64,000 nt of DNA. Origin: Lewinella sp. 4G2. Lineage in GTDB: Bacteria > Bacteroidota > Bacteroidia > Chitinophagales > Saprospiraceae. A program made the translations under genes and the position numbers. Shown here piece after piece: positions 1 to 64,000 of the stretch. Location: positions 2,976,001-3,040,000 of the forward strand of contig NZ_LVWJ02000014.1 in the NCBI RefSeq assembly GCF_001625015.1, written 5' to 3'. Under the pieces are notes generated by a model. That model made no database searches and was not told the origin of the DNA. It saw only the letters and a list, made by a program, of their open reading frames with translations. The first letter of the stretch is position 1; every line of letters starts with the position of its first letter.

Positions 1-933
1 TCCGGAGGAAGGTTTCCCGGCAGCCAAGTACTCCCAGTGCTGGAAATAACTTCCGTCACTTCGCTCTACAAGTTCGTTCCATTCGACTTGGACGACAGTA
101 ATATTGGACTAGAGAAGTTTATGGAGGCCGCCCAGCAAGATGTAGAATGGCGGTCGTCCGACCCGACAACAGTATTCAGTCTTCAGGCTGGACCAACCTT
201 CGCCAACTACCGGGTGATGCGCCCCAACGAAGAACGGCCGGAGGGTTTTCAACAACGCATCTGGGATGGGGTAGGTGGCCACCTCAATCTACGGGCCAGC
301 CGTAAAAAATGGTTCGTAGAACTTGGGTTAAGTAACGCAAAACTAAAGGACGAAATCACCTTCAACCGCCCCATCCGCATCGAGCGGGAGCGGGAAACGC
401 TGCGTACCGACGGGACCAGAGAAGGAAAGTTCTCCTTGGATCTGAAGTCGATTGACAATACCGCGGAACCCGCCAACATCACCGTCCGGCGTAATCCAGC
501 TCAGTTCATTAACCCGAACCCCACTCTGATTCTTGAGCTAGAGGAGTTGACGGAGTTCAATCAATTCAGCATACCCCTCAAAGTTGGCTACCGGCAACCG
601 CTCTGGAATTCGCCATTTTCCGTAGAAACCAACGCTGGTATCAGCCGCACCTGGGCCACCTTCGAGCGCTCCGTCGCCCTGCAGGAAGCCATGTTCGCTA
701 ACGGGGTAAGGCCCCAATTCTTCGAGTTGGCGGACCGCAGTTCAACGACGGACTTCAACTACTGGTCTTATTCCCTGGGTGGCGCGGTCACCTACGGCCT
801 TAAATCTGCTCCACTGGAACTGCGATTGGGCGGAGACTACGTCCACAGTATTGGAGATTGGATCGAGAACCGTCCTGATGATCGCTTCCTGCAGGGAATT
901 GAGCTGCGCCTTTCCGTAGGCTACCGTTTCTAA
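1..933 (+). CDS. Outer-membrane beta-barrel protein, 5' end outside the window
   Basis: The frame is open from base 1, so the true start lies upstream; the GTG at 37 is only an internal candidate. About 310 codons are visible. They alternate polar and aromatic or aliphatic residues in strand-length blocks joined by charged loops, and the protein ends in an aromatic-rich strand with terminal Phe (GIELRLSVGYRF), as expected for a barrel inserted by the BAM machinery. No catalytic motif is seen. It probably belongs to the broad group of Bacteroidota outer-membrane barrel proteins, but I cannot assign a ligand or function. No terminator is visible before the DUF1800 gene that follows on the same strand. 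Confidence 0.6.
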   Translation, partial: SGGRFPGSQVLPVLEITSVTSLYKFVPFDLDDSNIGLEKFMEAAQQDVEWRSSDPTTVFSLQAGPTFANYRVMRPNEERPEGFQQRIWDGVGGHLNLRASRKKWFVELGLSNAKLKDEITFNRPIRIERERETLRTDGTREGKFSLDLKSIDNTAEPANITVRRNPAQFINPNPTLILELEELTEFNQFSIPLKVGYRQPLWNSPFSVETNAGISRTWATFERSVALQEAMFANGVRPQFFELADRSSTTDFNYWSYSLGGAVTYGLKSAPLELRLGGDYVHSIGDWIENRPDDRFLQGIELRLSVGYRF

Positions 934-1014
934 AAGATTTGAGAAAAATCTTTCAGCTGCGGGCAACCCTTGGGGTAGGGGGTCATCAGAAGGGTGTACT
1001 TAACCTACATTCCG

Positions 1015-2706
1015 ATGACGAAAATGAATCGCCGAGCCTTTTTTCGCCCCCTGAGTAAGCAGGGACCAGCACCAGTCACTGCCGGGGTGGCGGCCGCCGT
1101 GCAAGCACCCGTGCTCTCCTCAACCGGCTTAGCTCCCTACACCGGGCCGTGGACCAAGCAGGAAGCCGGCCACTTGCTGACCCGCGCCATGATGGGCCAT
1201 TCCTACGCTCAACTCAACGAAGCGGTTGGTCTCGGTATTGAAGGAACGTTGGATACATTGCTTAGCGACCTCGACCGGCCGGCGGACCCACTCATCACGA
1301 GCCGCCTGGATGGAGGAGGCGCCGTCGGGGAAACCTGGATCGACAAACCCTACGCCGCGGGTGATAATTTAATGCGGTCCGTCGTCGTCCGCATCCGTAG
1401 CCTTTACACCTGGTTAGGAAAGCAAATGCTGACCGAGGGCATGAGTGCGCGGCAGACGATGGCGCTGTTTTGGCACGACCACTTCGCCATCACCGGTGCC
1501 TTGGACCCAAAGTACAATTACCGCTACCTCACGACCATTTACAACCACATCTTCGGAGACTTCCGCCAGTTGGTGAAGGAGATGACCATCGAACCACTGA
1601 TGCTCACCTTCCTGAATGGTAATCAAAACACGGTCGCTGCCCCGAATGAGAATTACGCCCGTGAACTACTGGAACTCTTTACCCTCGGGAAAGGACCACA
1701 AGTAGGGGAGGGCGATTACACCCACTACACCGAGCAGGACGTAGTGGCAATGGCCAAAAGCCTGACGGGCTGGACGGATTATGGCTACAACTCATCCACG
1801 ATCGGTGAAATCGGTTCCCGGTTCCGCGCTGTGCGCCACGATCGCCAAACGGTACAGTTGAGCCACCGCTTCGGCAATCAAACCTTCGCCAGCTCGGGAG
1901 AAGATACTTACGCCCGTTTGGTGGACCTCATTCTGGAGCAAGACGAGGTGGCTCGGTTCATGGCCCGCAATATCTACCGTTGGTTTGTGTACTACGACAT
2001 CACCCCGGAGATCGAGGCCAACGTCATTGAGCCAATGGCAAATATCTTCCGGGAGAGTAACTACCAGATGAAGCCGATGCTCCGGGCCTTGCTGAGCAGC
2101 GAACACTTTTTCGACGTGCTGAGCCAGGGGCCCATGATCAAGCACCCAAAGGACTTTGTCCTGACTTTGCTGCGTGGCTTTGAAGTTAAGCAGGACGGGA
2201 ATGCTCGAGCACTCGATTCTCTGTACACCGCCGTATCCGGTTTTGCCCGCGATCTAGGCATGACCTACTTCACGCCACCTAACGTAGCGGGGTGGAAGGC
2301 CTTCTACCAAGAGCCCCTTTACTACCGCGCTTGGATTAACTCCGCTACGCTGCCCCTGCGGTTGAACTACGCCCGCCAATTCCTCCGGGGGCTGGCCCAG
2401 GTCCAGGGGTTTGGCGCGCTGGAGATCAGTTTGCTCGATATCGTGAGGCAGTTCCCCGACCCGGGGGACGTCTACGCGATGATCGATGAATGGGCGCTCT
2501 TCATCTTCCCTCGCCCCATTCCGGAAGCGCAACGAGAATTCCTGAAAGAGACGCTGCTACCGGGCCTGCCGGATACCCAGTGGGCCGTCGAATGGGCCGA
2601 ACTCAACGCGAACCCGAACGACGATGCCTTGGCCCAGGCGCTAGAAAATAAGCTGATCCGTATGCTCGTGGCTATGGTAGAGATGCCCGAGTACCAGCTT
2701 AGTTGA
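1015..2706 (+). CDS. DUF1800 family protein
   Basis: About 563 residues. Two DUF1800 hallmarks are clear: MALFWHDHFA (from about residue 149) and NENYARELLELFTLG (from about residue 211). The ORF can be extended to a GTG at 994, but the ATG codons at 1015 and 1024 fit better; the N-terminus MNRRAFFRPL resembles a short twin-arginine leader. DUF1800 proteins are usually encoded beside DUF1501 proteins, as here. The pair is thought to be exported and cell-surface associated, with no established biochemical role. This copy has no C-terminal T9SS sorting domain, unlike its partner downstream. The family call is firm; the function is unknown. Confidence 0.9.
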   Translation: MTKMNRRAFFRPLSKQGPAPVTAGVAAAVQAPVLSSTGLAPYTGPWTKQEAGHLLTRAMMGHSYAQLNEAVGLGIEGTLDTLLSDLDRPADPLITSRLDGGGAVGETWIDKPYAAGDNLMRSVVVRIRSLYTWLGKQMLTEGMSARQTMALFWHDHFAITGALDPKYNYRYLTTIYNHIFGDFRQLVKEMTIEPLMLTFLNGNQNTVAAPNENYARELLELFTLGKGPQVGEGDYTHYTEQDVVAMAKSLTGWTDYGYNSSTIGEIGSRFRAVRHDRQTVQLSHRFGNQTFASSGEDTYARLVDLILEQDEVARFMARNIYRWFVYYDITPEIEANVIEPMANIFRESNYQMKPMLRALLSSEHFFDVLSQGPMIKHPKDFVLTLLRGFEVKQDGNARALDSLYTAVSGFARDLGMTYFTPPNVAGWKAFYQEPLYYRAWINSATLPLRLNYARQFLRGLAQVQGFGALEISLLDIVRQFPDPGDVYAMIDEWALFIFPRPIPEAQREFLKETLLPGLPDTQWAVEWAELNANPNDDALAQALENKLIRMLVAMVEMPEYQLS

Positions 2707-2872
2707 TTTGTCGGCCCGGCCCGGTAGTTCCAGTATAAAGTAAAGCGTGTGCTTCCGCCGGCGTCGGGCCCATCAATTTTTCACTTAAGGATCACCATCC
2801 GATCCAATTACCTCCCCTAAAGAATATCGGTTCACGTTTTGAAAAGAACTGGCCGCTCCAAAAATATTTGCC

Positions 2873-4432
2873 ATGCTACGCAGAAAATTTCTTCAGCGCG
2901 CTGCGCTCCTTCCGCTTCCCATCCTCCTGAGCAAGTACAAGCTATCCGCGCTTACCCAGCCGTTTATGGCCGCCGCGGCGGACCCCAATAGTGATCGAGT
3001 CCTGGTGCTCCTACAGCTCAACGGTGGAAACGACGGACTAAACACCCTCATCCCGCTGGATCAGTACGATAACCTGGCGGCCGTCCGTAGCAATTTGCTG
3101 CTGCCCGAGGCCAGCCTGCTTAAGGTGTCGGACACCAACGCCTTCCACCCCAGCATGGAAGGGGTGCGGGGGATGTACGATGAAGGTAAAGTCTCCATCA
3201 TTCAAAACGTAGGCTACGCCAACCAGAACCGATCTCACTTCCGGTCTACGGATATCTGGAATACTGGTTCCTCAGCCGAAACCGTCCTGACTACCGGTTG
3301 GTTGGGCCGCCACCTTGATGAGCGCTTCCCCGATTACCCCGCCGCCTTCCCGACGAACGATCAGCCCGATCCCTTTGCCATCGTTATGGGAACGGCCGTC
3401 AGTGAAACCTGCCAGGGAAGCGCCGGCAACTTCAGTATCGCCATCGCCGACGTAGATAACGTCGGCCAATTACCCACCTTCACCGGCAGCCCGGATACTA
3501 CTACACCCTACGGTCGGGAACTTGATTGGTTACGCACCACCATCGAGCAATCCAACGAGTACGCCGGAGGTATTCAGGATGCGGTAGGTGCCGGCAATAC
3601 GATGGCCACCTACCCAGAAGACAATGAAGTTGCCACCAAATTGCGCGACGTTGCCCGGCTCATCTCGGGTGGGCTGGGCACCAAGATCTACGTCGTCGAA
3701 CTGGGTGGATTCGATACCCATGCCAACCAGGCACCCGAAGGAAATACTACCGGCGGCACCCACGCTGACCTCCTCCGTACCATCTCCGATGCCGTGGCTG
3801 CCTTCCAGGATGACCTGCGCCAGCTCGGTTTAGAGGACCGCGTCCTGGGTATGACCTATTCCGAATTCGGCCGTCGCATCCGGTCCAACGCCAGCCAGGG
3901 AACCGACCACGGGGATGCAGCGCCCTTGTTCTTGTTTGGTGGGTGCGTATCCGGCGGCATTGTTGGGGACAACCCGGAAATTGACCGTGACGTCACCATC
4001 AATGAGGGGGTTGCGATGCAGTATGATTTCCGCAATGTCTACGGTTCCGTTCTGATGGATTGGTTCGGCTTCGAGCAGAGCACCGTCAGTGATTTGCTGA
4101 CCGACGAGTTTAACTACATCCCCGTTCTCAGCGCCTGCCGTACCACCTCCATAAATAACAACTCCAGTCTTCTCCGCCAGACTGACTTATCGGTGGCGCC
4201 CAATCCTTTTGGCGATGGCTTCACCGTAAGTTTCGTTACCGGAAATGAGCGGGCCCGCATTACCATTTTCGACCAACTTGGCCGCCAGGTCCGTACCGTA
4301 ACGGACCAAGCCTTTAACGCTGGTGAGCACCAGCTGCGGGTGGACTTGGCCAATCTGCCTTCCGGACCTTACTACGTCCACCTCACCATGGCGGGAGGGG
4401 CGCGGAGTACGAAACGGGTCATCAAGCGATAA
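2873..4432 (+). CDS. DUF1501 family protein with T9SS sorting domain
   Basis: 519 residues. The N-terminus has Arg-Arg followed by a hydrophobic stretch (MLRRKFLQRAALLPLPILL), suggesting export. DUF1501 (sulfatase-like fold) signatures follow: LNGGNDGLNTLIPLD near residue 50, GGFDTHANQ near 280, and TYSEFGRRIRSNASQGTDHG near 325. From about residue 438 to the end lies a type IX secretion C-terminal domain (VAPNPFGDGF... ending VIKR), so the protein should be translocated by the T9SS and either anchored or released. It follows the DUF1800 gene by 166 bases, the usual pairing of these families. The role of the pair is not known; surface polymer handling is only a guess. Confidence 0.92.
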   Translation: MLRRKFLQRAALLPLPILLSKYKLSALTQPFMAAAADPNSDRVLVLLQLNGGNDGLNTLIPLDQYDNLAAVRSNLLLPEASLLKVSDTNAFHPSMEGVRGMYDEGKVSIIQNVGYANQNRSHFRSTDIWNTGSSAETVLTTGWLGRHLDERFPDYPAAFPTNDQPDPFAIVMGTAVSETCQGSAGNFSIAIADVDNVGQLPTFTGSPDTTTPYGRELDWLRTTIEQSNEYAGGIQDAVGAGNTMATYPEDNEVATKLRDVARLISGGLGTKIYVVELGGFDTHANQAPEGNTTGGTHADLLRTISDAVAAFQDDLRQLGLEDRVLGMTYSEFGRRIRSNASQGTDHGDAAPLFLFGGCVSGGIVGDNPEIDRDVTINEGVAMQYDFRNVYGSVLMDWFGFEQSTVSDLLTDEFNYIPVLSACRTTSINNNSSLLRQTDLSVAPNPFGDGFTVSFVTGNERARITIFDQLGRQVRTVTDQAFNAGEHQLRVDLANLPSGPYYVHLTMAGGARSTKRVIKR

Positions 4433-4448
4433 TTAATACCCGCCGGGT

Positions 4449-7415
4449 CTAGCGTTTGATAAAGGACGCCGTGGCTTCTCCACGATCAGTAACTACTCGC
4501 ACTAAGTAGGTCCCCGCCGGGAGGTCATGCACCTCGAACAGTGTGTCCGTGGTCCGTTGAAGTTCCTGCCCGCCCATGCTTAGTAAGCTGGCGGAAATCA
4601 GCTCCAGGCCGTCAGCCAGTTCAACTGAAACCAGGTTCGTGGTAGGGTTGGGAGAAACTACTAGCCCGATACCGGCCGCAGTAACTATTGGGTTCTTGGT
4701 ATCGACGAGATATTGGCCACCCGCAGCACCAGTACTGAGCGCCAGGTTGGTGAACTTGAGGTTCATTTCACTAGCTGGATCATTTAAAGGAGAATACAGC
4801 TCAAGGCTGCCATTTAGTAGAGTATCCTGGTGCAGAAGCAGTACTTCTTCCGGATTCAGTGGAGCCCGGTAGAAGAGTAAATCTTTGATGGTGGCATCCG
4901 TAAAATCTCCGCTAGTACCCGCCACCGAGAAACTCTGTACGACGAAGTCATCTTCAGAAACTTCACCCGCTAGCTCGCCATCAACGTACAATCGTAACTG
5001 CGTCAACCAAGTTTGGTAGGTAACGGTGATTGTGTGGTTCTGCCCATCCTGCACGTCTATCATTGCTGTAAGGCCATTGCTGAAGGATGGCTTTACGGTG
5101 ATGCCTTCTCCGGTGATGTTGAGTTCTCCAAGCGGGCCGGCGTCGGTATCCGGCACGAACGTAAAATTGGTCGGCCCCTCCGTTGCCCGGTAATCGAAGG
5201 ATAACGTCCATGATTCGAGATCGTCTTCGACGCGATAGTCCAGTTCAGTCCTGGCAACCTCTACGCCTGGAGAAGGCACGTAAACTGGAGGGGTTTTGCC
5301 GCGGTCCAATGCGTCAAACATGCTTGGGACGAAGGCTTTGAAGAAGGCCCGGTGACCAAGATCATTAGGGTGGCCGATGTCGTCCTGCAAATTAGAGATC
5401 CAGCGGCCAGCTCCATTGTCCACCGGGCCGAGCACATTCACGCTGGGTACGTCCCGCGTGTAGATCCACTGGTTGATGTCCTTGATGAATTGGTAGTCCT
5501 CCGCATCGTAATCACCCCGCGGGTAGTTACTGACGATAATGGGCGTCAGCCCCGCCGCCCGGGAGCGATTGATCAGCGTCGTCATATTATCCTGGAACTG
5601 ATCGTAGATCCGCTGGCCGCCGTTGCGGATACCTTCGTTCGCCAGACTGAGGCCAATGACGACGTAGCGACCACAGTTATCTACTACATCGGATCCAAAC
5701 CGGTCTAGTACATTGACCGTGTTCTGTCCGCCGATGCTTACATTCTCAAAGGTGTAATCATTTGGACTAGCGTCGTCGTCAAAGCGATCCCGAAGGAGGT
5801 TGTTCAGTCGGAAAGCGTAGCCCATGTCCATCGGCGCACCCTGGCCGCGTGCTACGGAGGAACCGATCACGGTTATACCGACCTCGTCGCGTTGCGGGCA
5901 GATGTCGAAGTTGTCGTATTCGAGCATCCGGAGGGCGTTGATGTAGCCCGCGCCGCCGAGCGCATCGACGACGCGCAGGTTAATCGTGCCGGTCTCGTCC
6001 GGCTTTACCAGTTCGGTGATCGCGATGTTGCTGGTATTCCCATTAAATCCATTCGCCCCTAAGCCCGGTCCACTCGTTTGCAGGTCTACGCTGCTGCCGT
6101 TAAGGCCCGAGGCGTCGTACTGGGTGGTTTGGGCTACGTCCCGCGCTCTGCTACCAAACAGGTGAAAGCGGTAGCCGCGGTCGGGGTCCAGACCGCTGAA
6201 GGTCAGGATGCCGGAGTTGGAGGTGAAGAAAAAATCCTGAGTCGCTTCTGCCAGACCAAGCGGTCCGATGGTGGTTTGGTCCGGATCCAGTAAGCCACCG
6301 GCATCAGCGGCGCGGGCGGACATTGCCTTGCCGATGGTCAGCACCACGTCGGACGCCATGCCGCTACCGTCAATCATCGGAATGGGGGCAGCGCTACCAA
6401 AGGGTTGGGTGCTGTTATTCCAGTGAATGCCATTTTCGTCCGGGGCGGGGGAAGGCGCGGCATCGGTCCCACAATCCAGGTAAAAACTTCGTGCGGTCTG
6501 GTTGCTGATCTGCAATTCAATTTGGGCGCTGACGCGGGTACCGGGTTGAGTGGAGACGGCATACACCACAATAATACCATTCTCTATCGCGGTGAGCACT
6601 CCATTCTCATCAATGGTAGCCTTAAAGGGATCTTCAACGGACCAGGTAACGGTTTGGAAGGTGGCGTCCGCAGGCTCAATAGTCGCACGTAACTGGATTG
6701 AACCGCCGTTTTCACTGATGTCGTCACCTGTAATAGTGATGCTGGTGACTGGGACAAACGGGTCGCCCTCCAGCTCTTCCACCTTTAAGCCACCCAGGTA
6801 GGCGAAATCACCCGCGGTCCGCTTCACGGTAAGGGTGAGCTCTGTCTGTCCGGCTGGTACGGTAAGGCTGACGGTAGTATTGTTGTTGCCGTTGTAGCCA
6901 TTCGCACCCACACCACCTCCGGACGTAGTCAGGGTGACGGACTGGCCCGCTTGCCCATCTATGCTGTAGGAGGTCTGTCGAGTCTGGGTGTTATTGCGGG
7001 TACCAAAGAAGGTGAAACGATGCTCCTTTGTACCATCCAGATTATTGATGGTGATCTTGGCACTATCCCGCGTGAAGAAGTAGTCCTGGGTGACGGTAGG
7101 AATAGCAAACTCCCCGAGCAGGTCCGCCGAGGGAGCAAGCAGGCCACCGTGGTTGATTCCATTCGTGGAGAAGGCGGATGCAGGGAAGATGTTCCATGCA
7201 CAATCCGCTCCGGAAGAAGAAAGGATGCCATTCGCCATCGGCTGGGTGGGATTGATGACGCTGTTCCAGACCTCACCGGTTGCGGCATTCATACTGGTGG
7301 CATTACCGTTTGTGCCATCGTCCGGTCCAAAGTCGACGTAGACCGTCTTGGTGACGGTTTGTGCGTTGAGGCAAAGGGACAATAGCGAAATCAGGAGTAG
7401 TTGGAGGTAGCGCAT
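4449..7415 (-). CDS. Secreted multidomain SGNH-hydrolase-like protein with T9SS sorting domain
   Basis: 988 residues with signal peptide (MRYLQLLLISLLSLCLNAQ). Domain order: a malectin-like module (about 22-215), a Big_2 Ig-like domain (about 220-306), a second malectin-like module opening with FYLDCGTD (about 310-490), an SGNH/GDSL esterase-like domain (GSSVARGQG near 518, catalytic-type DIGHPNDLGH near 681), a LamG/concanavalin-like domain (about 700-880) and a T9SS C-terminal domain (VSPNPTTNLVSVEL... ending FIKR). The combination suggests a surface or secreted carbohydrate esterase with binding modules; the substrate is unknown. Its stop lies 16 bases from the convergent DUF1501 stop. A copy of the dispersed 18-mer falls at the end of the Big_2 domain. 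Confidence 0.85.
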   Translation of the reverse strand: MRYLQLLLISLLSLCLNAQTVTKTVYVDFGPDDGTNGNATSMNAATGEVWNSVINPTQPMANGILSSSGADCAWNIFPASAFSTNGINHGGLLAPSADLLGEFAIPTVTQDYFFTRDSAKITINNLDGTKEHRFTFFGTRNNTQTRQTSYSIDGQAGQSVTLTTSGGGVGANGYNGNNNTTVSLTVPAGQTELTLTVKRTAGDFAYLGGLKVEELEGDPFVPVTSITITGDDISENGGSIQLRATIEPADATFQTVTWSVEDPFKATIDENGVLTAIENGIIVVYAVSTQPGTRVSAQIELQISNQTARSFYLDCGTDAAPSPAPDENGIHWNNSTQPFGSAAPIPMIDGSGMASDVVLTIGKAMSARAADAGGLLDPDQTTIGPLGLAEATQDFFFTSNSGILTFSGLDPDRGYRFHLFGSRARDVAQTTQYDASGLNGSSVDLQTSGPGLGANGFNGNTSNIAITELVKPDETGTINLRVVDALGGAGYINALRMLEYDNFDICPQRDEVGITVIGSSVARGQGAPMDMGYAFRLNNLLRDRFDDDASPNDYTFENVSIGGQNTVNVLDRFGSDVVDNCGRYVVIGLSLANEGIRNGGQRIYDQFQDNMTTLINRSRAAGLTPIIVSNYPRGDYDAEDYQFIKDINQWIYTRDVPSVNVLGPVDNGAGRWISNLQDDIGHPNDLGHRAFFKAFVPSMFDALDRGKTPPVYVPSPGVEVARTELDYRVEDDLESWTLSFDYRATEGPTNFTFVPDTDAGPLGELNITGEGITVKPSFSNGLTAMIDVQDGQNHTITVTYQTWLTQLRLYVDGELAGEVSEDDFVVQSFSVAGTSGDFTDATIKDLLFYRAPLNPEEVLLLHQDTLLNGSLELYSPLNDPASEMNLKFTNLALSTGAAGGQYLVDTKNPIVTAAGIGLVVSPNPTTNLVSVELADGLELISASLLSMGGQELQRTTDTLFEVHDLPAGTYLVRVVTDRGEATASFIKR
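6525..6542 (+). repeat. Dispersed 18-mer copy 1
   Basis: GGCGCTGACGCGGGTACC, one mismatch to the core (GTAC for GTGC). Inside the SGNH gene, at the end of its Big_2 domain, antisense to the gene; the gene reads it as GTRVSAQ. Confidence 0.7.
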
Positions 7416-7541
7416 ACAAATCAGTTGATGCTACAAAGTACGTACCTCAGAAGTGCATTCCGTACCCTACTGTCGCACCTTCCAATGCTTTGTCGTTCGG
7501 TTCTTAAAATCAACCCGGTCCTAACTGCTTGCCTATTCCAT

Positions 7542-7559
7542 TGCACCTGCGGCAGCGCT
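7542..7559 (-). repeat. Dispersed 18-mer copy 2
   Basis: TGCACCTGCGGCAGCGCT on the plus strand, so the motif lies in minus orientation. Exact core match. Intergenic. Confidence 0.8.
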
Positions 7560-7682
7560 CTGTAATAAGTCTCGTACTTTACTCGGGCGCACCTTGATGG
7601 TGGAAGCGATCAGTGGTGGGGAAGGCGGGAACAATCATTTCCCGGTGGTCTAAATTTCTCCGGTGATTCTCCCATCGCTCCC

Positions 7683-7690
7683 TATCTTTC
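7683..7690 (+). promoter_or_regulatory. Putative -7 box of the helical-protein gene
   Basis: TATCTTTC followed by G, close to the Bacteroidota TAnnTTTG element, 44 bases before the ATG at 7734. No convincing TTG -33 box at the usual spacing. Confidence 0.4.
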
Positions 7691-7733
7691 GTGCGTTCAA
7701 TACGTACTTTCAGCGCATAAATCTAATTGTGAT

Positions 7734-8771
7734 ATGTCCATCTTCAGCGATCTAAAACGTGTATTCTTTGGTGCGAAATCCGTCGCCAAACACCAGGCCA
7801 GCAAGGCCGAAGGCAAGGTAAAGGAAGTGGCCGATGACGCCAGCGACGCCGCCAGCGAACTGGCCGACGCCACCCGGGAAGCTGCCCGCGAGCTAATGGA
7901 CAAAACGCCCGAATACGTAGCCAAGGGTAAGGAAGCACTCGAAGATCTGACCGACAAAATCTGGCGCGAAGCAGACGCCGCCGTGGACAAAGGCAAGGAA
8001 CTGAAGGACCAGGCCAGCGACGCCATCAACGCTAAATTGGATGACCTTCGTCCCAAGGAGAACGCGAGCGATCCTTTTGCGGAATTGGACCTGAGCCCGA
8101 AATCACCCACCACCAGCTCTCCGCCAGATCGTGATTTTGGTGAGCTGACCGTATCCGAACCACCCAGCGCCGCCGGCGAGAAAAAGCTGATCGATTTTGA
8201 ATCCGAGTTCCTCCAGGACGCCAAAGCGAAGGCCGCCGGCGCCGCCGCGAAAGCCAACGAATTCGTAACCCCCGGCCTCGACGCCGCCGCGAAAGCCGGA
8301 AACAAAATGGCTGAGAAACTTGGCGACCTCAGCGAAACGGTAGGTAAAGTCGTCATGGAAAAAGGCGATGACCTCCTCAACCGCGCCGCCGAAACCGGCG
8401 CCACCGCCAAAGACAAATTTGATGATTTCGTGGACCACGCCAACGTGGAGGCCGAAAAGATCCGCGCCGCCGAAGCCGCCGAGGAAGCGCGCATCGCCGC
8501 CGAAGTTGCCAAGGCCCGCGATAAAGCTTTCGACGGGGCCGAAGGTGCCCGCGATACCAGCGATTCCATCCTCTCCGGTACTGACTCCTTCTTCGAACGC
8601 GCCGACCGCTTCGCCAAAGGCGACTACCACGACGAGGGCGGTAAGGACATGACGATCAAGAAAAACCCAAACCCGGAACCCAAGCCGGAAGGCGGTCTAA
8701 TCGCTGGCTTCCTGGATAGCGATGGGGACGGTGATTCGCTGATTGATGACGCGATTATTGAGGAGGAGTAG
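7734..8771 (+). CDS. Ala/Lys/Glu-rich amphipathic helical protein (LEA/apolipoprotein-like)
   Basis: 345 residues dominated by Ala, Lys, Glu and Asp in long heptad- or 11-mer-like helical repeats (for example DASDAASELADATREAAREL), resembling LEA, YtxH or apolipoprotein-type proteins. No signal peptide is obvious. The N-terminus has a short hydrophobic/basic helix (MSIFSDLKRVFFGAKSVAKH) and the last 25 residues hold an acidic DSDGDGDSLIDDAI segment like a calcium-binding type 3 repeat. A role in stress protection or membrane/nucleoid association is inference from composition only. A long antisense frame across it is a codon-bias artefact. The gene is monocistronic and converges on a glycosyltransferase gene across a large inverted repeat. 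Confidence 0.75.
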   Translation: MSIFSDLKRVFFGAKSVAKHQASKAEGKVKEVADDASDAASELADATREAARELMDKTPEYVAKGKEALEDLTDKIWREADAAVDKGKELKDQASDAINAKLDDLRPKENASDPFAELDLSPKSPTTSSPPDRDFGELTVSEPPSAAGEKKLIDFESEFLQDAKAKAAGAAAKANEFVTPGLDAAAKAGNKMAEKLGDLSETVGKVVMEKGDDLLNRAAETGATAKDKFDDFVDHANVEAEKIRAAEAAEEARIAAEVAKARDKAFDGAEGARDTSDSILSGTDSFFERADRFAKGDYHDEGGKDMTIKKNPNPEPKPEGGLIAGFLDSDGDGDSLIDDAIIEEE

Positions 8772-8788
8772 GGGCTGGTGTAACTTGG

Positions 8789-9027
8789 TTTCGACAAGAA
8801 GTTTAGGAAGGAAAGGAGGGAAAAGAAGTTTTATAGCTAACGCTCCTCTTTCGTCTCTACCGTCTTAATCGTCTTTGCGAAATTAGAAAGAGCTCAATTG
8901 CGCGGCATATATTTAGCTACGCTGCTCCTACGGGGTCGCAAAGGCGTAAAAGAAGATTAAGACGAATGAGGAGACACATATAGCCGTCTTCTTTTCCCCC
9001 TTTATCTCCTTATCCCCCTTGTCGAAA
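8789..9027. repeat. Large imperfect inverted repeat filling a convergent intergenic gap
   Basis: Two arms of about 92 bases, 8789-8880 and 8936-9027, are imperfect reverse complements. The outer ends match (TTTCGACAAG with CTTGTCGAAA), the middles match (AAAAGAAG..TAGCTA, CGTCTTAATC with GATTAAGACG), and the inner ends match (CTTTGCGA with TCGCAAAG) around a 55-base spacer. It fills the space between the stop at 8771 and the convergent stop at 9029. It could be a MITE-like element, an oversized bidirectional terminator or the source of a structured RNA. No target-site duplication was recognised. Confidence 0.75.
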
Positions 9028-9028
9028 A

Positions 9029-9910
9029 CTACCCCAACAAGATCTTAGCAAAAGAAGTCCCCATCTCCTTCCACTCCTCCGGCGTAGCGTAGGAAGACGC
9101 TTTCTTTAAAGTGCCCATCGCCTTCATCCTTTTTCCTTTCCGGGAAAGCTGCCGCGCGTAGTGCAAGTATTGGTGCAGCACCTGCTTCCGATATAGATCA
9201 AAATCTACCCGTTCGCTGACGCCCTTCAGATTGTAGCACTCCGCCAGCGTGGCGATGTTTTGTTGGAGTAACTCATCGTTGAGGTAATTGCCACTGCGCT
9301 GGTCTTCGTGTTGGCGGACAATAGCTGTGTATTTCGGTAATTGGTAGCAGCCGTGGTGGCGCAGGACTTCATTCATCCAGGTGAAATCCTCCAGCAGGAG
9401 GCGGTGGTTGTTCCACTCAATGTGGCGGATTGGCTCGGTAGCAAAGAAGTAGCAGAACGCCCCGGTCGGTTGGGCCCAGAATTGGGGGAGGGCATCGTCA
9501 ATATTATTCCAAAGATTTGTGCGCATCTCTCCCTTCGGCGTGCGGGCGACCTGACCGACGCGATAAACGGGTGACGGTTGGTCCGTCACTTCCAATTCCT
9601 CCGCAAGTTGAGCCAGATGTTGAGGATCGAGCAGGTCGTCATCATCCAGGAAACAGAAGTATCGGCCGCTGATTTCCTGCATACCTCGATTTCGTGCCGC
9701 GCTGGCCTGCTGGTTGGTTTGATGAAAAGTGCGGATACGGTCGTCCAGTAAACCCTCCAGGAATTCTTTGGTCCCGTCCGTCGAACCATCGTCGATGACG
9801 ATCAACTCCCAGTTAGTGTAGGCTTGTTCCCGTACGCTTTCGATGGCCTCCCGCAGCAAAGCCAGGCGGTTATGGGTAGGTAAAATTATGGAGATGAGAA
9901 GATCGGCCAT
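9029..9910 (-). CDS. Glycosyltransferase family 2
   Basis: 293 residues from the ATG at 9910 (an upstream TTG adds eight residues with no family support). The GT-A fold is clear: ISIILPTHNRLALLREAI at the N-terminus, VIDDGSTDGT near residue 40, and the DXD-type FLDDDDLLDPQHL near 85. It should transfer a sugar from a nucleotide-sugar donor at the inner face of the membrane, for surface polysaccharide or glycoprotein; donor and acceptor are unknown. No transmembrane helix is seen. The start lies 33 bases downstream of the pxpA stop, so the two may be co-transcribed. Confidence 0.9.
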   Translation of the reverse strand: MADLLISIILPTHNRLALLREAIESVREQAYTNWELIVIDDGSTDGTKEFLEGLLDDRIRTFHQTNQQASAARNRGMQEISGRYFCFLDDDDLLDPQHLAQLAEELEVTDQPSPVYRVGQVARTPKGEMRTNLWNNIDDALPQFWAQPTGAFCYFFATEPIRHIEWNNHRLLLEDFTWMNEVLRHHGCYQLPKYTAIVRQHEDQRSGNYLNDELLQQNIATLAECYNLKGVSERVDFDLYRKQVLHQYLHYARQLSRKGKRMKAMGTLKKASSYATPEEWKEMGTSFAKILLG

Positions 9911-9943
9911 GGCTGCAAAGGGATGAACCTGCAAGGTAAAGCA

Positions 9944-10678
9944 TTAGCTCGCCGCCAGCGTATCCAGGGCCCGCCGAATAGCCGCCGCTCGCTCCGCCGC
10001 CCCGTCGTGATCGCCGTGGAGGCACAGGGTTTGGACATTCACCCTTCCATTATTACCGTCCGGCAACTGAACTTGGCCCCTTGCTAGATCCAGGGCCTGG
10101 GCAACGCACTCTTCGGTGCTATGAAGCACGGCATTAGGCTCACTCCTCGGGACGAGGTGATTAAAACGGGCGTACCTGCGGTCCACGAAACCTTCGGCGA
10201 TGAAAGACAGACCGGCGGCTTTGGCAGCATCCTCCAAATGGGATCCTTCGGGGCCATAAACGTCCAGCCCACCAAAATTAACTGCTGTAGCTACTATGCA
10301 CTGGGCTACTCCGTCATCTTCACCAAACGCCGCCTCGTGGTACAGCGCTCCGTGGGGTTTAATGTGTTTCAATTGGCCACCCATCACGAGAGTCATGCCG
10401 GCGAGTGCGGCAACCTGGTAATCCAGGAGGGCGGATAGGGTAGGAAGGTCCACTGCTAGCTTGCGGCGGCCAAAGTGTTTGCGGTCCGGATAGCTGGGGT
10501 GAGCCCCAATCTGAACGCCGTCCTTCAACGCCAGTTCGATCGTCTTGCGCATGGTCAGCGCATCACCTCCGTGGAAGCCGCAAGCGACGTTGCAACTGTC
10601 CAAAAATGGCATCAGCACTGCGTCGTTGCCAACGGAGTGCTGATACCAGGATTCGCCGAGGTCGGCATTTAAGATCAT
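9944..10678 (-). CDS. pxpA: 5-oxoprolinase subunit A (LamB/YcsF family)
   Basis: 244 residues, normal length for the family. Signatures are the N-terminal MILNADLGES, the SCNVACGFHGGD segment near residue 28, VQIGAHPSYPDRKHFGRR, LKHIKPHGALYHEA and the C-terminal LCLHGDH. PxpA works with PxpB and PxpC to open 5-oxoproline to glutamate using ATP, removing a damage product of glutamine and glutamate. pxpB and pxpC are not in this window, so they must lie elsewhere or be absent. It sits 16 bases downstream of the TonB-type receptor gene on the same strand; a functional link there is doubtful. Confidence 0.92.
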   Translation of the reverse strand: MILNADLGESWYQHSVGNDAVLMPFLDSCNVACGFHGGDALTMRKTIELALKDGVQIGAHPSYPDRKHFGRRKLAVDLPTLSALLDYQVAALAGMTLVMGGQLKHIKPHGALYHEAAFGEDDGVAQCIVATAVNFGGLDVYGPEGSHLEDAAKAAGLSFIAEGFVDRRYARFNHLVPRSEPNAVLHSTEECVAQALDLARGQVQLPDGNNGRVNVQTLCLHGDHDGAAERAAAIRRALDTLAAS

Positions 10679-10694
10679 GATCTATGCTTCACGC

Positions 10695-13391
10695 TTACAG
10701 CTTATAAAAGAAGGTCGCCAAGAAGTACCGCCCCAAACTATTCGCCGAAGTTTCACTGGTGATGAACTGCGTCACCCGGCGATTGATGACCTGATTCTGG
10801 TTGAATAAGTCCGAACCGGATAGCCGGACGTAATGTCCCTTCTTCTTGAAGGGCCGCACCTCCAAACTAACTACCGCGTCGTACAATTCCTGCTTCGGCG
10901 CAAAGTCCGTCTCCGCGTAAATGTTGTAGGCGAAGCGGCTTTCCAAGCGCAATATTGGGGTAAATTCCAGACCAGTTGAAACGCTGATGTTGTGGACCAC
11001 CTGATTGGTATTCGCCGATTCGGCGTCGTCGAAACGGTTACTCTGGTCGGTGATGCCGTAGCCGAAGGTGAAGTAGCTGTCCTCGTTGAGCTCCGTGGTG
11101 ATGTTGGCCGAAGCGTTGAGGTTGGCATTGATGTTGGTGCGGCTGGCTCCGTCCACAATACCCTCGCCGCGGTTCCAGAAGGCGCCGCCATTGATCTCCA
11201 TCTGGCCATTCAGGAAGGCCATACCGATGGTACCTCCCAGATTGAAATTGGCCCCCCAGGCGTGGCTCACGTTAATGGGCTTGAAGACCTGCTGGTTGTT
11301 CGTAAAGGTGACCTCGTTGCCGAAGGCATTGTCCGTGTAAGTGACACCACCGTTACCGTAGATGGAAATAGCTTTGAATTGATCGTTGAACCAGAGATAC
11401 CCGTTGGCATTCGCCACCTCCTGTGGCGTAAGGTCGGGATTGCCAACGCTAATCTGTCCGGTAACGGAGGGCTGAGCAATGGTCTGCAATCGCTGGATGC
11501 CCGGCTCCCGCACGGAAGTGCGTGCGTTCAGGCTGAGGTAGCCCTTTTTTAAACGCTTGCGGTAACCGATGTAGGGGAGCACGTAATTGAAGTTAGTGGA
11601 TTGATCAATATCCCCCGCTAATCCTAACGTGGCGTTTTGGTAGTTGACACCAAAGTTTAGGTTACCTCCTTTCTCGTACCGGCGAATGAGGCCAACGCTT
11701 CCCTCCGCCTGCGTCCAGGTCTTTTCCAGAATGTTGGTGGTGGTGGCCTCGTTGAAGATGAACCGGTAATCACCCTCTTCGGCGTCGCGGGTAAATTCGG
11801 TACCCAAACTAAGATTCCACTTCTCACTAATTGGTTCCCGATAGGTTGCCTGGCCATTAAAATTGAGCGTGTTCGTCAGTCGGTCCTGGCGTTGGCGGCC
11901 ATCTATCAAGGCGCCGGGGAGGCGCACGGCGAGATCCTCACCTAAACCTTCGGTTAGCAGGTCAACGTCGCGTTGGTTGGTGGAATAGTCGCCGCCGACG
12001 CGGAAGCGCCAGGAGCGTTCTCGGTTGGTTTTCGACCGCACGTTATAACTGGCGCTGAGACTGCCATTGCTCTGTCCCACCTCGCTGTTGTTATCTACCA
12101 AAAAGTCCTGATCGTCCACTCCCGCTTCTTTGACCAGTGTATTCGAAAAGTCCTGGTTGTCACCGGCGCTGATGTTGAAATTAGCATTAACTCGGAGGCG
12201 ACCAGTCGTATCAATTTTTTGGCGCAGTTCCGCCCCGAAACTGTGGCGGTAACTCTGGGCGGCATTTGTTTCATCCGTAGCGATGACGCGGTTATCACCC
12301 GTCCGGTTAAAAGACTGAAGGTTCTCGGAGAGCTGGGTCTGGTTACGGTCGAAAAGCGCGTAATCCGCCGTCAATTGCCCGTCCTTTCCAATGGTCTTAC
12401 CGAAGTTGAGGCCAGCGGCAATGGATCGGTTATCGCCCGTCGCATCACCGTCGCGTTGTAGCCCCTGGGTCTGATCGCCGCTCTCGTTGCTGGACCACCA
12501 GAAGCCACCACCCCGGCCGGAGCTGGAATTAAAGCCCGAGATCTCGTCGCCACTGAAACCAACCTTATTGATGTTGTTGATCGTCCCCAGTACGCCCCAC
12601 TGGGTGGCATCGCTGATCCGGAAACCCTTACCACCCGCTTGGTAGCGTTCCTGCGTGCCGCCGCCTGCGTAGACGTCTCCGAATACCTTGGCTTTGAATT
12701 CTTCCTTGGTTTCTAGGTTAACGGTAATGTTTTCGTTGCCGTCGTCGTTACCTGTGATCTCCTCATCGTCACTCTTCTGGTCGTAGACTTCAATGTTCTT
12801 TACGGCCTTAGCGTCCAGGTTCTGGGTGAGTAGAGTAGTATTCCCACCAAAGAAGGGCTTGCCGTTGATCATCACTTCGCTGATGGGTTTGCCCCGCCAG
12901 GTGATCTGCCCGTTGGCGTCTACCGTCATGCCTGGCAGGCGGCGCAGGAGGTCTTCCACCACGGCGTTTTCACCCACGGCGAAGGCTTCGGCGTCGTACA
13001 TCATGGTATCCCCGACCATGCGGATGGGGATGCGGTCCGCCGTCACCTCGATACCGTTCAATAAAAAGCCGGCGGGGTACATCCGGAGCTCCCCGAGGCC
13101 GAGGTACTGGTCTTCCGCGGTGATCTTCAGGGTTTGGTCGCCGCGTTCAAATCCGATGAAGGACAGGCGAAGCAGGTAGTCCCCTGGGGCTACATTTTCC
13201 ATGCGGAAGATGCCCTTGTCGTCCGTCGTTCCGAAAGCAGTCAGGAGGCTGTCGGAACTTCTTAGCAGCACGGCATTAGCGCCGGGTAGGGTAGTGCCGC
13301 TGGAATCAACGACGGTACCAACAATCTCCGTTTGGGCGCTGACGCAGGTGCAGAAAAATAGGGTTAGGGTAAGGAGTAAAAAGTGTTTCAT
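10695..13391 (-). CDS. TonB-dependent-receptor-like outer-membrane protein
   Basis: 898 residues with signal peptide (MKHFLLLTLTLFFCTCVSAQ). A carboxypeptidase-regulatory-like beta-sandwich (about 21-105: VGTVVDSSGTTLPGANAVLL) is followed by a plug-like domain (VVEDLLRRLPGMTVDANG, VMINGKPFFGG) and a long barrel of the OMP_b-brl_3 type. This group usually lacks a clear TonB box and is often encoded with GLPGLI proteins, as here (upstream gene at 13461). The substrate is unknown; peptide or metal transport is sometimes suggested for the family. A terminator-like hairpin sits between the two genes. A dispersed 18-mer copy encodes the end of the signal peptide (CTCVSAQ). Confidence 0.9.
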   Translation of the reverse strand: MKHFLLLTLTLFFCTCVSAQTEIVGTVVDSSGTTLPGANAVLLRSSDSLLTAFGTTDDKGIFRMENVAPGDYLLRLSFIGFERGDQTLKITAEDQYLGLGELRMYPAGFLLNGIEVTADRIPIRMVGDTMMYDAEAFAVGENAVVEDLLRRLPGMTVDANGQITWRGKPISEVMINGKPFFGGNTTLLTQNLDAKAVKNIEVYDQKSDDEEITGNDDGNENITVNLETKEEFKAKVFGDVYAGGGTQERYQAGGKGFRISDATQWGVLGTINNINKVGFSGDEISGFNSSSGRGGGFWWSSNESGDQTQGLQRDGDATGDNRSIAAGLNFGKTIGKDGQLTADYALFDRNQTQLSENLQSFNRTGDNRVIATDETNAAQSYRHSFGAELRQKIDTTGRLRVNANFNISAGDNQDFSNTLVKEAGVDDQDFLVDNNSEVGQSNGSLSASYNVRSKTNRERSWRFRVGGDYSTNQRDVDLLTEGLGEDLAVRLPGALIDGRQRQDRLTNTLNFNGQATYREPISEKWNLSLGTEFTRDAEEGDYRFIFNEATTTNILEKTWTQAEGSVGLIRRYEKGGNLNFGVNYQNATLGLAGDIDQSTNFNYVLPYIGYRKRLKKGYLSLNARTSVREPGIQRLQTIAQPSVTGQISVGNPDLTPQEVANANGYLWFNDQFKAISIYGNGGVTYTDNAFGNEVTFTNNQQVFKPINVSHAWGANFNLGGTIGMAFLNGQMEINGGAFWNRGEGIVDGASRTNINANLNASANITTELNEDSYFTFGYGITDQSNRFDDAESANTNQVVHNISVSTGLEFTPILRLESRFAYNIYAETDFAPKQELYDAVVSLEVRPFKKKGHYVRLSGSDLFNQNQVINRRVTQFITSETSANSLGRYFLATFFYKL
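13335..13352 (+). repeat. Dispersed 18-mer copy 3
   Basis: GGCGCTGACGCAGGTGCA, exact core. It lies antisense in the receptor gene and encodes the signal-peptidase region CTCVSAQ. Confidence 0.8.
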
Positions 13392-13422
13392 ATGCTGGGT
13401 GAGTGTGTACAGGGTAAAGGAG

Positions 13423-13453
13423 GAGGCCGCCAGCCTTACTGGCGGGCGGCCTC
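13423..13453 (-). terminator. Hairpin between the GLPGLI gene and the receptor gene
   Basis: GAGGCCGCC (13423-13431) pairs with GGCGGCCTC (13445-13453), followed on the minus strand by a pyrimidine-rich run. It sits in the 69-base gap inside what looks like an operon, so it may lower expression of the receptor relative to its upstream partner. Confidence 0.6.
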
Positions 13454-13460
13454 ATTTGGG

Positions 13461-14210
13461 CTAGTTTCGGTTCCAACTGCGGCGGCGGCGTTCCATGGCC
13501 TCCTTAGCGCGGGCCATGTGCTTGTCGAACTCTTCGCGGGTGATGACTTTTTCGTCGTCAGGTTTGGCAATCACAAGGTCAGGCGCGTTGGGCTGCATTG
13601 TCGTCATCTTGTATTCCATGGTACGGCCTTCCTTCTGGACTTTCAGGTAGAGGATGGCGCCGGGCAAGCCGCCATATCCTTTGGGGCCAATACTCATTGG
13701 GATGCTGCTCGTGAAGTAAGCAGTTAGCGTATCTCCTTCCTCGGTTATGGCCGTCGCCAACTGGGTCGGAAGTGGAAGTTCCTTCATCCCCACTTTCATG
13801 TTGGCGATGTTCCAGCTGGGCGTCTTCCAGGGCTCTTCAAGGATGAAGGCGCGGTCCATCACCCGGCGGCGGTCGGTGCGGGTGGAGTCCTTCATGTTGA
13901 TGTAGTAAACCTCCGGGTTCTCGTTCATCCGTGCGTACCAGCCGCCACGCCCCTGCGTTTTGGAGGGGTCCGGTGGGACCTGCGAGTAGCTGAAGGCCTC
14001 GCCGTTAAAGCTGAGTTGGCCCTCCATATCGAAGGCGCCTTCGGCCATTTTCTTTTCCATTTCCTTCTTGCGGTCGATGCTCATCCAGTCGCCGAAATCC
14101 ATCGAAAAATGTTCGTTGTAATTGATGGTCCCCTCAGTGATCTGTGCACTTGCGGAAGCAGGTAGTGCCAGGGCAAAGAGAGCCAGGGCGTAAAAAAAGA
14201 CGTATTTCAT
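13461..14210 (-). CDS. GLPGLI family protein
   Basis: 249 residues. Signal peptide MKYVFFYALALFALALPASASAQ, then an Ile/Thr-rich start (ITEGTINYNEHF) typical of the family, and the name motif as GYGGLPGAILYL near residue 180. GLPGLI proteins are Bacteroidota-specific secreted or periplasmic proteins of unknown activity, regularly paired with carboxypeptidase-regulatory TonB receptors; the gene directly downstream is such a receptor. This copy has many Met residues and a Lys/Glu-rich tract after the signal peptide, and an Arg-rich C-terminus (MERRRRSWNRN). The family call is confident; the function is not known. Confidence 0.9.
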   Translation of the reverse strand: MKYVFFYALALFALALPASASAQITEGTINYNEHFSMDFGDWMSIDRKKEMEKKMAEGAFDMEGQLSFNGEAFSYSQVPPDPSKTQGRGGWYARMNENPEVYYINMKDSTRTDRRRVMDRAFILEEPWKTPSWNIANMKVGMKELPLPTQLATAITEEGDTLTAYFTSSIPMSIGPKGYGGLPGAILYLKVQKEGRTMEYKMTTMQPNAPDLVIAKPDDEKVITREEFDKHMARAKEAMERRRRSWNRN

Positions 14211-14530
14211 TTTCTAGGAGTTAATTCAAGGTGTTAAGGTGCCAGCTGGCAAAGATGTTGCGGGTTCAACTTTTGTTAACACGCGGGGAAGTGGTTCCGC
14301 CGCGTTCAGATGGTCTGGTTGATACTGGTAAGACAGTTAGCAGCCGTGTTTTCCTCCGCTAATTGAGGCCTTATTTATCCGAAATAGGTACGTAAAAATT
14401 AGCTAAAGGTTGCTCCGTAAAGATAGGAGTCCGCTAAAGTGACCATAAGCCAAAGACGGTTAATTATCGTTAAGTCACTTTGCCTCTCCTCTTTATCCAA
14501 CGTTCTTTGCGCCAGACCGATCGGCCAACC
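14211..14530. other. Divergent intergenic region, 320 bp
   Basis: Lies between the minus-strand GLPGLI gene and the plus-strand sensor kinase. It holds an 8-bp inverted repeat at 14436-14481 and AT-rich stretches. A longer in-frame reading of the kinase from 14480 has no family support. Nothing else is recognisable. Confidence 0.55.
14436..14481. promoter_or_regulatory. Inverted repeat upstream of the two-component operon
   Basis: AAAGTGAC (14436-14443) and GTCACTTT (14474-14481) are perfect reverse complements 30 bases apart, ending 49 bases before the kinase ATG. The size fits an operator bound by two regulator dimers; autoregulation is only a guess. Confidence 0.35.
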
Positions 14531-15913
14531 ATGAAAAAATTACTTTACACCTTCAGCGCCATCCTGCTGTTGCTGGCCACCTTTTTGGGGATCTGGTGGA
14601 GCCAATCCTACCGCAAGAACGTTGCCAACCTCCGGCAAACCGTGGAGGGGGAGGTCAACCGGCTGGTGACCGACGAATTCGTCTACGCTACCCTCCAAAC
14701 CTTCATGCGGGACGATCGGCCGCACCGGGCCGGCGCCATCTTCCACCAAAACTTCCCCGGCGGCCGGCAGCGGATGATCCGCATTGAACGCATTGTTTCC
14801 ACCGACAATGGTAACCCCGAATACGCCGACATCACCATCATCAGCAACGGCCGGCCCATTGCGAACACCCACTTTTTCTACGAAAACAAATACATCGCCC
14901 TGGAGGAACTTCCCCAGATCGTTCGGGACAGTATGCAGCGGAAGTTTGGCATTCAACTGGAGCCCATCTTCTTCCAGGCGCCGCGGCAGCGCTACAATGA
15001 TCGCTTCGGTACTCACCCCGATGACCCGCTCACGGTACGCGTCAAACACCTGACGCCGGAGGACGCCGATCTGCCCAAGGCCAGTTTCGTTATCCGTAAC
15101 TACCGGGGCACGGTGTTGCTCGATCTCATCCCGGAATTCCTCTTCGGTCTCATCCTATTTGGGGCTACTGGTTTTGCCTTCGCCAGTGCCTACCGGAATA
15201 TCCACGAGCAGAAGCAACAATTGCAGGCTAAGGATGCCCTCGTGGCCAACGTCGCCCACGAGCTCAAGACGCCCATCGCAACGGTTGGCGTCGCCCTCGA
15301 AGCCCTCAACGTCTTCGGTGCGGACGCCGACCCCGCCCGCCGCCAGGAATACCTGAGCATCGGCCAGACGGAATTAAAGCGCCTGAATGAAATGGCCGAC
15401 CGCGCCATCGATTCCTTACAGGATGAAGATCTCGCCGGGCGGCTTTCGCTGGCCAACGTCGACCTGAAAAGTAGCGTGGACGAAGCCTGGCGGGGCCTTT
15501 CGCTTCGTTACGGTTTGCCCGACGAGTCGCTTACCCTCAGTACTTACGGTAACACCGTCGCTGAGGTGGACGAGCACTACTGGCACCACCTCGTCTACAA
15601 CTTGCTCGACAATGCCTGCAAGTACGGCGGCCGCCCCCTGGCCATCGATGTCAATATCGCTGCTCAGTCCGATCAGGTGGTCCTGACCGTTTCCGATAAT
15701 GGCCGCGGCATCCCGCAGCAGGAGCGGGAAAAGGTGTTCGACCGTTTCTACCGCATCTACCGGCCGGCCGAGGGGCATACGGCGAAGGGCCACGGTTTGG
15801 GCCTCAGTTTTGTCCGCCAGATCGCACGCGCCCACGGTGGTGGGGTGCGGGTGGATAACAATTCCGGCGGCGGCGCCCGGTTCACCGTCACCCTTCCTAA
15901 TTACAAATCCTAG
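14531..15913 (+). CDS. Sensor histidine kinase
   Basis: 460 residues from the ATG at 14531. A first membrane helix (about 3-23), a periplasmic domain of about 170 residues with no recognised fold, a second helix (about 200-220), then HisKA directly: NVAHELKTPIATVG with phosphoacceptor His about 243. HATPase boxes follow: YNLLDNACKYGG near 355, VSDNGRGIP near 388, FDRFYRIYR, and HGLGLSFVRQIARAHGG. No HAMP domain is seen. It should autophosphorylate and pass phosphate to the regulator encoded at 16600. The architecture resembles Bacteroidota RprX-type kinases. The signal sensed is unknown. Four bases separate it from the next gene. Confidence 0.93.
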   Translation: MKKLLYTFSAILLLLATFLGIWWSQSYRKNVANLRQTVEGEVNRLVTDEFVYATLQTFMRDDRPHRAGAIFHQNFPGGRQRMIRIERIVSTDNGNPEYADITIISNGRPIANTHFFYENKYIALEELPQIVRDSMQRKFGIQLEPIFFQAPRQRYNDRFGTHPDDPLTVRVKHLTPEDADLPKASFVIRNYRGTVLLDLIPEFLFGLILFGATGFAFASAYRNIHEQKQQLQAKDALVANVAHELKTPIATVGVALEALNVFGADADPARRQEYLSIGQTELKRLNEMADRAIDSLQDEDLAGRLSLANVDLKSSVDEAWRGLSLRYGLPDESLTLSTYGNTVAEVDEHYWHHLVYNLLDNACKYGGRPLAIDVNIAAQSDQVVLTVSDNGRGIPQQEREKVFDRFYRIYRPAEGHTAKGHGLGLSFVRQIARAHGGGVRVDNNSGGGARFTVTLPNYKS

Positions 15914-15916
15914 GTC

Positions 15917-16492
15917 ATGTCTACTCGTCTGTTGCTGCAAATTGGTGGCGCGTTCGCGGTTCTGGTTATCGCCTTATTCGCATCAACGAGCCAGATGGAG
16001 CGCAACGCCATTTTCGGGTACAACCAACCGACGGAATACCGACTCAGGCAAGCCTCCGCGAACGTCATACCCCTCAATCACCCCTGGAATGACGTGGTGC
16101 GCACGCACAACGCAGGGTGGCCGGCCTTCGATCATTTCTACCGCAATCAGATTCTGGCCGAAAGCAGCGCCCCCTACCACGATCATCTTCGTTTCAAGGC
16201 CATCAGCCACCTGGTTGCTGAAACCTATTTCTTGCTCAATGCGCCGGCGGAAACGCGCTGGTTTTACCTCCGCGAACTGGAAAGTCTCCCGTACATCCCT
16301 GACCCAAACGTGGCGCTGTCGCTGGTGCAAAGTTTGTGGGAGAATAATGGACCGGTCGACGTCGATCTCTACAACTTTACCCAGGGGATCGAGCACGACA
16401 ACCGGACGTACCTGGGGGAAGACGGTTTCGCTGCGCACAACGCCATGTACCGGGATACCTACGACGAACTTCGCCGGCTCGGTGACCTTTGA
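15917..16492 (+). CDS. Membrane-anchored protein of unknown function between kinase and regulator
   Basis: 191 residues. A hydrophobic N-terminal segment (about 4-22) is an uncleaved anchor or signal peptide; the rest is Trp-, Tyr- and His-containing and probably exported (HPWNDVVRTHNAGWPAFDHFY, IEHDNRTYLGEDGFAAHN). I recognise no domain. It starts three bases after the kinase stop, so it is surely co-transcribed with it. It may be an accessory sensor or modulator for the kinase; that is inference from position. Its length and spacing make a chance ORF unlikely. Confidence 0.75.
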   Translation: MSTRLLLQIGGAFAVLVIALFASTSQMERNAIFGYNQPTEYRLRQASANVIPLNHPWNDVVRTHNAGWPAFDHFYRNQILAESSAPYHDHLRFKAISHLVAETYFLLNAPAETRWFYLRELESLPYIPDPNVALSLVQSLWENNGPVDVDLYNFTQGIEHDNRTYLGEDGFAAHNAMYRDTYDELRRLGDL

Positions 16493-16599
16493 TTGGAGGT
16501 AGCCATTAGGTTCGAAGGGTTAAAGCGGAATTTTAGCGATATGAGCTAATCCGTTGCAGCAATGGTTACTAAGTTAAGTGAGATAATAAATACATACCC

Positions 16600-17343
16600 A
16601 TGAAAGTGCTGTACGTCGAAGATGAACCCCTTCTCGCCCGCATCGTCAAGGAATCCCTCGAAAGTAGGGGGCTCGACATTGATTGGTACACGGATGCGGA
16701 GGCCGGTAAGGATGGCATCCTGCAGGCGGGCAACTACGACATCGCGCTGCTGGACGTTCAGCTTCCCGGCGAAGATGGCTTTTCCATTGGGAGACGAATC
16801 CGGGCCTCCTTCCCGCGATTACCCATCCTCTTTCTTACCGCCAGAGTACAGGCGAAGGACGCCCTGGCGGGTTTTGAAGCTGGGGGCAATGACTACGTCC
16901 GGAAACCCTTCAGCATGGAGGAACTCCTCGTTCGCATGGAGAACCTCATCAATTTGGCGGAAGGTTCCGGACCGGGTTCACCCACTAACTCCGCACCCGC
17001 GGCAGCGCCCAATGTTGGGGTACGAGTGACCGGAGAAATCTATGAATTTGGGAATTTCATCCTTGATTACTCCAACCTGCGGCTAACGCTGGTAGGGGAA
17101 GAACCACGGGTGACTTCCCTAAGCCACCGTGAAGCGGAACTGCTTCGCTTATTTCTGCAGTCGCACGGAGAAGAGGTAATTGAGCGGAAAAAAATCCTGC
17201 TGGAATTGTGGCATGACGACGGCTTTTTCAACTCCCGTAACCTGGACGTTTACGTTCGAAAATTGCGGGCTCTCCTGGAAGCCGACCCGAAGGTGCGCAT
17301 CCTGACGCTGCGCGGCGTCGGCTACCGCTTTGTCGTTGAATAG
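16600..17343 (+). CDS. OmpR/PhoB-family response regulator
   Basis: 247 residues. Receiver domain (1-120) with acidic pocket E7/D8, phosphoacceptor Asp 52 (LLDVQLPGEDGF), Thr 80 and Lys 102 (YVRKPF). A linker of about 25 residues is followed by a winged-helix DNA-binding domain (FGNFILDYSNLRL to the end, ILTLRGVGYRFVVE). It is the presumed partner of the kinase at 14531. The 107-base gap upstream of the ATG could hold an extra promoter. The linker is partly made by a dispersed 18-mer copy, which reads as APAAAP. Confidence 0.95.
   Translation: MKVLYVEDEPLLARIVKESLESRGLDIDWYTDAEAGKDGILQAGNYDIALLDVQLPGEDGFSIGRRIRASFPRLPILFLTARVQAKDALAGFEAGGNDYVRKPFSMEELLVRMENLINLAEGSGPGSPTNSAPAAAPNVGVRVTGEIYEFGNFILDYSNLRLTLVGEEPRVTSLSHREAELLRLFLQSHGEEVIERKKILLELWHDDGFFNSRNLDVYVRKLRALLEADPKVRILTLRGVGYRFVVE
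16992..17009 (-). repeat. Dispersed 18-mer copy 4
   Basis: CGCACCCGCGGCAGCGCC on the plus strand; exact core in minus orientation. Encodes Ala/Pro residues of the response-regulator interdomain linker. Confidence 0.75.
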
Positions 17344-17370
17344 GCTCAACTAGCCGGGGCCATTTATCGT

Positions 17371-17378
17371 TACCTTTG
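17371..17378 (+). promoter_or_regulatory. -7 box just before the NifU-like gene
   Basis: TACCTTTG ends five bases before the ATG at 17384. A transcription start about seven bases downstream would fall at or inside that ATG, which favours the ATG at 17396. Confidence 0.5.
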
Positions 17379-17395
17379 TCACCATGACAGTAACT

Positions 17396-17644
17396 ATGAC
17401 CCCCGACGAAAAACAGGACTGGATCTCCAAAGTGGATAGCGCCCTCGACGAAGTGCGCCCCCACCTGGCCATCGACGGTGGAAACATTGAAGTCGTTAAT
17501 ATTTCTGACGGCAAGATCGTCGAAATCAAGTGGCTCGGCGCCTGCAACGGTTGCTCCATGACCGCCATGACGATGAAGGCCGGGGTTGAGGAAACGCTCA
17601 AGCGCCGCCTTCCTGAAATCGCCGGCGTAGTCGCCGTCAACTAA
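17396..17644 (+). CDS. NifU C-terminal-domain protein (iron-sulfur scaffold/carrier)
   Basis: 82 residues from the ATG at 17396; the ATG at 17384 is possible but overlaps the expected transcription start. The NifU C-terminal core is complete: VRPHLAIDGGNIEVV, then LGACNGCSMTAMTMKAGVEE with the CxxC cysteines that hold a bridging cluster. It should act as a cytosolic Fe-S scaffold or carrier, alone rather than with SufB/SufS, since no other Fe-S genes are nearby. It is followed 18 bases later by rsmE and probably starts that operon. Confidence 0.92.
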   Translation: MTPDEKQDWISKVDSALDEVRPHLAIDGGNIEVVNISDGKIVEIKWLGACNGCSMTAMTMKAGVEETLKRRLPEIAGVVAVN

Positions 17645-17662
17645 GCAAGTTCAGCGCCGACC

Positions 17663-18367
17663 ATGCAGTTATTTTATGACCCAAGCATCACCGAGGGCAC
17701 GCACCAATTGCGCGACGAAGAGGCTGCCCATGCCTTCCGGGTCCTGAGGAAAAAAGTTGGCGACGAATTGAATGTGGTCGACGGTCAGGGGTCATGGTAC
17801 CGGGCTACCGTTACCTCCATTACCAAAAGAGAGTGTCTGCTTGACGCTCTATTGCTCAAACATGAAGCCGAACGCGCGAGCCATCACTTGACATTGATGG
17901 TGGCCCCCACCAAAAGCATCGACCGCTTCGAATGGATCCTCGAGAAGGCGACGGAACTGGGAATCGATCGCATCCAACCTTTCTACTCAGAACACTCCGA
18001 ACGAAAAAGACTACGGACTGACCGCCTTGAGCGGATTTTAGAATCCGCCATGAAACAATCCCTCAGCGCCTGGAAACCGGTATTGAGTGAACCCTCAACT
18101 TTCACTGAAGCCGTTAGCCAGGTGGAGAAAGACGGCCAACGGTATCTAGCTTACCTGGGAACGGGAGGATCTCCCTTGCTCCACCATACCGCCGCGGCGA
18201 ATGGAAGCGTTACTGTGGCGATCGGCCCCGAAGGTGGCTTCAGCCCCGCCGAAGCCGAACGGGCAAAATCCAACGGCTTCGAATTCGTAAGTTTAGGCCC
18301 GAAGCGATTACGGACCGAGACGGCTGCCATTGCATCCGTCCATACCATCAACCAACTAAATTGGTGA
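17663..18367 (+). CDS. rsmE: 16S rRNA (uracil(1498)-N(3))-methyltransferase
   Basis: 234 residues, standard length. The N-terminal PUA-like part (HQLRDEEAAHAFRVLRKKVGDEL) and the C-terminal SPOUT knot with AIGPEGGFSPAE and SLGPKRLRTETAA are diagnostic. It uses S-adenosylmethionine to methylate U1498 of 16S rRNA in the assembled 30S subunit. It sits between the NifU-like gene and a DUF4159 gene; its stop lies five bases before the DUF4159 ATG, so the genes are probably co-transcribed. Confidence 0.96.
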   Translation: MQLFYDPSITEGTHQLRDEEAAHAFRVLRKKVGDELNVVDGQGSWYRATVTSITKRECLLDALLLKHEAERASHHLTLMVAPTKSIDRFEWILEKATELGIDRIQPFYSEHSERKRLRTDRLERILESAMKQSLSAWKPVLSEPSTFTEAVSQVEKDGQRYLAYLGTGGSPLLHHTAAANGSVTVAIGPEGGFSPAEAERAKSNGFEFVSLGPKRLRTETAAIASVHTINQLNW

Positions 18368-18372
18368 TCTGC

Positions 18373-19041
18373 ATGAAAAAGTTGACTATCGTTTTTTCCG
18401 GACTATTTGCCGTGGCCCTATTGGCTTCCGCGATGACTACACCCGCTGCTCAACTGCGCCTCGGGCTACTTAAATACAATGGGGGAGGGGACTGGTACTC
18501 TAACCCTACGGCTCTGCCCAACTTGGCGGCCTTCTGTAACGACCAACTCGGGACTAATTTGGATCTTGATTACGGCACGGTGGAAGTCGGCAGCGCGGAG
18601 CTGTACAACTACCCCTGGGTCCACATGACGGGCCACGGAAACGTCGTTTTCAATGCCTCGGAAGCGGAGAATCTGCGTAACTACCTAATCGGTGGCGGTT
18701 TTCTACACATCGACGATAACTACGGAATGGACCCCTACGTGCGGGTAGCCCTCGAACAGGTTTTCCCGGAAACCAAACTGGTCGAGGTCCCTTTTAACCA
18801 CCCCATCTACAACCAGACCTTTGAGTTCACGAATGGCCTGCCGAAGATCCACGAGCACGACGGCGGCCCGCCGCAGGGCTACGGGATTTTCCACGAAGAC
18901 CGCCTCGTGGTGTACTACACCTTCCAGTGTGACCTTGGCGATGGTTGGGAGGATGAATCCGTCCACAACGACCCACCGGAGATTCGGGCGGCGGCCCTGC
19001 GGATGGGCGCCAACGTGATCCAGTACGCCTTCGAACAGTAA
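18373..19041 (+). CDS. DUF4159 domain-containing exported protein
   Basis: 222 residues from the ATG at 18373; a TTG at 18361 overlapping rsmE is less likely. The signal peptide runs to about residue 22. The family pattern is visible: LRLGLLKYNGGGDWYSNP, YPWVHMTGHGNVVF, LRNYLIGGGFLHIDDNYGMD, and the C-terminal WEDESVHNDPPEIRAAALRMGANVI. DUF4159 has a class I glutamine-amidotransferase-like fold without a proven activity. In Bacteroidota it is often a stand-alone secreted protein in this length range. It belongs to the nifU-like/rsmE transcription unit by spacing. Confidence 0.9.
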   Translation: MKKLTIVFSGLFAVALLASAMTTPAAQLRLGLLKYNGGGDWYSNPTALPNLAAFCNDQLGTNLDLDYGTVEVGSAELYNYPWVHMTGHGNVVFNASEAENLRNYLIGGGFLHIDDNYGMDPYVRVALEQVFPETKLVEVPFNHPIYNQTFEFTNGLPKIHEHDGGPPQGYGIFHEDRLVVYYTFQCDLGDGWEDESVHNDPPEIRAAALRMGANVIQYAFEQ

Positions 19042-19072
19042 CCCACCTAAAAGTTAAAGCCACCAACGAATT

Positions 19073-19744
19073 ATGAGAACATTACTCCTCTTCAGTTTTG
19101 CCATGATTTTTTCCGGAACAACTAAAGCTCAGGTCGGCTCCGCTGCTGATTTTGCCAATTTTGCGCGGTACGCGGATGCGAATAAGGAGATTATGGGCAA
19201 GCAAAACGGTATCGTGTTGCTCGGTAATTCCATTACGGATTTCTGGGCCACGCAAGACCCAAAGTTCTTTAAGGAGAATGGCCTAATTGGCCGTGGCATC
19301 AGTGGCCAAACCTCCACCCAACTCCTGTTGCGTTTCCGCGCCGACGTTGTGGAACTCAAGCCCGAAGCGGTCGTCATCCACATTGGTACTAATGACGTGG
19401 CGGAGAACACCGGCCCCTACAGCGAAGAGCAGACCGTCAACAACATCGCCTCGATGGTGGACATCGCGATGGCTAATGACATTAAGGTATTCATCGCAAC
19501 CGTGGTGCCATCCACCACCTTCAACTGGCGTAAGGAATTGGGTAACCGTTCTGCAATGATCGTGAGCCTGAACAAGCAACTGCTCCAACTTGCAAAGGAT
19601 AAGGGCGTTGGCGTCGTCGACTACCACGCCGCTCTCAGGAATGATGAAGACGGAATGGACGCAGAACTCGCCGAAGATGGCGTACACCCAACGCCAAAGG
19701 GTTACCAAGTGATGGGTGCTACCTTGATGGATGCCATCAAATAA
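19073..19744 (+). CDS. Secreted SGNH/GDSL hydrolase
   Basis: 223 residues, signal peptide cleaved near residue 20 (FSGTTKAQ). The four SGNH blocks are present: LLGNSITDFW (nucleophile Ser 53), GRGISGQT (Gly), HIGTNDVAEN (Asn), and DGVHPTPKGYQ (Asp/His). It should be a periplasmic or secreted esterase, possibly deacetylating sugars as related platelet-activating-factor acetylhydrolase-like proteins do. It follows the DUF4159 gene by 31 bases, so it may be the last gene of that operon. Confidence 0.92.
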   Translation: MRTLLLFSFAMIFSGTTKAQVGSAADFANFARYADANKEIMGKQNGIVLLGNSITDFWATQDPKFFKENGLIGRGISGQTSTQLLLRFRADVVELKPEAVVIHIGTNDVAENTGPYSEEQTVNNIASMVDIAMANDIKVFIATVVPSTTFNWRKELGNRSAMIVSLNKQLLQLAKDKGVGVVDYHAALRNDEDGMDAELAEDGVHPTPKGYQVMGATLMDAIK

Positions 19745-19809
19745 GTATGCAAACTTATTGGAGTCACCCCCGGTAAGGGAACAACTACCCATTCAGAATC
19801 TCCCTTCGT

Positions 19810-20640
19810 ATGCCCGGGAATAAACCGGACGTGTCCGTAATCGTCAGCACCTACCAGCAACCCGCCTGGTTGGAGAAAACGCTGTGGGGCTACGCGACCC
19901 AGGAGTTCCAAGACTTTGAAGTAGTCGTTGCTGACGACGGTTCGGACGACCGCACCGCGAAGCTGATCGAACGGATGCGAGCCGAACTCCCATATTCCCT
20001 TTCTCACGTGTGGCACGAGGATGATGGCTTTCGCAAGACAGTCATTCTGAACGAGGCCATCCGCCACGCAAGGGGTGGCTACTTTGTTTTTACGGACGGA
20101 GACTGTATCCCCCGGGCGGATTTTCTACGGCAACACGTAGACCGGCGGGAGCCCGGCCGCTTCCTGTCCGGTGGCTACTTCAAGTTGCCGAAAGCCATTT
20201 CGGAAAGTATCGCTCGCGAGCACATTACTACTCAGCAATGTTTCGACGTGGGCTGGCTGCGTAAACAGGGATTGCCCAATTCATTCAAAACCAACAAGCT
20301 GACGAGCGGACCGACGAAAGCGAGCGTATTGAACCGAATTACCCCCACCGGAGCCACCTGGAACGGGATGAACAGCTCCGGCTGGGCAAAAGATATCCTC
20401 GCGGCTAACGGATTCGACGAACGTATGCAGTACGGTGGCGAGGATCGGGAACTGGGGGAAAGATTGGAAAATGCGGGCATCCGCGGAAAACAGATCCGGT
20501 ACAGTGCGATCTGTTTACACCTCCACCACGAGCGTGGCTACGTCACCCCGGAAATGATCGCTAAGAACGAAGCGATTCGTAAGGAGACCCGTCAAACGGG
20601 CCGGACGCAGACCGACTTTGGTCTTGAGCGTCTTACTTAG
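19810..20640 (+). CDS. Glycosyltransferase family 2 with galactosyltransferase-type C-terminus
   Basis: 276 residues. N-terminal GT-A motifs: VSVIVSTYQQPAWLEKTL, VVADDGSDDRT near residue 40, FTDGDCIPRADFL near 95. The C-terminal half carries a Glyco_transf_7C-like block (GMNSSGWAKDILAANGFDER, YGGEDRELGERLENAG), common in chondroitin-polymerase-like and lipooligosaccharide transferases. Donor and acceptor are unknown. Its stop overlaps, tail to tail, the stop of the LPS-type glycosyltransferase gene on the other strand (20637-20640). Confidence 0.9.
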   Translation: MPGNKPDVSVIVSTYQQPAWLEKTLWGYATQEFQDFEVVVADDGSDDRTAKLIERMRAELPYSLSHVWHEDDGFRKTVILNEAIRHARGGYFVFTDGDCIPRADFLRQHVDRREPGRFLSGGYFKLPKAISESIAREHITTQQCFDVGWLRKQGLPNSFKTNKLTSGPTKASVLNRITPTGATWNGMNSSGWAKDILAANGFDERMQYGGEDRELGERLENAGIRGKQIRYSAICLHLHHERGYVTPEMIAKNEAIRKETRQTGRTQTDFGLERLT

Positions 20641-21404
20641 TTGCCGCCCCCTTTTTCACCGGAATGGGCGCGTAGTTTGGCTTCCCGCATGAATACGTAA
20701 TGGGCGTCCGTACGGGCGATAAAGTAGCCGGGCAGGCCGTCCAGAAAGCCCAATTTAAAGAGGTACTTACTGACGAATCGGGCCGGGGGTTTGGTAATGA
20801 GGCGGGCCAGGTTGCCCCGCTTGCCCCGCTCGTAATAGGCCTTGGCGGCAATGGTGCTGTGCTTATTGAGTCGGTTGTACCGGTCGTGAAAGCCTTCGTC
20901 GGTGTAGTGGAGCAGGTCACCCTGCAGTTGAGTGCTCGTGGCACCCTCCACCGGGTCAAAACTATCGTGGGGGTTGATGCCACCGAGTACGTACTTCCGC
21001 CGGTCGAAGAGTCGCATCTTACGGTCCGGGTACCAACCACCGTGGCGGATCCAGGCCCCCATGAAGCGATTGAGGCGGTTCATGAAGTAGCAGTCGTGCG
21101 TCCAGTTGTCAAGTACGGAACGGATGCTTTCGCGGAGTTCATCGGAGAGGGCCTCGTCGGCATCGATGGAGAGGACGTACTCATTCCTTGCCACCGCGAT
21201 GGCAAAGGCCTTTTGTTCCCGGTGGCCCAGAAAGGGTTGGCTAATGACCTTGGCCCCGGCGGCCTCCGCGATGGCAACCGTATCGTCGGTGGAGAGGCTA
21301 TCTACGACCAGTACTTCGTCGGCCAGCCCGGCTACGCTTTCCAGGCAGCGGGGTAGATTAGCCTCCTCGTTTAGGGTGATGATGACGACACTGATCTTTT
21401 CCAA
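20637..21404 (-). CDS. Glycosyltransferase family 2, LPS-core (WaaE/KdtX-like) type
   Basis: 255 residues. Characteristic WaaE/KdtX pattern: ISVVIITLNEEANLPRCLES, VVDSLSTDDT near 38, SQPFLGHREQKAFA, LSIDADEAL near 80, and FMNRLNRFMGAWIRHGGWYPD. Such enzymes add heptose or hexose to the LPS inner core on the cytoplasmic side. The C-terminus has an amphipathic stretch (RLITKPPARFVSKYLFKLGF) that may bind membrane. It diverges from the GT4 gene at 21532, so the two transferases may share a control region of about 130 bases. Confidence 0.9.
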   Translation of the reverse strand: MEKISVVIITLNEEANLPRCLESVAGLADEVLVVDSLSTDDTVAIAEAAGAKVISQPFLGHREQKAFAIAVARNEYVLSIDADEALSDELRESIRSVLDNWTHDCYFMNRLNRFMGAWIRHGGWYPDRKMRLFDRRKYVLGGINPHDSFDPVEGATSTQLQGDLLHYTDEGFHDRYNRLNKHSTIAAKAYYERGKRGNLARLITKPPARFVSKYLFKLGFLDGLPGYFIARTDAHYVFMREAKLRAHSGEKGGGN

Positions 21405-21519
21405 AGGGCGGCGGGCTTGGTGGGGGAACGGCGAAGATATACCTAAAACGCCTCGTTTCGGGTATCAAGAGCGCTGAGGCGGACCTTGCGTAAAGCGTCG
21501 GCCAAGTTGCCTGCCGTTG

Positions 21520-21527
21520 TACCTTTG
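21520..21527 (+). promoter_or_regulatory. -7 box adjacent to the GT4 start
   Basis: TACCTTTG ends four bases before the ATG at 21532. An mRNA starting about seven bases downstream would be leaderless or nearly so. It rules out the longer reading from 21517. Confidence 0.5.
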
Positions 21528-21531
21528 GCGC

Positions 21532-22656
21532 ATGGCGCAGCAACCCTCCATTCTCGTGATCAGTTCCTACCGAGAAACCCTGAATACCGTCCGGCCCGAG
21601 GGGCGCTGGTTCCTGGGCTTGGTGCGGGACCACGGCTACTCCGTCACGATCATGACGCCACGGGAAGAAGCGTCTTATTTAGATGAGATGGAAGCCGTCG
21701 GCGTCCGCATCATTGATTGGCATCCGAGCAGTAAATGGTCACGGGACGACTCCCGTAGGATTGCCGATGAACTGGCTGCCAATCACTACGATATTCTCCA
21801 CCTGTTCAACAACGTAAGCGTTGTCTCCGGGATCCGGGCAGCCTCCGGGTGGCCGGGGAAGGTGGTTACCTACCGGGGCTACACCGGTAACATCCACGCC
21901 TGGGATCCCACGGCCTACCTGGGCCACCTCAACCCAAGGGTGGATATGGTCACCTGCGTCAGCCAAGCCGTGGCGGATAGCTTTCCGGGAAAGCCGTTTT
22001 TCGATCCTAAGAAGTTAGCCGTGGTGGGAAAGGGCCACGAACCACAATGGTACGCGAACGTCGTCCCCACCGATCTCCAGCAGGAATTTGGCATCCCGGC
22101 GGAAAAGACCGTCCTCATTATGGTAGCTAACGCCCGGCGGATGAAGGGGATGAACTATCTGGGAGCCGCCATCAAGTCACTGCCCGAGGACTTGGGTCTG
22201 CACTTCCTCTTTGCCGGCCGTGGCCTGCAGACGCCGGACTTTCAAAGTGACCTAAAGGCTAGTCACTACGCTGACGCCTATACCTTCTCTGGTTTTCGCA
22301 CGGACGTACTCAACCTGATAGCTGCGGCCGACATCAGCCTGCTGGCCAGCGTGAAGGGAGAGGGTCTGAGTAAAGTATTGCTGGAATCCATGTTTCTCGG
22401 CCGCCCTACCATTATGACGGACATCGGTGGAAACAAGGGCCTGGCAGTGGACCACGAAACGGCGTTGGTCATCCCCCCAAAAGATCCTGTCGCCCTTTCC
22501 GCCGCGGTGGAGGAATTGGTCCTTACTCCGCACCTGCGGCAGCGCCTCGGTGAAGGAGCAAAGGAGTACATGGCGAAGCATTACGGAGCGGTGAAAACGA
22601 CGCAAGACTTGCACAACGCCTACGGTAAATTGTTGGGTAGGCAAGGGAACGAGTGA
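21532..22656 (+). CDS. Glycosyltransferase family 4 (group 1)
   Basis: 374 residues, GT-B fold. The N-terminal half has ILVISSYRETLNTVRPEGRW and a Rossmann-like acceptor domain; the C-terminal half has VLIMVANARRMKGMNYL, FLFAGRGLQ, and the donor-binding EX7E-like region GEGLSKVLLESMFLGRPTIMTDIGGNKGLAVD. It probably extends a surface glycan. A dispersed 18-mer copy falls in the C-terminal helix, reading HLRQRLGEG, a stretch that looks natural for the family, so the motif was accommodated without damage. Confidence 0.92.
   Translation: MAQQPSILVISSYRETLNTVRPEGRWFLGLVRDHGYSVTIMTPREEASYLDEMEAVGVRIIDWHPSSKWSRDDSRRIADELAANHYDILHLFNNVSVVSGIRAASGWPGKVVTYRGYTGNIHAWDPTAYLGHLNPRVDMVTCVSQAVADSFPGKPFFDPKKLAVVGKGHEPQWYANVVPTDLQQEFGIPAEKTVLIMVANARRMKGMNYLGAAIKSLPEDLGLHFLFAGRGLQTPDFQSDLKASHYADAYTFSGFRTDVLNLIAAADISLLASVKGEGLSKVLLESMFLGRPTIMTDIGGNKGLAVDHETALVIPPKDPVALSAAVEELVLTPHLRQRLGEGAKEYMAKHYGAVKTTQDLHNAYGKLLGRQGNE
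22529..22546 (-). repeat. Dispersed 18-mer copy 5
   Basis: CGCACCTGCGGCAGCGCC on the plus strand; exact core, minus orientation. Inside the GT4 gene near its 3' end. Confidence 0.75.
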
Positions 22657-22802
22657 TAGAATCTTGGCCTGCAGGAATGGGGTAGCCAGGTTGGGGAAAT
22701 TGGCCGCCAGTTTAGGAATTGTATTTCCTTTTGTTTAATCGCTAAACTAAGGTTCGGAATTGGCTGCCGGTAGGTTATCTTGCCAGCCACACATTCCAAC
22801 CC

Positions 22803-25800
22803 ATGAGCGCACCCATCACTAAGCGATTTAATAAGATCCTCGTTGCCAACCGTGGCGAAATTGCCATCCGGATCCTGCGCGCCGCCAGCGAACTGAAACT
22901 GAGGACTGTAGCGATCTACACCTACGAAGATCGGTACAGCCTGCACCGTTACAAAGCCGACGAAAGCTATCAGGTCGGCGCCGACGATGACCCGCTACGA
23001 CCCTACATTGACATCCAGGGAATCATTAAGCTCGCGGTGGAAAAGAAGGTGGACGCAATCCACCCCGGCTACGGGTTCCTTTCGGAAAATACGGACTTTG
23101 CCCGCGCCTGCCGCGATGCCGGAATCGCCTTCGTCGGCCCTTCTCCGGAAAGTATGGACCAGCTGGGTGACAAAGTCGCCGCCAAAGAACTCGCTCGCAA
23201 AGTCGGGGTGCCCCTGATCCAGGATAGCGACAAGGACATTTCGGACCCGGAAACGGCCGCCGCTGAAGCTAAGCGCATCGGCTACCCGGTAATCGTCAAA
23301 GCAGCCTCCGGCGGTGGCGGGCGTGGGATGCGCGTCGTGCGCAACGAAGAAGACCTGCGGATCCAGGTTGTCGATGCCGCCAGCGAAGCGGAGAAAGCTT
23401 TTGGTGACGGCACGATCTTCCTGGAAAAGTTCATCGAAAATCCCCGCCACATCGAGGTGCAATTGCTGGGAGATCACCACGGTAATCTCGTCCACCTGCA
23501 CGAACGGGATTGCTCCGTGCAACGCCGCTTCCAGAAGGTAGTAGAGATTGCACCCGCCCCGAACCTCAAACAGGAGACGAAGGATAAGCTGTACGAGTAC
23601 GCCCTCCGCCTCGGAAAGGAGGTCGGGTACTACTGCGCGGGTACCGTAGAATTTTTGGTGGACCACGACGAGTCGATCTACTTTATTGAGGTGAACCCCC
23701 GCATCCAGGTGGAGCATACGATCACGGAGGAAATAACCGGGATTGATCTGGTCCGCACCCAGATGCTCGTCACGATGGGCTACCCGCTGGACCACCCGAC
23801 AATCTTCATCCGCAGTCAAGACGATATCGTTGTGAACGGATACGCCGTTCAGTGTCGGGTCACGACCGAGGACCCCGCCAACAGCTTCAAACCGGACTAC
23901 GGCACCTTGATCGCCTACCGGTCTGCATCAGGAATGGGCATCCGGCTCGACGCCGGTTCGGCCTTCCCGGGCGCGGTCATCAGTCCCTACTTCGATTCAC
24001 TCCTCGTAAAAGTGACTGGCTCGGGCCGGACGTTGGCCGGAGCAGCTGACCGCCTCCACCGGGCGCTGCGTGAGTTCCGGGTACGTGGGGTAAAAACCAA
24101 CATCGGATTCCTCCTCAACCTGCTCGAAAACGATGACTTCCAGCAGGGGAAAGCGACCGTCCGCTTCATTCCGGACCACCCCGAACTGCTGGAAACCCGC
24201 AACTTCCGCGACCGCGGTACCAAACTGCTTTCCTATCTGGCCAATACGATCGTCAACGGAAACCCGGACGTGAAGGCCTACGACAAGGACCGCACCTTTC
24301 TCAAGCCGGTCGTTCCCCAATTTGACCAGTACGCCGAAATGCCGAAGGGAAACCGGGACCGCCTCCTCGACCTGGGGCGGGAAGGTTTCGTGGACTGGCT
24401 CCGCGACGAAAAAAAGATCTACTACACCGATACGACCTTCCGGGATGCCCACCAATCCCTGCTGGCGACGCGCATGCGGATGACGGATATGCTGAAGGTG
24501 GCTCGCTCCTACGCCATGAACCAGCCCGGCGATCTCTTCAGTATGGAGGTTTGGGGTGGCGCGACCTTTGACGTCGCGATGCGCTTCCTGAAGGCCGACC
24601 CCTGGCGCCGCCTCCGCAAGTTGCGGACGGCCATGCCGAATACCATCCTCCAAATGCTGCTGCGCGGTAGCAATGGGGTAGGGTACAAGGCTTACCCGGA
24701 TAACCTGATCATCAAGTTCATCGAGGAAGCTGCTCAAGGTTTTGAGACCTTCGATGAGGATGGAAAGGTGAACGGCTACACCGGTGGTATCGATCTCTTC
24801 CGCATCTTCGATTCCCTCAACTGGATCGAAAATATGGAGACCTCGATCCGGACGGTTCGGGAGAATACCAGCTCCCTCGCCGAGGCCTGTATTTGCTACA
24901 CGGGTGACATCACCAATCCGGGCAAGACGAAGTTTACGCTGGACTACTACCTTAAGCTAGCTAAGCGTTTAGAAGACGCCGGTGCGCACATCCTCTGCAT
25001 CAAGGATATGGCCGGCCTGCTGAAACCGCTCGCCGCGGAAGAGCTTATCCAGGGTTTAAAGGCTACGACGAAGCTGCCGATTCACCTCCACACTCACGAT
25101 ACTTCGGGCATCCAAAGTGCTACATACCTACGTGCCATCGAGGCTGGCGTCGACGTGGTGGACGTTGCGATCAACAGTCTTTCAGGCCTTACCTCCCAAC
25201 CCGGGTACAACAGCATTGCCGCCATGATGGAAGGGCACGAACGGGAAAATAAGGTAGACCTCAAGCTCCTCAACGAGTACGCGGACTACTGGGAGAACGT
25301 CCGGAGTTACTACTATCCCTTCGAGACGGAACTCCGGGCGGGTACGGCCACGATCTACGATACAGAAATTCCCGGTGGCCAGTACTCCAACCTGCGCCCG
25401 CAGGCACGTGGATTGGGTTTGGAGGACCAGTTCCCAACCATCCGGGAGAACTACGCAGCGGCCAATGAGCTTTTCGGTAATCTCGTGAAGGTGACGCCCT
25501 CCAGCAAGGTCGTCGGCGACATGGCCATGTTCATGACCAGCAATGACCTGACGGCGGAGGACATCCTCCAACGCGGTGATAAGTTGGACTTTCCCGACAG
25601 CGTCAAAAACCTAATGCGGGGTGACCTCGGCCAAATCGAGGGTGGCTTTAACGAGCAGGTACAGCGCATCGTCCTGAAGGATGAAAAGCCCTACACGAAT
25701 CGACCCAACTCCCATCTGGAACCCATCAACTGGGAGGAAGCGGAAAAGGAATACGAGGAGAAATTTGGTGCCAAGCCAACCACGAAAGGTTTGCTGGCCT

Positions 25801-26303
25801 ACCTGCTATACCCGAAAGTCTACGCCGACTTCTACGCTCACGACGAAGAATTCGGCCAGGTGGCCAACCTGCCAACTACCGCTTTCTTTTACGGGCTGCA
25901 GCCCAACGAGGAGGTGCTGGTCCGGCTTAGTGCGGGTAAGACCATTACGGTCAAGTACCTCAACATGACGGAGGCGGACGCCCAGGGTAACCGCCTGGTG
26001 TTCTTCAGCCTTAACGGCCAGACGCGGTCGATCACCATTCAGGACCGTACCCTCAATCTGAAGATCGTCAAAAACCAAAAGGCCGTTGGGGTAGGCCAGG
26101 TCGGTAGCCCGCTCATGGGTAATCTCAGCCGCATCCTCGTCAAGGTTGGTGATAAGGTGGAGGCCGGTGATCCGCTTTTCGTCATCGAAGCGATGAAGAT
26201 GGAATCAACCATCACGAGCCCAATTGACGGGGAGGTGCAGGCCGTTTCCCTCAAGGAGAAGACCCTGGTGGAGACGGATGATCTCGTCGTGACCGTTGGG
26301 TAA
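22803..26303 (+). CDS. pyc: Pyruvate carboxylase
   Basis: 1166 residues, the full single-chain form. Biotin carboxylase domain (about 8-460: KILVANRGEIAIRIL, ATP-grasp loop KAASGGGGRGMRVV, EVNPRIQVEHTITEE). Carboxyltransferase domain (about 535-1000: YTDTTFRDAHQSLLATRMRM, DMAGLLKPLAAEEL, HTHDTSGIQ). The C-terminal biotin carrier domain has biotinylated Lys 1132 in EAMKMEST. It converts pyruvate, bicarbonate and ATP to oxaloacetate to refill the TCA cycle. It is monocistronic: own upstream region of about 145 bases and a strong terminator at 26333-26367. Confidence 0.97.
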   Translation: MSAPITKRFNKILVANRGEIAIRILRAASELKLRTVAIYTYEDRYSLHRYKADESYQVGADDDPLRPYIDIQGIIKLAVEKKVDAIHPGYGFLSENTDFARACRDAGIAFVGPSPESMDQLGDKVAAKELARKVGVPLIQDSDKDISDPETAAAEAKRIGYPVIVKAASGGGGRGMRVVRNEEDLRIQVVDAASEAEKAFGDGTIFLEKFIENPRHIEVQLLGDHHGNLVHLHERDCSVQRRFQKVVEIAPAPNLKQETKDKLYEYALRLGKEVGYYCAGTVEFLVDHDESIYFIEVNPRIQVEHTITEEITGIDLVRTQMLVTMGYPLDHPTIFIRSQDDIVVNGYAVQCRVTTEDPANSFKPDYGTLIAYRSASGMGIRLDAGSAFPGAVISPYFDSLLVKVTGSGRTLAGAADRLHRALREFRVRGVKTNIGFLLNLLENDDFQQGKATVRFIPDHPELLETRNFRDRGTKLLSYLANTIVNGNPDVKAYDKDRTFLKPVVPQFDQYAEMPKGNRDRLLDLGREGFVDWLRDEKKIYYTDTTFRDAHQSLLATRMRMTDMLKVARSYAMNQPGDLFSMEVWGGATFDVAMRFLKADPWRRLRKLRTAMPNTILQMLLRGSNGVGYKAYPDNLIIKFIEEAAQGFETFDEDGKVNGYTGGIDLFRIFDSLNWIENMETSIRTVRENTSSLAEACICYTGDITNPGKTKFTLDYYLKLAKRLEDAGAHILCIKDMAGLLKPLAAEELIQGLKATTKLPIHLHTHDTSGIQSATYLRAIEAGVDVVDVAINSLSGLTSQPGYNSIAAMMEGHERENKVDLKLLNEYADYWENVRSYYYPFETELRAGTATIYDTEIPGGQYSNLRPQARGLGLEDQFPTIRENYAAANELFGNLVKVTPSSKVVGDMAMFMTSNDLTAEDILQRGDKLDFPDSVKNLMRGDLGQIEGGFNEQVQRIVLKDEKPYTNRPNSHLEPINWEEAEKEYEEKFGAKPTTKGLLAYLLYPKVYADFYAHDEEFGQVANLPTTAFFYGLQPNEEVLVRLSAGKTITVKYLNMTEADAQGNRLVFFSLNGQTRSITIQDRTLNLKIVKNQKAVGVGQVGSPLMGNLSRILVKVGDKVEAGDPLFVIEAMKMESTITSPIDGEVQAVSLKEKTLVETDDLVVTVG

Positions 26304-26332
26304 CCCACTAGCCGATCCGATGAGTAATCGCG

Positions 26333-26367
26333 AAGCCCACCTGCGTCTCTGGCCGTTAGGTGGGCTT
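26333..26367 (+). terminator. Terminator of pyruvate carboxylase
   Basis: AAGCCCACCT (26333-26342) pairs perfectly with AGGTGGGCTT (26358-26367) around a 15-base loop, followed by T and C residues. Confidence 0.85.
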
Positions 26368-26429
26368 TCCGATTGTGGCTTGCCCGGTGGGGCACCCAAA
26401 CTAAACGGGTGAGCACCGTGTTTTACCCC

Positions 26430-26437
26430 TATATTTG
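26430..26437 (+). promoter_or_regulatory. -7 box of the small-protein/DUF6338 pair
   Basis: TATATTTG, 18 bases before the ATG at 26456. It overlaps the only earlier candidate start (TTG at 26435) and so excludes it. Confidence 0.55.
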
Positions 26438-26455
26438 GAAACATATTTCATTGCC

Positions 26456-26677
26456 ATGGATGCTCCACAGTCGAAGCGCTTTAAAGAACTGAAGAAGACC
26501 AGCCCGGACGCCGGGCAGAAGGTCATCAAGTCCAGCATTGCCGGTCGGCGGCGCTCGTGGGTGGATCGCATCTTTGAGATTGCCGGCAAGAAGTATGAAG
26601 TCGTGTCCCTCGGTGAGCGGCAGATCAGCGCCGTTCCCACCAGCAACCAACTCACCAAGAATAAGCTGGACGCATAA
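26456..26677 (+). CDS. Small basic protein of unknown function upstream of DUF6338
   Basis: 73 residues from the ATG at 26456. Lys/Arg-rich N-terminal half (SKRFKELKKTSPDAGQKVIK, GRRRSWVDRIFEIAGKKYEV), then a polar tail. No signal peptide, membrane segment or known motif. Its own -7 box and the 11-base gap to the membrane-protein gene that follows argue for a real, co-transcribed gene. It might be a cytoplasmic partner of that membrane protein; this is inference only. Confidence 0.6.
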   Translation: MDAPQSKRFKELKKTSPDAGQKVIKSSIAGRRRSWVDRIFEIAGKKYEVVSLGERQISAVPTSNQLTKNKLDA

Positions 26678-26688
26678 ATTGTTAGGCT

Positions 26689-27588
26689 ATGAGTTTGGCC
26701 ATTGGCGCGTTGCTCGTAGCCATTCTTTTGCTGCCCGGCATCGTCTTTCGCTACCTCTACATCCGGAGCGACGCGCTGCGGAAGACCATCGATCTCAGTC
26801 TTCTCAGCGAAGCGGTCTTCATTCTGATTCCATCTTTATTGCTTCACCTCTTCGGCCGTTTGGTTGCGGAGCATCTGTTGGGCTGGGACATCAATCTGCG
26901 GCAGATCTACCTGTTGCTGACCAACAGCAGCGCGATCGACTTCGCGTTGATTGATGAGGGCTACCCATTTTTCGTCGGGTACATCCTTACGCTCTGCATT
27001 CTGGCCGGAGCGCTGGCGATTGGTTTCCAGCAATTAGTCGTCCGACTCGGGTGGGACGAACGATACAAGCTGCTCCGCATCTACAACGATTGGGACAAAT
27101 TCTTCTCCGGCCACGCACTCCCGAAGGCGGAACGCGAGCAGATTGAGTTCATCCAGGTGGACGTCGTTTGTTCCAGCTCGGCCGGCGACGTGCTGTACAC
27201 CGGGGTGCTGGAGAACTACTCACTGAATAAAGACCAAGGTATTGACCGCATCTTCCTCAGCAATGCTTTCCGCCGGGAGTTGAAGGATGATCTGCAACTC
27301 GACAGCATGACCGTCAGCCTCCCCGCCGATTACCCCAGCTACCGAACGAAGGATTTTGACGACCGCTACTACGCCTTGCCGGGCGCCTACTTCGTCATTC
27401 CATTCGGGGAGATCAAGAACCTCAACATCATCTACAATACGCTCAAGGAGACCTCCGCTCCGGCGACCGATTCGCTCATCGTTCAAAAAGCAGCGGGCGC
27501 TGCCGCAGGTGCCGGACAAGGACCGGAGAAGGGACCGGGCGCAAACGAAGGACCGACCTCTCCGAGTGATTTGGGGGATGGAAAATGA
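26689..27588 (+). CDS. DUF6338-like membrane protein
   Basis: 299 residues. Hydrophobic helices at about 1-21, 40-62 and 88-113, with the early proline-glycine pair (LLPGIVFRYLY) seen in DUF6338 proteins; the C-terminal 180 residues are cytoplasmic and beta-rich (VDVVCSSSAGDVLYTGVLENYSL, PGAYFVIPFGEIKNLNIIY). No enzymatic motif. The last 40 residues are a low-complexity Gly/Ala/Pro tail, part of which (GAAAGAG) is encoded by a perfect copy of the dispersed 18-mer. The family assignment is from pattern memory and moderate; the function is unknown. Confidence 0.7.
   Translation: MSLAIGALLVAILLLPGIVFRYLYIRSDALRKTIDLSLLSEAVFILIPSLLLHLFGRLVAEHLLGWDINLRQIYLLLTNSSAIDFALIDEGYPFFVGYILTLCILAGALAIGFQQLVVRLGWDERYKLLRIYNDWDKFFSGHALPKAEREQIEFIQVDVVCSSSAGDVLYTGVLENYSLNKDQGIDRIFLSNAFRRELKDDLQLDSMTVSLPADYPSYRTKDFDDRYYALPGAYFVIPFGEIKNLNIIYNTLKETSAPATDSLIVQKAAGAAAGAGQGPEKGPGANEGPTSPSDLGDGK
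27496..27513 (+). repeat. Dispersed 18-mer copy 6 (perfect)
   Basis: GGCGCTGCCGCAGGTGCC. In sense orientation in the DUF6338-like gene, encoding GAAAGA in its low-complexity C-terminal tail. Confidence 0.85.
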
Positions 27589-27676
27589 TCCTCTCATCCC
27601 TGGTTAAAAGCGGACTTTCACCTGACGATCGAGCTTACGTTCTAAGATCCCTTTTGCATACTAATCAATTCGCCCC

Positions 27677-28750
27677 ATGAAGAAGTCCTTGCCCTACTTC
27701 ACCTACTTACTGCTTGCTCTCTTCCTGTGCACCTGCGACAGCGCCCAGAATATTGAGGGAGCGGATGATGCAACTGACGTGGACTCCACTAGCGAAAAAC
27801 CCGCGGTACCAAGGATCATTTTTGACACTGACATCGGCGGTGATATCGATGATCTCGGGGCGCTTTATGCCCTGCACGTCTACGCCGATTCTGGCTTGTG
27901 TGAGATCGCGGCGGTGATGTCGTCTTGGTCAATGGAGCACCACGTGGAAGGAATTGATGCGATCAATACTTACTTCGGAAGGGGAGATACGCCCGTGGGT
28001 AAGTACGTGGATGGCCCGTACAGTAAGGAAGAATACACTTGGTGGCTGGGTGAAAAATTCCCACGTGACCTGAAGTATGCGTCGGCACCCGGCGCGACAC
28101 CACTGTACCGGGAATTGCTTGCGGCGGCAGCCGATACCAGCCTGACCATCGTGGTGACGGGCCGCGTAAATAATGTTTACGAACTGATGGAGTCCCCTCC
28201 GGATTCCATCTCTCCAATGAGTGGGATGGACCTGATTGCCGCGAAAGTGAAGGCGTTCTACATCATGGGGGGTAACTACGTCCGTACGGGCAAGGCTGAG
28301 GCCAACTTCAAATGGAGTGGCCCCGGTGTTGCGAAATACGTCATCGAAAACTGCCCACGCCCCATCACCCTGAACGGGGGAATCATTGGGAACCGGGAGG
28401 ATGGCTACGGTACGGGAACGGCCATCAACGATTTGCCTGAGGACCACCTAATGCGGTCGGGCTACGGCTATTTTTTCCAGCACCCACCGGAATGGTCGGG
28501 ACTTGCACCGAGCGATACCATTCCCGAATGGTCCATTTGGGATATCATCACCGTGCAGGTCGCCGTAACCGGGACAGAGGATTATTTCACCGTCGTAGAC
28601 GAAGGAAGTGTGGCTTTCGACGATGCCGAGTTAACGACTTGGGTAGCTGAACCAGACGGCCCGCACCGATTTCTGAAACCGAAAATGAACCCCAAGCGCT
28701 ACGCTGACGAAGTGATCCAACCACTGCTCGTGAGGAACCCGAAATATTGA
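27677..28750 (+). CDS. Nucleoside-hydrolase-like lipoprotein
   Basis: 357 residues. Lipoprotein-type signal (LLLALFLCTCDS, Cys near 21), a Ser/Asp-rich spacer, then the calcium-binding nucleoside hydrolase start IIFDTDIGGDIDDLGAL near residue 49; YIMGGNYVRTGKAEANF and the late Asp/Glu-containing WSIWDIITVQVAV match the fold. The family normally cleaves N-ribosidic bonds; exported forms like this may salvage nucleosides or act on other glycosides. It stands alone, converging on dnaA. Enzymatic specificity cannot be read from the sequence. Confidence 0.85.
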   Translation: MKKSLPYFTYLLLALFLCTCDSAQNIEGADDATDVDSTSEKPAVPRIIFDTDIGGDIDDLGALYALHVYADSGLCEIAAVMSSWSMEHHVEGIDAINTYFGRGDTPVGKYVDGPYSKEEYTWWLGEKFPRDLKYASAPGATPLYRELLAAAADTSLTIVVTGRVNNVYELMESPPDSISPMSGMDLIAAKVKAFYIMGGNYVRTGKAEANFKWSGPGVAKYVIENCPRPITLNGGIIGNREDGYGTGTAINDLPEDHLMRSGYGYFFQHPPEWSGLAPSDTIPEWSIWDIITVQVAVTGTEDYFTVVDEGSVAFDDAELTTWVAEPDGPHRFLKPKMNPKRYADEVIQPLLVRNPKY

Positions 28751-28813
28751 TGCTCGGTTTTCATTCTGTAAGGAACGGTGCCAGATTATTGGACGAATCC
28801 TGGAGGAAAAATC

Positions 28814-30262
28814 TTATCCTTCCCCTTTACCGATGCGAATCTTCCGCTCCAATTCAGCAAGGGCGCGGCGGACTTCGTCGTTTGTATCTACCAAGTCTTC
28901 GACGGCGCGGAGTGAGTAGATGACGGTGGAATGGTCGCGATTGCCGAAGAGCTGTCCGATCTTCTTCAGGCTGTTATCGGTGTGTTGCTTGACGAGGAAC
29001 ATACTGATCTGGCGGGCGAGAACAACCTGGCGGCGGCGAGTGGTACTCTTGATCTTCTCCACGTCCAGGTTGAAGTGGTCGGCGACAGCCTTCTGTATGA
29101 CTTCCGGTGTGACCTCCCGGTTGATGTCGGAGACGAAACTCCGTAGCACCTCTTTGGCCAGGTCGATGTCGAGCTTCTCCTTACCGGCGACGCCCTTCTT
29201 CATGACCATGGTGTGAAGGATGCCCTCCAGCTGGCGGATGTTGTTCTTAATGTGGAAGCAAATGAACTCGGCTACCTCGGTGGGTAGTTCCACGTTGTTC
29301 GTGTGGGCCTTGGAGGTAAGGATGGCCATCCGGGTTTCCAAAGCGGGCTCCGAAAGGTCGGCACTCAAACCCCACTGGAAGCGACTGCGTAAGCGCTCTT
29401 CGATGTCCAACTCGATGATGGGCCGGTCACAGGTCATCACGATCGCCTTATTATTCTGGCGGAGGACGTTGAAGAGGTTGAAGAAAATATCCTGGGTTTT
29501 CTTCCGGTTGACGAGCTGCTGGATATCGTCCACGAGCAGAATGTCCACGTTCTGGTACCAATTCAGAAGGTCATTGGTGGAGTTCGACGCGATGGAGTCG
29601 ATCAGGTGCTGGGTGAAGGTATCGGCACCGACGAAGAGCACGGCCTTATCCGGGTACTTTTCGTTGACGTAGTTGCCGATGGCGTGGAGCAGGTGCGTCT
29701 TACCAAGGCCACTCTTTCCGTGGATGACCAGTGGGTTAAAGGCCGTCTGGGTAGGGTTGTCGGCTACCGCTTTGGCGGCGTTGCGGGCGAGGCTGTTGCA
29801 GTCGCCCTCCACGAAGTTTTTGAAGGTGAAGCCTTTGTTGAGGTTGCTGGGGATCCGCGGCCGTGCTACCCCGGGGATGACGAAGGGATTGCCCGGCATA
29901 TTCTCGTGCGTCAGCGGAACTTGCTCGGTGACTTTCCCCTGCTTCTGAGGGAGGGTAGGGCGCACCTTATTCTTGACGGGGTTGATGCGGTACTGCAGGC
30001 GCCCGGGCTCGCCGAGGGCCGTATTCAGGCTGGTCTTGAGTACCTCAACGTAGTGCTCTTCGAGCCACTCGTAAAACAGCCGGTGGGGAACCTGGATGGT
30101 CAGTTCGTTACCTACCAGTTTGACTGGAGTAATAGGGGCAAACCAGGTTTCATATGCCTGGCCCGAAACGGTCTGGCTGATCGTTTGTAAGCATTGGCTC
30201 CATAGGCCTTTGTGGTCAGTATTTGAATCCAGTGGTTGAATGATATTTTGTCCCAAGAGCAC
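28814..30262 (-). CDS. dnaA: Chromosomal replication initiator protein DnaA
   Basis: 482 residues. Domain I (about 15-95: LWSQCLQTISQTVSGQAYETWF), a linker, AAA+ domain with Walker A GKSGLGKTHLLHAIGN and Walker B ILLVDDIQQL, and domain IV with the DnaA-box helix signature FGNRDHSTVIYSLRAVED near the C-terminus. It binds DnaA boxes and opens oriC. The start is a GTG at 30262; I see no ATG with better support. No TTATCCACA boxes are visible in the flanking intergenic regions, so an origin here is not supported. It follows the metallophosphatase gene with a 343-base gap. Confidence 0.97.
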   Translation of the reverse strand: MLLGQNIIQPLDSNTDHKGLWSQCLQTISQTVSGQAYETWFAPITPVKLVGNELTIQVPHRLFYEWLEEHYVEVLKTSLNTALGEPGRLQYRINPVKNKVRPTLPQKQGKVTEQVPLTHENMPGNPFVIPGVARPRIPSNLNKGFTFKNFVEGDCNSLARNAAKAVADNPTQTAFNPLVIHGKSGLGKTHLLHAIGNYVNEKYPDKAVLFVGADTFTQHLIDSIASNSTNDLLNWYQNVDILLVDDIQQLVNRKKTQDIFFNLFNVLRQNNKAIVMTCDRPIIELDIEERLRSRFQWGLSADLSEPALETRMAILTSKAHTNNVELPTEVAEFICFHIKNNIRQLEGILHTMVMKKGVAGKEKLDIDLAKEVLRSFVSDINREVTPEVIQKAVADHFNLDVEKIKSTTRRRQVVLARQISMFLVKQHTDNSLKKIGQLFGNRDHSTVIYSLRAVEDLVDTNDEVRRALAELERKIRIGKGEG

Positions 30263-30605
30263 AGCGAGAGTTGTTCTGAGTAGGGCCGTTGCTCCCCCTC
30301 AGGTTGGTTAAAATAGGCTGTTGATTCAGTAAGTGAAACTTCTGTGAAAGGCTAAATCCCTTACGCCCATCGTGGTGGAAACCGGGGCGGAAACTTCGAG
30401 CGTAATCGACCGTCTACTAATGACGAGTACTGAAAGTTGAGTGTTGCTTTTCAGCGCAAACGTGCCGTTGGCGCTCGACAAATATGAGGACAAAGCAGTG
30501 AGCCCACCAAGTAAAATGAATGTTAATTCAAAAGAAAAATCCTTCGCAAAATTCTGGCAGATTTTGTGCCAGTTTGACGTAAGCAGAAGGTTGAAATTTC
30601 TGTAT
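30263..30605 (-). other. Intergenic region upstream of dnaA, 343 bp
   Basis: Should hold the dnaA promoter, although no good minus-strand -7 box (CAAAnnTA on this strand) stands out. It has an AT-rich stretch around 30500-30550. No DnaA box, tRNA or protein-like frame is seen. A plus-strand frame running from here into the next gene is a shadow. Confidence 0.5.
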
Positions 30606-31520
30606 TTATACCCGCAGATTACTACAAGCTACGCATGCCCTTGCCTGGCCACCCGGAAAGGTCAAATCCAGCCGGCCGACTCTCAGACCGCCGAATCCAA
30701 CCTGGTTGACGACGACGGGAATGCCTTGTTCGTTCGGCACCTCCACCGGCTCGTTGAGGAAGGTGTGGGTGTGGCCACCGAGGATGATGTCGATGTCTTT
30801 GCTTGCCGATGCGAGTTTGATGTCATCAACCTTGTCCCCGCGGTAACGGAAACCAAGGTGGCTCAAGCAAACGACGACGTCGCACCGCTCCTTATTACGG
30901 AGCATCCCTGCAGTGCGGTTGGCAATTGCGATGGGCTCCAGGTACTGGGTGTTACCGTACAGTTTTTCCGGAACGAGCCCGTCCAGTTCGATCCCCACGC
31001 CGAAGACACCCACTTTGATATCCCCGCGCTCGATGATGGTGTAGGGTTTGGTCTGCCCGGCGAGTGGTGTACCCGCAAACTCGTAGTTGGCCGATAGCAT
31101 GGGAAAGTCCGCATGCTGCAGTTGAGTCGCCAGGTTTTCCATCCCGCCGTCGAAATCGTGGTTGCCGATCGTGGCGGCGTCGTAGCCCATCTTGCTCATC
31201 AGCTTCATCTCGAGTTCGCCGGCGAAGAAGTTGAAGTAGGGCGTGCCCTGAAAGATGTCTCCGCTATCCAGCAGGATCACGTTGTCCTCCTGGGCGCGGA
31301 CGCTTTCAATCAGCCGCATGCGCCGGATGGCACCGCCGCGGTTGGCGTTGCGGCCGCCGTCGTCGGGGAAGGGCTCAATCCGGCTGTGCCAATCGTTGGT
31401 GTGTAGGATAGTGAGTTTTGGGGCATCCTTTGGGAAGAGGGTAGCGCTTTGTGCGAGCGTTGGGACCAGCATCAGGCCACCACCGACGGCTGCTTTGCGG
31501 ATGAAGAATCTGCGGTTCAT
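30606..31520 (-). CDS. Tat-exported metallophosphatase (5'-nucleotidase N-terminal half)
   Basis: 304 residues. Tat-like leader MNRRFFIRKAAVGGGLMLV. The calcineurin-type metallophosphatase of UshA-like nucleotidases follows: LTILHTNDWHSRIEP (metal ligands D and H), LLDSGDIFQGTPYFN, ATIGNHDFDGG, VCLSHLGF, DIILGGHTHTFL. The C-terminal substrate-binding domain is missing here and is encoded separately by the upstream gene at 31573 on the same strand, 52 bases away. Together they should dephosphorylate nucleotides in the periplasm. Confidence 0.92.
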   Translation of the reverse strand: MNRRFFIRKAAVGGGLMLVPTLAQSATLFPKDAPKLTILHTNDWHSRIEPFPDDGGRNANRGGAIRRMRLIESVRAQEDNVILLDSGDIFQGTPYFNFFAGELEMKLMSKMGYDAATIGNHDFDGGMENLATQLQHADFPMLSANYEFAGTPLAGQTKPYTIIERGDIKVGVFGVGIELDGLVPEKLYGNTQYLEPIAIANRTAGMLRNKERCDVVVCLSHLGFRYRGDKVDDIKLASASKDIDIILGGHTHTFLNEPVEVPNEQGIPVVVNQVGFGGLRVGRLDLTFPGGQARACVACSNLRV

Positions 31521-31572
31521 AAGGAAAAGGGAGGCTTGATGAATAGGAAGGTGGGCGGGAGCGTTGAGGCCA

Positions 31573-32349
31573 TTATAACTTCATCCGTTCCCCGGTGCTC
31601 TTCACGTCGATGGGAGCAGTGGAGCGGCCGGCAAAGTCAATCAGGACGTCGCGGAGGAAGTAGCCGGTCTCAATTTGGGGGATTCCCTTGAGCATGGAGG
31701 AGTTGGAGCCACCGTTGGCCACGTAATCGATGGTCGCTACGTAGTAGGTCGCGGCGGGGTCCAGCGCCCGGCCCTTGATCTTAACGTTCAACTTGCCACC
31801 GGAACGATTGACGCGCAGTTCATCGCTAACGGGCCAGCCGCCGGAGTTAGCAATGTGGTTAATGAATTCCTTTACCTGGACGCCAGTGAGGGGCAGGACG
31901 ACCAACTTATTGTCGAAGGGCATCAATTCGTAGATCTCGGATACGATGAGGGGGCCGGCCCCGATCTCGCTTACCCGGAGGCCGCCGCTGTTCGTGGCGG
32001 CGAAGGCGATGGGGTGGTCCGGGTAGTATTCCGTAGCGGCCACCTGCATGATATCCGCCATCCAGTTGCCGAGGTTGCTTTCGGGGCTTCCTTTCTTTAG
32101 TGGAGTGACGATCTCGGCGAGGACGCGATTCATCTTGGCGTCCAGCTGGGCCTTGTAGGGGGCGATCAGGCCTGCAACTTCGTCCACGCTTTCGCTGGTG
32201 GTCCCCTCCCCATTACCTGGCACCTGCGGCAGCGCCCCAGTATCTGCATTAATGTTGTAAACACTTGGGCTGACGGTGACGGGACCGTAACTCGTCTTGC
32301 AACTCAGCAGGCAGGCGGAAACGGCCAGGTAGGTGAATAGCTTATTCAT
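31573..32349 (-). CDS. 5'-nucleotidase C-terminal-domain lipoprotein
   Basis: 258 residues. Lipobox LAVSACLLSC (Cys near 17). After a spacer, the 5_nucleotid_C domain is clear: SESNLGNWMADIMQVAA, AATNSGGLRVSEIGAG, VSEIYELMPFDNKLVVL, and YYVATIDYVANGG. It supplies the nucleoside-binding half of a UshA-like enzyme whose catalytic half is the next gene. Its ATG overlaps the DUF423 stop by eight bases (ATGAATAA), indicating translational coupling. A perfect dispersed 18-mer copy encodes ALPQVP in the flexible linker after the lipid anchor. Confidence 0.92.
   Translation of the reverse strand: MNKLFTYLAVSACLLSCKTSYGPVTVSPSVYNINADTGALPQVPGNGEGTTSESVDEVAGLIAPYKAQLDAKMNRVLAEIVTPLKKGSPESNLGNWMADIMQVAATEYYPDHPIAFAATNSGGLRVSEIGAGPLIVSEIYELMPFDNKLVVLPLTGVQVKEFINHIANSGGWPVSDELRVNRSGGKLNVKIKGRALDPAATYYVATIDYVANGGSNSSMLKGIPQIETGYFLRDVLIDFAGRSTAPIDVKSTGERMKL
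32219..32236 (-). repeat. Dispersed 18-mer copy 7 (perfect)
   Basis: GGCACCTGCGGCAGCGCC on the plus strand. In sense orientation in the minus-strand 5'-nucleotidase lipoprotein gene, read as ALPQVP in its N-terminal linker. Confidence 0.85.
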
Positions 32350-32740
32350 GGGCGGGGCTTTGGCTGGGGGCTAAAAATAGACAAACCCAACCGGCAATGA
32401 AGAAGACGCCGCCAATTGGGGTGACCGGGCCCAAAAATACCGTTGGTATACCATGGACGGATTGTAGCGCCAATAAGTACAGCGACCCGGAGAAGAGCAA
32501 AATACCCACCAGGAAAAACAAGGTCGCCCACTTCAGGTAAGGCCGACGAAGGAGAGGCGACAGCGTGAGCACGCTAACTAACCCAATGGCCATTGTATGA
32601 TAAAAATGATAGCGCACCCCGGTGGCGAAAGTCTCTAGCTCCTGCGGCCCGACGAGGGTCTTGAGCCCGTGGGCCCCAAAAGCACCCAACGCAACGGCGA
32701 GGGCGCCCAGCCCAGCGAACAGGCGAATGTATTTCTGCAT
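32342..32740 (-). CDS. DUF423 family membrane protein
   Basis: 132 residues with four hydrophobic helices. The DUF423 start LFAGLGALAVALGAFGAHGLK and the segment TGVRYHFYHTMAIGL are diagnostic. Small inner-membrane proteins of this family (YgdD-type) have no firm function. It is the first gene of a minus-strand run with the two 5'-nucleotidase halves, overlapping the next gene by eight bases, and diverges from fabD. Confidence 0.92.
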   Translation of the reverse strand: MQKYIRLFAGLGALAVALGAFGAHGLKTLVGPQELETFATGVRYHFYHTMAIGLVSVLTLSPLLRRPYLKWATLFFLVGILLFSGSLYLLALQSVHGIPTVFLGPVTPIGGVFFIAGWVCLFLAPSQSPAHE

Positions 32741-32847
32741 TGGGTAAAAATACAGTCGGTGCCGGGCGGTGCTACGATGAGATGCGTAAGTCTTTCGTCA
32801 AACCGCAGTAGCTTCGCCGCCGTACCTACAACTTAGAAAAGACCACT

Positions 32848-33729
32848 ATGAAAGCATACGTATTCCCCGGCCAGGGCGCCCAGTTCAGTGGAATGGGAAA
32901 ATCTCTGTACGACCTTAGCCCCATGGCAAAGCAACTCTTCCACCAGGCCGACGAGGTGCTGGGATACTCCCTCTCGAAAGTGATGTTTGAAGGTAGTGAC
33001 GAAGAACTCAAGCAGACCCGGATCACTCAACCCGCCATCTTTGCCCACTCCGCCATTACTTACTTGGTGGCAACGGATATCGAGCAACCCACCGCCGTGG
33101 CGGGCCACAGTTTGGGAGAGTTCTCCGCCTTAGTTGCTGCTGGCGCGTTAGACTTCCCATCTGCACTCCGGCTGGTGGCCGAACGCGCCGAAGCGATGCA
33201 GGAAGCGACGGACGCTACCGAAGGCACCATGGCCGCCGTCCTCGGATTGGATGACAGCATGATCGAAGAAGCCTGCGCCGCCATCGAAGAGGTAGTAGTG
33301 CCGGCCAATTATAATACTAATGGCCAACTCGTCATTTCCGGTTCCGTCGCCGGCGTAGAGAAAGCCAGTAAGATCCTGACGGACCTCGGTGCTCGCCGCG
33401 TCGTCGCCTTGCCAGTCGGTGGCGCCTTCCACAGCCCATTGATGCAGCCAGCGCAGGACCGCCTGAAAGCAGCCATCGAAGAGGCGCGGTTCCGTCCGCC
33501 TGCCTGTGAGATCTACCAGAACGTGGATGCCCAGCCATCTACCGATCCTGACCAGATTAAGGAAAAGCTGATCGCTCAACTTACGAGCCCCGTACGTTGG
33601 ACGCAGACCGTGGCCAATATGCAAGCGGCCGGGTTGACTGACTTCGTGGAAGTAGGAGGTAAAGGAAAGATTCTTGCCGGCCTAATTCGAAAAGTAGATC
33701 GGGCACTAAACGTGGAACAATTAGGGTAG
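32848..33729 (+). CDS. fabD: Malonyl-CoA:ACP transacylase
   Basis: 293 residues, standard length. Oxyanion segment FPGQGAQFSGMG near residue 6, nucleophile Ser 88 in AGHSLGEFSAL, catalytic His in GGAFHSPLM near 198, and the C-terminal FVEVGGKGKILAGLI. It loads malonyl onto acyl carrier protein to start each fatty-acid elongation round. Single gene with short flanks; no other fab gene is adjacent (fabI lies about 15 kb away). Confidence 0.97.
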   Translation: MKAYVFPGQGAQFSGMGKSLYDLSPMAKQLFHQADEVLGYSLSKVMFEGSDEELKQTRITQPAIFAHSAITYLVATDIEQPTAVAGHSLGEFSALVAAGALDFPSALRLVAERAEAMQEATDATEGTMAAVLGLDDSMIEEACAAIEEVVVPANYNTNGQLVISGSVAGVEKASKILTDLGARRVVALPVGGAFHSPLMQPAQDRLKAAIEEARFRPPACEIYQNVDAQPSTDPDQIKEKLIAQLTSPVRWTQTVANMQAAGLTDFVEVGGKGKILAGLIRKVDRALNVEQLG

Positions 33730-33750
33730 AGCCATCACAAATTCGTCTTG

Positions 33751-33792
33751 TTAGGTCAATATTTCACATTTATTCCGAATCGTCAGACCTAA
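33751..33792. promoter_or_regulatory. Inverted repeat upstream of the CcmD-like/gdh pair
   Basis: TTAGGTC (33751-33757) and GACCTAA (33786-33792), 28 bases apart, just upstream of the -7 box at 33819. Possible operator; the arms are short, so chance is not excluded. Confidence 0.3.
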
Positions 33793-33818
33793 AGTGCCCT
33801 TCCAATCGTAGGGAAATA

Positions 33819-33826
33819 TACCTTTA
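33819..33826 (+). promoter_or_regulatory. -7 box overlapping an upstream ATG
   Basis: TACCTTTA ends on the A of the ATG at 33826, so that ATG cannot be in the transcript; translation must start at the ATG at 33853. Confidence 0.5.
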
Positions 33827-33852
33827 TGCAACTAACCAATACCACCCGGCGA

Positions 33853-34074
33853 ATGATCCGCCCCCTGCTTACCGCGTGTGTTTTGATGACCTCCGTTTCC
33901 GCCCTGGTTGCCCAGGCTTCGGCCGCCCCGCCGGCTGATTTTTTGCGGAGCATCAATAAACTGTACGTCGTAGTAGCCGTGATCGTGATCGTATTCCTGG
34001 GTTTAGCCTATTACTTATGGTCCCTCGATAGGAAGGTGACCGATTTAGAAAACCAAATAAACGATCATGTCTAA
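33853..34074 (+). CDS. CcmD-like small membrane protein
   Basis: 73 residues from the ATG at 33853. A signal-peptide-like N-terminus (LLTACVLMTSVSALVAQA), then FLRSINKLYVVVAVIVIVFLGLAYYL, a membrane helix, and a charged tail SLDRKVTDLENQ. This order matches Bacteroidota CcmD-family proteins, which normally sit with cytochrome c maturation genes. Here it overlaps the glutamate dehydrogenase start by eight bases (ATGTCTAA), so the two are translationally coupled. No other ccm gene is near. Confidence 0.75.
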   Translation: MIRPLLTACVLMTSVSALVAQASAAPPADFLRSINKLYVVVAVIVIVFLGLAYYLWSLDRKVTDLENQINDHV

Positions 34075-35488
34075 CAACGTTTCCTTTTTGGATAGCGTCA
34101 ACCGCTATTTTGACCAGGCTGCGCCCCATACGGGCCTCGATGACGGTCTGCTGAAACAGATCAAGATCTGCAACAGCGTCTACCAGATCCACTTCCCGGT
34201 CAAGATTGGCGGAGACGTCAAGGTTATTGAGGCCTACCGCGCCCAGCATAGCCACCACCGTAGCCCGACGAAGGGTGGTATCCGCTATTCCAACCACGTG
34301 AACCAGGATGAGGTAGTAGCACTCGCTACGCTGATGTCCTACAAGTGTGCCATTGTCGACGTACCCTTCGGCGGTGCTAAGGGTGGTGTCAAGATCAACC
34401 CCTGGGAGTACAGCGATACGGATCTGGAAAAAATCACCCGCCGTTACACTACTGAATTGATCCGCCGCAAATTCATCGGCCCCGCAGTGGACGTCCCCGC
34501 TCCTGATTACGGAACCGGCCCCCGCGAGATGGCCTGGATCTACGATACTTACCGTTCTTTCCACCCCGACGACATCAACGCTGCGGGTTGTGTGACCGGC
34601 AAGCCCGTCAACCAAAATGGCGTCCGGGGCCGTACGGAGGCGACCGGTCGTGGCGTCTACTACGGTATTCGCGAAGCCTGTAACCAGCCGGACCTGATGG
34701 AAAAACTGGGGTTGAACCTCGGAATTGCCGGTAAGACCATGGTTATCCAGGGCCTCGGAAACGTGGGTTCCCATACCGCAACGATCAGCCAGGATGAAGG
34801 TGGCGTGAAGATCATTGGCGTGAGTGAAGTAGAAGGTGCCATCTACAATCCGGAGGGTATCGATATCCACGCGCTGCTGCGCCACCGGGAGCACCACGGA
34901 AGCATCCTCAGCTTCCCCGGCGCCCAGGTCTACGGTAAGGATAAGCGCCGCGCCGTAATGGAATTTGAATGTGATATTCTCGTCCCCGCCGCCCTGGAAA
35001 ACCAGATTGATAAGAACAACGCACCCAGCGTCAAGGCCAAGATCGTAGCCGAAGCGGCCAATGGACCGGTTACGGCGGACGGCGCGGCCATCCTCGCCGA
35101 ACGGGGTGTAGTGGTGATTCCAGACATCTACCTCAATGCGGGTGGTGTTACGGTTAGCTATTTCGAATGGTTGAAGAACCTCAGCCACATGCGTTTTGGC
35201 CGGCTGGAGAAGCGTTTCGACGAACGCGTCTACACCAAGATCGTAGAGCAGATCGAATCCACTACTGGAAAAACCATCAGTGAACGGGATCGAGAGATGA
35301 TCACCCGCGGTGCCGACGAGATTGATTTGATCCGGTCCGGCCTCGAAGAGACAATGATCACCGGTTTCCGTGGCATCTATACGCTGTACAAGAATAATGA
35401 CGGGATCAAAGACCTCCGGACGGCGGCTTTTGCACTCGCAATCAGTAAGATATCCAGCGATTATATCGCTCTCGGTATCTGGCCATAA
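34067..35488 (+). CDS. gdhA: Glu/Leu/Phe/Val dehydrogenase
   Basis: 473 residues. Substrate-side motifs HHRSPTKGGIRYS and CAIVDVPFGGAKGGVKINP (catalytic Lys), PAPDYGTGPREMAWI, then the nucleotide-binding VIQGLGNVGSHTA and the late EAANGPVTADG and NAGGVTVSYFEWLKNL. It should interconvert glutamate and 2-oxoglutarate with ammonium; cofactor preference is not evident. An Lrp/AsnC regulator follows directly, and an intrinsic terminator sits between them. The symbol gdhA is by family; a branched-chain dehydrogenase is less likely. Confidence 0.93.
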   Translation: MSNNVSFLDSVNRYFDQAAPHTGLDDGLLKQIKICNSVYQIHFPVKIGGDVKVIEAYRAQHSHHRSPTKGGIRYSNHVNQDEVVALATLMSYKCAIVDVPFGGAKGGVKINPWEYSDTDLEKITRRYTTELIRRKFIGPAVDVPAPDYGTGPREMAWIYDTYRSFHPDDINAAGCVTGKPVNQNGVRGRTEATGRGVYYGIREACNQPDLMEKLGLNLGIAGKTMVIQGLGNVGSHTATISQDEGGVKIIGVSEVEGAIYNPEGIDIHALLRHREHHGSILSFPGAQVYGKDKRRAVMEFECDILVPAALENQIDKNNAPSVKAKIVAEAANGPVTADGAAILAERGVVVIPDIYLNAGGVTVSYFEWLKNLSHMRFGRLEKRFDERVYTKIVEQIESTTGKTISERDREMITRGADEIDLIRSGLEETMITGFRGIYTLYKNNDGIKDLRTAAFALAISKISSDYIALGIWP

Positions 35489-35536
35489 TGGATTGAGGGT
35501 AAAATTTTATCCTTTTTTCCTGCCTTGTTTTGAAAT

Positions 35537-35579
35537 AATTGTTGGTGCGGCTATCTTCGCCGCCCCAACAATTTTTATT
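35537..35579 (+). terminator. Intrinsic terminator after gdh, inside the lrp promoter region
   Basis: AATTGTTGGTGCGGC (35537-35551) pairs with GCCGCCCCAACAATT (35559-35573) with one mismatch and a 7-base loop, followed by TTTTATTT. It ends eight bases before the lrp ATG. Confidence 0.85.
35552..35559 (+). promoter_or_regulatory. Putative lrp -7 box within the terminator loop
   Basis: TATCTTCG, with a TTG at 35530-35532 at 19-base spacing, fits a Bacteroidota promoter. It lies in the loop of the gdh terminator hairpin, 27 bases before the ATG at 35587. Confidence 0.45.
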
Positions 35580-35586
35580 TGTACCT

Positions 35587-36066
35587 ATGTCAGACAGACT
35601 CGATAAAATCGACCTTCACATTCTGAAAATTCTTCAGGACAGCAGCAAAATTACCAACCTCGAACTCTCCAAGCGGATTGGCCTCAGCCCAGCGCCGACG
35701 CTGGAACGCGTCAAGAAATTAGAGAACAATGGTGTCATCCAGAGCTACCACGCTCAGGTGAACCCAGCCTCCATTGGCCTCATGGTCAAAACCTTTGTGC
35801 TCGTCTCCCTGGATTGGCGAAAGGATGCGGCCCGGGAGAACTTCCTGCAGCAGGTCAACAGCATCAAGGAGATTGTGGAATGCCACATCATCACCGGCGA
35901 GGCCGATTTCCTGATCAAAATCGTTTGTAAAGACATACCCACTTACGAGCGCCTACTCTTCAAGACGCTTCAGCAGATCGACGAGATCGAACGACTCAAA
36001 ACACTGATGACGCTGTCTACCGTTAAGCACTCCAAGCTGCTTCCTTACGAGTACGAAACGGAGTAG
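35587..36066 (+). CDS. Lrp/AsnC family transcriptional regulator
   Basis: 159 residues from the ATG at 35587 (MSDRLDKIDLHILKILQDSS); a longer reading from 35539 runs through the terminator hairpin and is rejected. The N-terminal HTH (NLELSKRIGLSPAPTLERVKKLENNGVI) and C-terminal RAM/ligand domain (FVLVSLDWRK, HIITGEADFLIKIVCKD) are complete. These regulators sense amino acids; the position next to glutamate dehydrogenase suggests that gene as a target. Confidence 0.95.
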   Translation: MSDRLDKIDLHILKILQDSSKITNLELSKRIGLSPAPTLERVKKLENNGVIQSYHAQVNPASIGLMVKTFVLVSLDWRKDAARENFLQQVNSIKEIVECHIITGEADFLIKIVCKDIPTYERLLFKTLQQIDEIERLKTLMTLSTVKHSKLLPYEYETE

Positions 36067-36141
36067 TAGAAAACTCATTAGTGGGGCAATACCTGAGCTA
36101 CATCCCGTTAGGTAGCCGCCACCGTTCAAATCAAGGTCCAC

Positions 36142-37020
36142 ATGCGGGTAGGTATCGTACAGCAAAAGAACACCGGTAGTCGCTTGGGTAACATCACTCA
36201 TTCTGCGGGCGCTGCACGCAGGTGCCAGGAAATGGGTGCGGAACTGATCGTCTTTCAGGAGTTGCACACCGGCAGCTACTTCTGCCAAACGGAAGATGTG
36301 GACGTCTTTGACCGAGCGGAGTCTATCCCCGGCCCAAGCACTGAGTTTTTTGGGAAGTTAGCCAGTGAGCTGGGCGTCGTCATCGTAACGAGCCTCTTTG
36401 AAAAGCGTGCCCCCGGGCTCTATCACAACACTGCCGTGGTCATCGAAAAAGATGGCTCCATCGCCGGTACTTACCGGAAGATGCACATCCCCGACGACCC
36501 GGCTTACTACGAGAAATTTTACTTCACGCCCGGTGACAAAGGATTTGGTGTCATCTCCACCAGCGTAGGGAAGTTAGGCGTCCTGGTTTGCTGGGACCAG
36601 TGGTTCCCCGAAGCCGCCCGCCTCACCGCCATGGCCGGCGCGGACGTCCTTATTTACCCAACCGCCATCGGCTACGAGAAGGGAGATACACCGGAAGAAA
36701 AAGCTCGCCAGCGGGATGCCTGGCTCATCAGCCAACGGGGCCACGCCGTCGCCAATGGCCTACCTGTCATCTCCGTAAACCGCACCGGTTTTGAAGCCGA
36801 CCCCAGCGGGGTAACGGATGGTATCCAGTTTTGGGGATCCAGCTTCGTGTGTGGGCCGCAGGGGGAGTACCTCCACCAGTTAGGAGAAAACGAACAGGCG
36901 GAGGCCGTCGTGGAGATTGACCCCAGGCGCACGGAAGCTGTCCGAAGGATCTGGCCCTTCTTCCGGGATCGGCGGATTGATAGCTATGCGGGATTAACCA
37001 AGCGGTACCTTAATGATTAA
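36142..37020 (+). CDS. aguB: N-carbamoylputrescine amidase (nitrilase superfamily)
   Basis: 292 residues. The catalytic triad of the carbon-nitrogen hydrolases is present: Glu 40 (IVFQELH), Lys 113 (YRKMHIPDD) and Cys 150 (VLVCWDQWFPEAAR). The DDPAYYEKFYFTPGD and YPTAIGYEK segments match N-carbamoylputrescine amidase, which releases putrescine, CO2 and ammonia in the agmatine route. Agmatine deiminase (aguA), its usual neighbour, is not in the window. A variant dispersed 18-mer copy falls in the first helix (AGAARRCQ), next to the active-site strand. Confidence 0.92.
   Translation: MRVGIVQQKNTGSRLGNITHSAGAARRCQEMGAELIVFQELHTGSYFCQTEDVDVFDRAESIPGPSTEFFGKLASELGVVIVTSLFEKRAPGLYHNTAVVIEKDGSIAGTYRKMHIPDDPAYYEKFYFTPGDKGFGVISTSVGKLGVLVCWDQWFPEAARLTAMAGADVLIYPTAIGYEKGDTPEEKARQRDAWLISQRGHAVANGLPVISVNRTGFEADPSGVTDGIQFWGSSFVCGPQGEYLHQLGENEQAEAVVEIDPRRTEAVRRIWPFFRDRRIDSYAGLTKRYLND
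36208..36226 (+). repeat. Dispersed 18-mer copy 8 (one-base insertion)
   Basis: GGCGCTGCACGCAGGTGCC: the core with one extra A in the middle. In sense orientation in aguB, which stays in frame. Confidence 0.65.
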
Positions 37021-37038
37021 GTATCGAGGGAACTGCCA

Positions 37039-37827
37039 TCAGCGCAGCAGCCTTTCTTTCTGAGCGGCAAATTCTTCCTGGCTTAAAATGCCGGCTTCTT
37101 TTAGTTTGGCCAAGCGCTCCAACTGGCCGAGAAAATCGTCATTGAGCTGTAGGGGCGTTTCCACCTCATCGATGATTTGCTCCTCAATGTCCGGCTGTTT
37201 GTATCCGTTTGCCTTGAAGACCTGGTAAGCGCTTTGGGAGCGCAAAAAGGATAGGTGATCGTGGGAGTTGATCCGTTGAAAATCTGCGTACCCCTGGTTG
37301 ATCGCTTTCTCTAAGTGAGAAAGTGCCTTAGCTGTGTCTTCGTGCATGCTGTGGATACAGGCCAGTTTAAAATGGAGCTTCGGGTTATTACTTCTGTTTT
37401 CCAAAGAGCGCATGTACAAGGGGATGGCTTCCCGTGTTTCGTAGTCCCGGTAGAGCCGGTCACCTTCTTCCTCGAAGTGGTCCTTGTGGGCTTGACTGTT
37501 ATCTTGTCTGATGACCCGATCGGCGGGAATACCCGCAAAGGCTTGCGGTTGCTGATTGTAGGCAGCAGTAGGTTGTGCACCATAGTTTTGGACGACGATC
37601 GTAGTACCGCCTGCCCCGTCGGTCACGCCGTTGTACAGCCGGTCGAATTTCCTGTCATCCATCGTCAGTAGAATAATGGCTTCGAAGAAACTGATGATGG
37701 CGGGGATAAACGTCCAGAAGAAAACGAGGTACAGCACCCCTCTACCTACCTGGCCCAGATAGAACTTATGGCCGCCAAATGCGCCCAGGAACCAAGCCAG
37801 GATGGCCGCTACAATTTTCGATTTCAT
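37039..37827 (-). CDS. TM2-domain protein with TPR-like and SHOCT segments
   Basis: 262 residues. N-terminal TM2 domain (about 1-68: IVAAILAWFLGAFGGHKFYLGQVGRGV, then a second helix). A central helical region of about 120 residues is TPR-like (YRDYETREAIPLYMRSLENR, LHFKLACIHSMHEDTAKALS). The C-terminal SHOCT motif reads LERLAKLKEAGILSQEEFAAQK. TM2 and SHOCT are short domains of unknown role, common in membrane proteins; SHOCT often mediates oligomerisation. Tail-to-tail with aguB (18 bases apart). Confidence 0.88.
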   Translation of the reverse strand: MKSKIVAAILAWFLGAFGGHKFYLGQVGRGVLYLVFFWTFIPAIISFFEAIILLTMDDRKFDRLYNGVTDGAGGTTIVVQNYGAQPTAAYNQQPQAFAGIPADRVIRQDNSQAHKDHFEEEGDRLYRDYETREAIPLYMRSLENRSNNPKLHFKLACIHSMHEDTAKALSHLEKAINQGYADFQRINSHDHLSFLRSQSAYQVFKANGYKQPDIEEQIIDEVETPLQLNDDFLGQLERLAKLKEAGILSQEEFAAQKERLLR

Positions 37828-37948
37828 GGTTGTAGGTTTAGACGCTTGAAGGTAAGGAAATCGGTACTAAGCTTCCCGTGCGCACCTCTGGGTGTAACTA
37901 ATCAGTCCTGAGGGTACGCGAATGGTCCTACGTTTCCTTTAAAAGAGA

Positions 37949-37975
37949 ACGGCCAGAGCGAGGTGCCCTGGCCGT
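37949..37975 (-). terminator. Terminator of the ALDH7 gene
   Basis: ACGGCCAG (37949-37956) pairs perfectly with CTGGCCGT (37968-37975). On the minus strand it is followed by TCTCTTTT. Confidence 0.85.
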
Positions 37976-38004
37976 CCGTACCATTTTGTAATTTCTAGAT
38001 CGTC

Positions 38005-39534
38005 CTACAGATCAAACTTGATCCCCTGCGCCAGTGGTAGTTCCGTGGAGTAGTTGATCGTATTAGTTTGCCGGCGCATATATGCCTTCCAGCTGTCGGA
38101 GCCGGATTCGCGGCCACCGCCGGTTTCCTTCTCTCCGCCGAAAGCGCCGCCAATTTCCGCACCGGAGGTACCGATGTTCACGTTGGCGATACCGCAATCG
38201 GAGCCGGCTGCGCTAAGGAAGCGTTCGCTGTCGCGCATGCTGGTCGTCATGATGGCGGAGCTCAATCCCTGAGGAACGTTGTTCTGGATCTCAATGGCCT
38301 CCTCCAGGGTGGAGTAGGGCATGATGTAAAGGATTGGCGCAAAAGTTTCGTGGAGTGGCATGGCGCTTTCCTTGGTCACCTCGAAAAAGGCCGGTTTCAC
38401 GTAGCAGCCACTCTCGTAACCTTCGCCTTCGATGACGCCGCCTTCAACGACGGTCTTGCCGCCTTCCGCCTTGATCTTCTCGATGGCTTCGAGGTATGTG
38501 TTGACGGAATCCTTATCGATCAGTGGTCCGACGTGATTGTTCTGATCCAGGGGGTCGCCAATGCGGAGTTGGCCGTAGGCAGTCTTGAGTTTATCGCGAA
38601 CTTCCGCGTAGCGCGATTCGTGGACGATCAGTCGGCGGGTAGAGGTACAGCGCTGGCCACAGGTGCCGACGGCTCCGAATAGGGCACCGGTCAGCACGAG
38701 GTTCATATCGGCGGATTCGGTGATGATGATGGCGTTGTTGCCCCCCAGTTCGAGGAGTGATTTACCGAGGCGGGCTCCGACGGTAGCCGCGACGATCTTA
38801 CCCATCCGCGTTGAACCGGTGGCGGAAATGAGGGGGAGGCGCTTGTCTTCGGTCATCCATTCGCCAACCTGGTAATTACCGTTAATGAGGCTGGAAATGC
38901 CTTCGGGCAGGTCATTATCCGCCGCCACTTTCGCCCAGATATTCTGGCAGGCCACGCCGCAGAGTGGCGTCTTTTCGGAGGGCTTCCAAATGGTCACGTC
39001 ACCACAAACGAGGGCGATCATGCTGTTCCAACTCCAAACGGCGACGGGGAAGTTGAAGGCCGAAATGATACCGACGATGCCCATGGGGTGCCACTGCTCG
39101 TACATCCGGTGGAGGGGGCGTTCAGAGTGCATGGTGAGTCCGTAGAGTTGGCGGCTGAGGCCCACTGCGAAGTCACAGATGTCGATCATCTCCTGCACCT
39201 CGCCTAGGCCTTCCTGAAGGGATTTTCCCATCTCGTAGGAGACGAGTTTCCCGAGCGCGTCCTTGTGCTTTCGGAGGGCTTCTCCGTACTGACGTACGAT
39301 CTCGCCGCGCTGGGGTGCGGGTACGGTCCGCCAGTGTTTGAAGGCTACTTGGGCTTGGGCGACGACGGCGTCGTACTGCTCGCGCGTCGTCTCACTTACG
39401 CGCCCGATCTCCCGCCCATCAACTGGGCTGAAAGAAACGATGTGTTTGGCTTCGTTGTGGTGGCCCTGCTGGCCGGTGCTGGTGCCATGGTTGTCTTCGC
39501 GGAGGCCGAGCTCCTGGAGAAAATCTTGGTTCAT
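38005..39534 (-). CDS. Aldehyde dehydrogenase, ALDH7 (aminoadipate semialdehyde) type
   Basis: 509 residues. Catalytic Cys 296 in GQRCTSTRRL, Glu 262 in LELGGNNAI, cofactor segment ISAFNFPVAVWSWN and the GSTRMG glycine motif. The overall pattern (GYGLTMHSERP-like segment, TVVEGGVIEGEGYESGCYVKP, SDSWKAYMRRQT near the end) matches ALDH7A1/AmaB, which oxidises alpha-aminoadipate semialdehyde in lysine breakdown. The first 30 residues are Gly/His-rich and not part of the fold. No lysine-catabolism partner is adjacent. Own terminator downstream. Confidence 0.92.
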   Translation of the reverse strand: MNQDFLQELGLREDNHGTSTGQQGHHNEAKHIVSFSPVDGREIGRVSETTREQYDAVVAQAQVAFKHWRTVPAPQRGEIVRQYGEALRKHKDALGKLVSYEMGKSLQEGLGEVQEMIDICDFAVGLSRQLYGLTMHSERPLHRMYEQWHPMGIVGIISAFNFPVAVWSWNSMIALVCGDVTIWKPSEKTPLCGVACQNIWAKVAADNDLPEGISSLINGNYQVGEWMTEDKRLPLISATGSTRMGKIVAATVGARLGKSLLELGGNNAIIITESADMNLVLTGALFGAVGTCGQRCTSTRRLIVHESRYAEVRDKLKTAYGQLRIGDPLDQNNHVGPLIDKDSVNTYLEAIEKIKAEGGKTVVEGGVIEGEGYESGCYVKPAFFEVTKESAMPLHETFAPILYIMPYSTLEEAIEIQNNVPQGLSSAIMTTSMRDSERFLSAAGSDCGIANVNIGTSGAEIGGAFGGEKETGGGRESGSDSWKAYMRRQTNTINYSTELPLAQGIKFDL

Positions 39535-39603
39535 GATCTTGGTTTAAGCTTGGTTAGGGGCGGCGAAGGTACGGATTTAAACTACTGTTTTGAAGATGAT
39601 TTG

Positions 39604-39621
39604 GGCGCTGACGCAGGTGCC
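39604..39621 (+). repeat. Dispersed 18-mer copy 9
   Basis: GGCGCTGACGCAGGTGCC, exact core. In the divergent gap between the ALDH7 gene and the Uma2 gene. Confidence 0.85.
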
Positions 39622-39662
39622 AAGTGTGGGATTAAGGAGCAACTAATGTTACCCCAAATCGT

Positions 39663-39670
39663 TATCTTTA
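39663..39670 (+). promoter_or_regulatory. -7 box of the Uma2 gene
   Basis: TATCTTTA ends four bases before the ATG at 39675, again predicting a leaderless or nearly leaderless mRNA. Confidence 0.45.
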
Positions 39671-39674
39671 ACCT

Positions 39675-40286
39675 ATGACCGCACTACCAATGCAATCTGT
39701 TGCTCCCCGGGATATTAACCTTGGGGCACTTGGCATCCAACCATTCAAGATTACGCTTGAACGGTACACTGCTTTAATAGACGCGGGGTTTCTGGACGAA
39801 AACGATAAGGTCGAATTGATCTTTGGCCAACTTGTTGAAATTATGCCTGTAGGAAAGAAGCATGGAGATTGTATCGATGACCTAAATGACTTCTTTACCC
39901 CCCAATATTTTAAAACTCATCGTTGCCGGGTGCAAAATCCCGTAAATCTTGCGCATAATTCTCAACCAGAACCTGATTTTGCTCTGATCAACAGAGCATC
40001 CTACGCGCAGCGTGATGGCAACCCAATAGTCGATGACATCGATTTATTAATCGAAGTCTCAGATTCCACGTTGAGTTTTGACAGAACGATAAAGACCAAC
40101 CTGTATGCTTACAGCGGGGTCAATGAATATTGGATCGTCAATTTGGTCGAGAATGTGATTGAGGTGCATTTGTCACCGGACTTGAAATCGGGGCTGTATA
40201 ATTCAGTAAGTAGATTTGGTCTAGAGGAGCAGTTTGAAAGCCCTTTCTGCGGTAGGGTCAGCGTAAAAGAGCTAATTAAGCTTTAA
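39675..40286 (+). CDS. Uma2 family endonuclease-like protein
   Basis: 203 residues. Restriction-endonuclease-like Uma2 pattern: YTALIDAGFLDENDKVELIFGQLVEIMPVG, GDCIDDLNDFF, VQNPVNLAHNSQPEPDFALI (catalytic PD...), DIDLLIEVSDSTLSFDRTIKTNLYAYSGVNEYWIVNL (ExD/ExK core). Uma2 (DUF820) proteins are abundant in cyanobacteria and Bacteroidota and have no proven role. The gene is somewhat richer in A and T than its neighbours, which may mean recent acquisition. It stands alone. Confidence 0.92.
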   Translation: MTALPMQSVAPRDINLGALGIQPFKITLERYTALIDAGFLDENDKVELIFGQLVEIMPVGKKHGDCIDDLNDFFTPQYFKTHRCRVQNPVNLAHNSQPEPDFALINRASYAQRDGNPIVDDIDLLIEVSDSTLSFDRTIKTNLYAYSGVNEYWIVNLVENVIEVHLSPDLKSGLYNSVSRFGLEEQFESPFCGRVSVKELIKL

Positions 40287-40356
40287 CTCTCAGTCGATAG
40301 CTACCAACAAAAGTTTGGCCATCGCCCAACAACTAACCTGCCAACCAAATAAACCG

Positions 40357-40364
40357 TACCTTTG
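40357..40364 (+). promoter_or_regulatory. -7 box with a long leader before the DEAD-box helicase
   Basis: TACCTTTG, 150 bases upstream of the ATG at 40514; an unusually long leader for this window. Long leaders are common for cold-regulated helicase genes. A dispersed 18-mer copy lies within it. Confidence 0.45.
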
Positions 40365-40464
40365 CACCCAATTTCAGGGCCAACCCGGTTTACATTGATA
40401 CCTCTTTCCGCAAACGTATCCCCAGTAGCATAGTGGTAAACCACGCGCCCGTTCCACTGAACCC

Positions 40465-40482
40465 CGCACCCGCGACAGCGCA
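40465..40482 (-). repeat. Dispersed 18-mer copy 10
   Basis: CGCACCCGCGACAGCGCA on the plus strand; exact core, minus orientation, in the presumed 5' leader of the helicase gene. Confidence 0.75.
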
Positions 40483-40513
40483 ATAGAACGCGAGGGTTTG
40501 CAAACTGGCCGTA

Positions 40514-42238
40514 ATGACCACCTACGAAGAAAGTGACCTCCGCGACGAACTCAAACGCGCGGTAGCCGACCTCGGCTTCACTACCCCCACGCCCGTTCAA
40601 GCAGAAGCCATCCCCATCATTCTCGCCGACGGCAAGCGTGACCTCGTCGCCCTCGCCCGCACCGGTACCGGAAAAACCGCTGGTTTCGGACTGCCGACCG
40701 TCAACGATATCGACACCGACATTGAAGCCGTGCAAGCCTTGATCCTTTGCCCAACGCGGGAACTCTGCCTGCAGATTGCGCGAGATCTCGACACCTTCGC
40801 CAAGTATCGCAAGGACGTGAAGATCACCGCCGTCTACGGTGGCGCACCGATCACTCATCAGATCCGGGAAATCCGTTCCGGATCCCAGATCATCGTGGGA
40901 ACCCCAGGTCGAACGCTGGACCTCATCAATCGCAAGAAGCTGAAGCTGGAAAACTTGAAGCGCGTCATCCTCGATGAGGCCGACGAGATGCTCAACATGG
41001 GTTTTCAGGAAGAACTGAACAGCATCCTCGGTGCCACGCCCGAAGACAAGCAAACTTTGCTCTTCAGCGCCACCATGCCGAAGGAGGCCCGCAAGATCAG
41101 TAAGGACTACATGACGGACCCCGCCGAGATCAGCGTGGGCCACGAAGATGCCGGCGAATCCAAAGTCGTCCACCAGTACTTCAAAGTGAAGGGCAGCAGC
41201 CGTTTCGCCCTCCTCCGCCTGCTGGTGGAACTGGACCCGGACATGTACGCCGTGATCTTCTGTCGCACCCGCCGCGAAGTGAATGGCGTTGCCGAAGACC
41301 TTCGGTATGCCGGCCACGCCGCCGACGCCCTCCACGGAGACATGAGCCAGGCGCAGCGCGATGACGTCATGCAACGCTTCCGCAAGCGCCGCATCCAACT
41401 ACTCGTGGCAACGGACGTAGCCGCCCGCGGCCTCGATGTGCAGGACCTCACCCACGTCATCAACTACAACCTACCGGATGCTCCCGAGGTGTACGTTCAC
41501 CGCTCCGGCCGTACGGGCCGCGCCGGTAAGGAAGGCATCGCGATGAGCATTGTCACCGGCCGCGAAGTGCGCCACATCCGGGCCATCGAGAAGTACAGCA
41601 ACATCACCTTTGAGCAGGTCCCCGTACCTACCCAGAAGGAAGTGTACAAGATGCGTGCCCTACGCTTCGCAGAAAAGATCAAAGCCGCAACGTTGGACGA
41701 CAAGGTGGCGGCCTACCTCCCCGAAGTGATGGATTCCTTCGAAGGCATTGAACGGGAGGAGCTGATTCAGAAGATCTTAGGTTACGGCCTCAACGAACTT
41801 TCCCGCCAGCTCACTGGCCAGGGTGAGATCAAAGCCGACAATACCCAGGAAAAGAAGAAAATGGACCGCGGTTCCGGATCCTACACCACGCTTTCCATCG
41901 CCGTTGGCCGCAAAAATGGCTACACCGTGCCGCAGATCATCGGCATGATGAACCGCCGCCTGCCCGGCAAGAAGATCAACTTCGGTAAGATCGACATCCA
42001 GAATAACCTGACCTACATCGGCGTGGATAGCAAAGCGGCCCGCAAAGTAGTTGCTGCATTTGAAGGGGCACAGGACAAGGGCCAGGACCTCAACGTACGT
42101 ATCTTCGAAGGAGGCACCAACGTAGACGGTGGCGACCGGGGCGGCTACGGCGGCAAGAAAAAGAAGCAGTACCGGCCGGGTAATTTCAAGCCACGGCCAA
42201 AGTTCGGCGCTAAGAAAAAGAAGCACCGCAAGGGGTAG
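40514..42238 (+). CDS. DEAD-box RNA helicase with DbpA-type RNA-binding domain
   Basis: 574 residues. Q motif (FTTPTPVQAEAIP), Walker A ARTGTGKTAGF, PTRELCLQIA, GTPGRTLDL, VILDEADEML, SATMP, and HRSGRTGRAGKEG cover both RecA lobes. From about residue 455 to 535 lies a DbpA/CsdA C-terminal RNA-binding domain (YTTLSIAVGRKNGYTVPQII, GKIDIQNNLTYIGVD). A Lys/Gly-rich tail follows (GGKKKKQYRPGNF, KFGAKKKKHRKG). It probably works in ribosome assembly or cold-dependent RNA unwinding. A strong terminator follows. Confidence 0.95.
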   Translation: MTTYEESDLRDELKRAVADLGFTTPTPVQAEAIPIILADGKRDLVALARTGTGKTAGFGLPTVNDIDTDIEAVQALILCPTRELCLQIARDLDTFAKYRKDVKITAVYGGAPITHQIREIRSGSQIIVGTPGRTLDLINRKKLKLENLKRVILDEADEMLNMGFQEELNSILGATPEDKQTLLFSATMPKEARKISKDYMTDPAEISVGHEDAGESKVVHQYFKVKGSSRFALLRLLVELDPDMYAVIFCRTRREVNGVAEDLRYAGHAADALHGDMSQAQRDDVMQRFRKRRIQLLVATDVAARGLDVQDLTHVINYNLPDAPEVYVHRSGRTGRAGKEGIAMSIVTGREVRHIRAIEKYSNITFEQVPVPTQKEVYKMRALRFAEKIKAATLDDKVAAYLPEVMDSFEGIEREELIQKILGYGLNELSRQLTGQGEIKADNTQEKKKMDRGSGSYTTLSIAVGRKNGYTVPQIIGMMNRRLPGKKINFGKIDIQNNLTYIGVDSKAARKVVAAFEGAQDKGQDLNVRIFEGGTNVDGGDRGGYGGKKKKQYRPGNFKPRPKFGAKKKKHRKG

Positions 42239-42266
42239 GGGAGGATGTAAAATTCAGACTTGAAAA

Positions 42267-42298
42267 GGGCCGGATTCCGCAAGGAATCCCGGCCCTTT
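42267..42298 (+). terminator. Terminator of the helicase gene
   Basis: GGGCCGGATTCC (42267-42278) pairs with GGAATCCCGGCCC (42283-42295) with one bulged base and a GCAA loop, then TTT. Confidence 0.88.
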
Positions 42299-42366
42299 GC
42301 TATTCGCGACTAAGCTTGATAAGTTGGGAGTAAATTGATCTTGGCTTAGTTTGGATGACAGAACCA

Positions 42367-42387
42367 TCACTCATCAAAAGTGAGTGA
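42367..42387. promoter_or_regulatory. Operator-like palindrome before the acyl-CoA dehydrogenase gene
   Basis: TCACTCA (42367-42373) and TGAGTGA (42381-42387) are perfect reverse complements around a 7-base spacer. It lies 42 bases upstream of the putative -7 box at 42429. Size and position fit a TetR- or FadR-type repressor site. Confidence 0.45.
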
Positions 42388-42428
42388 AACACGGCTAAAA
42401 GAAACCCAGCGAATTTTCGCTAAATGCC

Positions 42429-42436
42429 TATCTTCG
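42429..42436 (+). promoter_or_regulatory. Putative -7 box inside the longest reading of the dehydrogenase
   Basis: TATCTTCG, 18 bases before the ATG at 42454. If used, the upstream ATG at 42424 is not transcribed. Confidence 0.4.
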
Positions 42437-42453
42437 GCCAAAGTCCTTTGACC

Positions 42454-44250
42454 ATGCAATACGTTTCTACCCGCAACCTCAACTTTGTCCTTAACGAAGT
42501 GCTCAACCTCGATCAACTGCGGGGTTATGATCTCTACGCTGATTTTGATGCGGATACCACCGCCATGGCCCTCGGCGCGGCGAAGGATTTGGCGGATGAA
42601 CACCTCTTCCCTTACTACCGGGAAATGGATAAGAATAAAGCCTACTACGCCGACGGCGAAGTCCACGTTTTACCGGCAGTCGGTGCCGGAATGCGCGCGA
42701 TGGGGGAGGCAGGATGGATCAGCGCCGCCTGGCCCTACGACCTGAATGGCCAGCAGATGCCATCGACCATCCTCAATGCGGGGGGGCTCATTTTTCAGGC
42801 GGCGAATGGTAACATGGCCGCCTACAGTTTCCTCACTACCGGCGCGGCCAACCTCATTCTGGAGTTCGGCAGTGAAGAATTGAAGGCTACCTATCTCGAA
42901 AAAATGGCCCTCGGCCAGTGGCAGGGAACGATGGCGCTCACGGAGCCGCAGGCCGGGTCCTCGCTCTCCGATATCACGACTACCTACGAAGAGTTGGAGG
43001 ACGGTAGCTACGCCATCAAAGGCCAAAAGATCTACATCTCCGGCGGGGACCATAACTCCGTAGAAAACGTAGTCCACCTCTTACTGGCTCGTAAAAAGGA
43101 TGGCCCGAAAGGGATGAAGGGCGTCAGCCTATTCGTCGTCCCCAAGTACCTGCCGGGAGAGGATGGGTTGACTGATAACCACGTTACCACCGCCGGCATC
43201 TACGGTAAGATGGGCCAGAAAGGCTACGTCGCCGCTCACCTTATGTACGGGGAGCAGGGGCAAACCAAAGGCTACCTTGTCGGGGAAGAATTCCGCGGCC
43301 TCAACAACATGTTCCGCATGATGAACGAGGCCCGCATTGGTACTGGTTTGATGGCGGCGGGCAGCGCATCGGCGGCCTACTACACCAGCCTCAAATACGC
43401 CAAGGAGCGGCCTCAAGGTCGCCACCCCGGCAACAAGGATATCAACGCGCCGCAGGTGATCATCGCGGGCCACGCGGACGTTCGCCGGATGCTGCTCTTT
43501 CAAAAAGCGGTCGTAGAAGGCAGTGCCGCATTGCTTCTCCAGTGTAGCTTCTGGGAGGATGTTTCAAAAGCCAGCCCGGATGCTGACGAACGCGAACAAT
43601 CCCACCTCTTGCTGGAGCTACTTACCCCGATCGCTAAGTCATTCCCTAGCGAGTACGGCATCGAATCTGTCAGCACGGCCATGCAGGTACTGGGCGGAGC
43701 CGGCTACACGGACGATTTCCCCATCGAGCAGATCTACCGCGACATCCGCGTCAATTCCATCTACGAGGGTACGACGACCATTCACGGAATGGACCTCCTC
43801 GGCCGGAAGCTATTGATGCACAATGGCAAAGCTTTGCAGCTGCTTAACAAAGAAGTCTCGGGCGCTGTCGCAGGTGCTATGGAAGTGGGTGAATTGAAGG
43901 ATATCGCCACCAACTTCGGTGGAAGCCTCCAAAAAATGCAGGGCGTCCTCGGGCACTTGATGGGATTGGCCCAGACGGAGGATCCCAAAGTGTTCCTCGC
44001 GGATGCGACCATCTTTTTGGATTACTTCAGCCTCCACATCATTGGTTGGTTGCTTTTGCGAGAAGCCACCGTTGCAGCGAAGGCCCTCCCCGCCGCAGAT
44101 GGAGAGGACGAACGAGCGTTTTATCAGTCCAAGATCGTAACCACGCAGTACTTCTTCAACTACGTATTCACCCGCACGGCCGGCCACCGCCGGACGCTGC
44201 TGGCCACGAAACGTATTACGGTGGATCTGGATGAATCAGTCCTAGTTTAA
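42454..44250 (+). CDS. Acyl-CoA dehydrogenase
   Basis: 598 residues from the ATG at 42454 (the ATG at 42424 overlaps the presumed promoter). Large ACAD type with an extra C-terminal domain: TMALTEPQAGSSLSDI (FAD/substrate signature), GQKIYISGGDHNS, MMNEARIGTGLMAAGSASAAYY, VLGGAGYTDDFPIEQIYRDIRVNSIYEGTT (the Glu before GTT is in the usual base position). It should catalyse the first step of beta-oxidation with FAD. No electron-transfer or thiolase gene is adjacent. The segment GAVAGAM between core and C-terminal domain is encoded by a dispersed 18-mer copy. Confidence 0.94.
   Translation: MQYVSTRNLNFVLNEVLNLDQLRGYDLYADFDADTTAMALGAAKDLADEHLFPYYREMDKNKAYYADGEVHVLPAVGAGMRAMGEAGWISAAWPYDLNGQQMPSTILNAGGLIFQAANGNMAAYSFLTTGAANLILEFGSEELKATYLEKMALGQWQGTMALTEPQAGSSLSDITTTYEELEDGSYAIKGQKIYISGGDHNSVENVVHLLLARKKDGPKGMKGVSLFVVPKYLPGEDGLTDNHVTTAGIYGKMGQKGYVAAHLMYGEQGQTKGYLVGEEFRGLNNMFRMMNEARIGTGLMAAGSASAAYYTSLKYAKERPQGRHPGNKDINAPQVIIAGHADVRRMLLFQKAVVEGSAALLLQCSFWEDVSKASPDADEREQSHLLLELLTPIAKSFPSEYGIESVSTAMQVLGGAGYTDDFPIEQIYRDIRVNSIYEGTTTIHGMDLLGRKLLMHNGKALQLLNKEVSGAVAGAMEVGELKDIATNFGGSLQKMQGVLGHLMGLAQTEDPKVFLADATIFLDYFSLHIIGWLLLREATVAAKALPAADGEDERAFYQSKIVTTQYFFNYVFTRTAGHRRTLLATKRITVDLDESVLV
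43861..43878 (+). repeat. Dispersed 18-mer copy 11
   Basis: GGCGCTGTCGCAGGTGCT, exact core; sense orientation in the acyl-CoA dehydrogenase gene, read as GAVAGA between domains. Confidence 0.75.
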
Positions 44251-44348
44251 ACCTTAATAATTGGGGGAGTCATCAAGTTAATCAAGGTAGAGTGCTTCGT
44301 TAATGCAGCAGCGCTTTGGAGTAAACTATTCCATTCGCGATTTTGGCC

Positions 44349-45110
44349 TCAATCCCTGTCTAGTTGTTGTCGCCAATTATTGGCCTCCGTCCCCATCCAC
44401 TCATCCCAGAAGGTGAAGTACAGCCCGAAGTGATACTTAGCTCGTTTGTGGTGCACATCGTGGTGCGTTGCCCCGACCAACTTCCCCAGCACCCGCGACC
44501 GCGCCCAGCTGCTTGGAAAGATCTCAACGCCAGCGTGGTTGATGGTTGCCGATAAGGTCATGATCGCCAGTAAACCCAAAAAGGCGTAGGCGTGCATGGG
44601 AATAAGCATGGCGGCAAGCGGGATAAAGATGGCCTGGAGAATGGCTTCGAGGGGGTGAAATGAAAAGGCCGTCCAAACCGTCGTCTCGATGCTTTCGTGG
44701 TGCCACCGATGGACGATCTCGTACACTCCCGGCCGGTGCATCCAGCGGTGGACCCAATAGTAATAGGTCTCTTGTGCGAGAAGAAATAAGATTGGGCCGG
44801 CGAAGAGCCACGCCCAATCCCAAGTGGAATCCAGGGTTTGGTAGAGTCGCGTCCAACCAGCATTCCAGGCGTAAAGCAACCCGATGCCGAAAGCCGCGAA
44901 AATCAGACTCACTACCGCCGAGCGCAAGATTTCCTTCCTCCGCAGCTGTGTAGCCGCTGCCGTGCGGGGGAAAATGCGTTCTCCCATTTTGCCCTTGAGT
45001 AAGTCCGTAAAAAGCCAGGCGTAGCCCCCACTGAACAGGAGGTAACGAACAAAAATGATCGCAAAAAGCGCCACGACCCACAGTAGCCAGTGGTTGAGGT
45101 CAGTCGTCAT
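44349..45110 (-). CDS. Sterol desaturase / fatty acid hydroxylase family protein
   Basis: 253 residues from the ATG at 45110; a longer frame upstream has no membrane-protein character. Membrane helices at the N-terminus and in the middle, with the di-iron histidine clusters: HRWMH, HRWHH and HHDVHH, plus NHAGVEIFPSSW. It should be an integral-membrane di-iron oxygenase acting on a lipid (sterol, hopanoid, carotenoid or fatty acyl); the substrate is not readable. It diverges from the UbiD gene. A dispersed 18-mer copy with one mismatch encodes ARSRVL before the last His cluster. Confidence 0.92.
   Translation of the reverse strand: MTTDLNHWLLWVVALFAIIFVRYLLFSGGYAWLFTDLLKGKMGERIFPRTAAATQLRRKEILRSAVVSLIFAAFGIGLLYAWNAGWTRLYQTLDSTWDWAWLFAGPILFLLAQETYYYWVHRWMHRPGVYEIVHRWHHESIETTVWTAFSFHPLEAILQAIFIPLAAMLIPMHAYAFLGLLAIMTLSATINHAGVEIFPSSWARSRVLGKLVGATHHDVHHKRAKYHFGLYFTFWDEWMGTEANNWRQQLDRD
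44488..44505 (-). repeat. Dispersed 18-mer copy 12 (one mismatch)
   Basis: AGCACCCGCGACCGCGCC on the plus strand; minus orientation, one mismatch in CTG. Inside the sterol desaturase gene. Confidence 0.55.
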
Positions 45111-45252
45111 AAAAATGATTGCGCGGCAAAAGTACAATCGGTAACTCAAGGTCATCGCCGATAGTGGATTTGTGACCCTCAAGGGACAACCAAATCCAGT
45201 CATTTCGTTTGTACTGCTGTTCTTTAATCGTACCGCCGAACCACCCCGAAAT

Positions 45253-47172
45253 ATGTACGCCAGCCAACGCGAAGCCGCCAACGATCTCGACCGCCACGGG
45301 CAACTGCTCCGCATCTCCCGTGAGGTAGATCCCGATCTGGAGATGGCCGAAATCCACCGCCGCGTATTCGCGAAGGGCGGCCCCGCCATCCTGTTCGAAA
45401 ACGTAAAGGGTAGCCCCTTTCAGGCACTCTCCAATATGTACGGCACTAAGGAACGAACGGACTTCCTCTTTCGAAAAACGCTCCCTAAGGTGAAGAAGGT
45501 GGTGGAGTTGAAGGCAGACCCCGCCAACCTCGCCAAATCACCACTGCGCTACACGGGGGCGCCTTTCACGGCGTTGAGTGCCCTGCCCCGGAAGCACCTG
45601 CGCCCGGCCATCAAGTACGGCCAGACGACGATTGACCAACTGCCGCTCGTCAAGTCTTGGCCAATGGACGGTGGGGCATTCGTCACCGCTCCCCAGGTGT
45701 GTACGTTGCCGCCAGGTAGCAAACAGGTGATGCAGACCAACATCGGGATGTACCGCATCCAACTCACGGGGAATGATTACGTAACGAATAAAGAGATTGG
45801 ATTACACTACCAACTCCACCGGGGCATTGGTAACCATCACGTAGACTACTTAAAATCTGACGAGCCCTTCCGCTGCTCCATCTTCGTGGGTGGGCCACCC
45901 AGCCACGCATTTAGCGCCATCATGCCGCTGCCGGAAGGCCTCAGTGAGATGACCTTTGCCGGCATGCTGGCGGGACGACGTTTCGGCTACGCCTGGGACC
46001 GCGACTGGCTATTGAGTGCGGACGCTGACTTCGTGATCACCGGAACCATCCGTAAGCAGGGCATGATGCCGGAGGGTCCGTTCGGCGATCACCTCGGTTA
46101 CTACTCTCTGCAGCATCCCTTCCCGGTGATGGACGTGGAGACGGTCTGGCACCGCAAAGATCCCATCTGGCAGTTTACGGTCGTTGGCCGTCCACCGGCG
46201 GAGGATAGCCAGTTTGGTTACCTGATCCACCAGATCGTGAAGGACCTTACACCGGGGGAATTCCCGGGCATCAAACAGATCAACGCAGTGGATGAGGCCG
46301 GCGTCCATCCGCTACTGCTGGCCATCGGTTCGGAGCGGTACATGCCCTTCCGGGAGGACGAGCAGATGCTGGTTCCGGAAGAGATCATTACCCAGGCCAA
46401 TCGCATCATCGGTAGTGGTCAAACTTCGCTGGCCAAGTACTGCATAATCGCTAACCACGCGGATGACCCAAATTTGGACGCGGATGACCAACCAGACTTT
46501 TTCCGCCACGTGCTCGAGCGCTACAATCCGGAACGGGATCTACACTTTCAGACTCATACCACCATCGACACGCTAGATTACTCTGGTGCTGGCTGGAATT
46601 CCGGATCCAAACTTATCTGGGCCTGCCGAGGTAAAAAACGTCGCAATCTGGCATCCGAAGTGCCCGAATACTTTACGTTACCGGAAGGTTTCGCGAATCC
46701 CCAAATCGTAGCCCCCGGTATCGTCGCGGTGGAGGGGCCGGCCGTTCCCGGGGCCGATCCTGATCCAGCCCGACTTGCCGAATTTCCAGCTGGCCCACCG
46801 GAGGACAAAGAGTTATTCGCCACCGCTGCCACCCGGAGTCGCTCAGATATGAAGCGCATCGCTTCGGCGGATCTGGGCGCTGCCGCAGGTGCCGTGCTGG
46901 AGGGGGGAATAGGACTGATCGTCGTGTGTGATGACGCCAACTTTATGGCGGAAGACTTTTCCAACTTCATCTGGGCCGCCTTCACGCGGAGTAACCCGAG
47001 CCACGATGTCTTTGGGCTGGATACCTTCGTGGAGCACAAACATTGGGGTTGCCGCGGGCCGGTCATCATCGACGCTCGGGTGAAGCCCTGGCACGCACCC
47101 GGTTTGGTGGCTGACCCAGAGGTCGCACGCAAAGTGGATCAATTGGTAGCGGAAGGTGTTCTTGACTACTAA
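45253..47172 (+). CDS. UbiD family decarboxylase
   Basis: 639 residues from the ATG at 45253; a GTG at 45172 would add 27 residues with no family support. UbiD pattern: GGPAILFENVKGSPFQALSNMYGT, prenyl-FMN region VQLTGNDYVTNKEIGLHYQLHRGIGNHH-like segment (about 180-215), PEGPFGDHLGYYSLQHPFPVMDV (Glu-Arg-Glu-type active-site zone). It should decarboxylate an aromatic or alpha,beta-unsaturated acid using prenylated FMN made by UbiX, which is not in this window. A perfect dispersed 18-mer copy encodes GAAAGA in the C-terminal region. Confidence 0.92.
   Translation: MYASQREAANDLDRHGQLLRISREVDPDLEMAEIHRRVFAKGGPAILFENVKGSPFQALSNMYGTKERTDFLFRKTLPKVKKVVELKADPANLAKSPLRYTGAPFTALSALPRKHLRPAIKYGQTTIDQLPLVKSWPMDGGAFVTAPQVCTLPPGSKQVMQTNIGMYRIQLTGNDYVTNKEIGLHYQLHRGIGNHHVDYLKSDEPFRCSIFVGGPPSHAFSAIMPLPEGLSEMTFAGMLAGRRFGYAWDRDWLLSADADFVITGTIRKQGMMPEGPFGDHLGYYSLQHPFPVMDVETVWHRKDPIWQFTVVGRPPAEDSQFGYLIHQIVKDLTPGEFPGIKQINAVDEAGVHPLLLAIGSERYMPFREDEQMLVPEEIITQANRIIGSGQTSLAKYCIIANHADDPNLDADDQPDFFRHVLERYNPERDLHFQTHTTIDTLDYSGAGWNSGSKLIWACRGKKRRNLASEVPEYFTLPEGFANPQIVAPGIVAVEGPAVPGADPDPARLAEFPAGPPEDKELFATAATRSRSDMKRIASADLGAAAGAVLEGGIGLIVVCDDANFMAEDFSNFIWAAFTRSNPSHDVFGLDTFVEHKHWGCRGPVIIDARVKPWHAPGLVADPEVARKVDQLVAEGVLDY
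46876..46893 (+). repeat. Dispersed 18-mer copy 13 (perfect)
   Basis: GGCGCTGCCGCAGGTGCC, sense orientation in the UbiD gene, read as GAAAGA. Confidence 0.85.
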
Positions 47173-47279
47173 TAGTATCTTGGAGGGTCAACGTATCTAA
47201 AGGACTGTGATTGATTGATTTATGTCATCCCGCTACCGTAAACAATACGCTTGCGCAACCGTGCTGGGTGCTTGGTACG

Positions 47280-47287
47280 TATCTTTG
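47280..47287 (+). promoter_or_regulatory. -7 box of the arginyltransferase-like gene
   Basis: TATCTTTG, 73 bases before the TTG start at 47360. Confidence 0.45.
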
Positions 47288-47359
47288 TAGTCCTTACAGT
47301 GCAGGGTGATGGTTTGTACCGTCACCTACCTTTTGATAGCTTACTGAGACCACGTTCAA

Positions 47360-48439
47360 TTGCCAACCTTACTCCTTAATTTACAGGAACGACTACCGCC
47401 GGCCAAACTCGACGAATTCCTCTTCGCAGGGTGGCGGCCCGTTGGCCAGCAACTGTACATCTGCGACTTCATCCGTACGGAAACCGACGAATTATATGGG
47501 TGCGTTCAGATCAGGATGCCGCTGGCTACCCATCAGTTTAAGCGTAAGCAGCGGCGGTTGCTGCGTAATAATGGGGAACGGTTCCGCTACGTCATCCACC
47601 CCGCTACGGAAGTCACGCGGGAGATGCGGGAGGTGAACCGCCGCTACCAGGAGAGGCACCCGGACAAAGCACGGACGGACATCGATTTCCACGTTGGTTA
47701 CTATCCCTCCAAGCGCTTCGTTGATACGCAACAGGTGGAGGTGTACGACGGTGATCGGTTGGTGGCCTTTAGCTACTTCGATCCGGGCGAACAGTGCATG
47801 TACTCTAAAGTCGGTGTGTACGACCCCGCCTACAAAGAGTTTAGCCTGGGGATCTACACAATGCTCCTCGAAGTGCAGTGGGCCAAGGACAATGGACTGG
47901 CTTATTATCACCCCGGCTACGTGAGTGTCGACTTTCCCATCTTCGATTACAAACTACGGCTGGGCCCAATGGACTACCGGGATTGTGCGACCGGTGAGTG
48001 GAAAACCCTTCCGGATAATGACCCCCGCCACGCTCCAGATCCACTCCACCTAAACCAGGCGGCGATGTATCGCTTGTCGGTCGATTTGGAGAAGGCGGGC
48101 TTCACCGGAAAAGTCAAAGAGTACCCTTCGCTAACGGCACGGTTCTACTACCCCGGCCACGGTGGCGGACTGGTGGACGCACCCTTTGTATTCCAATTAG
48201 ATGAAGGCATCGCTAACGGTCGCCTGACGCTGATCACCTACGACCACGTCAAACGGGACTACACCGTTTTTAACCCCGGTCTTTCTTCACTGACTGACAT
48301 CAAATTACAGCCGATCGGCCCGACGGGGGTACGGCGTTACCCCCGGCCAGTACCGGTGGAGATCGTTCATCTCACCACACCATCCACGGACATTATCGTG
48401 GAGCTTTGCAAGAAAGCGCGGGAGGGGTTTAACGATTAA
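47360..48439 (+). CDS. Arginyl-tRNA--protein transferase-like (ATE/Bpt family) protein
   Basis: 359 residues from a TTG at 47360; an in-frame TGA at 47345 excludes upstream starts and the first ATG inside is past the conserved N-terminus. ATE-type features: GCVQIRMPLATHQFKRKQRRLLRNN (the Bpt CVPVR...SRSQRR segment), and the C-terminal GNAT-like half YFDPGEQCMYSKVGVYDP, SLGIYTMLLEVQWAKDNGLAYYHPGYVS. Classical members carry several cysteines at the N-terminus; here only Cys 41 and Cys 54 or so remain. Canonical enzymes add Leu or Arg to protein N-termini for degradation. Activity of this branch is unproven. Confidence 0.75.
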   Translation: MPTLLLNLQERLPPAKLDEFLFAGWRPVGQQLYICDFIRTETDELYGCVQIRMPLATHQFKRKQRRLLRNNGERFRYVIHPATEVTREMREVNRRYQERHPDKARTDIDFHVGYYPSKRFVDTQQVEVYDGDRLVAFSYFDPGEQCMYSKVGVYDPAYKEFSLGIYTMLLEVQWAKDNGLAYYHPGYVSVDFPIFDYKLRLGPMDYRDCATGEWKTLPDNDPRHAPDPLHLNQAAMYRLSVDLEKAGFTGKVKEYPSLTARFYYPGHGGGLVDAPFVFQLDEGIANGRLTLITYDHVKRDYTVFNPGLSSLTDIKLQPIGPTGVRRYPRPVPVEIVHLTTPSTDIIVELCKKAREGFND

Positions 48440-48566
48440 AGAAGAACACGAAGATGATGGCGAGTAGTACGACTACAATGATCGCCGTAATGGTAAATAC
48501 CTTCTTGATCTGTTCTGCTTCGTTGATTTTCGCCTGAGGCTTCTTCTTTACTGGTACTTTGGCCAT
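48429..48566 (-). CDS. Small single-span membrane protein
   Basis: 45 residues from the ATG at 48566. Basic N-terminus (MAKVPVKKKPQAKINEAEQI), then one membrane helix (VFTITAIIVVVLLAIIFVFFF) and a final Asn-Arg. A longer frame upstream has no coding character. Its end overlaps the arginyltransferase-like gene tail by 11 bases. The Lys-rich tail followed by one helix is common in conserved small Bacteroidota proteins; the function is unknown. Confidence 0.65.
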   Translation of the reverse strand: MAKVPVKKKPQAKINEAEQIKKVFTITAIIVVVLLAIIFVFFFNR

Positions 48567-48703
48567 TTTACTATTTGTTGATTGGTTGCACGATCCGCGG
48601 CCGGTCCATTCCGAGCGCGTAGTTGAGACGCTTAAATATAAGCACGGCGGGTTTGTCCACTCCTTAGCTGGCTTTAAACGGCAGTAGCTAAATACGAACA
48701 TCG

Positions 48704-48711
48704 TACCTTCG
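48704..48711 (+). promoter_or_regulatory. -7 box of fabI
   Basis: TACCTTCG, 26 bases before the fabI ATG at 48738. Confidence 0.45.
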
Positions 48712-48737
48712 CGGCCACCATCAAAACTACCTGTAAC

Positions 48738-49544
48738 ATGACCCCTCAATTACTAGCTGGCAAACGTGGAGTGATCTTTGGCGCTCTCGACGATCAGTCC
48801 ATCGCCTGGTCCATTGCGGAAGTATGCGCCGAAATGGGTGCCAAATTTACCCTGACGAACGCTCCCGTGGCCTTGCGCTTTGGCCAATTGAATGAACTCG
48901 CCGAAAAACTGGGTGCAGAGATTATCCCGGCTGATGCGACGAGCATTGAAGACATGGAAAACCTTTTCCAGAAGAGTGAAGAGATCCTCGGAGGTAAATT
49001 GGACTTCGTCTGCCACGCTATTGGCATGAGCCTCAACGTCCGCAAGAACCGACCTTACACGGACATTAAGCACGAGTGGATGCTCAAGACCTTCGACATC
49101 AGCGCCATTAGCTTCCACAAAATGTGCCAGGTCCTCTACAAAGGAGACCACATGGCGGATTATGGATCTATCCTCGGGCTCACCTACATTGCAGCTCAGC
49201 GTACTTTCCCAGATTACTCAGAAATGGCGGAGAGCAAGGCCTTGCTCGAAAGTTTTGCCCGTTCCTTCGGCTACCACTTCGGAGAGAAGAATGGGACTCG
49301 GGTCAATACCATCAGCCAGTCACCAACGATGACGACTGCCGGTAAGGGCGTTAAGGGCTTCCAAGAGTTTTTCGGCTACGCGGATACCATGTCTCCACTT
49401 GGCAACGCCCCGGCGCTGGACTGTGCGAAATACTGCGCCACGCTCTTCAGCGATTATACCCGGTACGTTACCATGCAAAATCTTTTCCACGATGGAGGTT
49501 TCTCCAACATGGGCATGAACCCAAAACTGATCGAGGAGAAGTAA
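48738..49544 (+). CDS. fabI: Enoyl-[acyl-carrier-protein] reductase (NADH)
   Basis: 268 residues, standard length. Nucleotide-binding GVIFGALDDQSIAWSIAE, DFVCHAIGMS, and the FabI catalytic pair Tyr 160 and Lys 167 (Y-x6-K, in PDYSEMAESKALL) with a second Tyr at 150. It reduces the enoyl-ACP double bond in the last step of each fatty-acid elongation cycle. Single gene with its own promoter and terminator. Confidence 0.97.
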   Translation: MTPQLLAGKRGVIFGALDDQSIAWSIAEVCAEMGAKFTLTNAPVALRFGQLNELAEKLGAEIIPADATSIEDMENLFQKSEEILGGKLDFVCHAIGMSLNVRKNRPYTDIKHEWMLKTFDISAISFHKMCQVLYKGDHMADYGSILGLTYIAAQRTFPDYSEMAESKALLESFARSFGYHFGEKNGTRVNTISQSPTMTTAGKGVKGFQEFFGYADTMSPLGNAPALDCAKYCATLFSDYTRYVTMQNLFHDGGFSNMGMNPKLIEEK

Positions 49545-49601
49545 TTGGATTGGCCTATTCCTGCAAGCCCATTCCCCTAAAATTTTCGCCGACCGGCCAT
49601 C

Positions 49602-49652
49602 ACGAAAAGCAACCCTGAAGTATCCAATCTTTGCGGTTGCTTTTCGTTCTTT
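49602..49652 (+). terminator. Terminator of fabI
   Basis: ACGAAAAGCAACC (49602-49614) pairs perfectly with GGTTGCTTTTCGT (49635-49647), followed by TCTTTT. Confidence 0.85.
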
Positions 49653-49735
49653 TGGAACGGTGGTTGTCCATCATTCTGAAGCCCTCGCTTTATTGCTAAC
49701 GCCACTTAGTTTCTACTAAAATATCACTGGCTGGA

Positions 49736-51778
49736 TTGACCGGCCCCTTAACCCATTCCTCACTCGTTAAAGTAGTTGTCCTGCGTTCTTCGTCCGTCCA
49801 TAGTCGTTTGGTGATCCTATTGTTGTTGCTTGCCTTCCTCCCCGGCACCCGCGGCAGCGCCCAGGTGCTGGACCCCTCGGATGATGGCCGCCCGATGCCC
49901 GGTGACCCGGACTACGACGCCAGCCAGGACCGACGCGCCGGACCCCAGGAACAGCGGGAATCGCAACCCGATACTTTTGGCATCTTCCAGTACAACGCCA
50001 GCAACCCAAATCTGGAAAAGAGCTGGCGCGATAGCCTCCTGGACGGTCTGCAACGGTACGAACCGGACCGGAAAGTGGCCTTCGATTACGGGACCATCGG
50101 ACAACGGGGTGGGGCGGCGTACCGCCTGCGCTACGAGCCTACCCTGCGCACCGGGACGGAGATTGGTTTCCGCCAGTTTGACCTCTACCAGGTGGATGGT
50201 GAGCGCCTGAATTACTACCGGCTGGAACGCCCGTTCACCTACCTTGGCCACGTGCGCGAAAGCCAGCAGGAGGACAGCTGGACGACGGCCAAGTTCAGCC
50301 GCAACTTTGCTGATGGCGTCAATCTGCTGCTGGACTACACAAGAATTTCTCAGCAAGGCACGCAGGATCAGTACCCCAATCAGAATTTGCGGAATACTCA
50401 CGTGGCCACCGGTCTGAGCGTTCGGCCACCGGGGTCTCGCTACCGTGGGTTCTTCAGTTTTGCCGCGAATACCTACGAGCAGTTACAGAATGGAGGAATC
50501 GATCCAGCCTCATTTCTTACCGAGGAGAATCCGGAGGTGCAAAATCTTCAGTCACTGACGAGCCAACTGGATCAAACCCGATTGCGCTACAGTTTCCGGG
50601 AAGTGATGGCCACCCAGTACCTGCAGTTTGGTGGGCGGACGGATACGCTATCAGGTGAAGCCAAACGCGCTTTCACCCTGCAGCACCAACTCAAAGTGGA
50701 CAGTCGGAACTACCGCGTGAGCTCCGAACAGACGGTGGGTGATACGGCATTGTTCTTTCAGCGGTTCCCTCAACTTTACGTGGATCCACGCGGAGTGCGC
50801 AACCAAATCCAACACAACATCATCTCGAATGATTTTTCCCTGAGCACCTTCCGGCAGGGTAGGAGCGGCGATCGGGAAACCGTACAGAAGGACGTGCTGG
50901 AAGTTGGCCTCAATCACATCTACCACCGCGTGCGCCAAGATGGAGACTCCACGATCAATAACCTCCTTCTGCACGGGAAGATTGGCCTGCGTCCCAGCGA
51001 CCGGCTTAATTTACTGGTCGATGGTCAATTCAACGTGGTGGGGCAAACCGGTGATTACCGGGTTTCTGGCACCGGAGAATTGGACTTGGGTAAAGCAGGA
51101 AAATTAGAGTTGAAAGCGCTGAACCAGCTGTACGCCCCGGATTTGGTGCAGCAGACCTTCCGGCTCAATGGCAACACGCTGTGGCAGAACGATTTTAATA
51201 AAACACTGGAACTACGGTTGGAAGGCGCCTACACCTTGCCCGTAGTAAAGATCAGGGCGGGATTGGCGTATTCAATCCTGACAAACTATATCTACTTCGA
51301 TGAGCTGGGGCAACCCGAACAGGCGACTGGCCCCAACAGTATAATCCAACTGACGGGCGAGCGTGATCTGGCCTTCGGGAAATTTCGACTACAGAATCGC
51401 GTACTTCTGCAACAGGCCGATCAGGACGTGTTCAGGCTGCCGCAACTCTACGGAGAGCACAGCCTGTACTACTCCGGTAAGTGGTTCAAAGTATTGAACG
51501 TCAACCTCGGCGTGGACGTCCGCTACGCCAGTGGCTTCAAACCCTATTACTACAACACGATCACCCAGCAGTTTCAGCTGCAGGACGAACAGGAAAAAGG
51601 TTTCCAGTATCAGTTGGACCCCTTCTTTAGTATGCGGGTGACGCGGTTCCGCTTCTTCGTTAAGTACCTGCAGCTGAATTCTCAGTGGGATCAGCGCAAT
51701 CCGCTCATTCTGATGGCAGACCATCCCTACCCGGACGCAGCCGTGCGCATGGGAGCTACTTGGCGTTTGCTGGATTAG
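49736..51778 (+). CDS. Putative porin (Porin_10-like outer-membrane protein)
   Basis: About 680 residues. No ATG is available near the N-terminus; the frame opens at a TTG (49736), and the TTG and GTG at 49808 and 49811 are alternatives lying directly before the hydrophobic signal core LLLLLAFLPGTRGSAQ. The mature protein starts with a disordered Asp/Arg-rich stretch, then FGIFQYNASNPNLEKSWRDSLLDGLQRYEP and a long barrel (YEPTLRTGTEIGFRQFDLY, DWTTAKFSRNF-like strands) typical of Bacteroidota 'putative porins'. It probably forms an outer-membrane channel. A dispersed 18-mer copy encodes GTRGSA at the signal-peptidase site. Confidence 0.85.
   Translation: MTGPLTHSSLVKVVVLRSSSVHSRLVILLLLLAFLPGTRGSAQVLDPSDDGRPMPGDPDYDASQDRRAGPQEQRESQPDTFGIFQYNASNPNLEKSWRDSLLDGLQRYEPDRKVAFDYGTIGQRGGAAYRLRYEPTLRTGTEIGFRQFDLYQVDGERLNYYRLERPFTYLGHVRESQQEDSWTTAKFSRNFADGVNLLLDYTRISQQGTQDQYPNQNLRNTHVATGLSVRPPGSRYRGFFSFAANTYEQLQNGGIDPASFLTEENPEVQNLQSLTSQLDQTRLRYSFREVMATQYLQFGGRTDTLSGEAKRAFTLQHQLKVDSRNYRVSSEQTVGDTALFFQRFPQLYVDPRGVRNQIQHNIISNDFSLSTFRQGRSGDRETVQKDVLEVGLNHIYHRVRQDGDSTINNLLLHGKIGLRPSDRLNLLVDGQFNVVGQTGDYRVSGTGELDLGKAGKLELKALNQLYAPDLVQQTFRLNGNTLWQNDFNKTLELRLEGAYTLPVVKIRAGLAYSILTNYIYFDELGQPEQATGPNSIIQLTGERDLAFGKFRLQNRVLLQQADQDVFRLPQLYGEHSLYYSGKWFKVLNVNLGVDVRYASGFKPYYYNTITQQFQLQDEQEKGFQYQLDPFFSMRVTRFRFFVKYLQLNSQWDQRNPLILMADHPYPDAAVRMGATWRLLD
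49844..49861 (-). repeat. Dispersed 18-mer copy 14
   Basis: GGCACCCGCGGCAGCGCC on the plus strand; exact core, minus orientation. Encodes the signal-peptide end GTRGSA of the porin. Confidence 0.8.
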
Positions 51779-51807
51779 TCAGCCAGACCGGATAATGCGG
51801 ACAACAA

Positions 51808-51840
51808 GAAAGCCGGCCCTCCTTGCGGTGGTCCGGCTTC
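51808..51840. terminator. Bidirectional terminator between porin and glgB
   Basis: An AGCCGG/CCGGCT-based hairpin (51811-51838) flanked by GAA and TTC, in the gap between the convergent porin and glgB stops. Confidence 0.65.
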
Positions 51841-51880
51841 TCGCATAGTGTGTGGCTATGTGTCTTGGCCTTGTGTATGG

Positions 51881-53803
51881 CTATTTCTTACCCCCGAAGG
51901 TAAACACTACCGTAGAAAGTGGGGGAACGGTAAATTCCAGGTGGTAAGGGCGGCCATTCCACTCGGACTCCACCGCCGTGGCGGTTTTGATTTTGTAATC
52001 GCCCGTACCACCAAACTGCTTTTCATCTGAATTGATGAGGACTTTGTACTTGCCCGCGCTGGGGACACCCACCCGGTAATGGTGGCGGACTGTCGGCGTC
52101 AGGTTATTAACTACGATGGCCAACTCATTGTCCTTTTTCCCCCGGCGGAGGTAGGTGAGGATGCTGTTCTGGTGGTCACCTCCGTCAATCCACTCAAATC
52201 CCTTGGGGTTGTACGCCTGAGCGTAGAGCGCCGGTGTCTCCTGGTAGACTTTATTTAGCGCGGAGATAAACTTCTTCATCCCTTTGTGGGGCGCAAATTC
52301 CTCCAGGGACCAGTCCAGACCGGTTTCGATGCTCCACTCCGTCGTTTGGCCAAATTCGTTGCCCATGAAGAGCAGCTTACTGCCGGGGTGGGTGAACATG
52401 TAACCGTAGAGGGTACGGAGATTGGCGAAGCGTTGCCAGTCATCGCCCGGCATCCGGTCGATAATCGGCCCCTTGCCGTGGACGACCTCATCGTGGCTGA
52501 GCGGTAACATGAAGTTTTCCGAAAAGGCGTAGACCAAGCTGAAGGTCAGTTCATTGTGGTGGTAACTCCGGTGGATGGGGTCATTCTTGAAGTAGCTCAG
52601 CGTATCGTGCATCCAACCCATCATCCACTTCATGCCGAAGCCGAGGCCACCGACGTAAGTTGGCCGGGAAACACCGGAGAAGGCCGTGCTTTCCTCGGCG
52701 ATCGTCATCGTGTCCGGGTACTCGCGGTACACGGCTTCGTTGAACTCCCGGAGGAAGGAAATCGCTTCCAGGTTCTCGTTTCCGCCGTAGCGGTTGGGGA
52801 TCCATTCCCCCTCGTTGCGGCTGTAATCCAGGTAGAGCATGGAGGCCACGGCGTCCACCCGCAGCCCATCGATGTGGTAACGGTCCAACCAGAAAAGGGC
52901 GTTGGAGATGAGGAATGACCGTACTTCGTTCCGCCCGTAATTGAAGATCGCGGATTTCCAATCGGGGTGGAAGCCTAGCCGTGGGTCGGCGTGGTCGTAA
53001 AGGTGGGTGCCATCAAACTGGGCGAGGCCGTGGGCGTCAACGGGGAAGTGGCTGGGGACCCAATCCAGAATAACCCCGATACCCGCCTTGTGCAACTCCT
53101 GGACGAGATACATGAAGTCCTGCGGCCCACCAAAGCGGCTGGAGGGTGCGTAGTACCCCGTGATCTGGTAGCCCCAACTTGGGAAGTAGGGGTGCTCCAT
53201 TACGGGAAGGAATTCCACGTGGGTGAAATTCATCTCCTTCATGTACTCCACCAGGTCTACGGCTAATTCCCGGTAGCTCAGGCTCTCGGTGCCCGTCGGT
53301 TTTTTCCAACTTCCGAGGTGGACTTCGTAGACGGAGTAGGGACGGTCGATACCGTTTTTCTCGATGCGGGAGTCCATCCACTTTTTATCGTCCCACTCGT
53401 AGTAGGTATCCCAGACAATACTAGCGGTCTTGGGTGGCGTCTCCCAGAGGCGGGCGAAGGGGTCACCTTTTTCCAGGCGCTCACCCATTTGGGTCTCCAC
53501 GACGTATTTGTAGACGGTGCCGCTGCCTACTTTGGGGATGAAGCCTTCCCAGATGCCGGAGCTATCCCAGCGGGCATTGAGGGGGTGGCTGGTTTGGTTC
53601 CAGCCGTTGAAGTCGCCAATCACCCCAACCGATTTAGCGCTCGGAGCCCAGACGGCGAAGTAGGTCCCTTTTTGGTCCTCTACCTCAATGACGTGGCTGC
53701 CCAATTTATCGTAGGCGCGGAATAATTTACCGGCCTTCCAGAGGTTGGCGTCGTGGTCGGTGAAGAGGCTGTAGGCAATTACGTTGGTGGCGGTCTTACT
53801 CAT
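51881..53803 (-). CDS. glgB: 1,4-alpha-glucan branching enzyme
   Basis: 640 residues from the ATG at 53803 (36 extra upstream codons have no family support). N-terminal CBM48 domain ([23 protein letters not shown]), GH13 barrel with [17 protein letters not shown] (nucleophile Asp about 317), TIAEESTAF (acid Glu about 367), [13 protein letters not shown], and a C-terminal beta domain. It cuts alpha-1,4 glucan chains and rejoins them as alpha-1,6 branches in glycogen. A short CCCC/GGGG hairpin lies at 53831-53842 in its leader. No other glg gene is adjacent, but a separate CBM48 protein is encoded nearby at 54758. Confidence 0.96.
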
Positions 53804-54275
53804 ATCTATAATTAAAATCTGGGGCCGAAACCCCTCGCGGGGCCTCGCTAATTCATCTTCTGCAACACCGTGCGCGCGGCGATGTGCACGAAATTTAAGG
53901 ATTGTTTCCAAAGTAATGCGCGCTGGCCCGATTTAAGAGCTTATTCGGATTTTTGCTTCCTGATAATCAAGCATTTACGAACCTGGCGTCATCAAAATTC
54001 ACTTACTTAGCCCGCTAAGTGCGCAAATTTTGATTTAGCCAGAACCGTAAATCATTGACTATCAGTTCTCAAAAATCCCAAACAAGCTCTAAAAATCAGG
54101 GACCAATTTCAGGGGCGTAAAAGGTGGCCGCTCAAACTTGCTAAAGGGAAAGTCCTGCGTGGTGTGTAATCGTGAGCGAGTACAACCATTACGGTTGGCT
54201 AGATAGTCTAATGGCCGGCTTACACTGGATTTAACTAGTTTAGTAGTCCTATTAACCGAACGAAACCCTTCATTT
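53804..54275. other. Divergent intergenic region, 472 bp
   Basis: The largest gap in the window, between glgB (minus) and the PEGA lipoprotein gene (plus). It holds a glgB leader hairpin (53831-53842), the large inverted repeat 53924-54105, and about 170 bases before the lipoprotein start with no recognised element. No protein-like frame is seen. Confidence 0.6.
53924..54105. repeat. Large imperfect inverted repeat upstream of glgB
   Basis: Arms of roughly 88 bases face each other around a 2-base centre at 54012-54013. Innermost stem ACTTAGC/GCTAAGT (54005-54020), then ATCAAAATT (53991) with AATTTTGAT (54026), ATTTACG with CGTAAAT, GATTTTTG with CAAAAATC, and outer AGAGCTT with AAGCTCT. The left arm and the reverse complement of the right arm align with few gaps. 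No transposase or target duplication is recognised. Candidate MITE-like element, cruciform or long regulatory hairpin. Confidence 0.8.
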
Positions 54276-54674
54276 ATGCATCACCGAATCCTTCCTCTAC
54301 TTCTGGTTGCTTTGATGACCAGCAGTTGCGCGACCATATTTACCGGAACGCGCGATCCCATCCTTTTCACTACGGAACCGGCCGGCGCCACGGTATCCAT
54401 TGATGGAATGCCCGTTGGCCAGACGCCCATTCTTCTCGACGTCCGCCGAACGCTTGGCCAGCGCTGGGCCACCATCGAGTTGGAAGGTTACGAGCCGGAG
54501 TACGTTAAACTCCGTTCTTCCTTCAACGCGGTATCCATTGTCAACCTCACCTGCCTGGCTTGCTGGGCGGTGGATCTGATTTCTGGTGCGGCGTCTCAGT
54601 ATAAGGATACGGCCATCTTCAAAGACATGGTCCCCGTGATCGTAAGTGAGGAGCCCGATCCGAAACTACCCTGA
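54276..54674 (+). CDS. PEGA-domain lipoprotein
   Basis: 132 residues. Lipobox LLVALMTSSC (Cys 18), then GTRDPILFTTEPAGATVSIDGMPVGQTPILLDV, the PEGA beta-sandwich pattern, and a later hydrophobic stretch (VNLTCLACWAVDLISGAAS). PEGA lipoproteins are surface- or periplasm-facing and probably bind or brace envelope components; no enzyme activity is expected. Own upstream region; a bidirectional terminator follows. Confidence 0.85.
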   Translation: MHHRILPLLLVALMTSSCATIFTGTRDPILFTTEPAGATVSIDGMPVGQTPILLDVRRTLGQRWATIELEGYEPEYVKLRSSFNAVSIVNLTCLACWAVDLISGAASQYKDTAIFKDMVPVIVSEEPDPKLP

Positions 54675-54705
54675 TTGAAAGGTTGTCAGGAAGTAGCTCC
54701 AAAAG

Positions 54706-54743
54706 AAAAAGCCTCCCGATCAGTGTTGACCGGGAGGCTTTTT
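54706..54743. terminator. Strong bidirectional terminator
   Basis: AAAAAGCCTCCCG (54706-54718) and CGGGAGGCTTTTT (54731-54743) are perfect reverse complements with poly-A and poly-T flanks, so it serves both the lipoprotein gene and the convergent CBM48-fusion gene. Confidence 0.92.
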
Positions 54744-54757
54744 GCATGGGGCGTTGA

Positions 54758-55582
54758 TTATTTGCGGACGCCACCTTTGAGCTCATCCTGAAGCTTCTTC
54801 AGTTGCTCTTCCTTACCGGCAGCAGCCAGCTTGGCCTGCTCCTTCCAGGTGCCTGGCTTGGCGAGGCGGAAGCGAGCGCCAGCGGCTTGTAGTACGTCGG
54901 CCAATTTCTTGTCCGAAGCTTTACCGAGTTGTGCGAAGGTCATGATACCAGCTTCGTTCAACAGACCGGCGATCTTAGGGCCAATGCCTTCAATGCGCTT
55001 GAGGTCGTCTGCTTTCTTGGCGGTAGCCTTCTTAGCGGCGGGTTTTGCGGCAACTTTCTTCGCTGCTGGCTTGGCGGCGGCTTTAGTGGCCGTCTTCTTA
55101 GCGGGGGCAGCTTTTTTGGCAGGGGCAGCGGCCTTCTTAGCGGCTGGCTTGGCTACGGCCTTTTTTGCGGCTGGCTTGGCCGCAGCTTTAGTAGCCGTCT
55201 TCTTGGCAGGGGCGGCTTTCTTGGCAGCGGGAGCAGCTTTCTTTGCGGCAGGCTTTTTAGCAGCCGTCTTGGCTTCTACCGGTGCGAGAGAGAAGCAGCA
55301 GTTGGTGGTTCCGTAGCCAGAATCGGTGTAGCCGTCAGCGCTGTCGTCGTTTACCCAGTCGTTACCGTCGGCGAGGTAGCGGAATTGGTAGTGGCCAGCG
55401 GGCAGCATGGCAGAACCGGTGTACTTGCCTTTGCCGGCTTTGAGCGGCAGGCCGCCGTCCCAGCTCCAGTTGTTGAAGTTGCCGAGTACGCGTACGTCAC
55501 GCTTTTCGCCAATCTCCTCCGCGGAGAGTTCGAAGCTGACTTTGTACTGCTGTTTTGATTTGGTGTAGGTGGACTTGATCAT
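54758..55582 (-). CDS. CBM48 / histone-H1-like / helix-hairpin-helix fusion protein
   Basis: 274 residues from the ATG at 55582. Residues about 1-93 form a glycogen-binding early-set domain (AMPK-beta/CBM48 type: VRVLGNFNNWSWDGGLPLK, GHYQFRYLADGNDWVNDD). About 95-190 is an Ala/Lys/Pro-rich tract of PAAKK and PAKK units like histone H1 or bacterial H1-like proteins, with an internal duplication of some 30 residues. About 192-274 holds a helix-hairpin-helix (LKRIEGIGPKIAGLLNEAGI) of the kind fused to ribosomal protein L21 in Bacteroidota. The parts suggest glycan binding plus nucleic-acid binding in one protein; the combined role is unknown. Confidence 0.85.
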   Translation of the reverse strand: MIKSTYTKSKQQYKVSFELSAEEIGEKRDVRVLGNFNNWSWDGGLPLKAGKGKYTGSAMLPAGHYQFRYLADGNDWVNDDSADGYTDSGYGTTNCCFSLAPVEAKTAAKKPAAKKAAPAAKKAAPAKKTATKAAAKPAAKKAVAKPAAKKAAAPAKKAAPAKKTATKAAAKPAAKKVAAKPAAKKATAKKADDLKRIEGIGPKIAGLLNEAGIMTFAQLGKASDKKLADVLQAAGARFRLAKPGTWKEQAKLAAAGKEEQLKKLQDELKGGVRK

Positions 55583-55612
55583 AGTGGTATTTGTTTGCGA
55601 GAGCAAAAATTA

Positions 55613-55635
55613 GTTAGTGTGTTTATTACACTAAC
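55613..55635. promoter_or_regulatory. Operator-like palindrome upstream of the CBM48 fusion gene
   Basis: GTTAGTGT (55613-55620) and ACACTAAC (55628-55635) are perfect reverse complements with a 7-base spacer, 31 bases upstream of the ATG at 55582. Looks like a dimeric regulator site. Confidence 0.45.
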
Positions 55636-55688
55636 GTGATAACCTGACGCAAAGTTATGCGGAAGTCACTGATAACCAAAGGTTTTGG

Positions 55689-55706
55689 GGCGCTGCCGCA
55701 GGTGCG
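55689..55706 (+). repeat. Dispersed 18-mer copy 15
   Basis: GGCGCTGCCGCAGGTGCG, exact core. In the 240-base gap between the CBM48-fusion gene start and the CAT-like gene end. Confidence 0.85.
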
Positions 55707-55822
55707 ATGGAATGGGTTAACAATGGGTTTACACGAGCGATTCACCCAATTGTTTGGCTTTTGCTGGATTCCCTACACAACTTTTTTTGGTTTGCTGGCA
55801 GCGGGCAAATATTACTTTGCTT

Positions 55823-56494
55823 TTACGAATCGGAACAGTTTCCACTGGCCGTGAAAACTTTTTTACAATTCTTCAATAAATTTTGCAGGACCCGGTAATA
55901 TTCGCCCAAATCACGGCCATCCACGAGTGCGTGGTGGGCTTGTACAGCAACGGGCATGTCTACTTCCTCTACCTGTTTACGGTACTTTCCCCAAACGATC
56001 CGGGGCACGCTATCCCGACCATCGCCCGGCATGGCGTGTTGCACGGAGGTGAAAGTGGCCCAAGGGAAGGTCGATAAGAAGAGGTAGTCGTCTGCCCCCG
56101 GTTCATCCTCGAAGGAAGGGTCCTCCTTCATCCGTTCCATTTCCGCGATTGCGGCGGCGTGGAAGGCCAGCGGATCATCTTCGTAGGGTACCGTGCAGAA
56201 ACTGAATACGGAACTCCGCTTTGTCGGCACCGCAAAGCTGGGACGTAGGGTGTCGTGAGCAACGACTTCTTCTCCACGGATTCGCCAGGTAAAACTGGGT
56301 ACCTCCAATGCGGCCCGTGTGATCAGATAAACCAGGGCGGGCGTAAAGCGCAGGGTAGGGGACTCGCGCACCAGTTGCAGGAACTCCGATATATCCACTT
56401 CCGCCGTTATCCCGAAGTGGGGGGAGGCCATTTTGCGAAAGTGATCAAAGTGGCGCTGGCGGTGCGGGTCGTCCTTGAAAGTGATCTTTTTCAT
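55823..56494 (-). CDS. Chloramphenicol-acetyltransferase-fold protein
   Basis: 223 residues. CAT-type pattern: RQRHFDHFRKMASPHFGITAEVDI, LVYLITRAALEVPSFTWRI, FSFCTVPYEDD, FPWATFTSVQHAM, and the catalytic HHALVDGRDLGEYY near residue 195. The fold and the catalytic His are conserved, so it is probably an acetyl-CoA-dependent acyltransferase, but chloramphenicol resistance cannot be concluded: chromosomal CAT-like genes in Bacteroidota often have other substrates. No mobile element is nearby. Confidence 0.85.
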   Translation of the reverse strand: MKKITFKDDPHRQRHFDHFRKMASPHFGITAEVDISEFLQLVRESPTLRFTPALVYLITRAALEVPSFTWRIRGEEVVAHDTLRPSFAVPTKRSSVFSFCTVPYEDDPLAFHAAAIAEMERMKEDPSFEDEPGADDYLFLSTFPWATFTSVQHAMPGDGRDSVPRIVWGKYRKQVEEVDMPVAVQAHHALVDGRDLGEYYRVLQNLLKNCKKVFTASGNCSDS

Positions 56495-56554
56495 GGAGGT
56501 AAAATACTAAGCGGGAGATATCCTCTTCGTCTAAGGTGGCCCGTCCCATTTCCT

Positions 56555-56572
56555 GGCACCTGCGGCAGCGCC
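56555..56572 (-). repeat. Dispersed 18-mer copy 16 (perfect)
   Basis: GGCACCTGCGGCAGCGCC on the plus strand; minus orientation. Intergenic, upstream of the CAT-like gene. Confidence 0.85.
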
Positions 56573-56630
56573 ACGCAGTATGTACTGTACTCAGTCGGGG
56601 CGCCCAGATCATAAGGGAAGTATATCGCAC

Positions 56631-56661
56631 AAAAAAGCCCTCCCCGAAAGTCGGAGAGGGC
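56631..56661 (-). terminator. Terminator of the secreted beta-sandwich gene
   Basis: GCCCTCCCCGA (56637-56647) pairs with TCGGAGAGGGC (56651-56661) with one mismatch; on the minus strand it is followed by six T residues. Confidence 0.85.
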
Positions 56662-56694
56662 GAAACTTAAAGTCGATCATGCAAAATTCTTGAG

Positions 56695-57294
56695 CTACCG
56701 CAGCGTAATGGCGGTGCTGTGTATTCTTGTTGAGCGCTGGTTGACGGTGAGCGTGTAGGAACCCGCAGCCAGTTTATCGAGCGCGTAGGATTTCTTGGTG
56801 GCTTGGTCAGTGGGTAAAACTTCCCGGAAAACGGCGTTGCCCGTATCATTCTTCAGCTCAACGGCAACGGGCTTGCCCGAGTACGCAGGGTAGTTGACGA
56901 CGAGTAACTTATCGTCCGTCAAGTCCACATTGGGATAGAGCATCCGGCGTGCATCGGCCGTTTCGTGGCTGACCCGACCGCGCTTGGCGGTGAAGGGCAA
57001 CACCGTACGGCCCCGCTCATCCGCGAAGGTGAAGATGTATTTACCGGAGGGAAGGTCAGCGGCGGCAAAGCGCTTGCTGAAGAAGTCGTTAGCCTTGACG
57101 TGGCAGCGAAAGATCTCGTTGCCCCAGTCGTCAGCGACCGTCAGCAGGGCAGCACGCTCCACCGGAATGGTAGAACGGAAGACCGTAGTCTCCGAAGTAG
57201 GATCAGTAAGGATCTCAACGTCAATTGGGTCAATGGACGCAAAAAGGCTACAGAAACTAAAGAAGGCCAGGAAGATGGTTAAGGTAACTTTCAT
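56695..57294 (-). CDS. Secreted two-repeat beta-sandwich protein (DUF3244-like)
   Basis: 199 residues. Signal peptide to about residue 19 (LAFFSFCSLFAS). Two tandem modules of roughly 80 residues each carry the same layout: an ELKNDTGNAVF- or TVADDWGNEIF-type strand, then LPSGKYIFTFAD (first) and LAAGSYTLTVNQ (second). These resemble the beta-sandwich of T9SS sorting domains, but no C-terminal Lys-Arg signal is present. The function is unknown; envelope-associated binding is a guess. Confidence 0.7.
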   Translation of the reverse strand: MKVTLTIFLAFFSFCSLFASIDPIDVEILTDPTSETTVFRSTIPVERAALLTVADDWGNEIFRCHVKANDFFSKRFAAADLPSGKYIFTFADERGRTVLPFTAKRGRVSHETADARRMLYPNVDLTDDKLLVVNYPAYSGKPVAVELKNDTGNAVFREVLPTDQATKKSYALDKLAAGSYTLTVNQRSTRIHSTAITLR

Positions 57295-57597
57295 AAGCTG
57301 GAAGTTTTCGTTTGCGAGTGCATGCTCGACTTCCTTTGATAGGGCAAAGTTCCGGCGGAAATTCGCTGGAGTAGACGCATATTTTGGCGGTGGTCACGCA
57401 GAATTTGCTCAATTCAAGTACATGGGGTAATCAGTGCGTAGGGTAGGGTAAAATTGGACAATAGCGGTTTTTTTCATACCCTTGCGCCAAATCTATATTT
57501 CGTGTTGGACGTTCTATTGCCGAACTATCACTCCCCGGCATTCCGCCCGAATTGGCGTAATGACTGACTTTTCGCCCTCACCTTTCACGACATCGAT
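57295..57597. other. Divergent intergenic region, 303 bp
   Basis: Lies between the minus-strand secreted protein and the plus-strand AraC regulator. A TATATTTCG sequence near 57492 resembles a -7 box for the AraC gene, about 100 bases upstream of its ATG. No palindrome, repeat copy or protein-like frame is seen. Confidence 0.5.
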
Positions 57598-58494
57598 ATG
57601 GAAGCTTCCTCCCGCCCCGTCTTAGAGCGTGTTCTACAAACCCCGGATTCCTCGTTTTTGCTAAAGCACTATCCGGACCCTAGCCTGCGGACAAACAAAC
57701 TACCTAATTACCACTACCACCCCGAATTGGAACTGGTTTTCGTGAATGGTGGGAATGGCCGCCGCCACGTCGGTAGCCATGTCTCACACTTCGAGGATGG
57801 TGAATTAATACTGATTGGCTCCAATTTGCCCCACTGGGGTTTTACGGATAGCAATACCCGCAACCGCGCTGAAACAGTGGTACAATTCGCGCCGGACTTC
57901 CCCGCCGCCGGCTTTCGGGAACTAGGAGAAGCCCAACAACTCAACAATCTCTTCGAGCGCGCGCGCGATGGCATCTCCTTCACCGGGCGGACGAAAGCCG
58001 TACAGGGCGCCCGCCTCGAACGTATGATCGATCTCGACCCCATGGGCCGGCTACTGACCTTACTGGATATCCTCCAGCAACTGGCCGTCTCCGAAGAATT
58101 CGAGAGCCTGAACGCAGATGGCGTCCACATCGAAATCGCCAGCCACGGTTACGACCGGTTCAATGAATTGCAGCAATTCATTTCGGATAACTTCCGCCGC
58201 GAACTGGCCGTCGCCGAAGCCGCCAGCGTTGCGGCGATGACGGTGCCCGCCTTCTGCCGTTACTTCAAAAAGGTGACGGGTAAGACTTTCGTGACCTACC
58301 TCACCAACTTCCGGATTGTCTTTGCCTGCAAACTCCTCGCAGACGGCCACGGCACCATCGCCGAGGTCGCCTTCGAGTGTGGGTTCAATAGCCTCAGCCA
58401 GTTTAATCGGGCCTTCAAGAAAATTACCGGCCGTACCCCCAGCCAGTACCGCCAGCACCTGCGGATGACGGTGGGTGGGGAATTCACCGATTAG
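57598..58494 (+). CDS. AraC family transcriptional regulator
   Basis: 298 residues. N-terminal cupin-type sensor (YHYHPELELVFVNGGNGRRHVG, ELILIGSNLPHWGF) and C-terminal double HTH: LAVAEAASVAAMTVPAFCRYFKKVTGKTFVTYL and IAEVAFECGFNSLSQFNRAFKKITGRTPSQYR. Cupin-AraC regulators typically respond to sugars or their derivatives. Its stop overlaps tail to tail with the sugar isomerase/epimerase gene of the adjacent cluster (58491-58494), which makes that cluster a plausible target. Confidence 0.95.
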   Translation: MEASSRPVLERVLQTPDSSFLLKHYPDPSLRTNKLPNYHYHPELELVFVNGGNGRRHVGSHVSHFEDGELILIGSNLPHWGFTDSNTRNRAETVVQFAPDFPAAGFRELGEAQQLNNLFERARDGISFTGRTKAVQGARLERMIDLDPMGRLLTLLDILQQLAVSEEFESLNADGVHIEIASHGYDRFNELQQFISDNFRRELAVAEAASVAAMTVPAFCRYFKKVTGKTFVTYLTNFRIVFACKLLADGHGTIAEVAFECGFNSLSQFNRAFKKITGRTPSQYRQHLRMTVGGEFTD

Positions 58495-59456
58495 CCAAGC
58501 GCCTTGTTTACGCTCGCCATCATGGCTCGGTGAGTCGCCTTGATCGCTAAGTCAGGACCCATTTGGTTCAGTGTTTTACTGAAGGGTTCCGCACGGAGCG
58601 GTCCGTCGTAGCCTATTTCCACCAGCGTCTGTAGGAACGCATCGAGGTCGATTACCCCGGTCGCGCCGGGCAGCTCCCGCGCTACGTCCGTTTGCTGGTG
58701 CAGGGTGAGTTGATCGTTGGCATCGTTCAGGTCGACGGCGATGATGTCCTCATTCTTCCAGATCTTCAGGTCGTCCACTCCTTCCTGCGCAGTGTACCAG
58801 TGGTAGCTATCGAGGACGACCCCGACGTTACCGGTGCCGATCATTTCGATGAGTTCCTTTAACTCTCGGCCGGAGGAGAGCCAGGCGAAGCGCCCCTGCT
58901 GGCGGACGGCCGTCGTGCCGAGGTATTCTAACCCGAGTTTGATATCGTGGTCCTTCAGGATGCGGGCGGCCTGCCGGAGCCGGTCCGCGTGGAAGCGCAT
59001 GTTTTCGTTGTAGGTCCGTTCGTCACTGCTGGAAATGAGCCACGTGCCGATGCGGTCCACGCCGATATCCGCCAGGTTTTCGGCGTGGCGGGGCAGTTCG
59101 GCGAGTTCCTTTTTGAACTGAGCTTCCGTTTTCCGGAATTCGATGGGTAGGCCGTTAGCACCCCAGCTGATATCGTTCTTCTTGGCCTTTTTGGCGAAGG
59201 CCTTTTTCTGCTTCTTGCTCCACCCTTCAAGCCACTGACCGGGAACGCTGAGGGCTTCGTACCCTTCGGCGATGGCGGCATCCAGCAGTTCATCGGCGCC
59301 CATACTGTAAATACCGATGGCATCCGCCTTAAGGCTGATCTTGAATTGCCCCTTGTGTGCGGCACTCATGCGTTCATTGGAAGCGCCCTTGGAGGTTCCG
59401 GCGGAGAGGGCGGTGGGTATGGCCAGGGAAGCGGCTAAAAAGTTTCGTCTTTGCAT
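58491..59456 (-). CDS. Tat-exported sugar phosphate isomerase/epimerase-like protein
   Basis: 321 residues. Tat leader MQRRNFLAASLAIPTALSAG. The xylose-isomerase-like TIM barrel is visible: VVLDSYHWYTAQEGVDDL, IIAVDLNDAN, YDGPLRAEPFS (metal-ligand Glu/Asp/His type residues), ADIGVDRIGTWLISSSDE. It probably isomerises or epimerises a sugar or cyclitol in the periplasm. It is the last gene of the minus-strand cluster that also encodes DUF1080, Gfo/Idh and an alpha/beta hydrolase. Confidence 0.88.
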   Translation of the reverse strand: MQRRNFLAASLAIPTALSAGTSKGASNERMSAAHKGQFKISLKADAIGIYSMGADELLDAAIAEGYEALSVPGQWLEGWSKKQKKAFAKKAKKNDISWGANGLPIEFRKTEAQFKKELAELPRHAENLADIGVDRIGTWLISSSDERTYNENMRFHADRLRQAARILKDHDIKLGLEYLGTTAVRQQGRFAWLSSGRELKELIEMIGTGNVGVVLDSYHWYTAQEGVDDLKIWKNEDIIAVDLNDANDQLTLHQQTDVARELPGATGVIDLDAFLQTLVEIGYDGPLRAEPFSKTLNQMGPDLAIKATHRAMMASVNKALG

Positions 59457-59589
59457 GATCGATTAGTCTTGAGGGCTTAAGATAGGAAGTGTGGGTGCCC
59501 TAAGAAACCCAGGCTACCGCGACCCAATGATACAATCGATTGAAAATGGGAGGCGGCGCAAATTTTTTTACCGGAGCTACGCGAAGTAG

Positions 59590-60519
59590 TTATTCCTCGC
59601 AAAAATCACCCACAAAATCCAGCACCTTTTCCTTGTACTCATCGGGCCGCCAGATGACGTTGTGGGCGTGCCAGGCGCCCCAGTTCAGCGCGTGGTAGGT
59701 CACTAGTTCTTCTGGCGTAGCGTCGGCTATCAGTTTGGACTGGGCCGGGCCGGTCAGGGTGTCCGAATCGGAATGGAAGAGTAACAACGGTACCTCAAGT
59801 TTAGCCGCCGCCTTAACGGGGCTGACTTCGTAGAAATCCATATCGTTGCGTGCACTAGCCCAGGCAAATGCTCCTGGGGTAAGAATTTTTAGGCCTTCGC
59901 CGTAATCCTTGAGGCCACGCTCCATCACGGCGGTGTACCAATCGGAGAAGGGACTTTCGGCCACGAGCCAGGCGGGTTTGTTCTCGGCGCGCTCGGCGGC
60001 GATGATGACGGTGGAGCCGCCCCAGCTTTCGCCGTACCAGCCAATTTGGTCGGTCCGTAGCCCGGTCTTCTCTTCCAGAAAATTGGTGGCCGTGATGAGG
60101 TCGTCCGCCTCGTGATCGCCACCGCTACCGTAGGCTTCGTCTGAACTGCCGTGGCCACGGTGATCGTAGAGCAGCATCGCGCAGCCACAGTCGCGGAAGA
60201 TCGGCGTATACTTCAGCATATTGGCGCGGTTGACGCTGTAGCCGTGGGCGAAGATGATGCCACACTTCACCGTACCGGGCGTGAAGAGCCAGCCCTCCAG
60301 GTTAGACCCATCGTAATCACTCGTAAAATTCACTTCTTCTTTACCGGGGAGGGTTTGGACGAGGCTGTCCAGGTCCAGATTCCACCGGTCCATATTCATC
60401 TGGTAGACGGTAGCGATGTCCCGGTCCGGCGTATTGAGGATCAGTGTGCTGAAATAGTAGGTCACCCCCGCGTAGAGGATCATTAGAACGGCGGCGGCAA
60501 TCAGCAGAAATTTCTTCAC
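59590..60519 (-). CDS. Alpha/beta hydrolase with N-terminal membrane anchor
   Basis: 309 residues. Membrane-anchor helix at 4-24 (LLIAAAVLMILYAGVTYYF). Alpha/beta-hydrolase core: FAHGYSVNRANML (oxyanion), LYDHRGHGSSDEAYG, nucleophile GWYGESWGGST near residue 165, Asp in HSDSDTLTGPAQS, and His in WGAWHAHNV. Resembles the prolyl-peptidase/esterase group with an uncleaved anchor. In this cluster it could remove an ester from a sugar, but that is inference. About 77 bases from the Gfo/Idh stop. Confidence 0.9.
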   Translation of the reverse strand: MKKFLLIAAAVLMILYAGVTYYFSTLILNTPDRDIATVYQMNMDRWNLDLDSLVQTLPGKEEVNFTSDYDGSNLEGWLFTPGTVKCGIIFAHGYSVNRANMLKYTPIFRDCGCAMLLYDHRGHGSSDEAYGSGGDHEADDLITATNFLEEKTGLRTDQIGWYGESWGGSTVIIAAERAENKPAWLVAESPFSDWYTAVMERGLKDYGEGLKILTPGAFAWASARNDMDFYEVSPVKAAAKLEVPLLLFHSDSDTLTGPAQSKLIADATPEELVTYHALNWGAWHAHNVIWRPDEYKEKVLDFVGDFCEE

Positions 60520-60596
60520 GGTTTTTGTTGTGTTTCGCTTCCACGGAAATGGAAGATTAAGGTAGGGGAGCGGCTCGCCTACCAGCGTTTATCCTG

Positions 60597-61916
60597 TTAA
60601 ACCTTTGGTGCCCACCCAGCGGCGTATTCCCGGCTCCAGAGTGCCATGGCGTCCTCATTTTTGCTGGGTTTGCCGGTAGCAGGGTCGATGTCCAACGCGG
60701 CGCCCACCCGTTGGGCGATGTTACCGAGATGGCAGGTGGTTACGCTGACATTGGCGTCTTCGATCGGGCTATTGAGCTTAGCGCTGCCGTTGAGCGTTTG
60801 GATGAAGTTGTCGATGTGCCGCGCGTCGAGGGAGCCACCACCGGAGGTACCGAGGTTTACGCTCTTACCGCCTTCTTCCTCCTTGCGGATCTCCTTGCCC
60901 CACATGTCGTAAACGATATATCCCTGGCGGTCCATGAGCACACTGCCCTTGGTTCCGTGGATGAGGGAGCCACGTCCGCGGTTCCAGAAGCCCATGCCGT
61001 TGCAGCTGCGGCCTTCCCAGTTAATGGTTTTGTCGTCCCCATATTCCATCCCAACGATCTGGGTATCGTAAGCTTCCCAATCGTCATCGTAGTGGTAGCG
61101 GCCGCCGGAACTGGTGATTTTGGTGGGATAGTCCACGCCCAAGGCCCAGCGGCACATGTCGATCTCGTGGGTGCCATTGTTGAGGATCTCCCCGGTGCCG
61201 TAGCGCCAGAGCCAGTGCCAGTTGTAGTGGACGATGTTGTCCGTATAGTCCTCGCGGGGGGCGGGGCCCTGCCAGAGGTCCCAGTCCAGCCAATCCGGTA
61301 CCGGGGCGGGCTTGCCTTCGCCGATGCCATCACGCTTATTGGCGTACCAAGCCTTCCCGGCGTAGGCCTTACCAATGAGCCCGTCGTGGATTTCGGCGAC
61401 GATTTTATTCAGCGTTACTGAACTGCGGGTTTGGTTGCCCATTTGTACGTAGTGGCCGTATTTCTTCTGGGCGGCGACGAGCATATCCCCCTCGGCCGGG
61501 TTGTGGCTGCAGGGCTTTTCTACGTAGACGTGCTTGCCGGCCTGCAGGGCCATGATGGCCATGGGGGCGTGCCAGTGGTCCGGGGTTGCGATTACGACGG
61601 CGTCTACCGATTTATCGTCGAGGAAGCGGCGGAAGTCCTGGTCACCCTTCGGCAATTTCCCTCCTTCTTTCATGGCCGCCATTTGGCCCTTGGCGATGGC
61701 GCGGGTATCGACGTCGCCGATGCCGATCACGTTACAGTCAGCGGCTCCCGCAAAGGTGCCAGTGAGGGACGCTCCCCGCCCGTTTGTTCCGAAAACGGCA
61801 ACGTTGATCCGACGGTTGGCGCCCAGGATGTTGCCGTAGGAAATGGCCGGCATTCCGATCCCTAAGCCCGCACCCGCGACAGCGGCTGATTTGATAAATT
61901 TTCTTCTACTGGACAC
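60597..61916 (-). CDS. Gfo/Idh/MocA family oxidoreductase, Tat-exported
   Basis: 439 residues. Tat leader MSSRRKFIKSAAVAGAGLGIG. Rossmann motif VAVFGTNGRGASLTG, VIATPDHWHAPMAIMALQAGKHVYVEKPCSHNPAEG (the conserved EKP), and the C-terminal domain NNGTHEIDMCRWALGVDYP. It probably oxidises or reduces a sugar C3 or C1 position with a tightly bound nicotinamide cofactor in the periplasm. A dispersed 18-mer copy encodes AVAGAG in the Tat leader. Confidence 0.93.
   Translation of the reverse strand: MSSRRKFIKSAAVAGAGLGIGMPAISYGNILGANRRINVAVFGTNGRGASLTGTFAGAADCNVIGIGDVDTRAIAKGQMAAMKEGGKLPKGDQDFRRFLDDKSVDAVVIATPDHWHAPMAIMALQAGKHVYVEKPCSHNPAEGDMLVAAQKKYGHYVQMGNQTRSSVTLNKIVAEIHDGLIGKAYAGKAWYANKRDGIGEGKPAPVPDWLDWDLWQGPAPREDYTDNIVHYNWHWLWRYGTGEILNNGTHEIDMCRWALGVDYPTKITSSGGRYHYDDDWEAYDTQIVGMEYGDDKTINWEGRSCNGMGFWNRGRGSLIHGTKGSVLMDRQGYIVYDMWGKEIRKEEEGGKSVNLGTSGGGSLDARHIDNFIQTLNGSAKLNSPIEDANVSVTTCHLGNIAQRVGAALDIDPATGKPSKNEDAMALWSREYAAGWAPKV
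61869..61886 (-). repeat. Dispersed 18-mer copy 17 (one mismatch)
   Basis: CGCACCCGCGACAGCGGC on the plus strand; minus orientation, one mismatch at the outer core base. Encodes AVAGAG in the Tat leader of the Gfo/Idh protein. Confidence 0.6.
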
Positions 61917-61945
61917 GATCTACTTTTTTAGGTAATTAGGTAAGG

Positions 61946-63301
61946 TTAAAGCTCCTTGATCTTGATGGAACGGAAGCTGACGAGGTCGCCGTGGTCCTGC
62001 AACAGGATCGGGCCGGAGGGCCAGCGGCCAAAATTTTCCCAGTCCTTATACTTAGAGTAGGCGACGAGGGCCTTGAAGGTCTGAGAGAAGCGGTCGAACT
62101 CGACGACCTTGTAGCCATTCAGCCAGTGCTCAACGTGCCCGTCCTTAGAGATGATGCGGCCGCGGTTCCACTCGCCGACCTTCATTTCTTTGTTGCGGGG
62201 CGTATCGAGCACCTCGGCCGTGATCAGATCGTAAAGCGAACCGACGGTGCGGTTTCCAGCGACGCCCTTCTTTGCGTCGGGATGGACCTTGTCGTCCAGG
62301 ATTTGGAATTCTAAGCCGATCGCGCTGCCAGCACCTTTATTTAGGCTGGGATCTACGTAGTACTTCACGCCGGAGTTGGCACCCTTAGTGGGTTTAAATT
62401 CAAACTGCAGCTCAAAATCGCCGTAGTGGCGCTTGGTCACGATGTCGCCGCCGTTGGTGCTTTCACCGCCGTCGGAAGCCAGGACGCTGAGCACGCCGTC
62501 TTGCATTTTCCAGCCGGCCCGGGGGAAGGCATCCAGTTTCGCGCCACGCCAGCCGTCGGTGGTTTTGCCGTCCCAAAGCAGGCTCCAGCCGTGTTGCATT
62601 TCCCAGTCCGTCAGGCTGTTGGGCACCAAATTGTACTGGGGTGCGCTACTGTAAAGTCTGTCCGCCTTACTTGGCCGATCGTTGATCATGATGTTGCGCC
62701 AGCGCATCTGCTTGCCGGCGAGTTCTTCCTGGATGCTGTGGACCTGGAGACAGATCATTCCGGACGCGTCCATATTATCCACCAGGTTAGCCACGGCGTG
62801 GCCGTTTACGAAAGTCGTCAGGTGATTTCCGATAAATTCGATGCGGAGCCTATTCCACTCCCCGTGCTTAAAAGCCGCCCGCGCCGGCGGGTTGTAGTGG
62901 ACGGGGTAGATCCAACCGCGGCGCTGCTCATCGTAGACGCCACCCGTATAAGCGCGCTGGCTGGGGTCGATCTCAACCTGGTAACCGTAGATGCGCCGGA
63001 TGTCTCCGTCCTGCCGCCACTGCCCGCGGGCCATCACGCCGCTGTTGAGAGGTGCCTCGTTTTTGAACTCCATCTCGACGATGAAGTCGCCGTACTTCTG
63101 TTGGGTACAGAGAAAGGTATTGGGCGTATTGACGATGGCCGTACCCAAAATCTCGCCGTCCACTACTTTGAAGGGGGCTTCACCGCCGTAGCTTTCCCAA
63201 CCACTTAAATTATTGCCATTGATCAGGGGGCGCATCTGCGCGGTCAGCAGGGTAGGGAGGACCAGCAAAAGTCCGGTCAGACAGTATAAAAGGCGTCTCA
63301 T
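61946..63301 (-). CDS. DUF1080 (3-keto-disaccharide hydrolase) protein with two domains
   Basis: 451 residues. Signal peptide to about residue 22. Two DUF1080 concanavalin-like domains in tandem: about 25-215 (INGNNLSGWESYGGEAPFKVVDGEI, FIVEMEFKN) and about 240-451 (LLWDGKTTDGWRGAKLDAFPRAGWKMQDGV, FELQFEFKPTKGANSGVKYY). DUF1080 enzymes act on 3-keto-glycosides by an elimination/hydration route. The paired domain and the adjacent Gfo/Idh oxidoreductase fit such a pathway. First gene of the cluster, divergent from the START-domain gene. Confidence 0.92.
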   Translation of the reverse strand: MRRLLYCLTGLLLVLPTLLTAQMRPLINGNNLSGWESYGGEAPFKVVDGEILGTAIVNTPNTFLCTQQKYGDFIVEMEFKNEAPLNSGVMARGQWRQDGDIRRIYGYQVEIDPSQRAYTGGVYDEQRRGWIYPVHYNPPARAAFKHGEWNRLRIEFIGNHLTTFVNGHAVANLVDNMDASGMICLQVHSIQEELAGKQMRWRNIMINDRPSKADRLYSSAPQYNLVPNSLTDWEMQHGWSLLWDGKTTDGWRGAKLDAFPRAGWKMQDGVLSVLASDGGESTNGGDIVTKRHYGDFELQFEFKPTKGANSGVKYYVDPSLNKGAGSAIGLEFQILDDKVHPDAKKGVAGNRTVGSLYDLITAEVLDTPRNKEMKVGEWNRGRIISKDGHVEHWLNGYKVVEFDRFSQTFKALVAYSKYKDWENFGRWPSGPILLQDHGDLVSFRSIKIKEL

Positions 63302-63339
63302 CAGAAGAATTTGCCGTAAAGTAGGTAAAAAAGCGGCAT

Positions 63340-63355
63340 ATTGGAACGTTCCAAT
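63340..63355. promoter_or_regulatory. Perfect 16-bp palindrome in the divergent promoter
   Basis: ATTGGAACGTTCCAAT with a central CG. It lies 38 bases from the DUF1080 gene start and 17 bases from the START gene ATG. The form matches LacI/GalR-type operators. Confidence 0.65.
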
Positions 63356-63372
63356 CGCTCACCATCGCGCCC

Positions 63373-63981
63373 ATGCAATTCCTCCTTCCGGTACTCCTGA
63401 TTTTTGCGCTGTCGCAGGTGCCGGGGAAGGGGCAAGCACAAAATTGGACCCTCGAACACGATGAGGATGGCGTCAAAGTCTACGTCCGCCCCGAAGCGAA
63501 TGAGGATATGTCCGTAAGGGTAGAAACCAGTACCTCCCGCTCCGTAGCCGACGTGCAGGCCGTCATTGACGAGGTCGGCACCTACCCAGAATGGGTCCAC
63601 CGCTGCGGCGAGGCCTACCGCGTTGATGGTGGGTCGGACGACAACTACGTGTACTACTCCCTCATCGATATGCCCTTCCCCTTTTCGGACAAAGAAGTGG
63701 TGGCCCGCATCAACCAATCCATTGATGCGGAGACCGGAACCCTGACGCGGGTGATCAGCAGCGAGCCGGAGGCCGTCCCTCCCGTAAAGGGTCGCGACCG
63801 GTTAGCTACCTACGAGGCGGAGTGGAAAGTCAGCCCCACCGCGGACGGAAGGGTGAGCATCATCTGTACTTGCCGGACGGCCGCCGGCGCCGGGCTCCCC
63901 AATTGGCTACGCAAGGAAATCATGACTGGTGGCCCCGCCAAAACGGTCGCCAATCTCGTGGAGCGGTTGGAGGCGCGCTAA
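63373..63981 (+). CDS. START-domain protein with signal peptide
   Basis: 202 residues. The signal peptide ends near residue 23 (LLIFALSQVPGKGQAQ), then START/Bet v1-like features: WTLEHDEDGVKVYVRP, IDEVGTYPEWVHRCGEAYRVDGG, YYSLIDMPFPFSDKEVVAR, TYEAEWKVSPTADGRV. The fold binds a lipid or other hydrophobic ligand; in exported bacterial forms the ligand is unknown. It diverges from the DUF1080 operon and shares its palindromic control site. A dispersed 18-mer copy encodes ALSQVP in the signal peptide. Confidence 0.88.
   Translation: MQFLLPVLLIFALSQVPGKGQAQNWTLEHDEDGVKVYVRPEANEDMSVRVETSTSRSVADVQAVIDEVGTYPEWVHRCGEAYRVDGGSDDNYVYYSLIDMPFPFSDKEVVARINQSIDAETGTLTRVISSEPEAVPPVKGRDRLATYEAEWKVSPTADGRVSIICTCRTAAGAGLPNWLRKEIMTGGPAKTVANLVERLEAR
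63405..63422 (+). repeat. Dispersed 18-mer copy 18
   Basis: TGCGCTGTCGCAGGTGCC, exact core; sense orientation, encoding ALSQVP at the end of the START protein signal peptide. Confidence 0.8.
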
Positions 63982-64000
63982 CAATTTAACTGCGGGTTTA

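Follow-up and report, generated by a model that had tools for sequence, protein, structure and literature searches.

What maintains a long, asymmetric sequence motif at many scattered places on both strands of one bacterial genome? In the window, i.e., the whole stretch of 64,000 nucleotides that was analysed, the 18-bp sequence GGCGCTGnCGCrGGTGCC, with the 16-base core GCGCTGnCGCrGGTGC, recurs in 20 copies, ten on each strand (Table 1).

Copies in the window and in the genome

The dispersed motif is confirmed as real. When up to three mismatches are allowed, the window holds 29 matches, compared to 5.6 ± 2.4 in dinucleotide-preserving shuffles, none of 100 shuffles attaining 29. The core is exact in 15 copies, bears one mismatch in four and a single-base insertion in one. 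An earlier sequence-only reading had listed 18 copies, all of which are present at the positions given there, but two were missed. The five intergenic copies claimed in the same reading agree with our own gene calls, which place 5 of the 15 exact copies between genes, inexact copies being left out of this list. Its statement that the variable base n is never G is correct for the exact cores found in the window and nearly so on a wider basis, with 1% G in a set of 88 copies. About 40 bp around the copy at 27728 are similar to other places in the genome.

Table 1. Copies of the 18-bp motif in the 64,000-nt window; intergenic location is given for exact copies.
Position	Strand	Core	Remark
6525..6542	+	one mismatch	
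7542..7559	-	exact	intergenic
13335..13352	+	exact	
16312..16329	+	one mismatch	absent from earlier list
16992..17009	-	exact	
22529..22546	-	exact	
27496..27513	+	exact	
27728..27745	-	exact	absent from earlier list
32219..32236	-	exact	
36208..36226	+	one-base spacer insertion	sequence read directly
39604..39621	+	exact	intergenic
40465..40482	-	exact	intergenic
43861..43878	+	exact	
44488..44505	-	one mismatch	
46876..46893	+	exact	
49844..49861	-	exact	
55689..55706	+	exact	intergenic
56555..56572	-	exact	intergenic
61869..61886	-	one mismatch	
63405..63422	+	exact	

Genome-wide enrichment, on which the sequence-only reading had staked its case, is borne out by 957 exact cores, nearly equally distributed over the strands (476/481), versus not a single match of a reversed-pattern control in the whole genome. 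The 18-bp motif proved to be the strong centre of an asymmetric site of roughly 40 bp, with a conserved core of 16–18 positions plus flanks. Over 864 kb, the density is one copy per about 4.5 kb; 117 of 194 sites are located within genes and 76 are intergenic, and the motif is enriched between genes. Along the stretch read, no clear orientation bias was observed, and an Rfam search of the window gave no match to a known RNA. Decayed copies are almost absent, with 14 sites scoring 4–16 compared to 15 in the reversed-sequence control.

GGCGCT can fold onto GGTGCC as proposed, but the motif strand of the 40 best sites in genome G000 is no more stable than mononucleotide shuffles (–3.23 vs –3.27 kcal/mol), and the same applies to G006 (–3.51 vs –3.53). 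Greater stability than in shuffles was calculated for G001 (–2.92 vs –1.70) and G007 (–4.08 vs –2.76), the dialect of G001, however, lacking the GGTGC arm. A hairpin element was rejected on these grounds. Spread by viruses was likewise discarded: the exact pattern has at least 120 matches in viral contigs, but among the 80 matches listed each stretch bears only one, which looks like chance.

Dialects within the genus and origin of sites

As a genus-wide pattern, GGCG-N(4-6)-CGCRGGTGC is carried by 18 of 20 congeners at 256 to 1,517 copies, answering in the affirmative the earlier question of presence in relatives, whereas 19 genomes outside the genus, among them G021 with similar GC content, hold between 0 and 11 copies. 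Related species differ in dialect, a feature shared with uptake sequences. The fifth letter is T in 181 of 193 sites in G000 and G in 51 of 53 sites in G006 and 52 of 61 in G019, the model for the latter being made with repeats masked, as heptanucleotide tandem repeats otherwise contaminate it. In a limited literature search covering Lewinella, Saprospir- and Bacteroidetes uptake, Chi and dispersed-motif work, no description of the motif was found.

Coding sites were aligned with their best tblastn matches in the parts read of five relatives, orthology being assumed. With 22 of 26 windows ungapped, most copies at coding sites replace existing sequence in place. Gaps were found in the remaining 4 of 26 compared to 3.3% of 1,285 random windows, and all four gapped windows show a flank identity of at most 0.50. 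A 101-kb low-GC island, presumably of foreign origin, is completely devoid of the motif.

Strand-specific spacing

The copies are arranged in a peculiar pair geometry. Summed over seven species, only 15 same-strand pairs are found within 2.5 kb in contrast to 171 opposite-strand pairs, with about 165 of each expected. In G000, 2 same-strand pairs within 2 kb are observed versus about 49 expected, while opposite-strand pairs amount to 55 versus about 49. The bias recurs among close pairs on additional contigs of this genome (1 same-strand vs 27 opposite-strand), in G002 (3 vs 27) and in five further species together (6 vs 49). This same-strand exclusion reaches 2–3 kb or more and weakens with distance. 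Neighbouring copies alternate in orientation in 146 of 193 cases; shuffles average 96.7 (sd 6.9), and none of 20,000 attains the observed number. Plus and minus copies each make up a regular lattice with a mean spacing of about 7.9 kb, the two lattices being nearly independent of each other. The coefficient of variation (CV) of same-strand gaps is 0.52, i.e., more regular than in a hard-core (2.5 kb) random model (0.68 ± 0.05). Overall spacing in 464 kb is also more even than random (CV 0.69 vs 0.98); the value of 1.70 over 864 kb is due to the empty island, without which it is 0.73. Site strength and gap size are not significantly correlated (5' rho 0.04, P 0.61; 3' rho 0.13, P 0.075). Among opposite-strand pairs within 2.5 kb in the seven species, 106 are convergent and 65 divergent. 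At 500–1500 bp, 19 convergent pairs were counted versus 9.7 expected (P 0.0025, uncorrected, one of 12 comparisons).

Neither of the two control systems shows strand-exclusive spacing of this kind. Uptake sequences of Pasteurellaceae (USS) show no orientation-dependent exclusion at 500–2,500 bp (341 same-strand pairs vs 340 expected), although same-strand pairs are somewhat depleted at distances under 500 bp and neighbours alternate 253 out of 434 times. For E. coli Chi, 50 sites in 250 kb form 19 same-strand pairs versus 15.0 expected, again without exclusion. In simulations, which are toys with chosen parameters, orientation-blind uptake leaves hardly any close pairs, directional uptake eliminates the convergent or divergent ones, and loss of same-strand pairs alone emerged only from polar or strand-specific models. 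A strand-specific version keeps no same-strand pairs and a Chi-like version a fraction of 0.22, compared to 0.04 observed. Taken together, the strand-exclusive spacing suggests a single-strand or polar reading of the motif.

Candidate functions

We tentatively favour, at somewhat less than even confidence, a self-DNA tag with polarity, which the machinery for end processing or recombination of homologous DNA would read on one strand. Candidate readers would be an AddAB-type helicase-nuclease that acts on DNA ends, either broken or incoming, or a factor binding single strands that enter via ComEC. A single tag might serve several kilobases of its own strand, and for this reason a second same-strand copy within 2–5 kb would bring no gain and would not be kept, while a copy on the opposite strand would have a task of its own. 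Selection or transmission bias could then maintain one tag per about 8 kb per strand of native DNA, recently acquired DNA would be without tags, and a change in reader specificity would shift the whole set, hence the species dialects. In its boldest form, which we hold with the same reserve, this amounts to a strand-specific address system, i.e., two nearly independent lattices of a long, fast-evolving self-tag, possibly read one-way by an undescribed protein and serving as a stringent species password by which native DNA would be told apart from phage and other foreign DNA when ends are processed or single strands imported. The data themselves show dispersion, dialects, replacement in place at most testable coding sites, the empty island, same-strand exclusion and near independence of the strands; that the motif is read with polarity, that it acts in recombination or self-recognition, that the island is foreign and what kind of protein reads it are what we infer. 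Same-strand exclusion, alternation, lattice regularity, toy models, the empty island, dialects and the candidate machinery support a polar tag. Against it stand the Chi-like toy, which retains more same-strand pairs than observed, and the lack of exclusion in E. coli Chi, as well as the excess of convergent over divergent pairs, not predicted by a simple polar model, and the unrelated gap size and site strength. Moreover, sequence information of about 40 bp is long for a single-strand reader, and genera that do not carry the motif possess the candidate machinery just as well.

With regard to this machinery, PDDEXK_1 proteins of AddA/AddB size and DprA are encoded in 15 of 15 genomes, ComEC in 14 of 14 and Y1-type transposases (Y1_Tnp) in 14 of 15, i.e., in G000, the seven congeners tested and six of seven genomes outside the genus. 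Hence, none among ComEC, DprA, PDDEXK_1 and Y1 transposase, all occurring inside and outside the genus, is the conserved co-occurring protein envisaged in the sequence-only reading. A search for PilB/PilT-type ATPases (PF00437) gave nothing convincing in 15 genomes, with only partial matches of at most 24.9 bits (up to 25.5 with neighbours) to frames of about 300–1040 aa in 13 of them. The cut-off of 24.9 bits is just reached, over part of the model, in five of the 15 genomes, and the sole match in G000 is below it (20.8 bits). Uptake machines of another type may still be present.

The proposed tag would act much as Chi or an uptake sequence does, yet of both it failed features that were tested. 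Chi, read by RecBCD or AddAB, has a similar density (50 sites in 250 kb of E. coli vs one copy per about 4.5 kb), and a Chi-like reading in one orientation, which the polar statistics fit, would explain the two independent lattices. Known Chi sites, however, comprise 5–8 nt, whereas the motif has about 18 bp plus flanks, differs in dialect between related species and does not share the pair geometry of E. coli Chi. To our knowledge, self-DNA tags have been described in few bacterial groups and are short. If true, the present case would add a further phylum, with a tag that is long and forms dialects, in a genus for which the search gave no convincing type IV pilus ATPase.

Rather unlikely, but still to be taken seriously, is an uptake sequence of the Neisseria/Haemophilus type, recognised as double-stranded DNA at the cell surface and accumulating by transmission bias due to preferred uptake. 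Like USS of Pasteurellaceae and DUS of Neisseriaceae, which occur in hundreds to thousands of genic and intergenic copies on both strands, have extended flanks, are evenly spaced, vary in dialect within a taxon and are scarce in acquired DNA, the motif is strongly over-represented at about 1,000 copies equally on both strands, has dialects confined to the genus, is enriched between genes, is more evenly spaced than random in 464 kb and is missing from the acquired-looking island. ComEC and DprA are present, a preference for own DNA is reported for R. columbina (PMC7965970), and USS also show some alternation and short-range same-strand depletion. Unlike in USS/DUS, however, same-strand copies exclude each other up to 2–3 kb or more with opposite copies being free, the core is longer and the search gave no convincing type IV pilus ATPase. 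In addition, opposite-strand pairs are lost in the toys under uptake that is blind to orientation or simply directional, while in the genomes they are undiminished overall. The options of the sequence-only reading are borne out in part; among them, the uptake-like signal is favoured by dispersion, dialects, even spacing and the empty island but not by pair geometry and pilus components.

More doubtful is a polar site of chromosome architecture, which a dedicated protein would read in double-stranded DNA and which might, for example, halt a loop-extruding or translocating complex depending on orientation. The asymmetric site of about 40 bp, the polar pair statistics and the uncorrected convergent excess at 500–1500 bp are in favour of it, whereas a candidate protein and a clear orientation bias are missing and most sites lie in genes. 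We know of no bacterial precedent for such a polar site. KOPS, the FtsK-orienting sequences, are also dispersed and polar, but the motif is far longer and without strand bias genome-wide. The nucleoid or segregation site of the sequence-only reading is possible if polar, but not in a non-polar version.

Still less probable is a substrate of a one-strand-cutting enzyme, such as a HUH/RAYT-like transposase or a site-specific recombinase, where same-strand pairs would excise the intervening DNA and be purged. An exclusion that is confined to one strand and declines with distance would follow from this, and Y1-type transposases are encoded in G000 and the seven congeners, but also in nearly all genomes tested outside the genus. 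REP/BIME elements with RAYT likewise have many copies in both orientations and species-specific sequences, but are extragenic with a conserved hairpin, unlike the motif with its mostly genic copies arising in place, its outer hairpin not conserved in G001 and no stabler than shuffles in G000 and G006. With in-place replacement prevailing and decayed copies lacking, a tiny mobile repeat is disfavoured as well, and a modification target appears unlikely for a motif of about 40 bp.

It is practically out of the question that codon or composition bias, or a repeated protein motif, gave rise to the copies as a side effect, as the few tolerated reading frames at coding copies would allow. This view is refuted by the empty reversed-pattern control, the intergenic copies, both orientations in genes and the low counts outside the genus, including G021. 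A terminator or promoter was rejected, too, since sense and antisense copies within genes are balanced (56 vs 61) and no general orientation rule is discernible. Locally, antisense copies outnumber sense ones by 22 to 6 in the zone 30–100 bp downstream of gene starts, a preference that may result from tolerated signal-peptide codons, and sense copies prevail just after stops (9 vs 1 antisense).

Copy number and anatomy of the motif

A pattern scan of the window with GCGCTGNCGCRGGTGC gives 15 exact and four one-mismatch matches and, together with an additional copy at 36208 bearing one inserted base, a total of 20 motif copies, ten per strand. The sequence-only reading had listed 18 copies, among which the one with the single-base insertion is indeed present, whereas those at 16312 and 27728 are lacking from that list. 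If the tolerance is raised to three mismatches, the window yields 29 matches versus 5.6 expected. Throughout the 5.21-Mb genome of Lewinella sp. 4G2, the exact 16-base core (GCGCTGnCGCrGGTGC) occurs 957 times (476 and 481 copies on the two strands) compared to zero matches of the reversed pattern used as control, corroborating the over-representation previously suspected from the window.

As deduced from 88 exact copies in 464 contiguous kb, the core is embedded in a longer asymmetric site, with T-rich sequence 3–6 bases before the core, GG immediately 5' of it and about 20 purine-rich bases downstream, showing G at +19, A at +21/+22 and G at +25/+26 (first core base = 0). Scanning 864 kb with a position weight matrix reveals 194 sites versus 2 in reversed sequence, and the scores form one strong class with almost none beneath (14 real versus 15 control matches at scores of 4 to 16). 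These 864-kb statistics represent one region, with the replicates given below; sequence itself was read for about 17% of the genome, the remainder being covered by counts. According to simple gene calls made in this analysis, 117 of the 194 sites are genic (56 sense, 61 antisense), 76 intergenic and one is located on an edge, while in the first 464 kb 34 of the 88 exact copies are intergenic at a coding fraction of 0.89, about 3.5 times the non-coding share. Several antisense copies near gene starts fall into apparent lipoprotein signal peptides, encoding C-T-C-x-S-A-Q. Two proteins encoded in the window bear T9SS sorting domains, a feature suggestive of Bacteroidota. Besides, dnaA is found at 28814–30262 of the window; GC skew around this gene is nearly flat and, hence, the origin could not be placed.

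Occurrence and dialects among congeners

The sequence-only reading had made its proposal depend on enrichment in relatives, and this is found within the genus: the exact pattern is present in 18 of 40 genomes, i.e., Lewinella sp. 4G2 and 17 of 20 congeners, and absent from all 19 genomes of other genera. In 18 of the 20 congeners, the relaxed pattern GGCG-N(4-6)-CGCRGGTGC occurs 256–1,517 times, about equally on both strands and with controls at 14 or below, versus 0 to 11 copies in the 19 genomes outside the genus. The two congeners with low numbers are G001 (17 copies), which carries its own variant, and G011 (6 copies), where the system may have been lost or the dialect, i.e., the species-specific variant, changed.

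Dialects of the motif in four congeners
Genome	Consensus	Derived from
G006	GGGCGCGGmCGCAGGTGC	k-mer tables and matrices
G019	GGCGCGGwCGCrGGTGC	k-mer tables and matrices
G007	GGGCGsCGGrGCGCrGGTGC	k-mer tables and matrices
G001	GGCGrCGGrGCGCAGGww	k-mer tables and matrices

For comparison, k-mer tables were made for four members of different genera in the same family (80–120 kb each; two of these tables are dominated by repeat-like words) and for three genomes of other families (100 kb each), and none shows such a motif. Species have switched dialect almost entirely: at letter 5 of the core, T is found in 181 of 193 sites of Lewinella sp. 4G2, and G in 51 of 53 sites of G006 and 52 of 61 of G019. 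Four of the nine exceptions in G019 are in a frame where the change from T to G would turn leucine into arginine, a frame also holding letter-5 G sites (four in G019, two in G006), and at some aligned coding positions a site is present in both species with letter 5 differing. On contigs C19–C22 of congener G002, spacers of 4, 5 and 6 bases are found in one genome, resembling two mixed dialects. Species-specific words resembling heptanucleotide tandem repeats are among the most over-represented ones in Lewinella sp. 4G2 (e.g., AGTCTGT), G006 (e.g., TAGTTCA), G019, G021 (outside the genus) and G023.

Pair geometry and reading models

Orientation alternates between neighbours in 146 of 193 cases (shuffles 96.7 ± 6.9; 0 of 20,000 as high) because same-strand copies exclude each other. 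In the 864-kb region, only 2 same-strand pairs lie within 2 kb versus about 49 expected, at 35 convergent and 20 divergent opposite-strand pairs (about 24 expected each), and same-strand numbers regain expectation at about 4 kb; the closest such pair of the window (13336 and 16313) is 2,977 bp apart. Within 2.5 kb, 5 same- and 68 opposite-strand pairs are counted in this region (about 61 expected), 1 and 27 on other contigs of this genome (22.4 of each expected), 3 and 27 in G002 (30.1 expected) and 6 and 49 in G006, G019, G015, G001 and G007 combined (about 51 expected), summing up over the seven species to 15 versus 171 (about 165 of each expected). The gaps between successive copies on one strand have a mean of 7.9 kb and a CV of 0.52, while a hard-core random model gives a CV of 0.68 ± 0.05 and is hence less regular. 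In a test sliding one lattice past the other, the plus and minus copies act as independent, except for a convergent excess at 500–1500 bp (19 versus 9.7 expected; uncorrected P 0.0025 in one of 12 comparisons). Within 2.5 kb, the seven species together show 106 convergent versus 65 divergent pairs, with the strongest bias in G006 (13 versus 1).

This geometry is unlike that of both control motifs. For the Pasteurellaceae uptake sequence (USS; 509 copies in 75 loci kept among 80 listed, each chosen for holding an extended USS, after dropping five of other taxa), same-strand pairs are depleted below 500 bp (43 versus 101 expected) but not between 500 and 2,500 bp (341 versus 340 expected), and the neighbour alternation (253 of 434) is raised because very close inverted pairs contribute. 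Likewise, same-strand exclusion is absent for E. coli Chi in 250 kb (19 versus 15.0 expected).

Reading models were compared by toy birth–death simulations. Orientation-blind uptake loses nearly all close pairs, and directional uptake loses either convergent or divergent pairs while enriching the other of these two classes. Both opposite-strand classes stay intact only if redundancy comes from same-strand sites alone, with same-strand pairs kept at 0.22 in the Chi-like and none in the strand-specific variant, compared to 0.04 observed. With the data being nearest to these same-strand-redundancy models, apart from a moderate convergent excess that they leave unexplained, it is likely that a site is read with a single polarity and serves several kb of its own strand.

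Like uptake sequences and Chi, the motif would act as a dispersed self-mark. Chi, the recombination hotspot of RecBCD/AddAB, is read in one orientation and is short, the motif differing in length. Classical uptake systems need a pilus, whereas a convincing PilB/PilT-type ATPase is not found in 15 genomes, five matches barely reaching the cut-off with frames of 875–968 aa that cover only part of the model. As geometry, Chi length and pilus requirement all disagree, the motif is filed neither as uptake sequence nor as Chi. Enzymes that could perform polar reading are encoded, candidates being PDDEXK_1 proteins of AddA/AddB size (15 of 15 genomes), ComEC (14 of 14) and DprA (15 of 15), none of which is confined to the genus. 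Published work describes an unusual uptake machinery with ComEC, DprA and ComF in Bacteroidota (PMC8459023), a preference of R. columbina for its own DNA with short A-rich words among the candidates listed (PMC7965970), uptake not significantly affected by the orientation of the strongest uptake-sequence site (PMC1939737) and conversion tract lengths matching the spacing of DUS, the Neisseriaceae uptake sequence (PMC2397512).

Origin of sites and a motif-free island

Coding windows were aligned with their best tblastn matches (presumed orthologues), and of the 26 with flank identity of at least 40%, 22 are ungapped at the site, indicating that coding sites are mostly made in place and not inserted. 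The four gapped windows all have flank identities of 0.50 or below; random windows of the same alignments show a gap rate of 3.3%.

The longest motif-free stretch spans 101,560 bp (C14:3226205-3327765, loci L120–L125 on contig NZ_LVWJ02000014.1), where about 25 copies are expected. At a GC content of 37–44% versus 55% for the genome, this island looks acquired, judging from composition. Its genes are mostly on one strand, GC skew amounts to about +0.09 to +0.10, and locus L122 holds many small open frames without assignable names.
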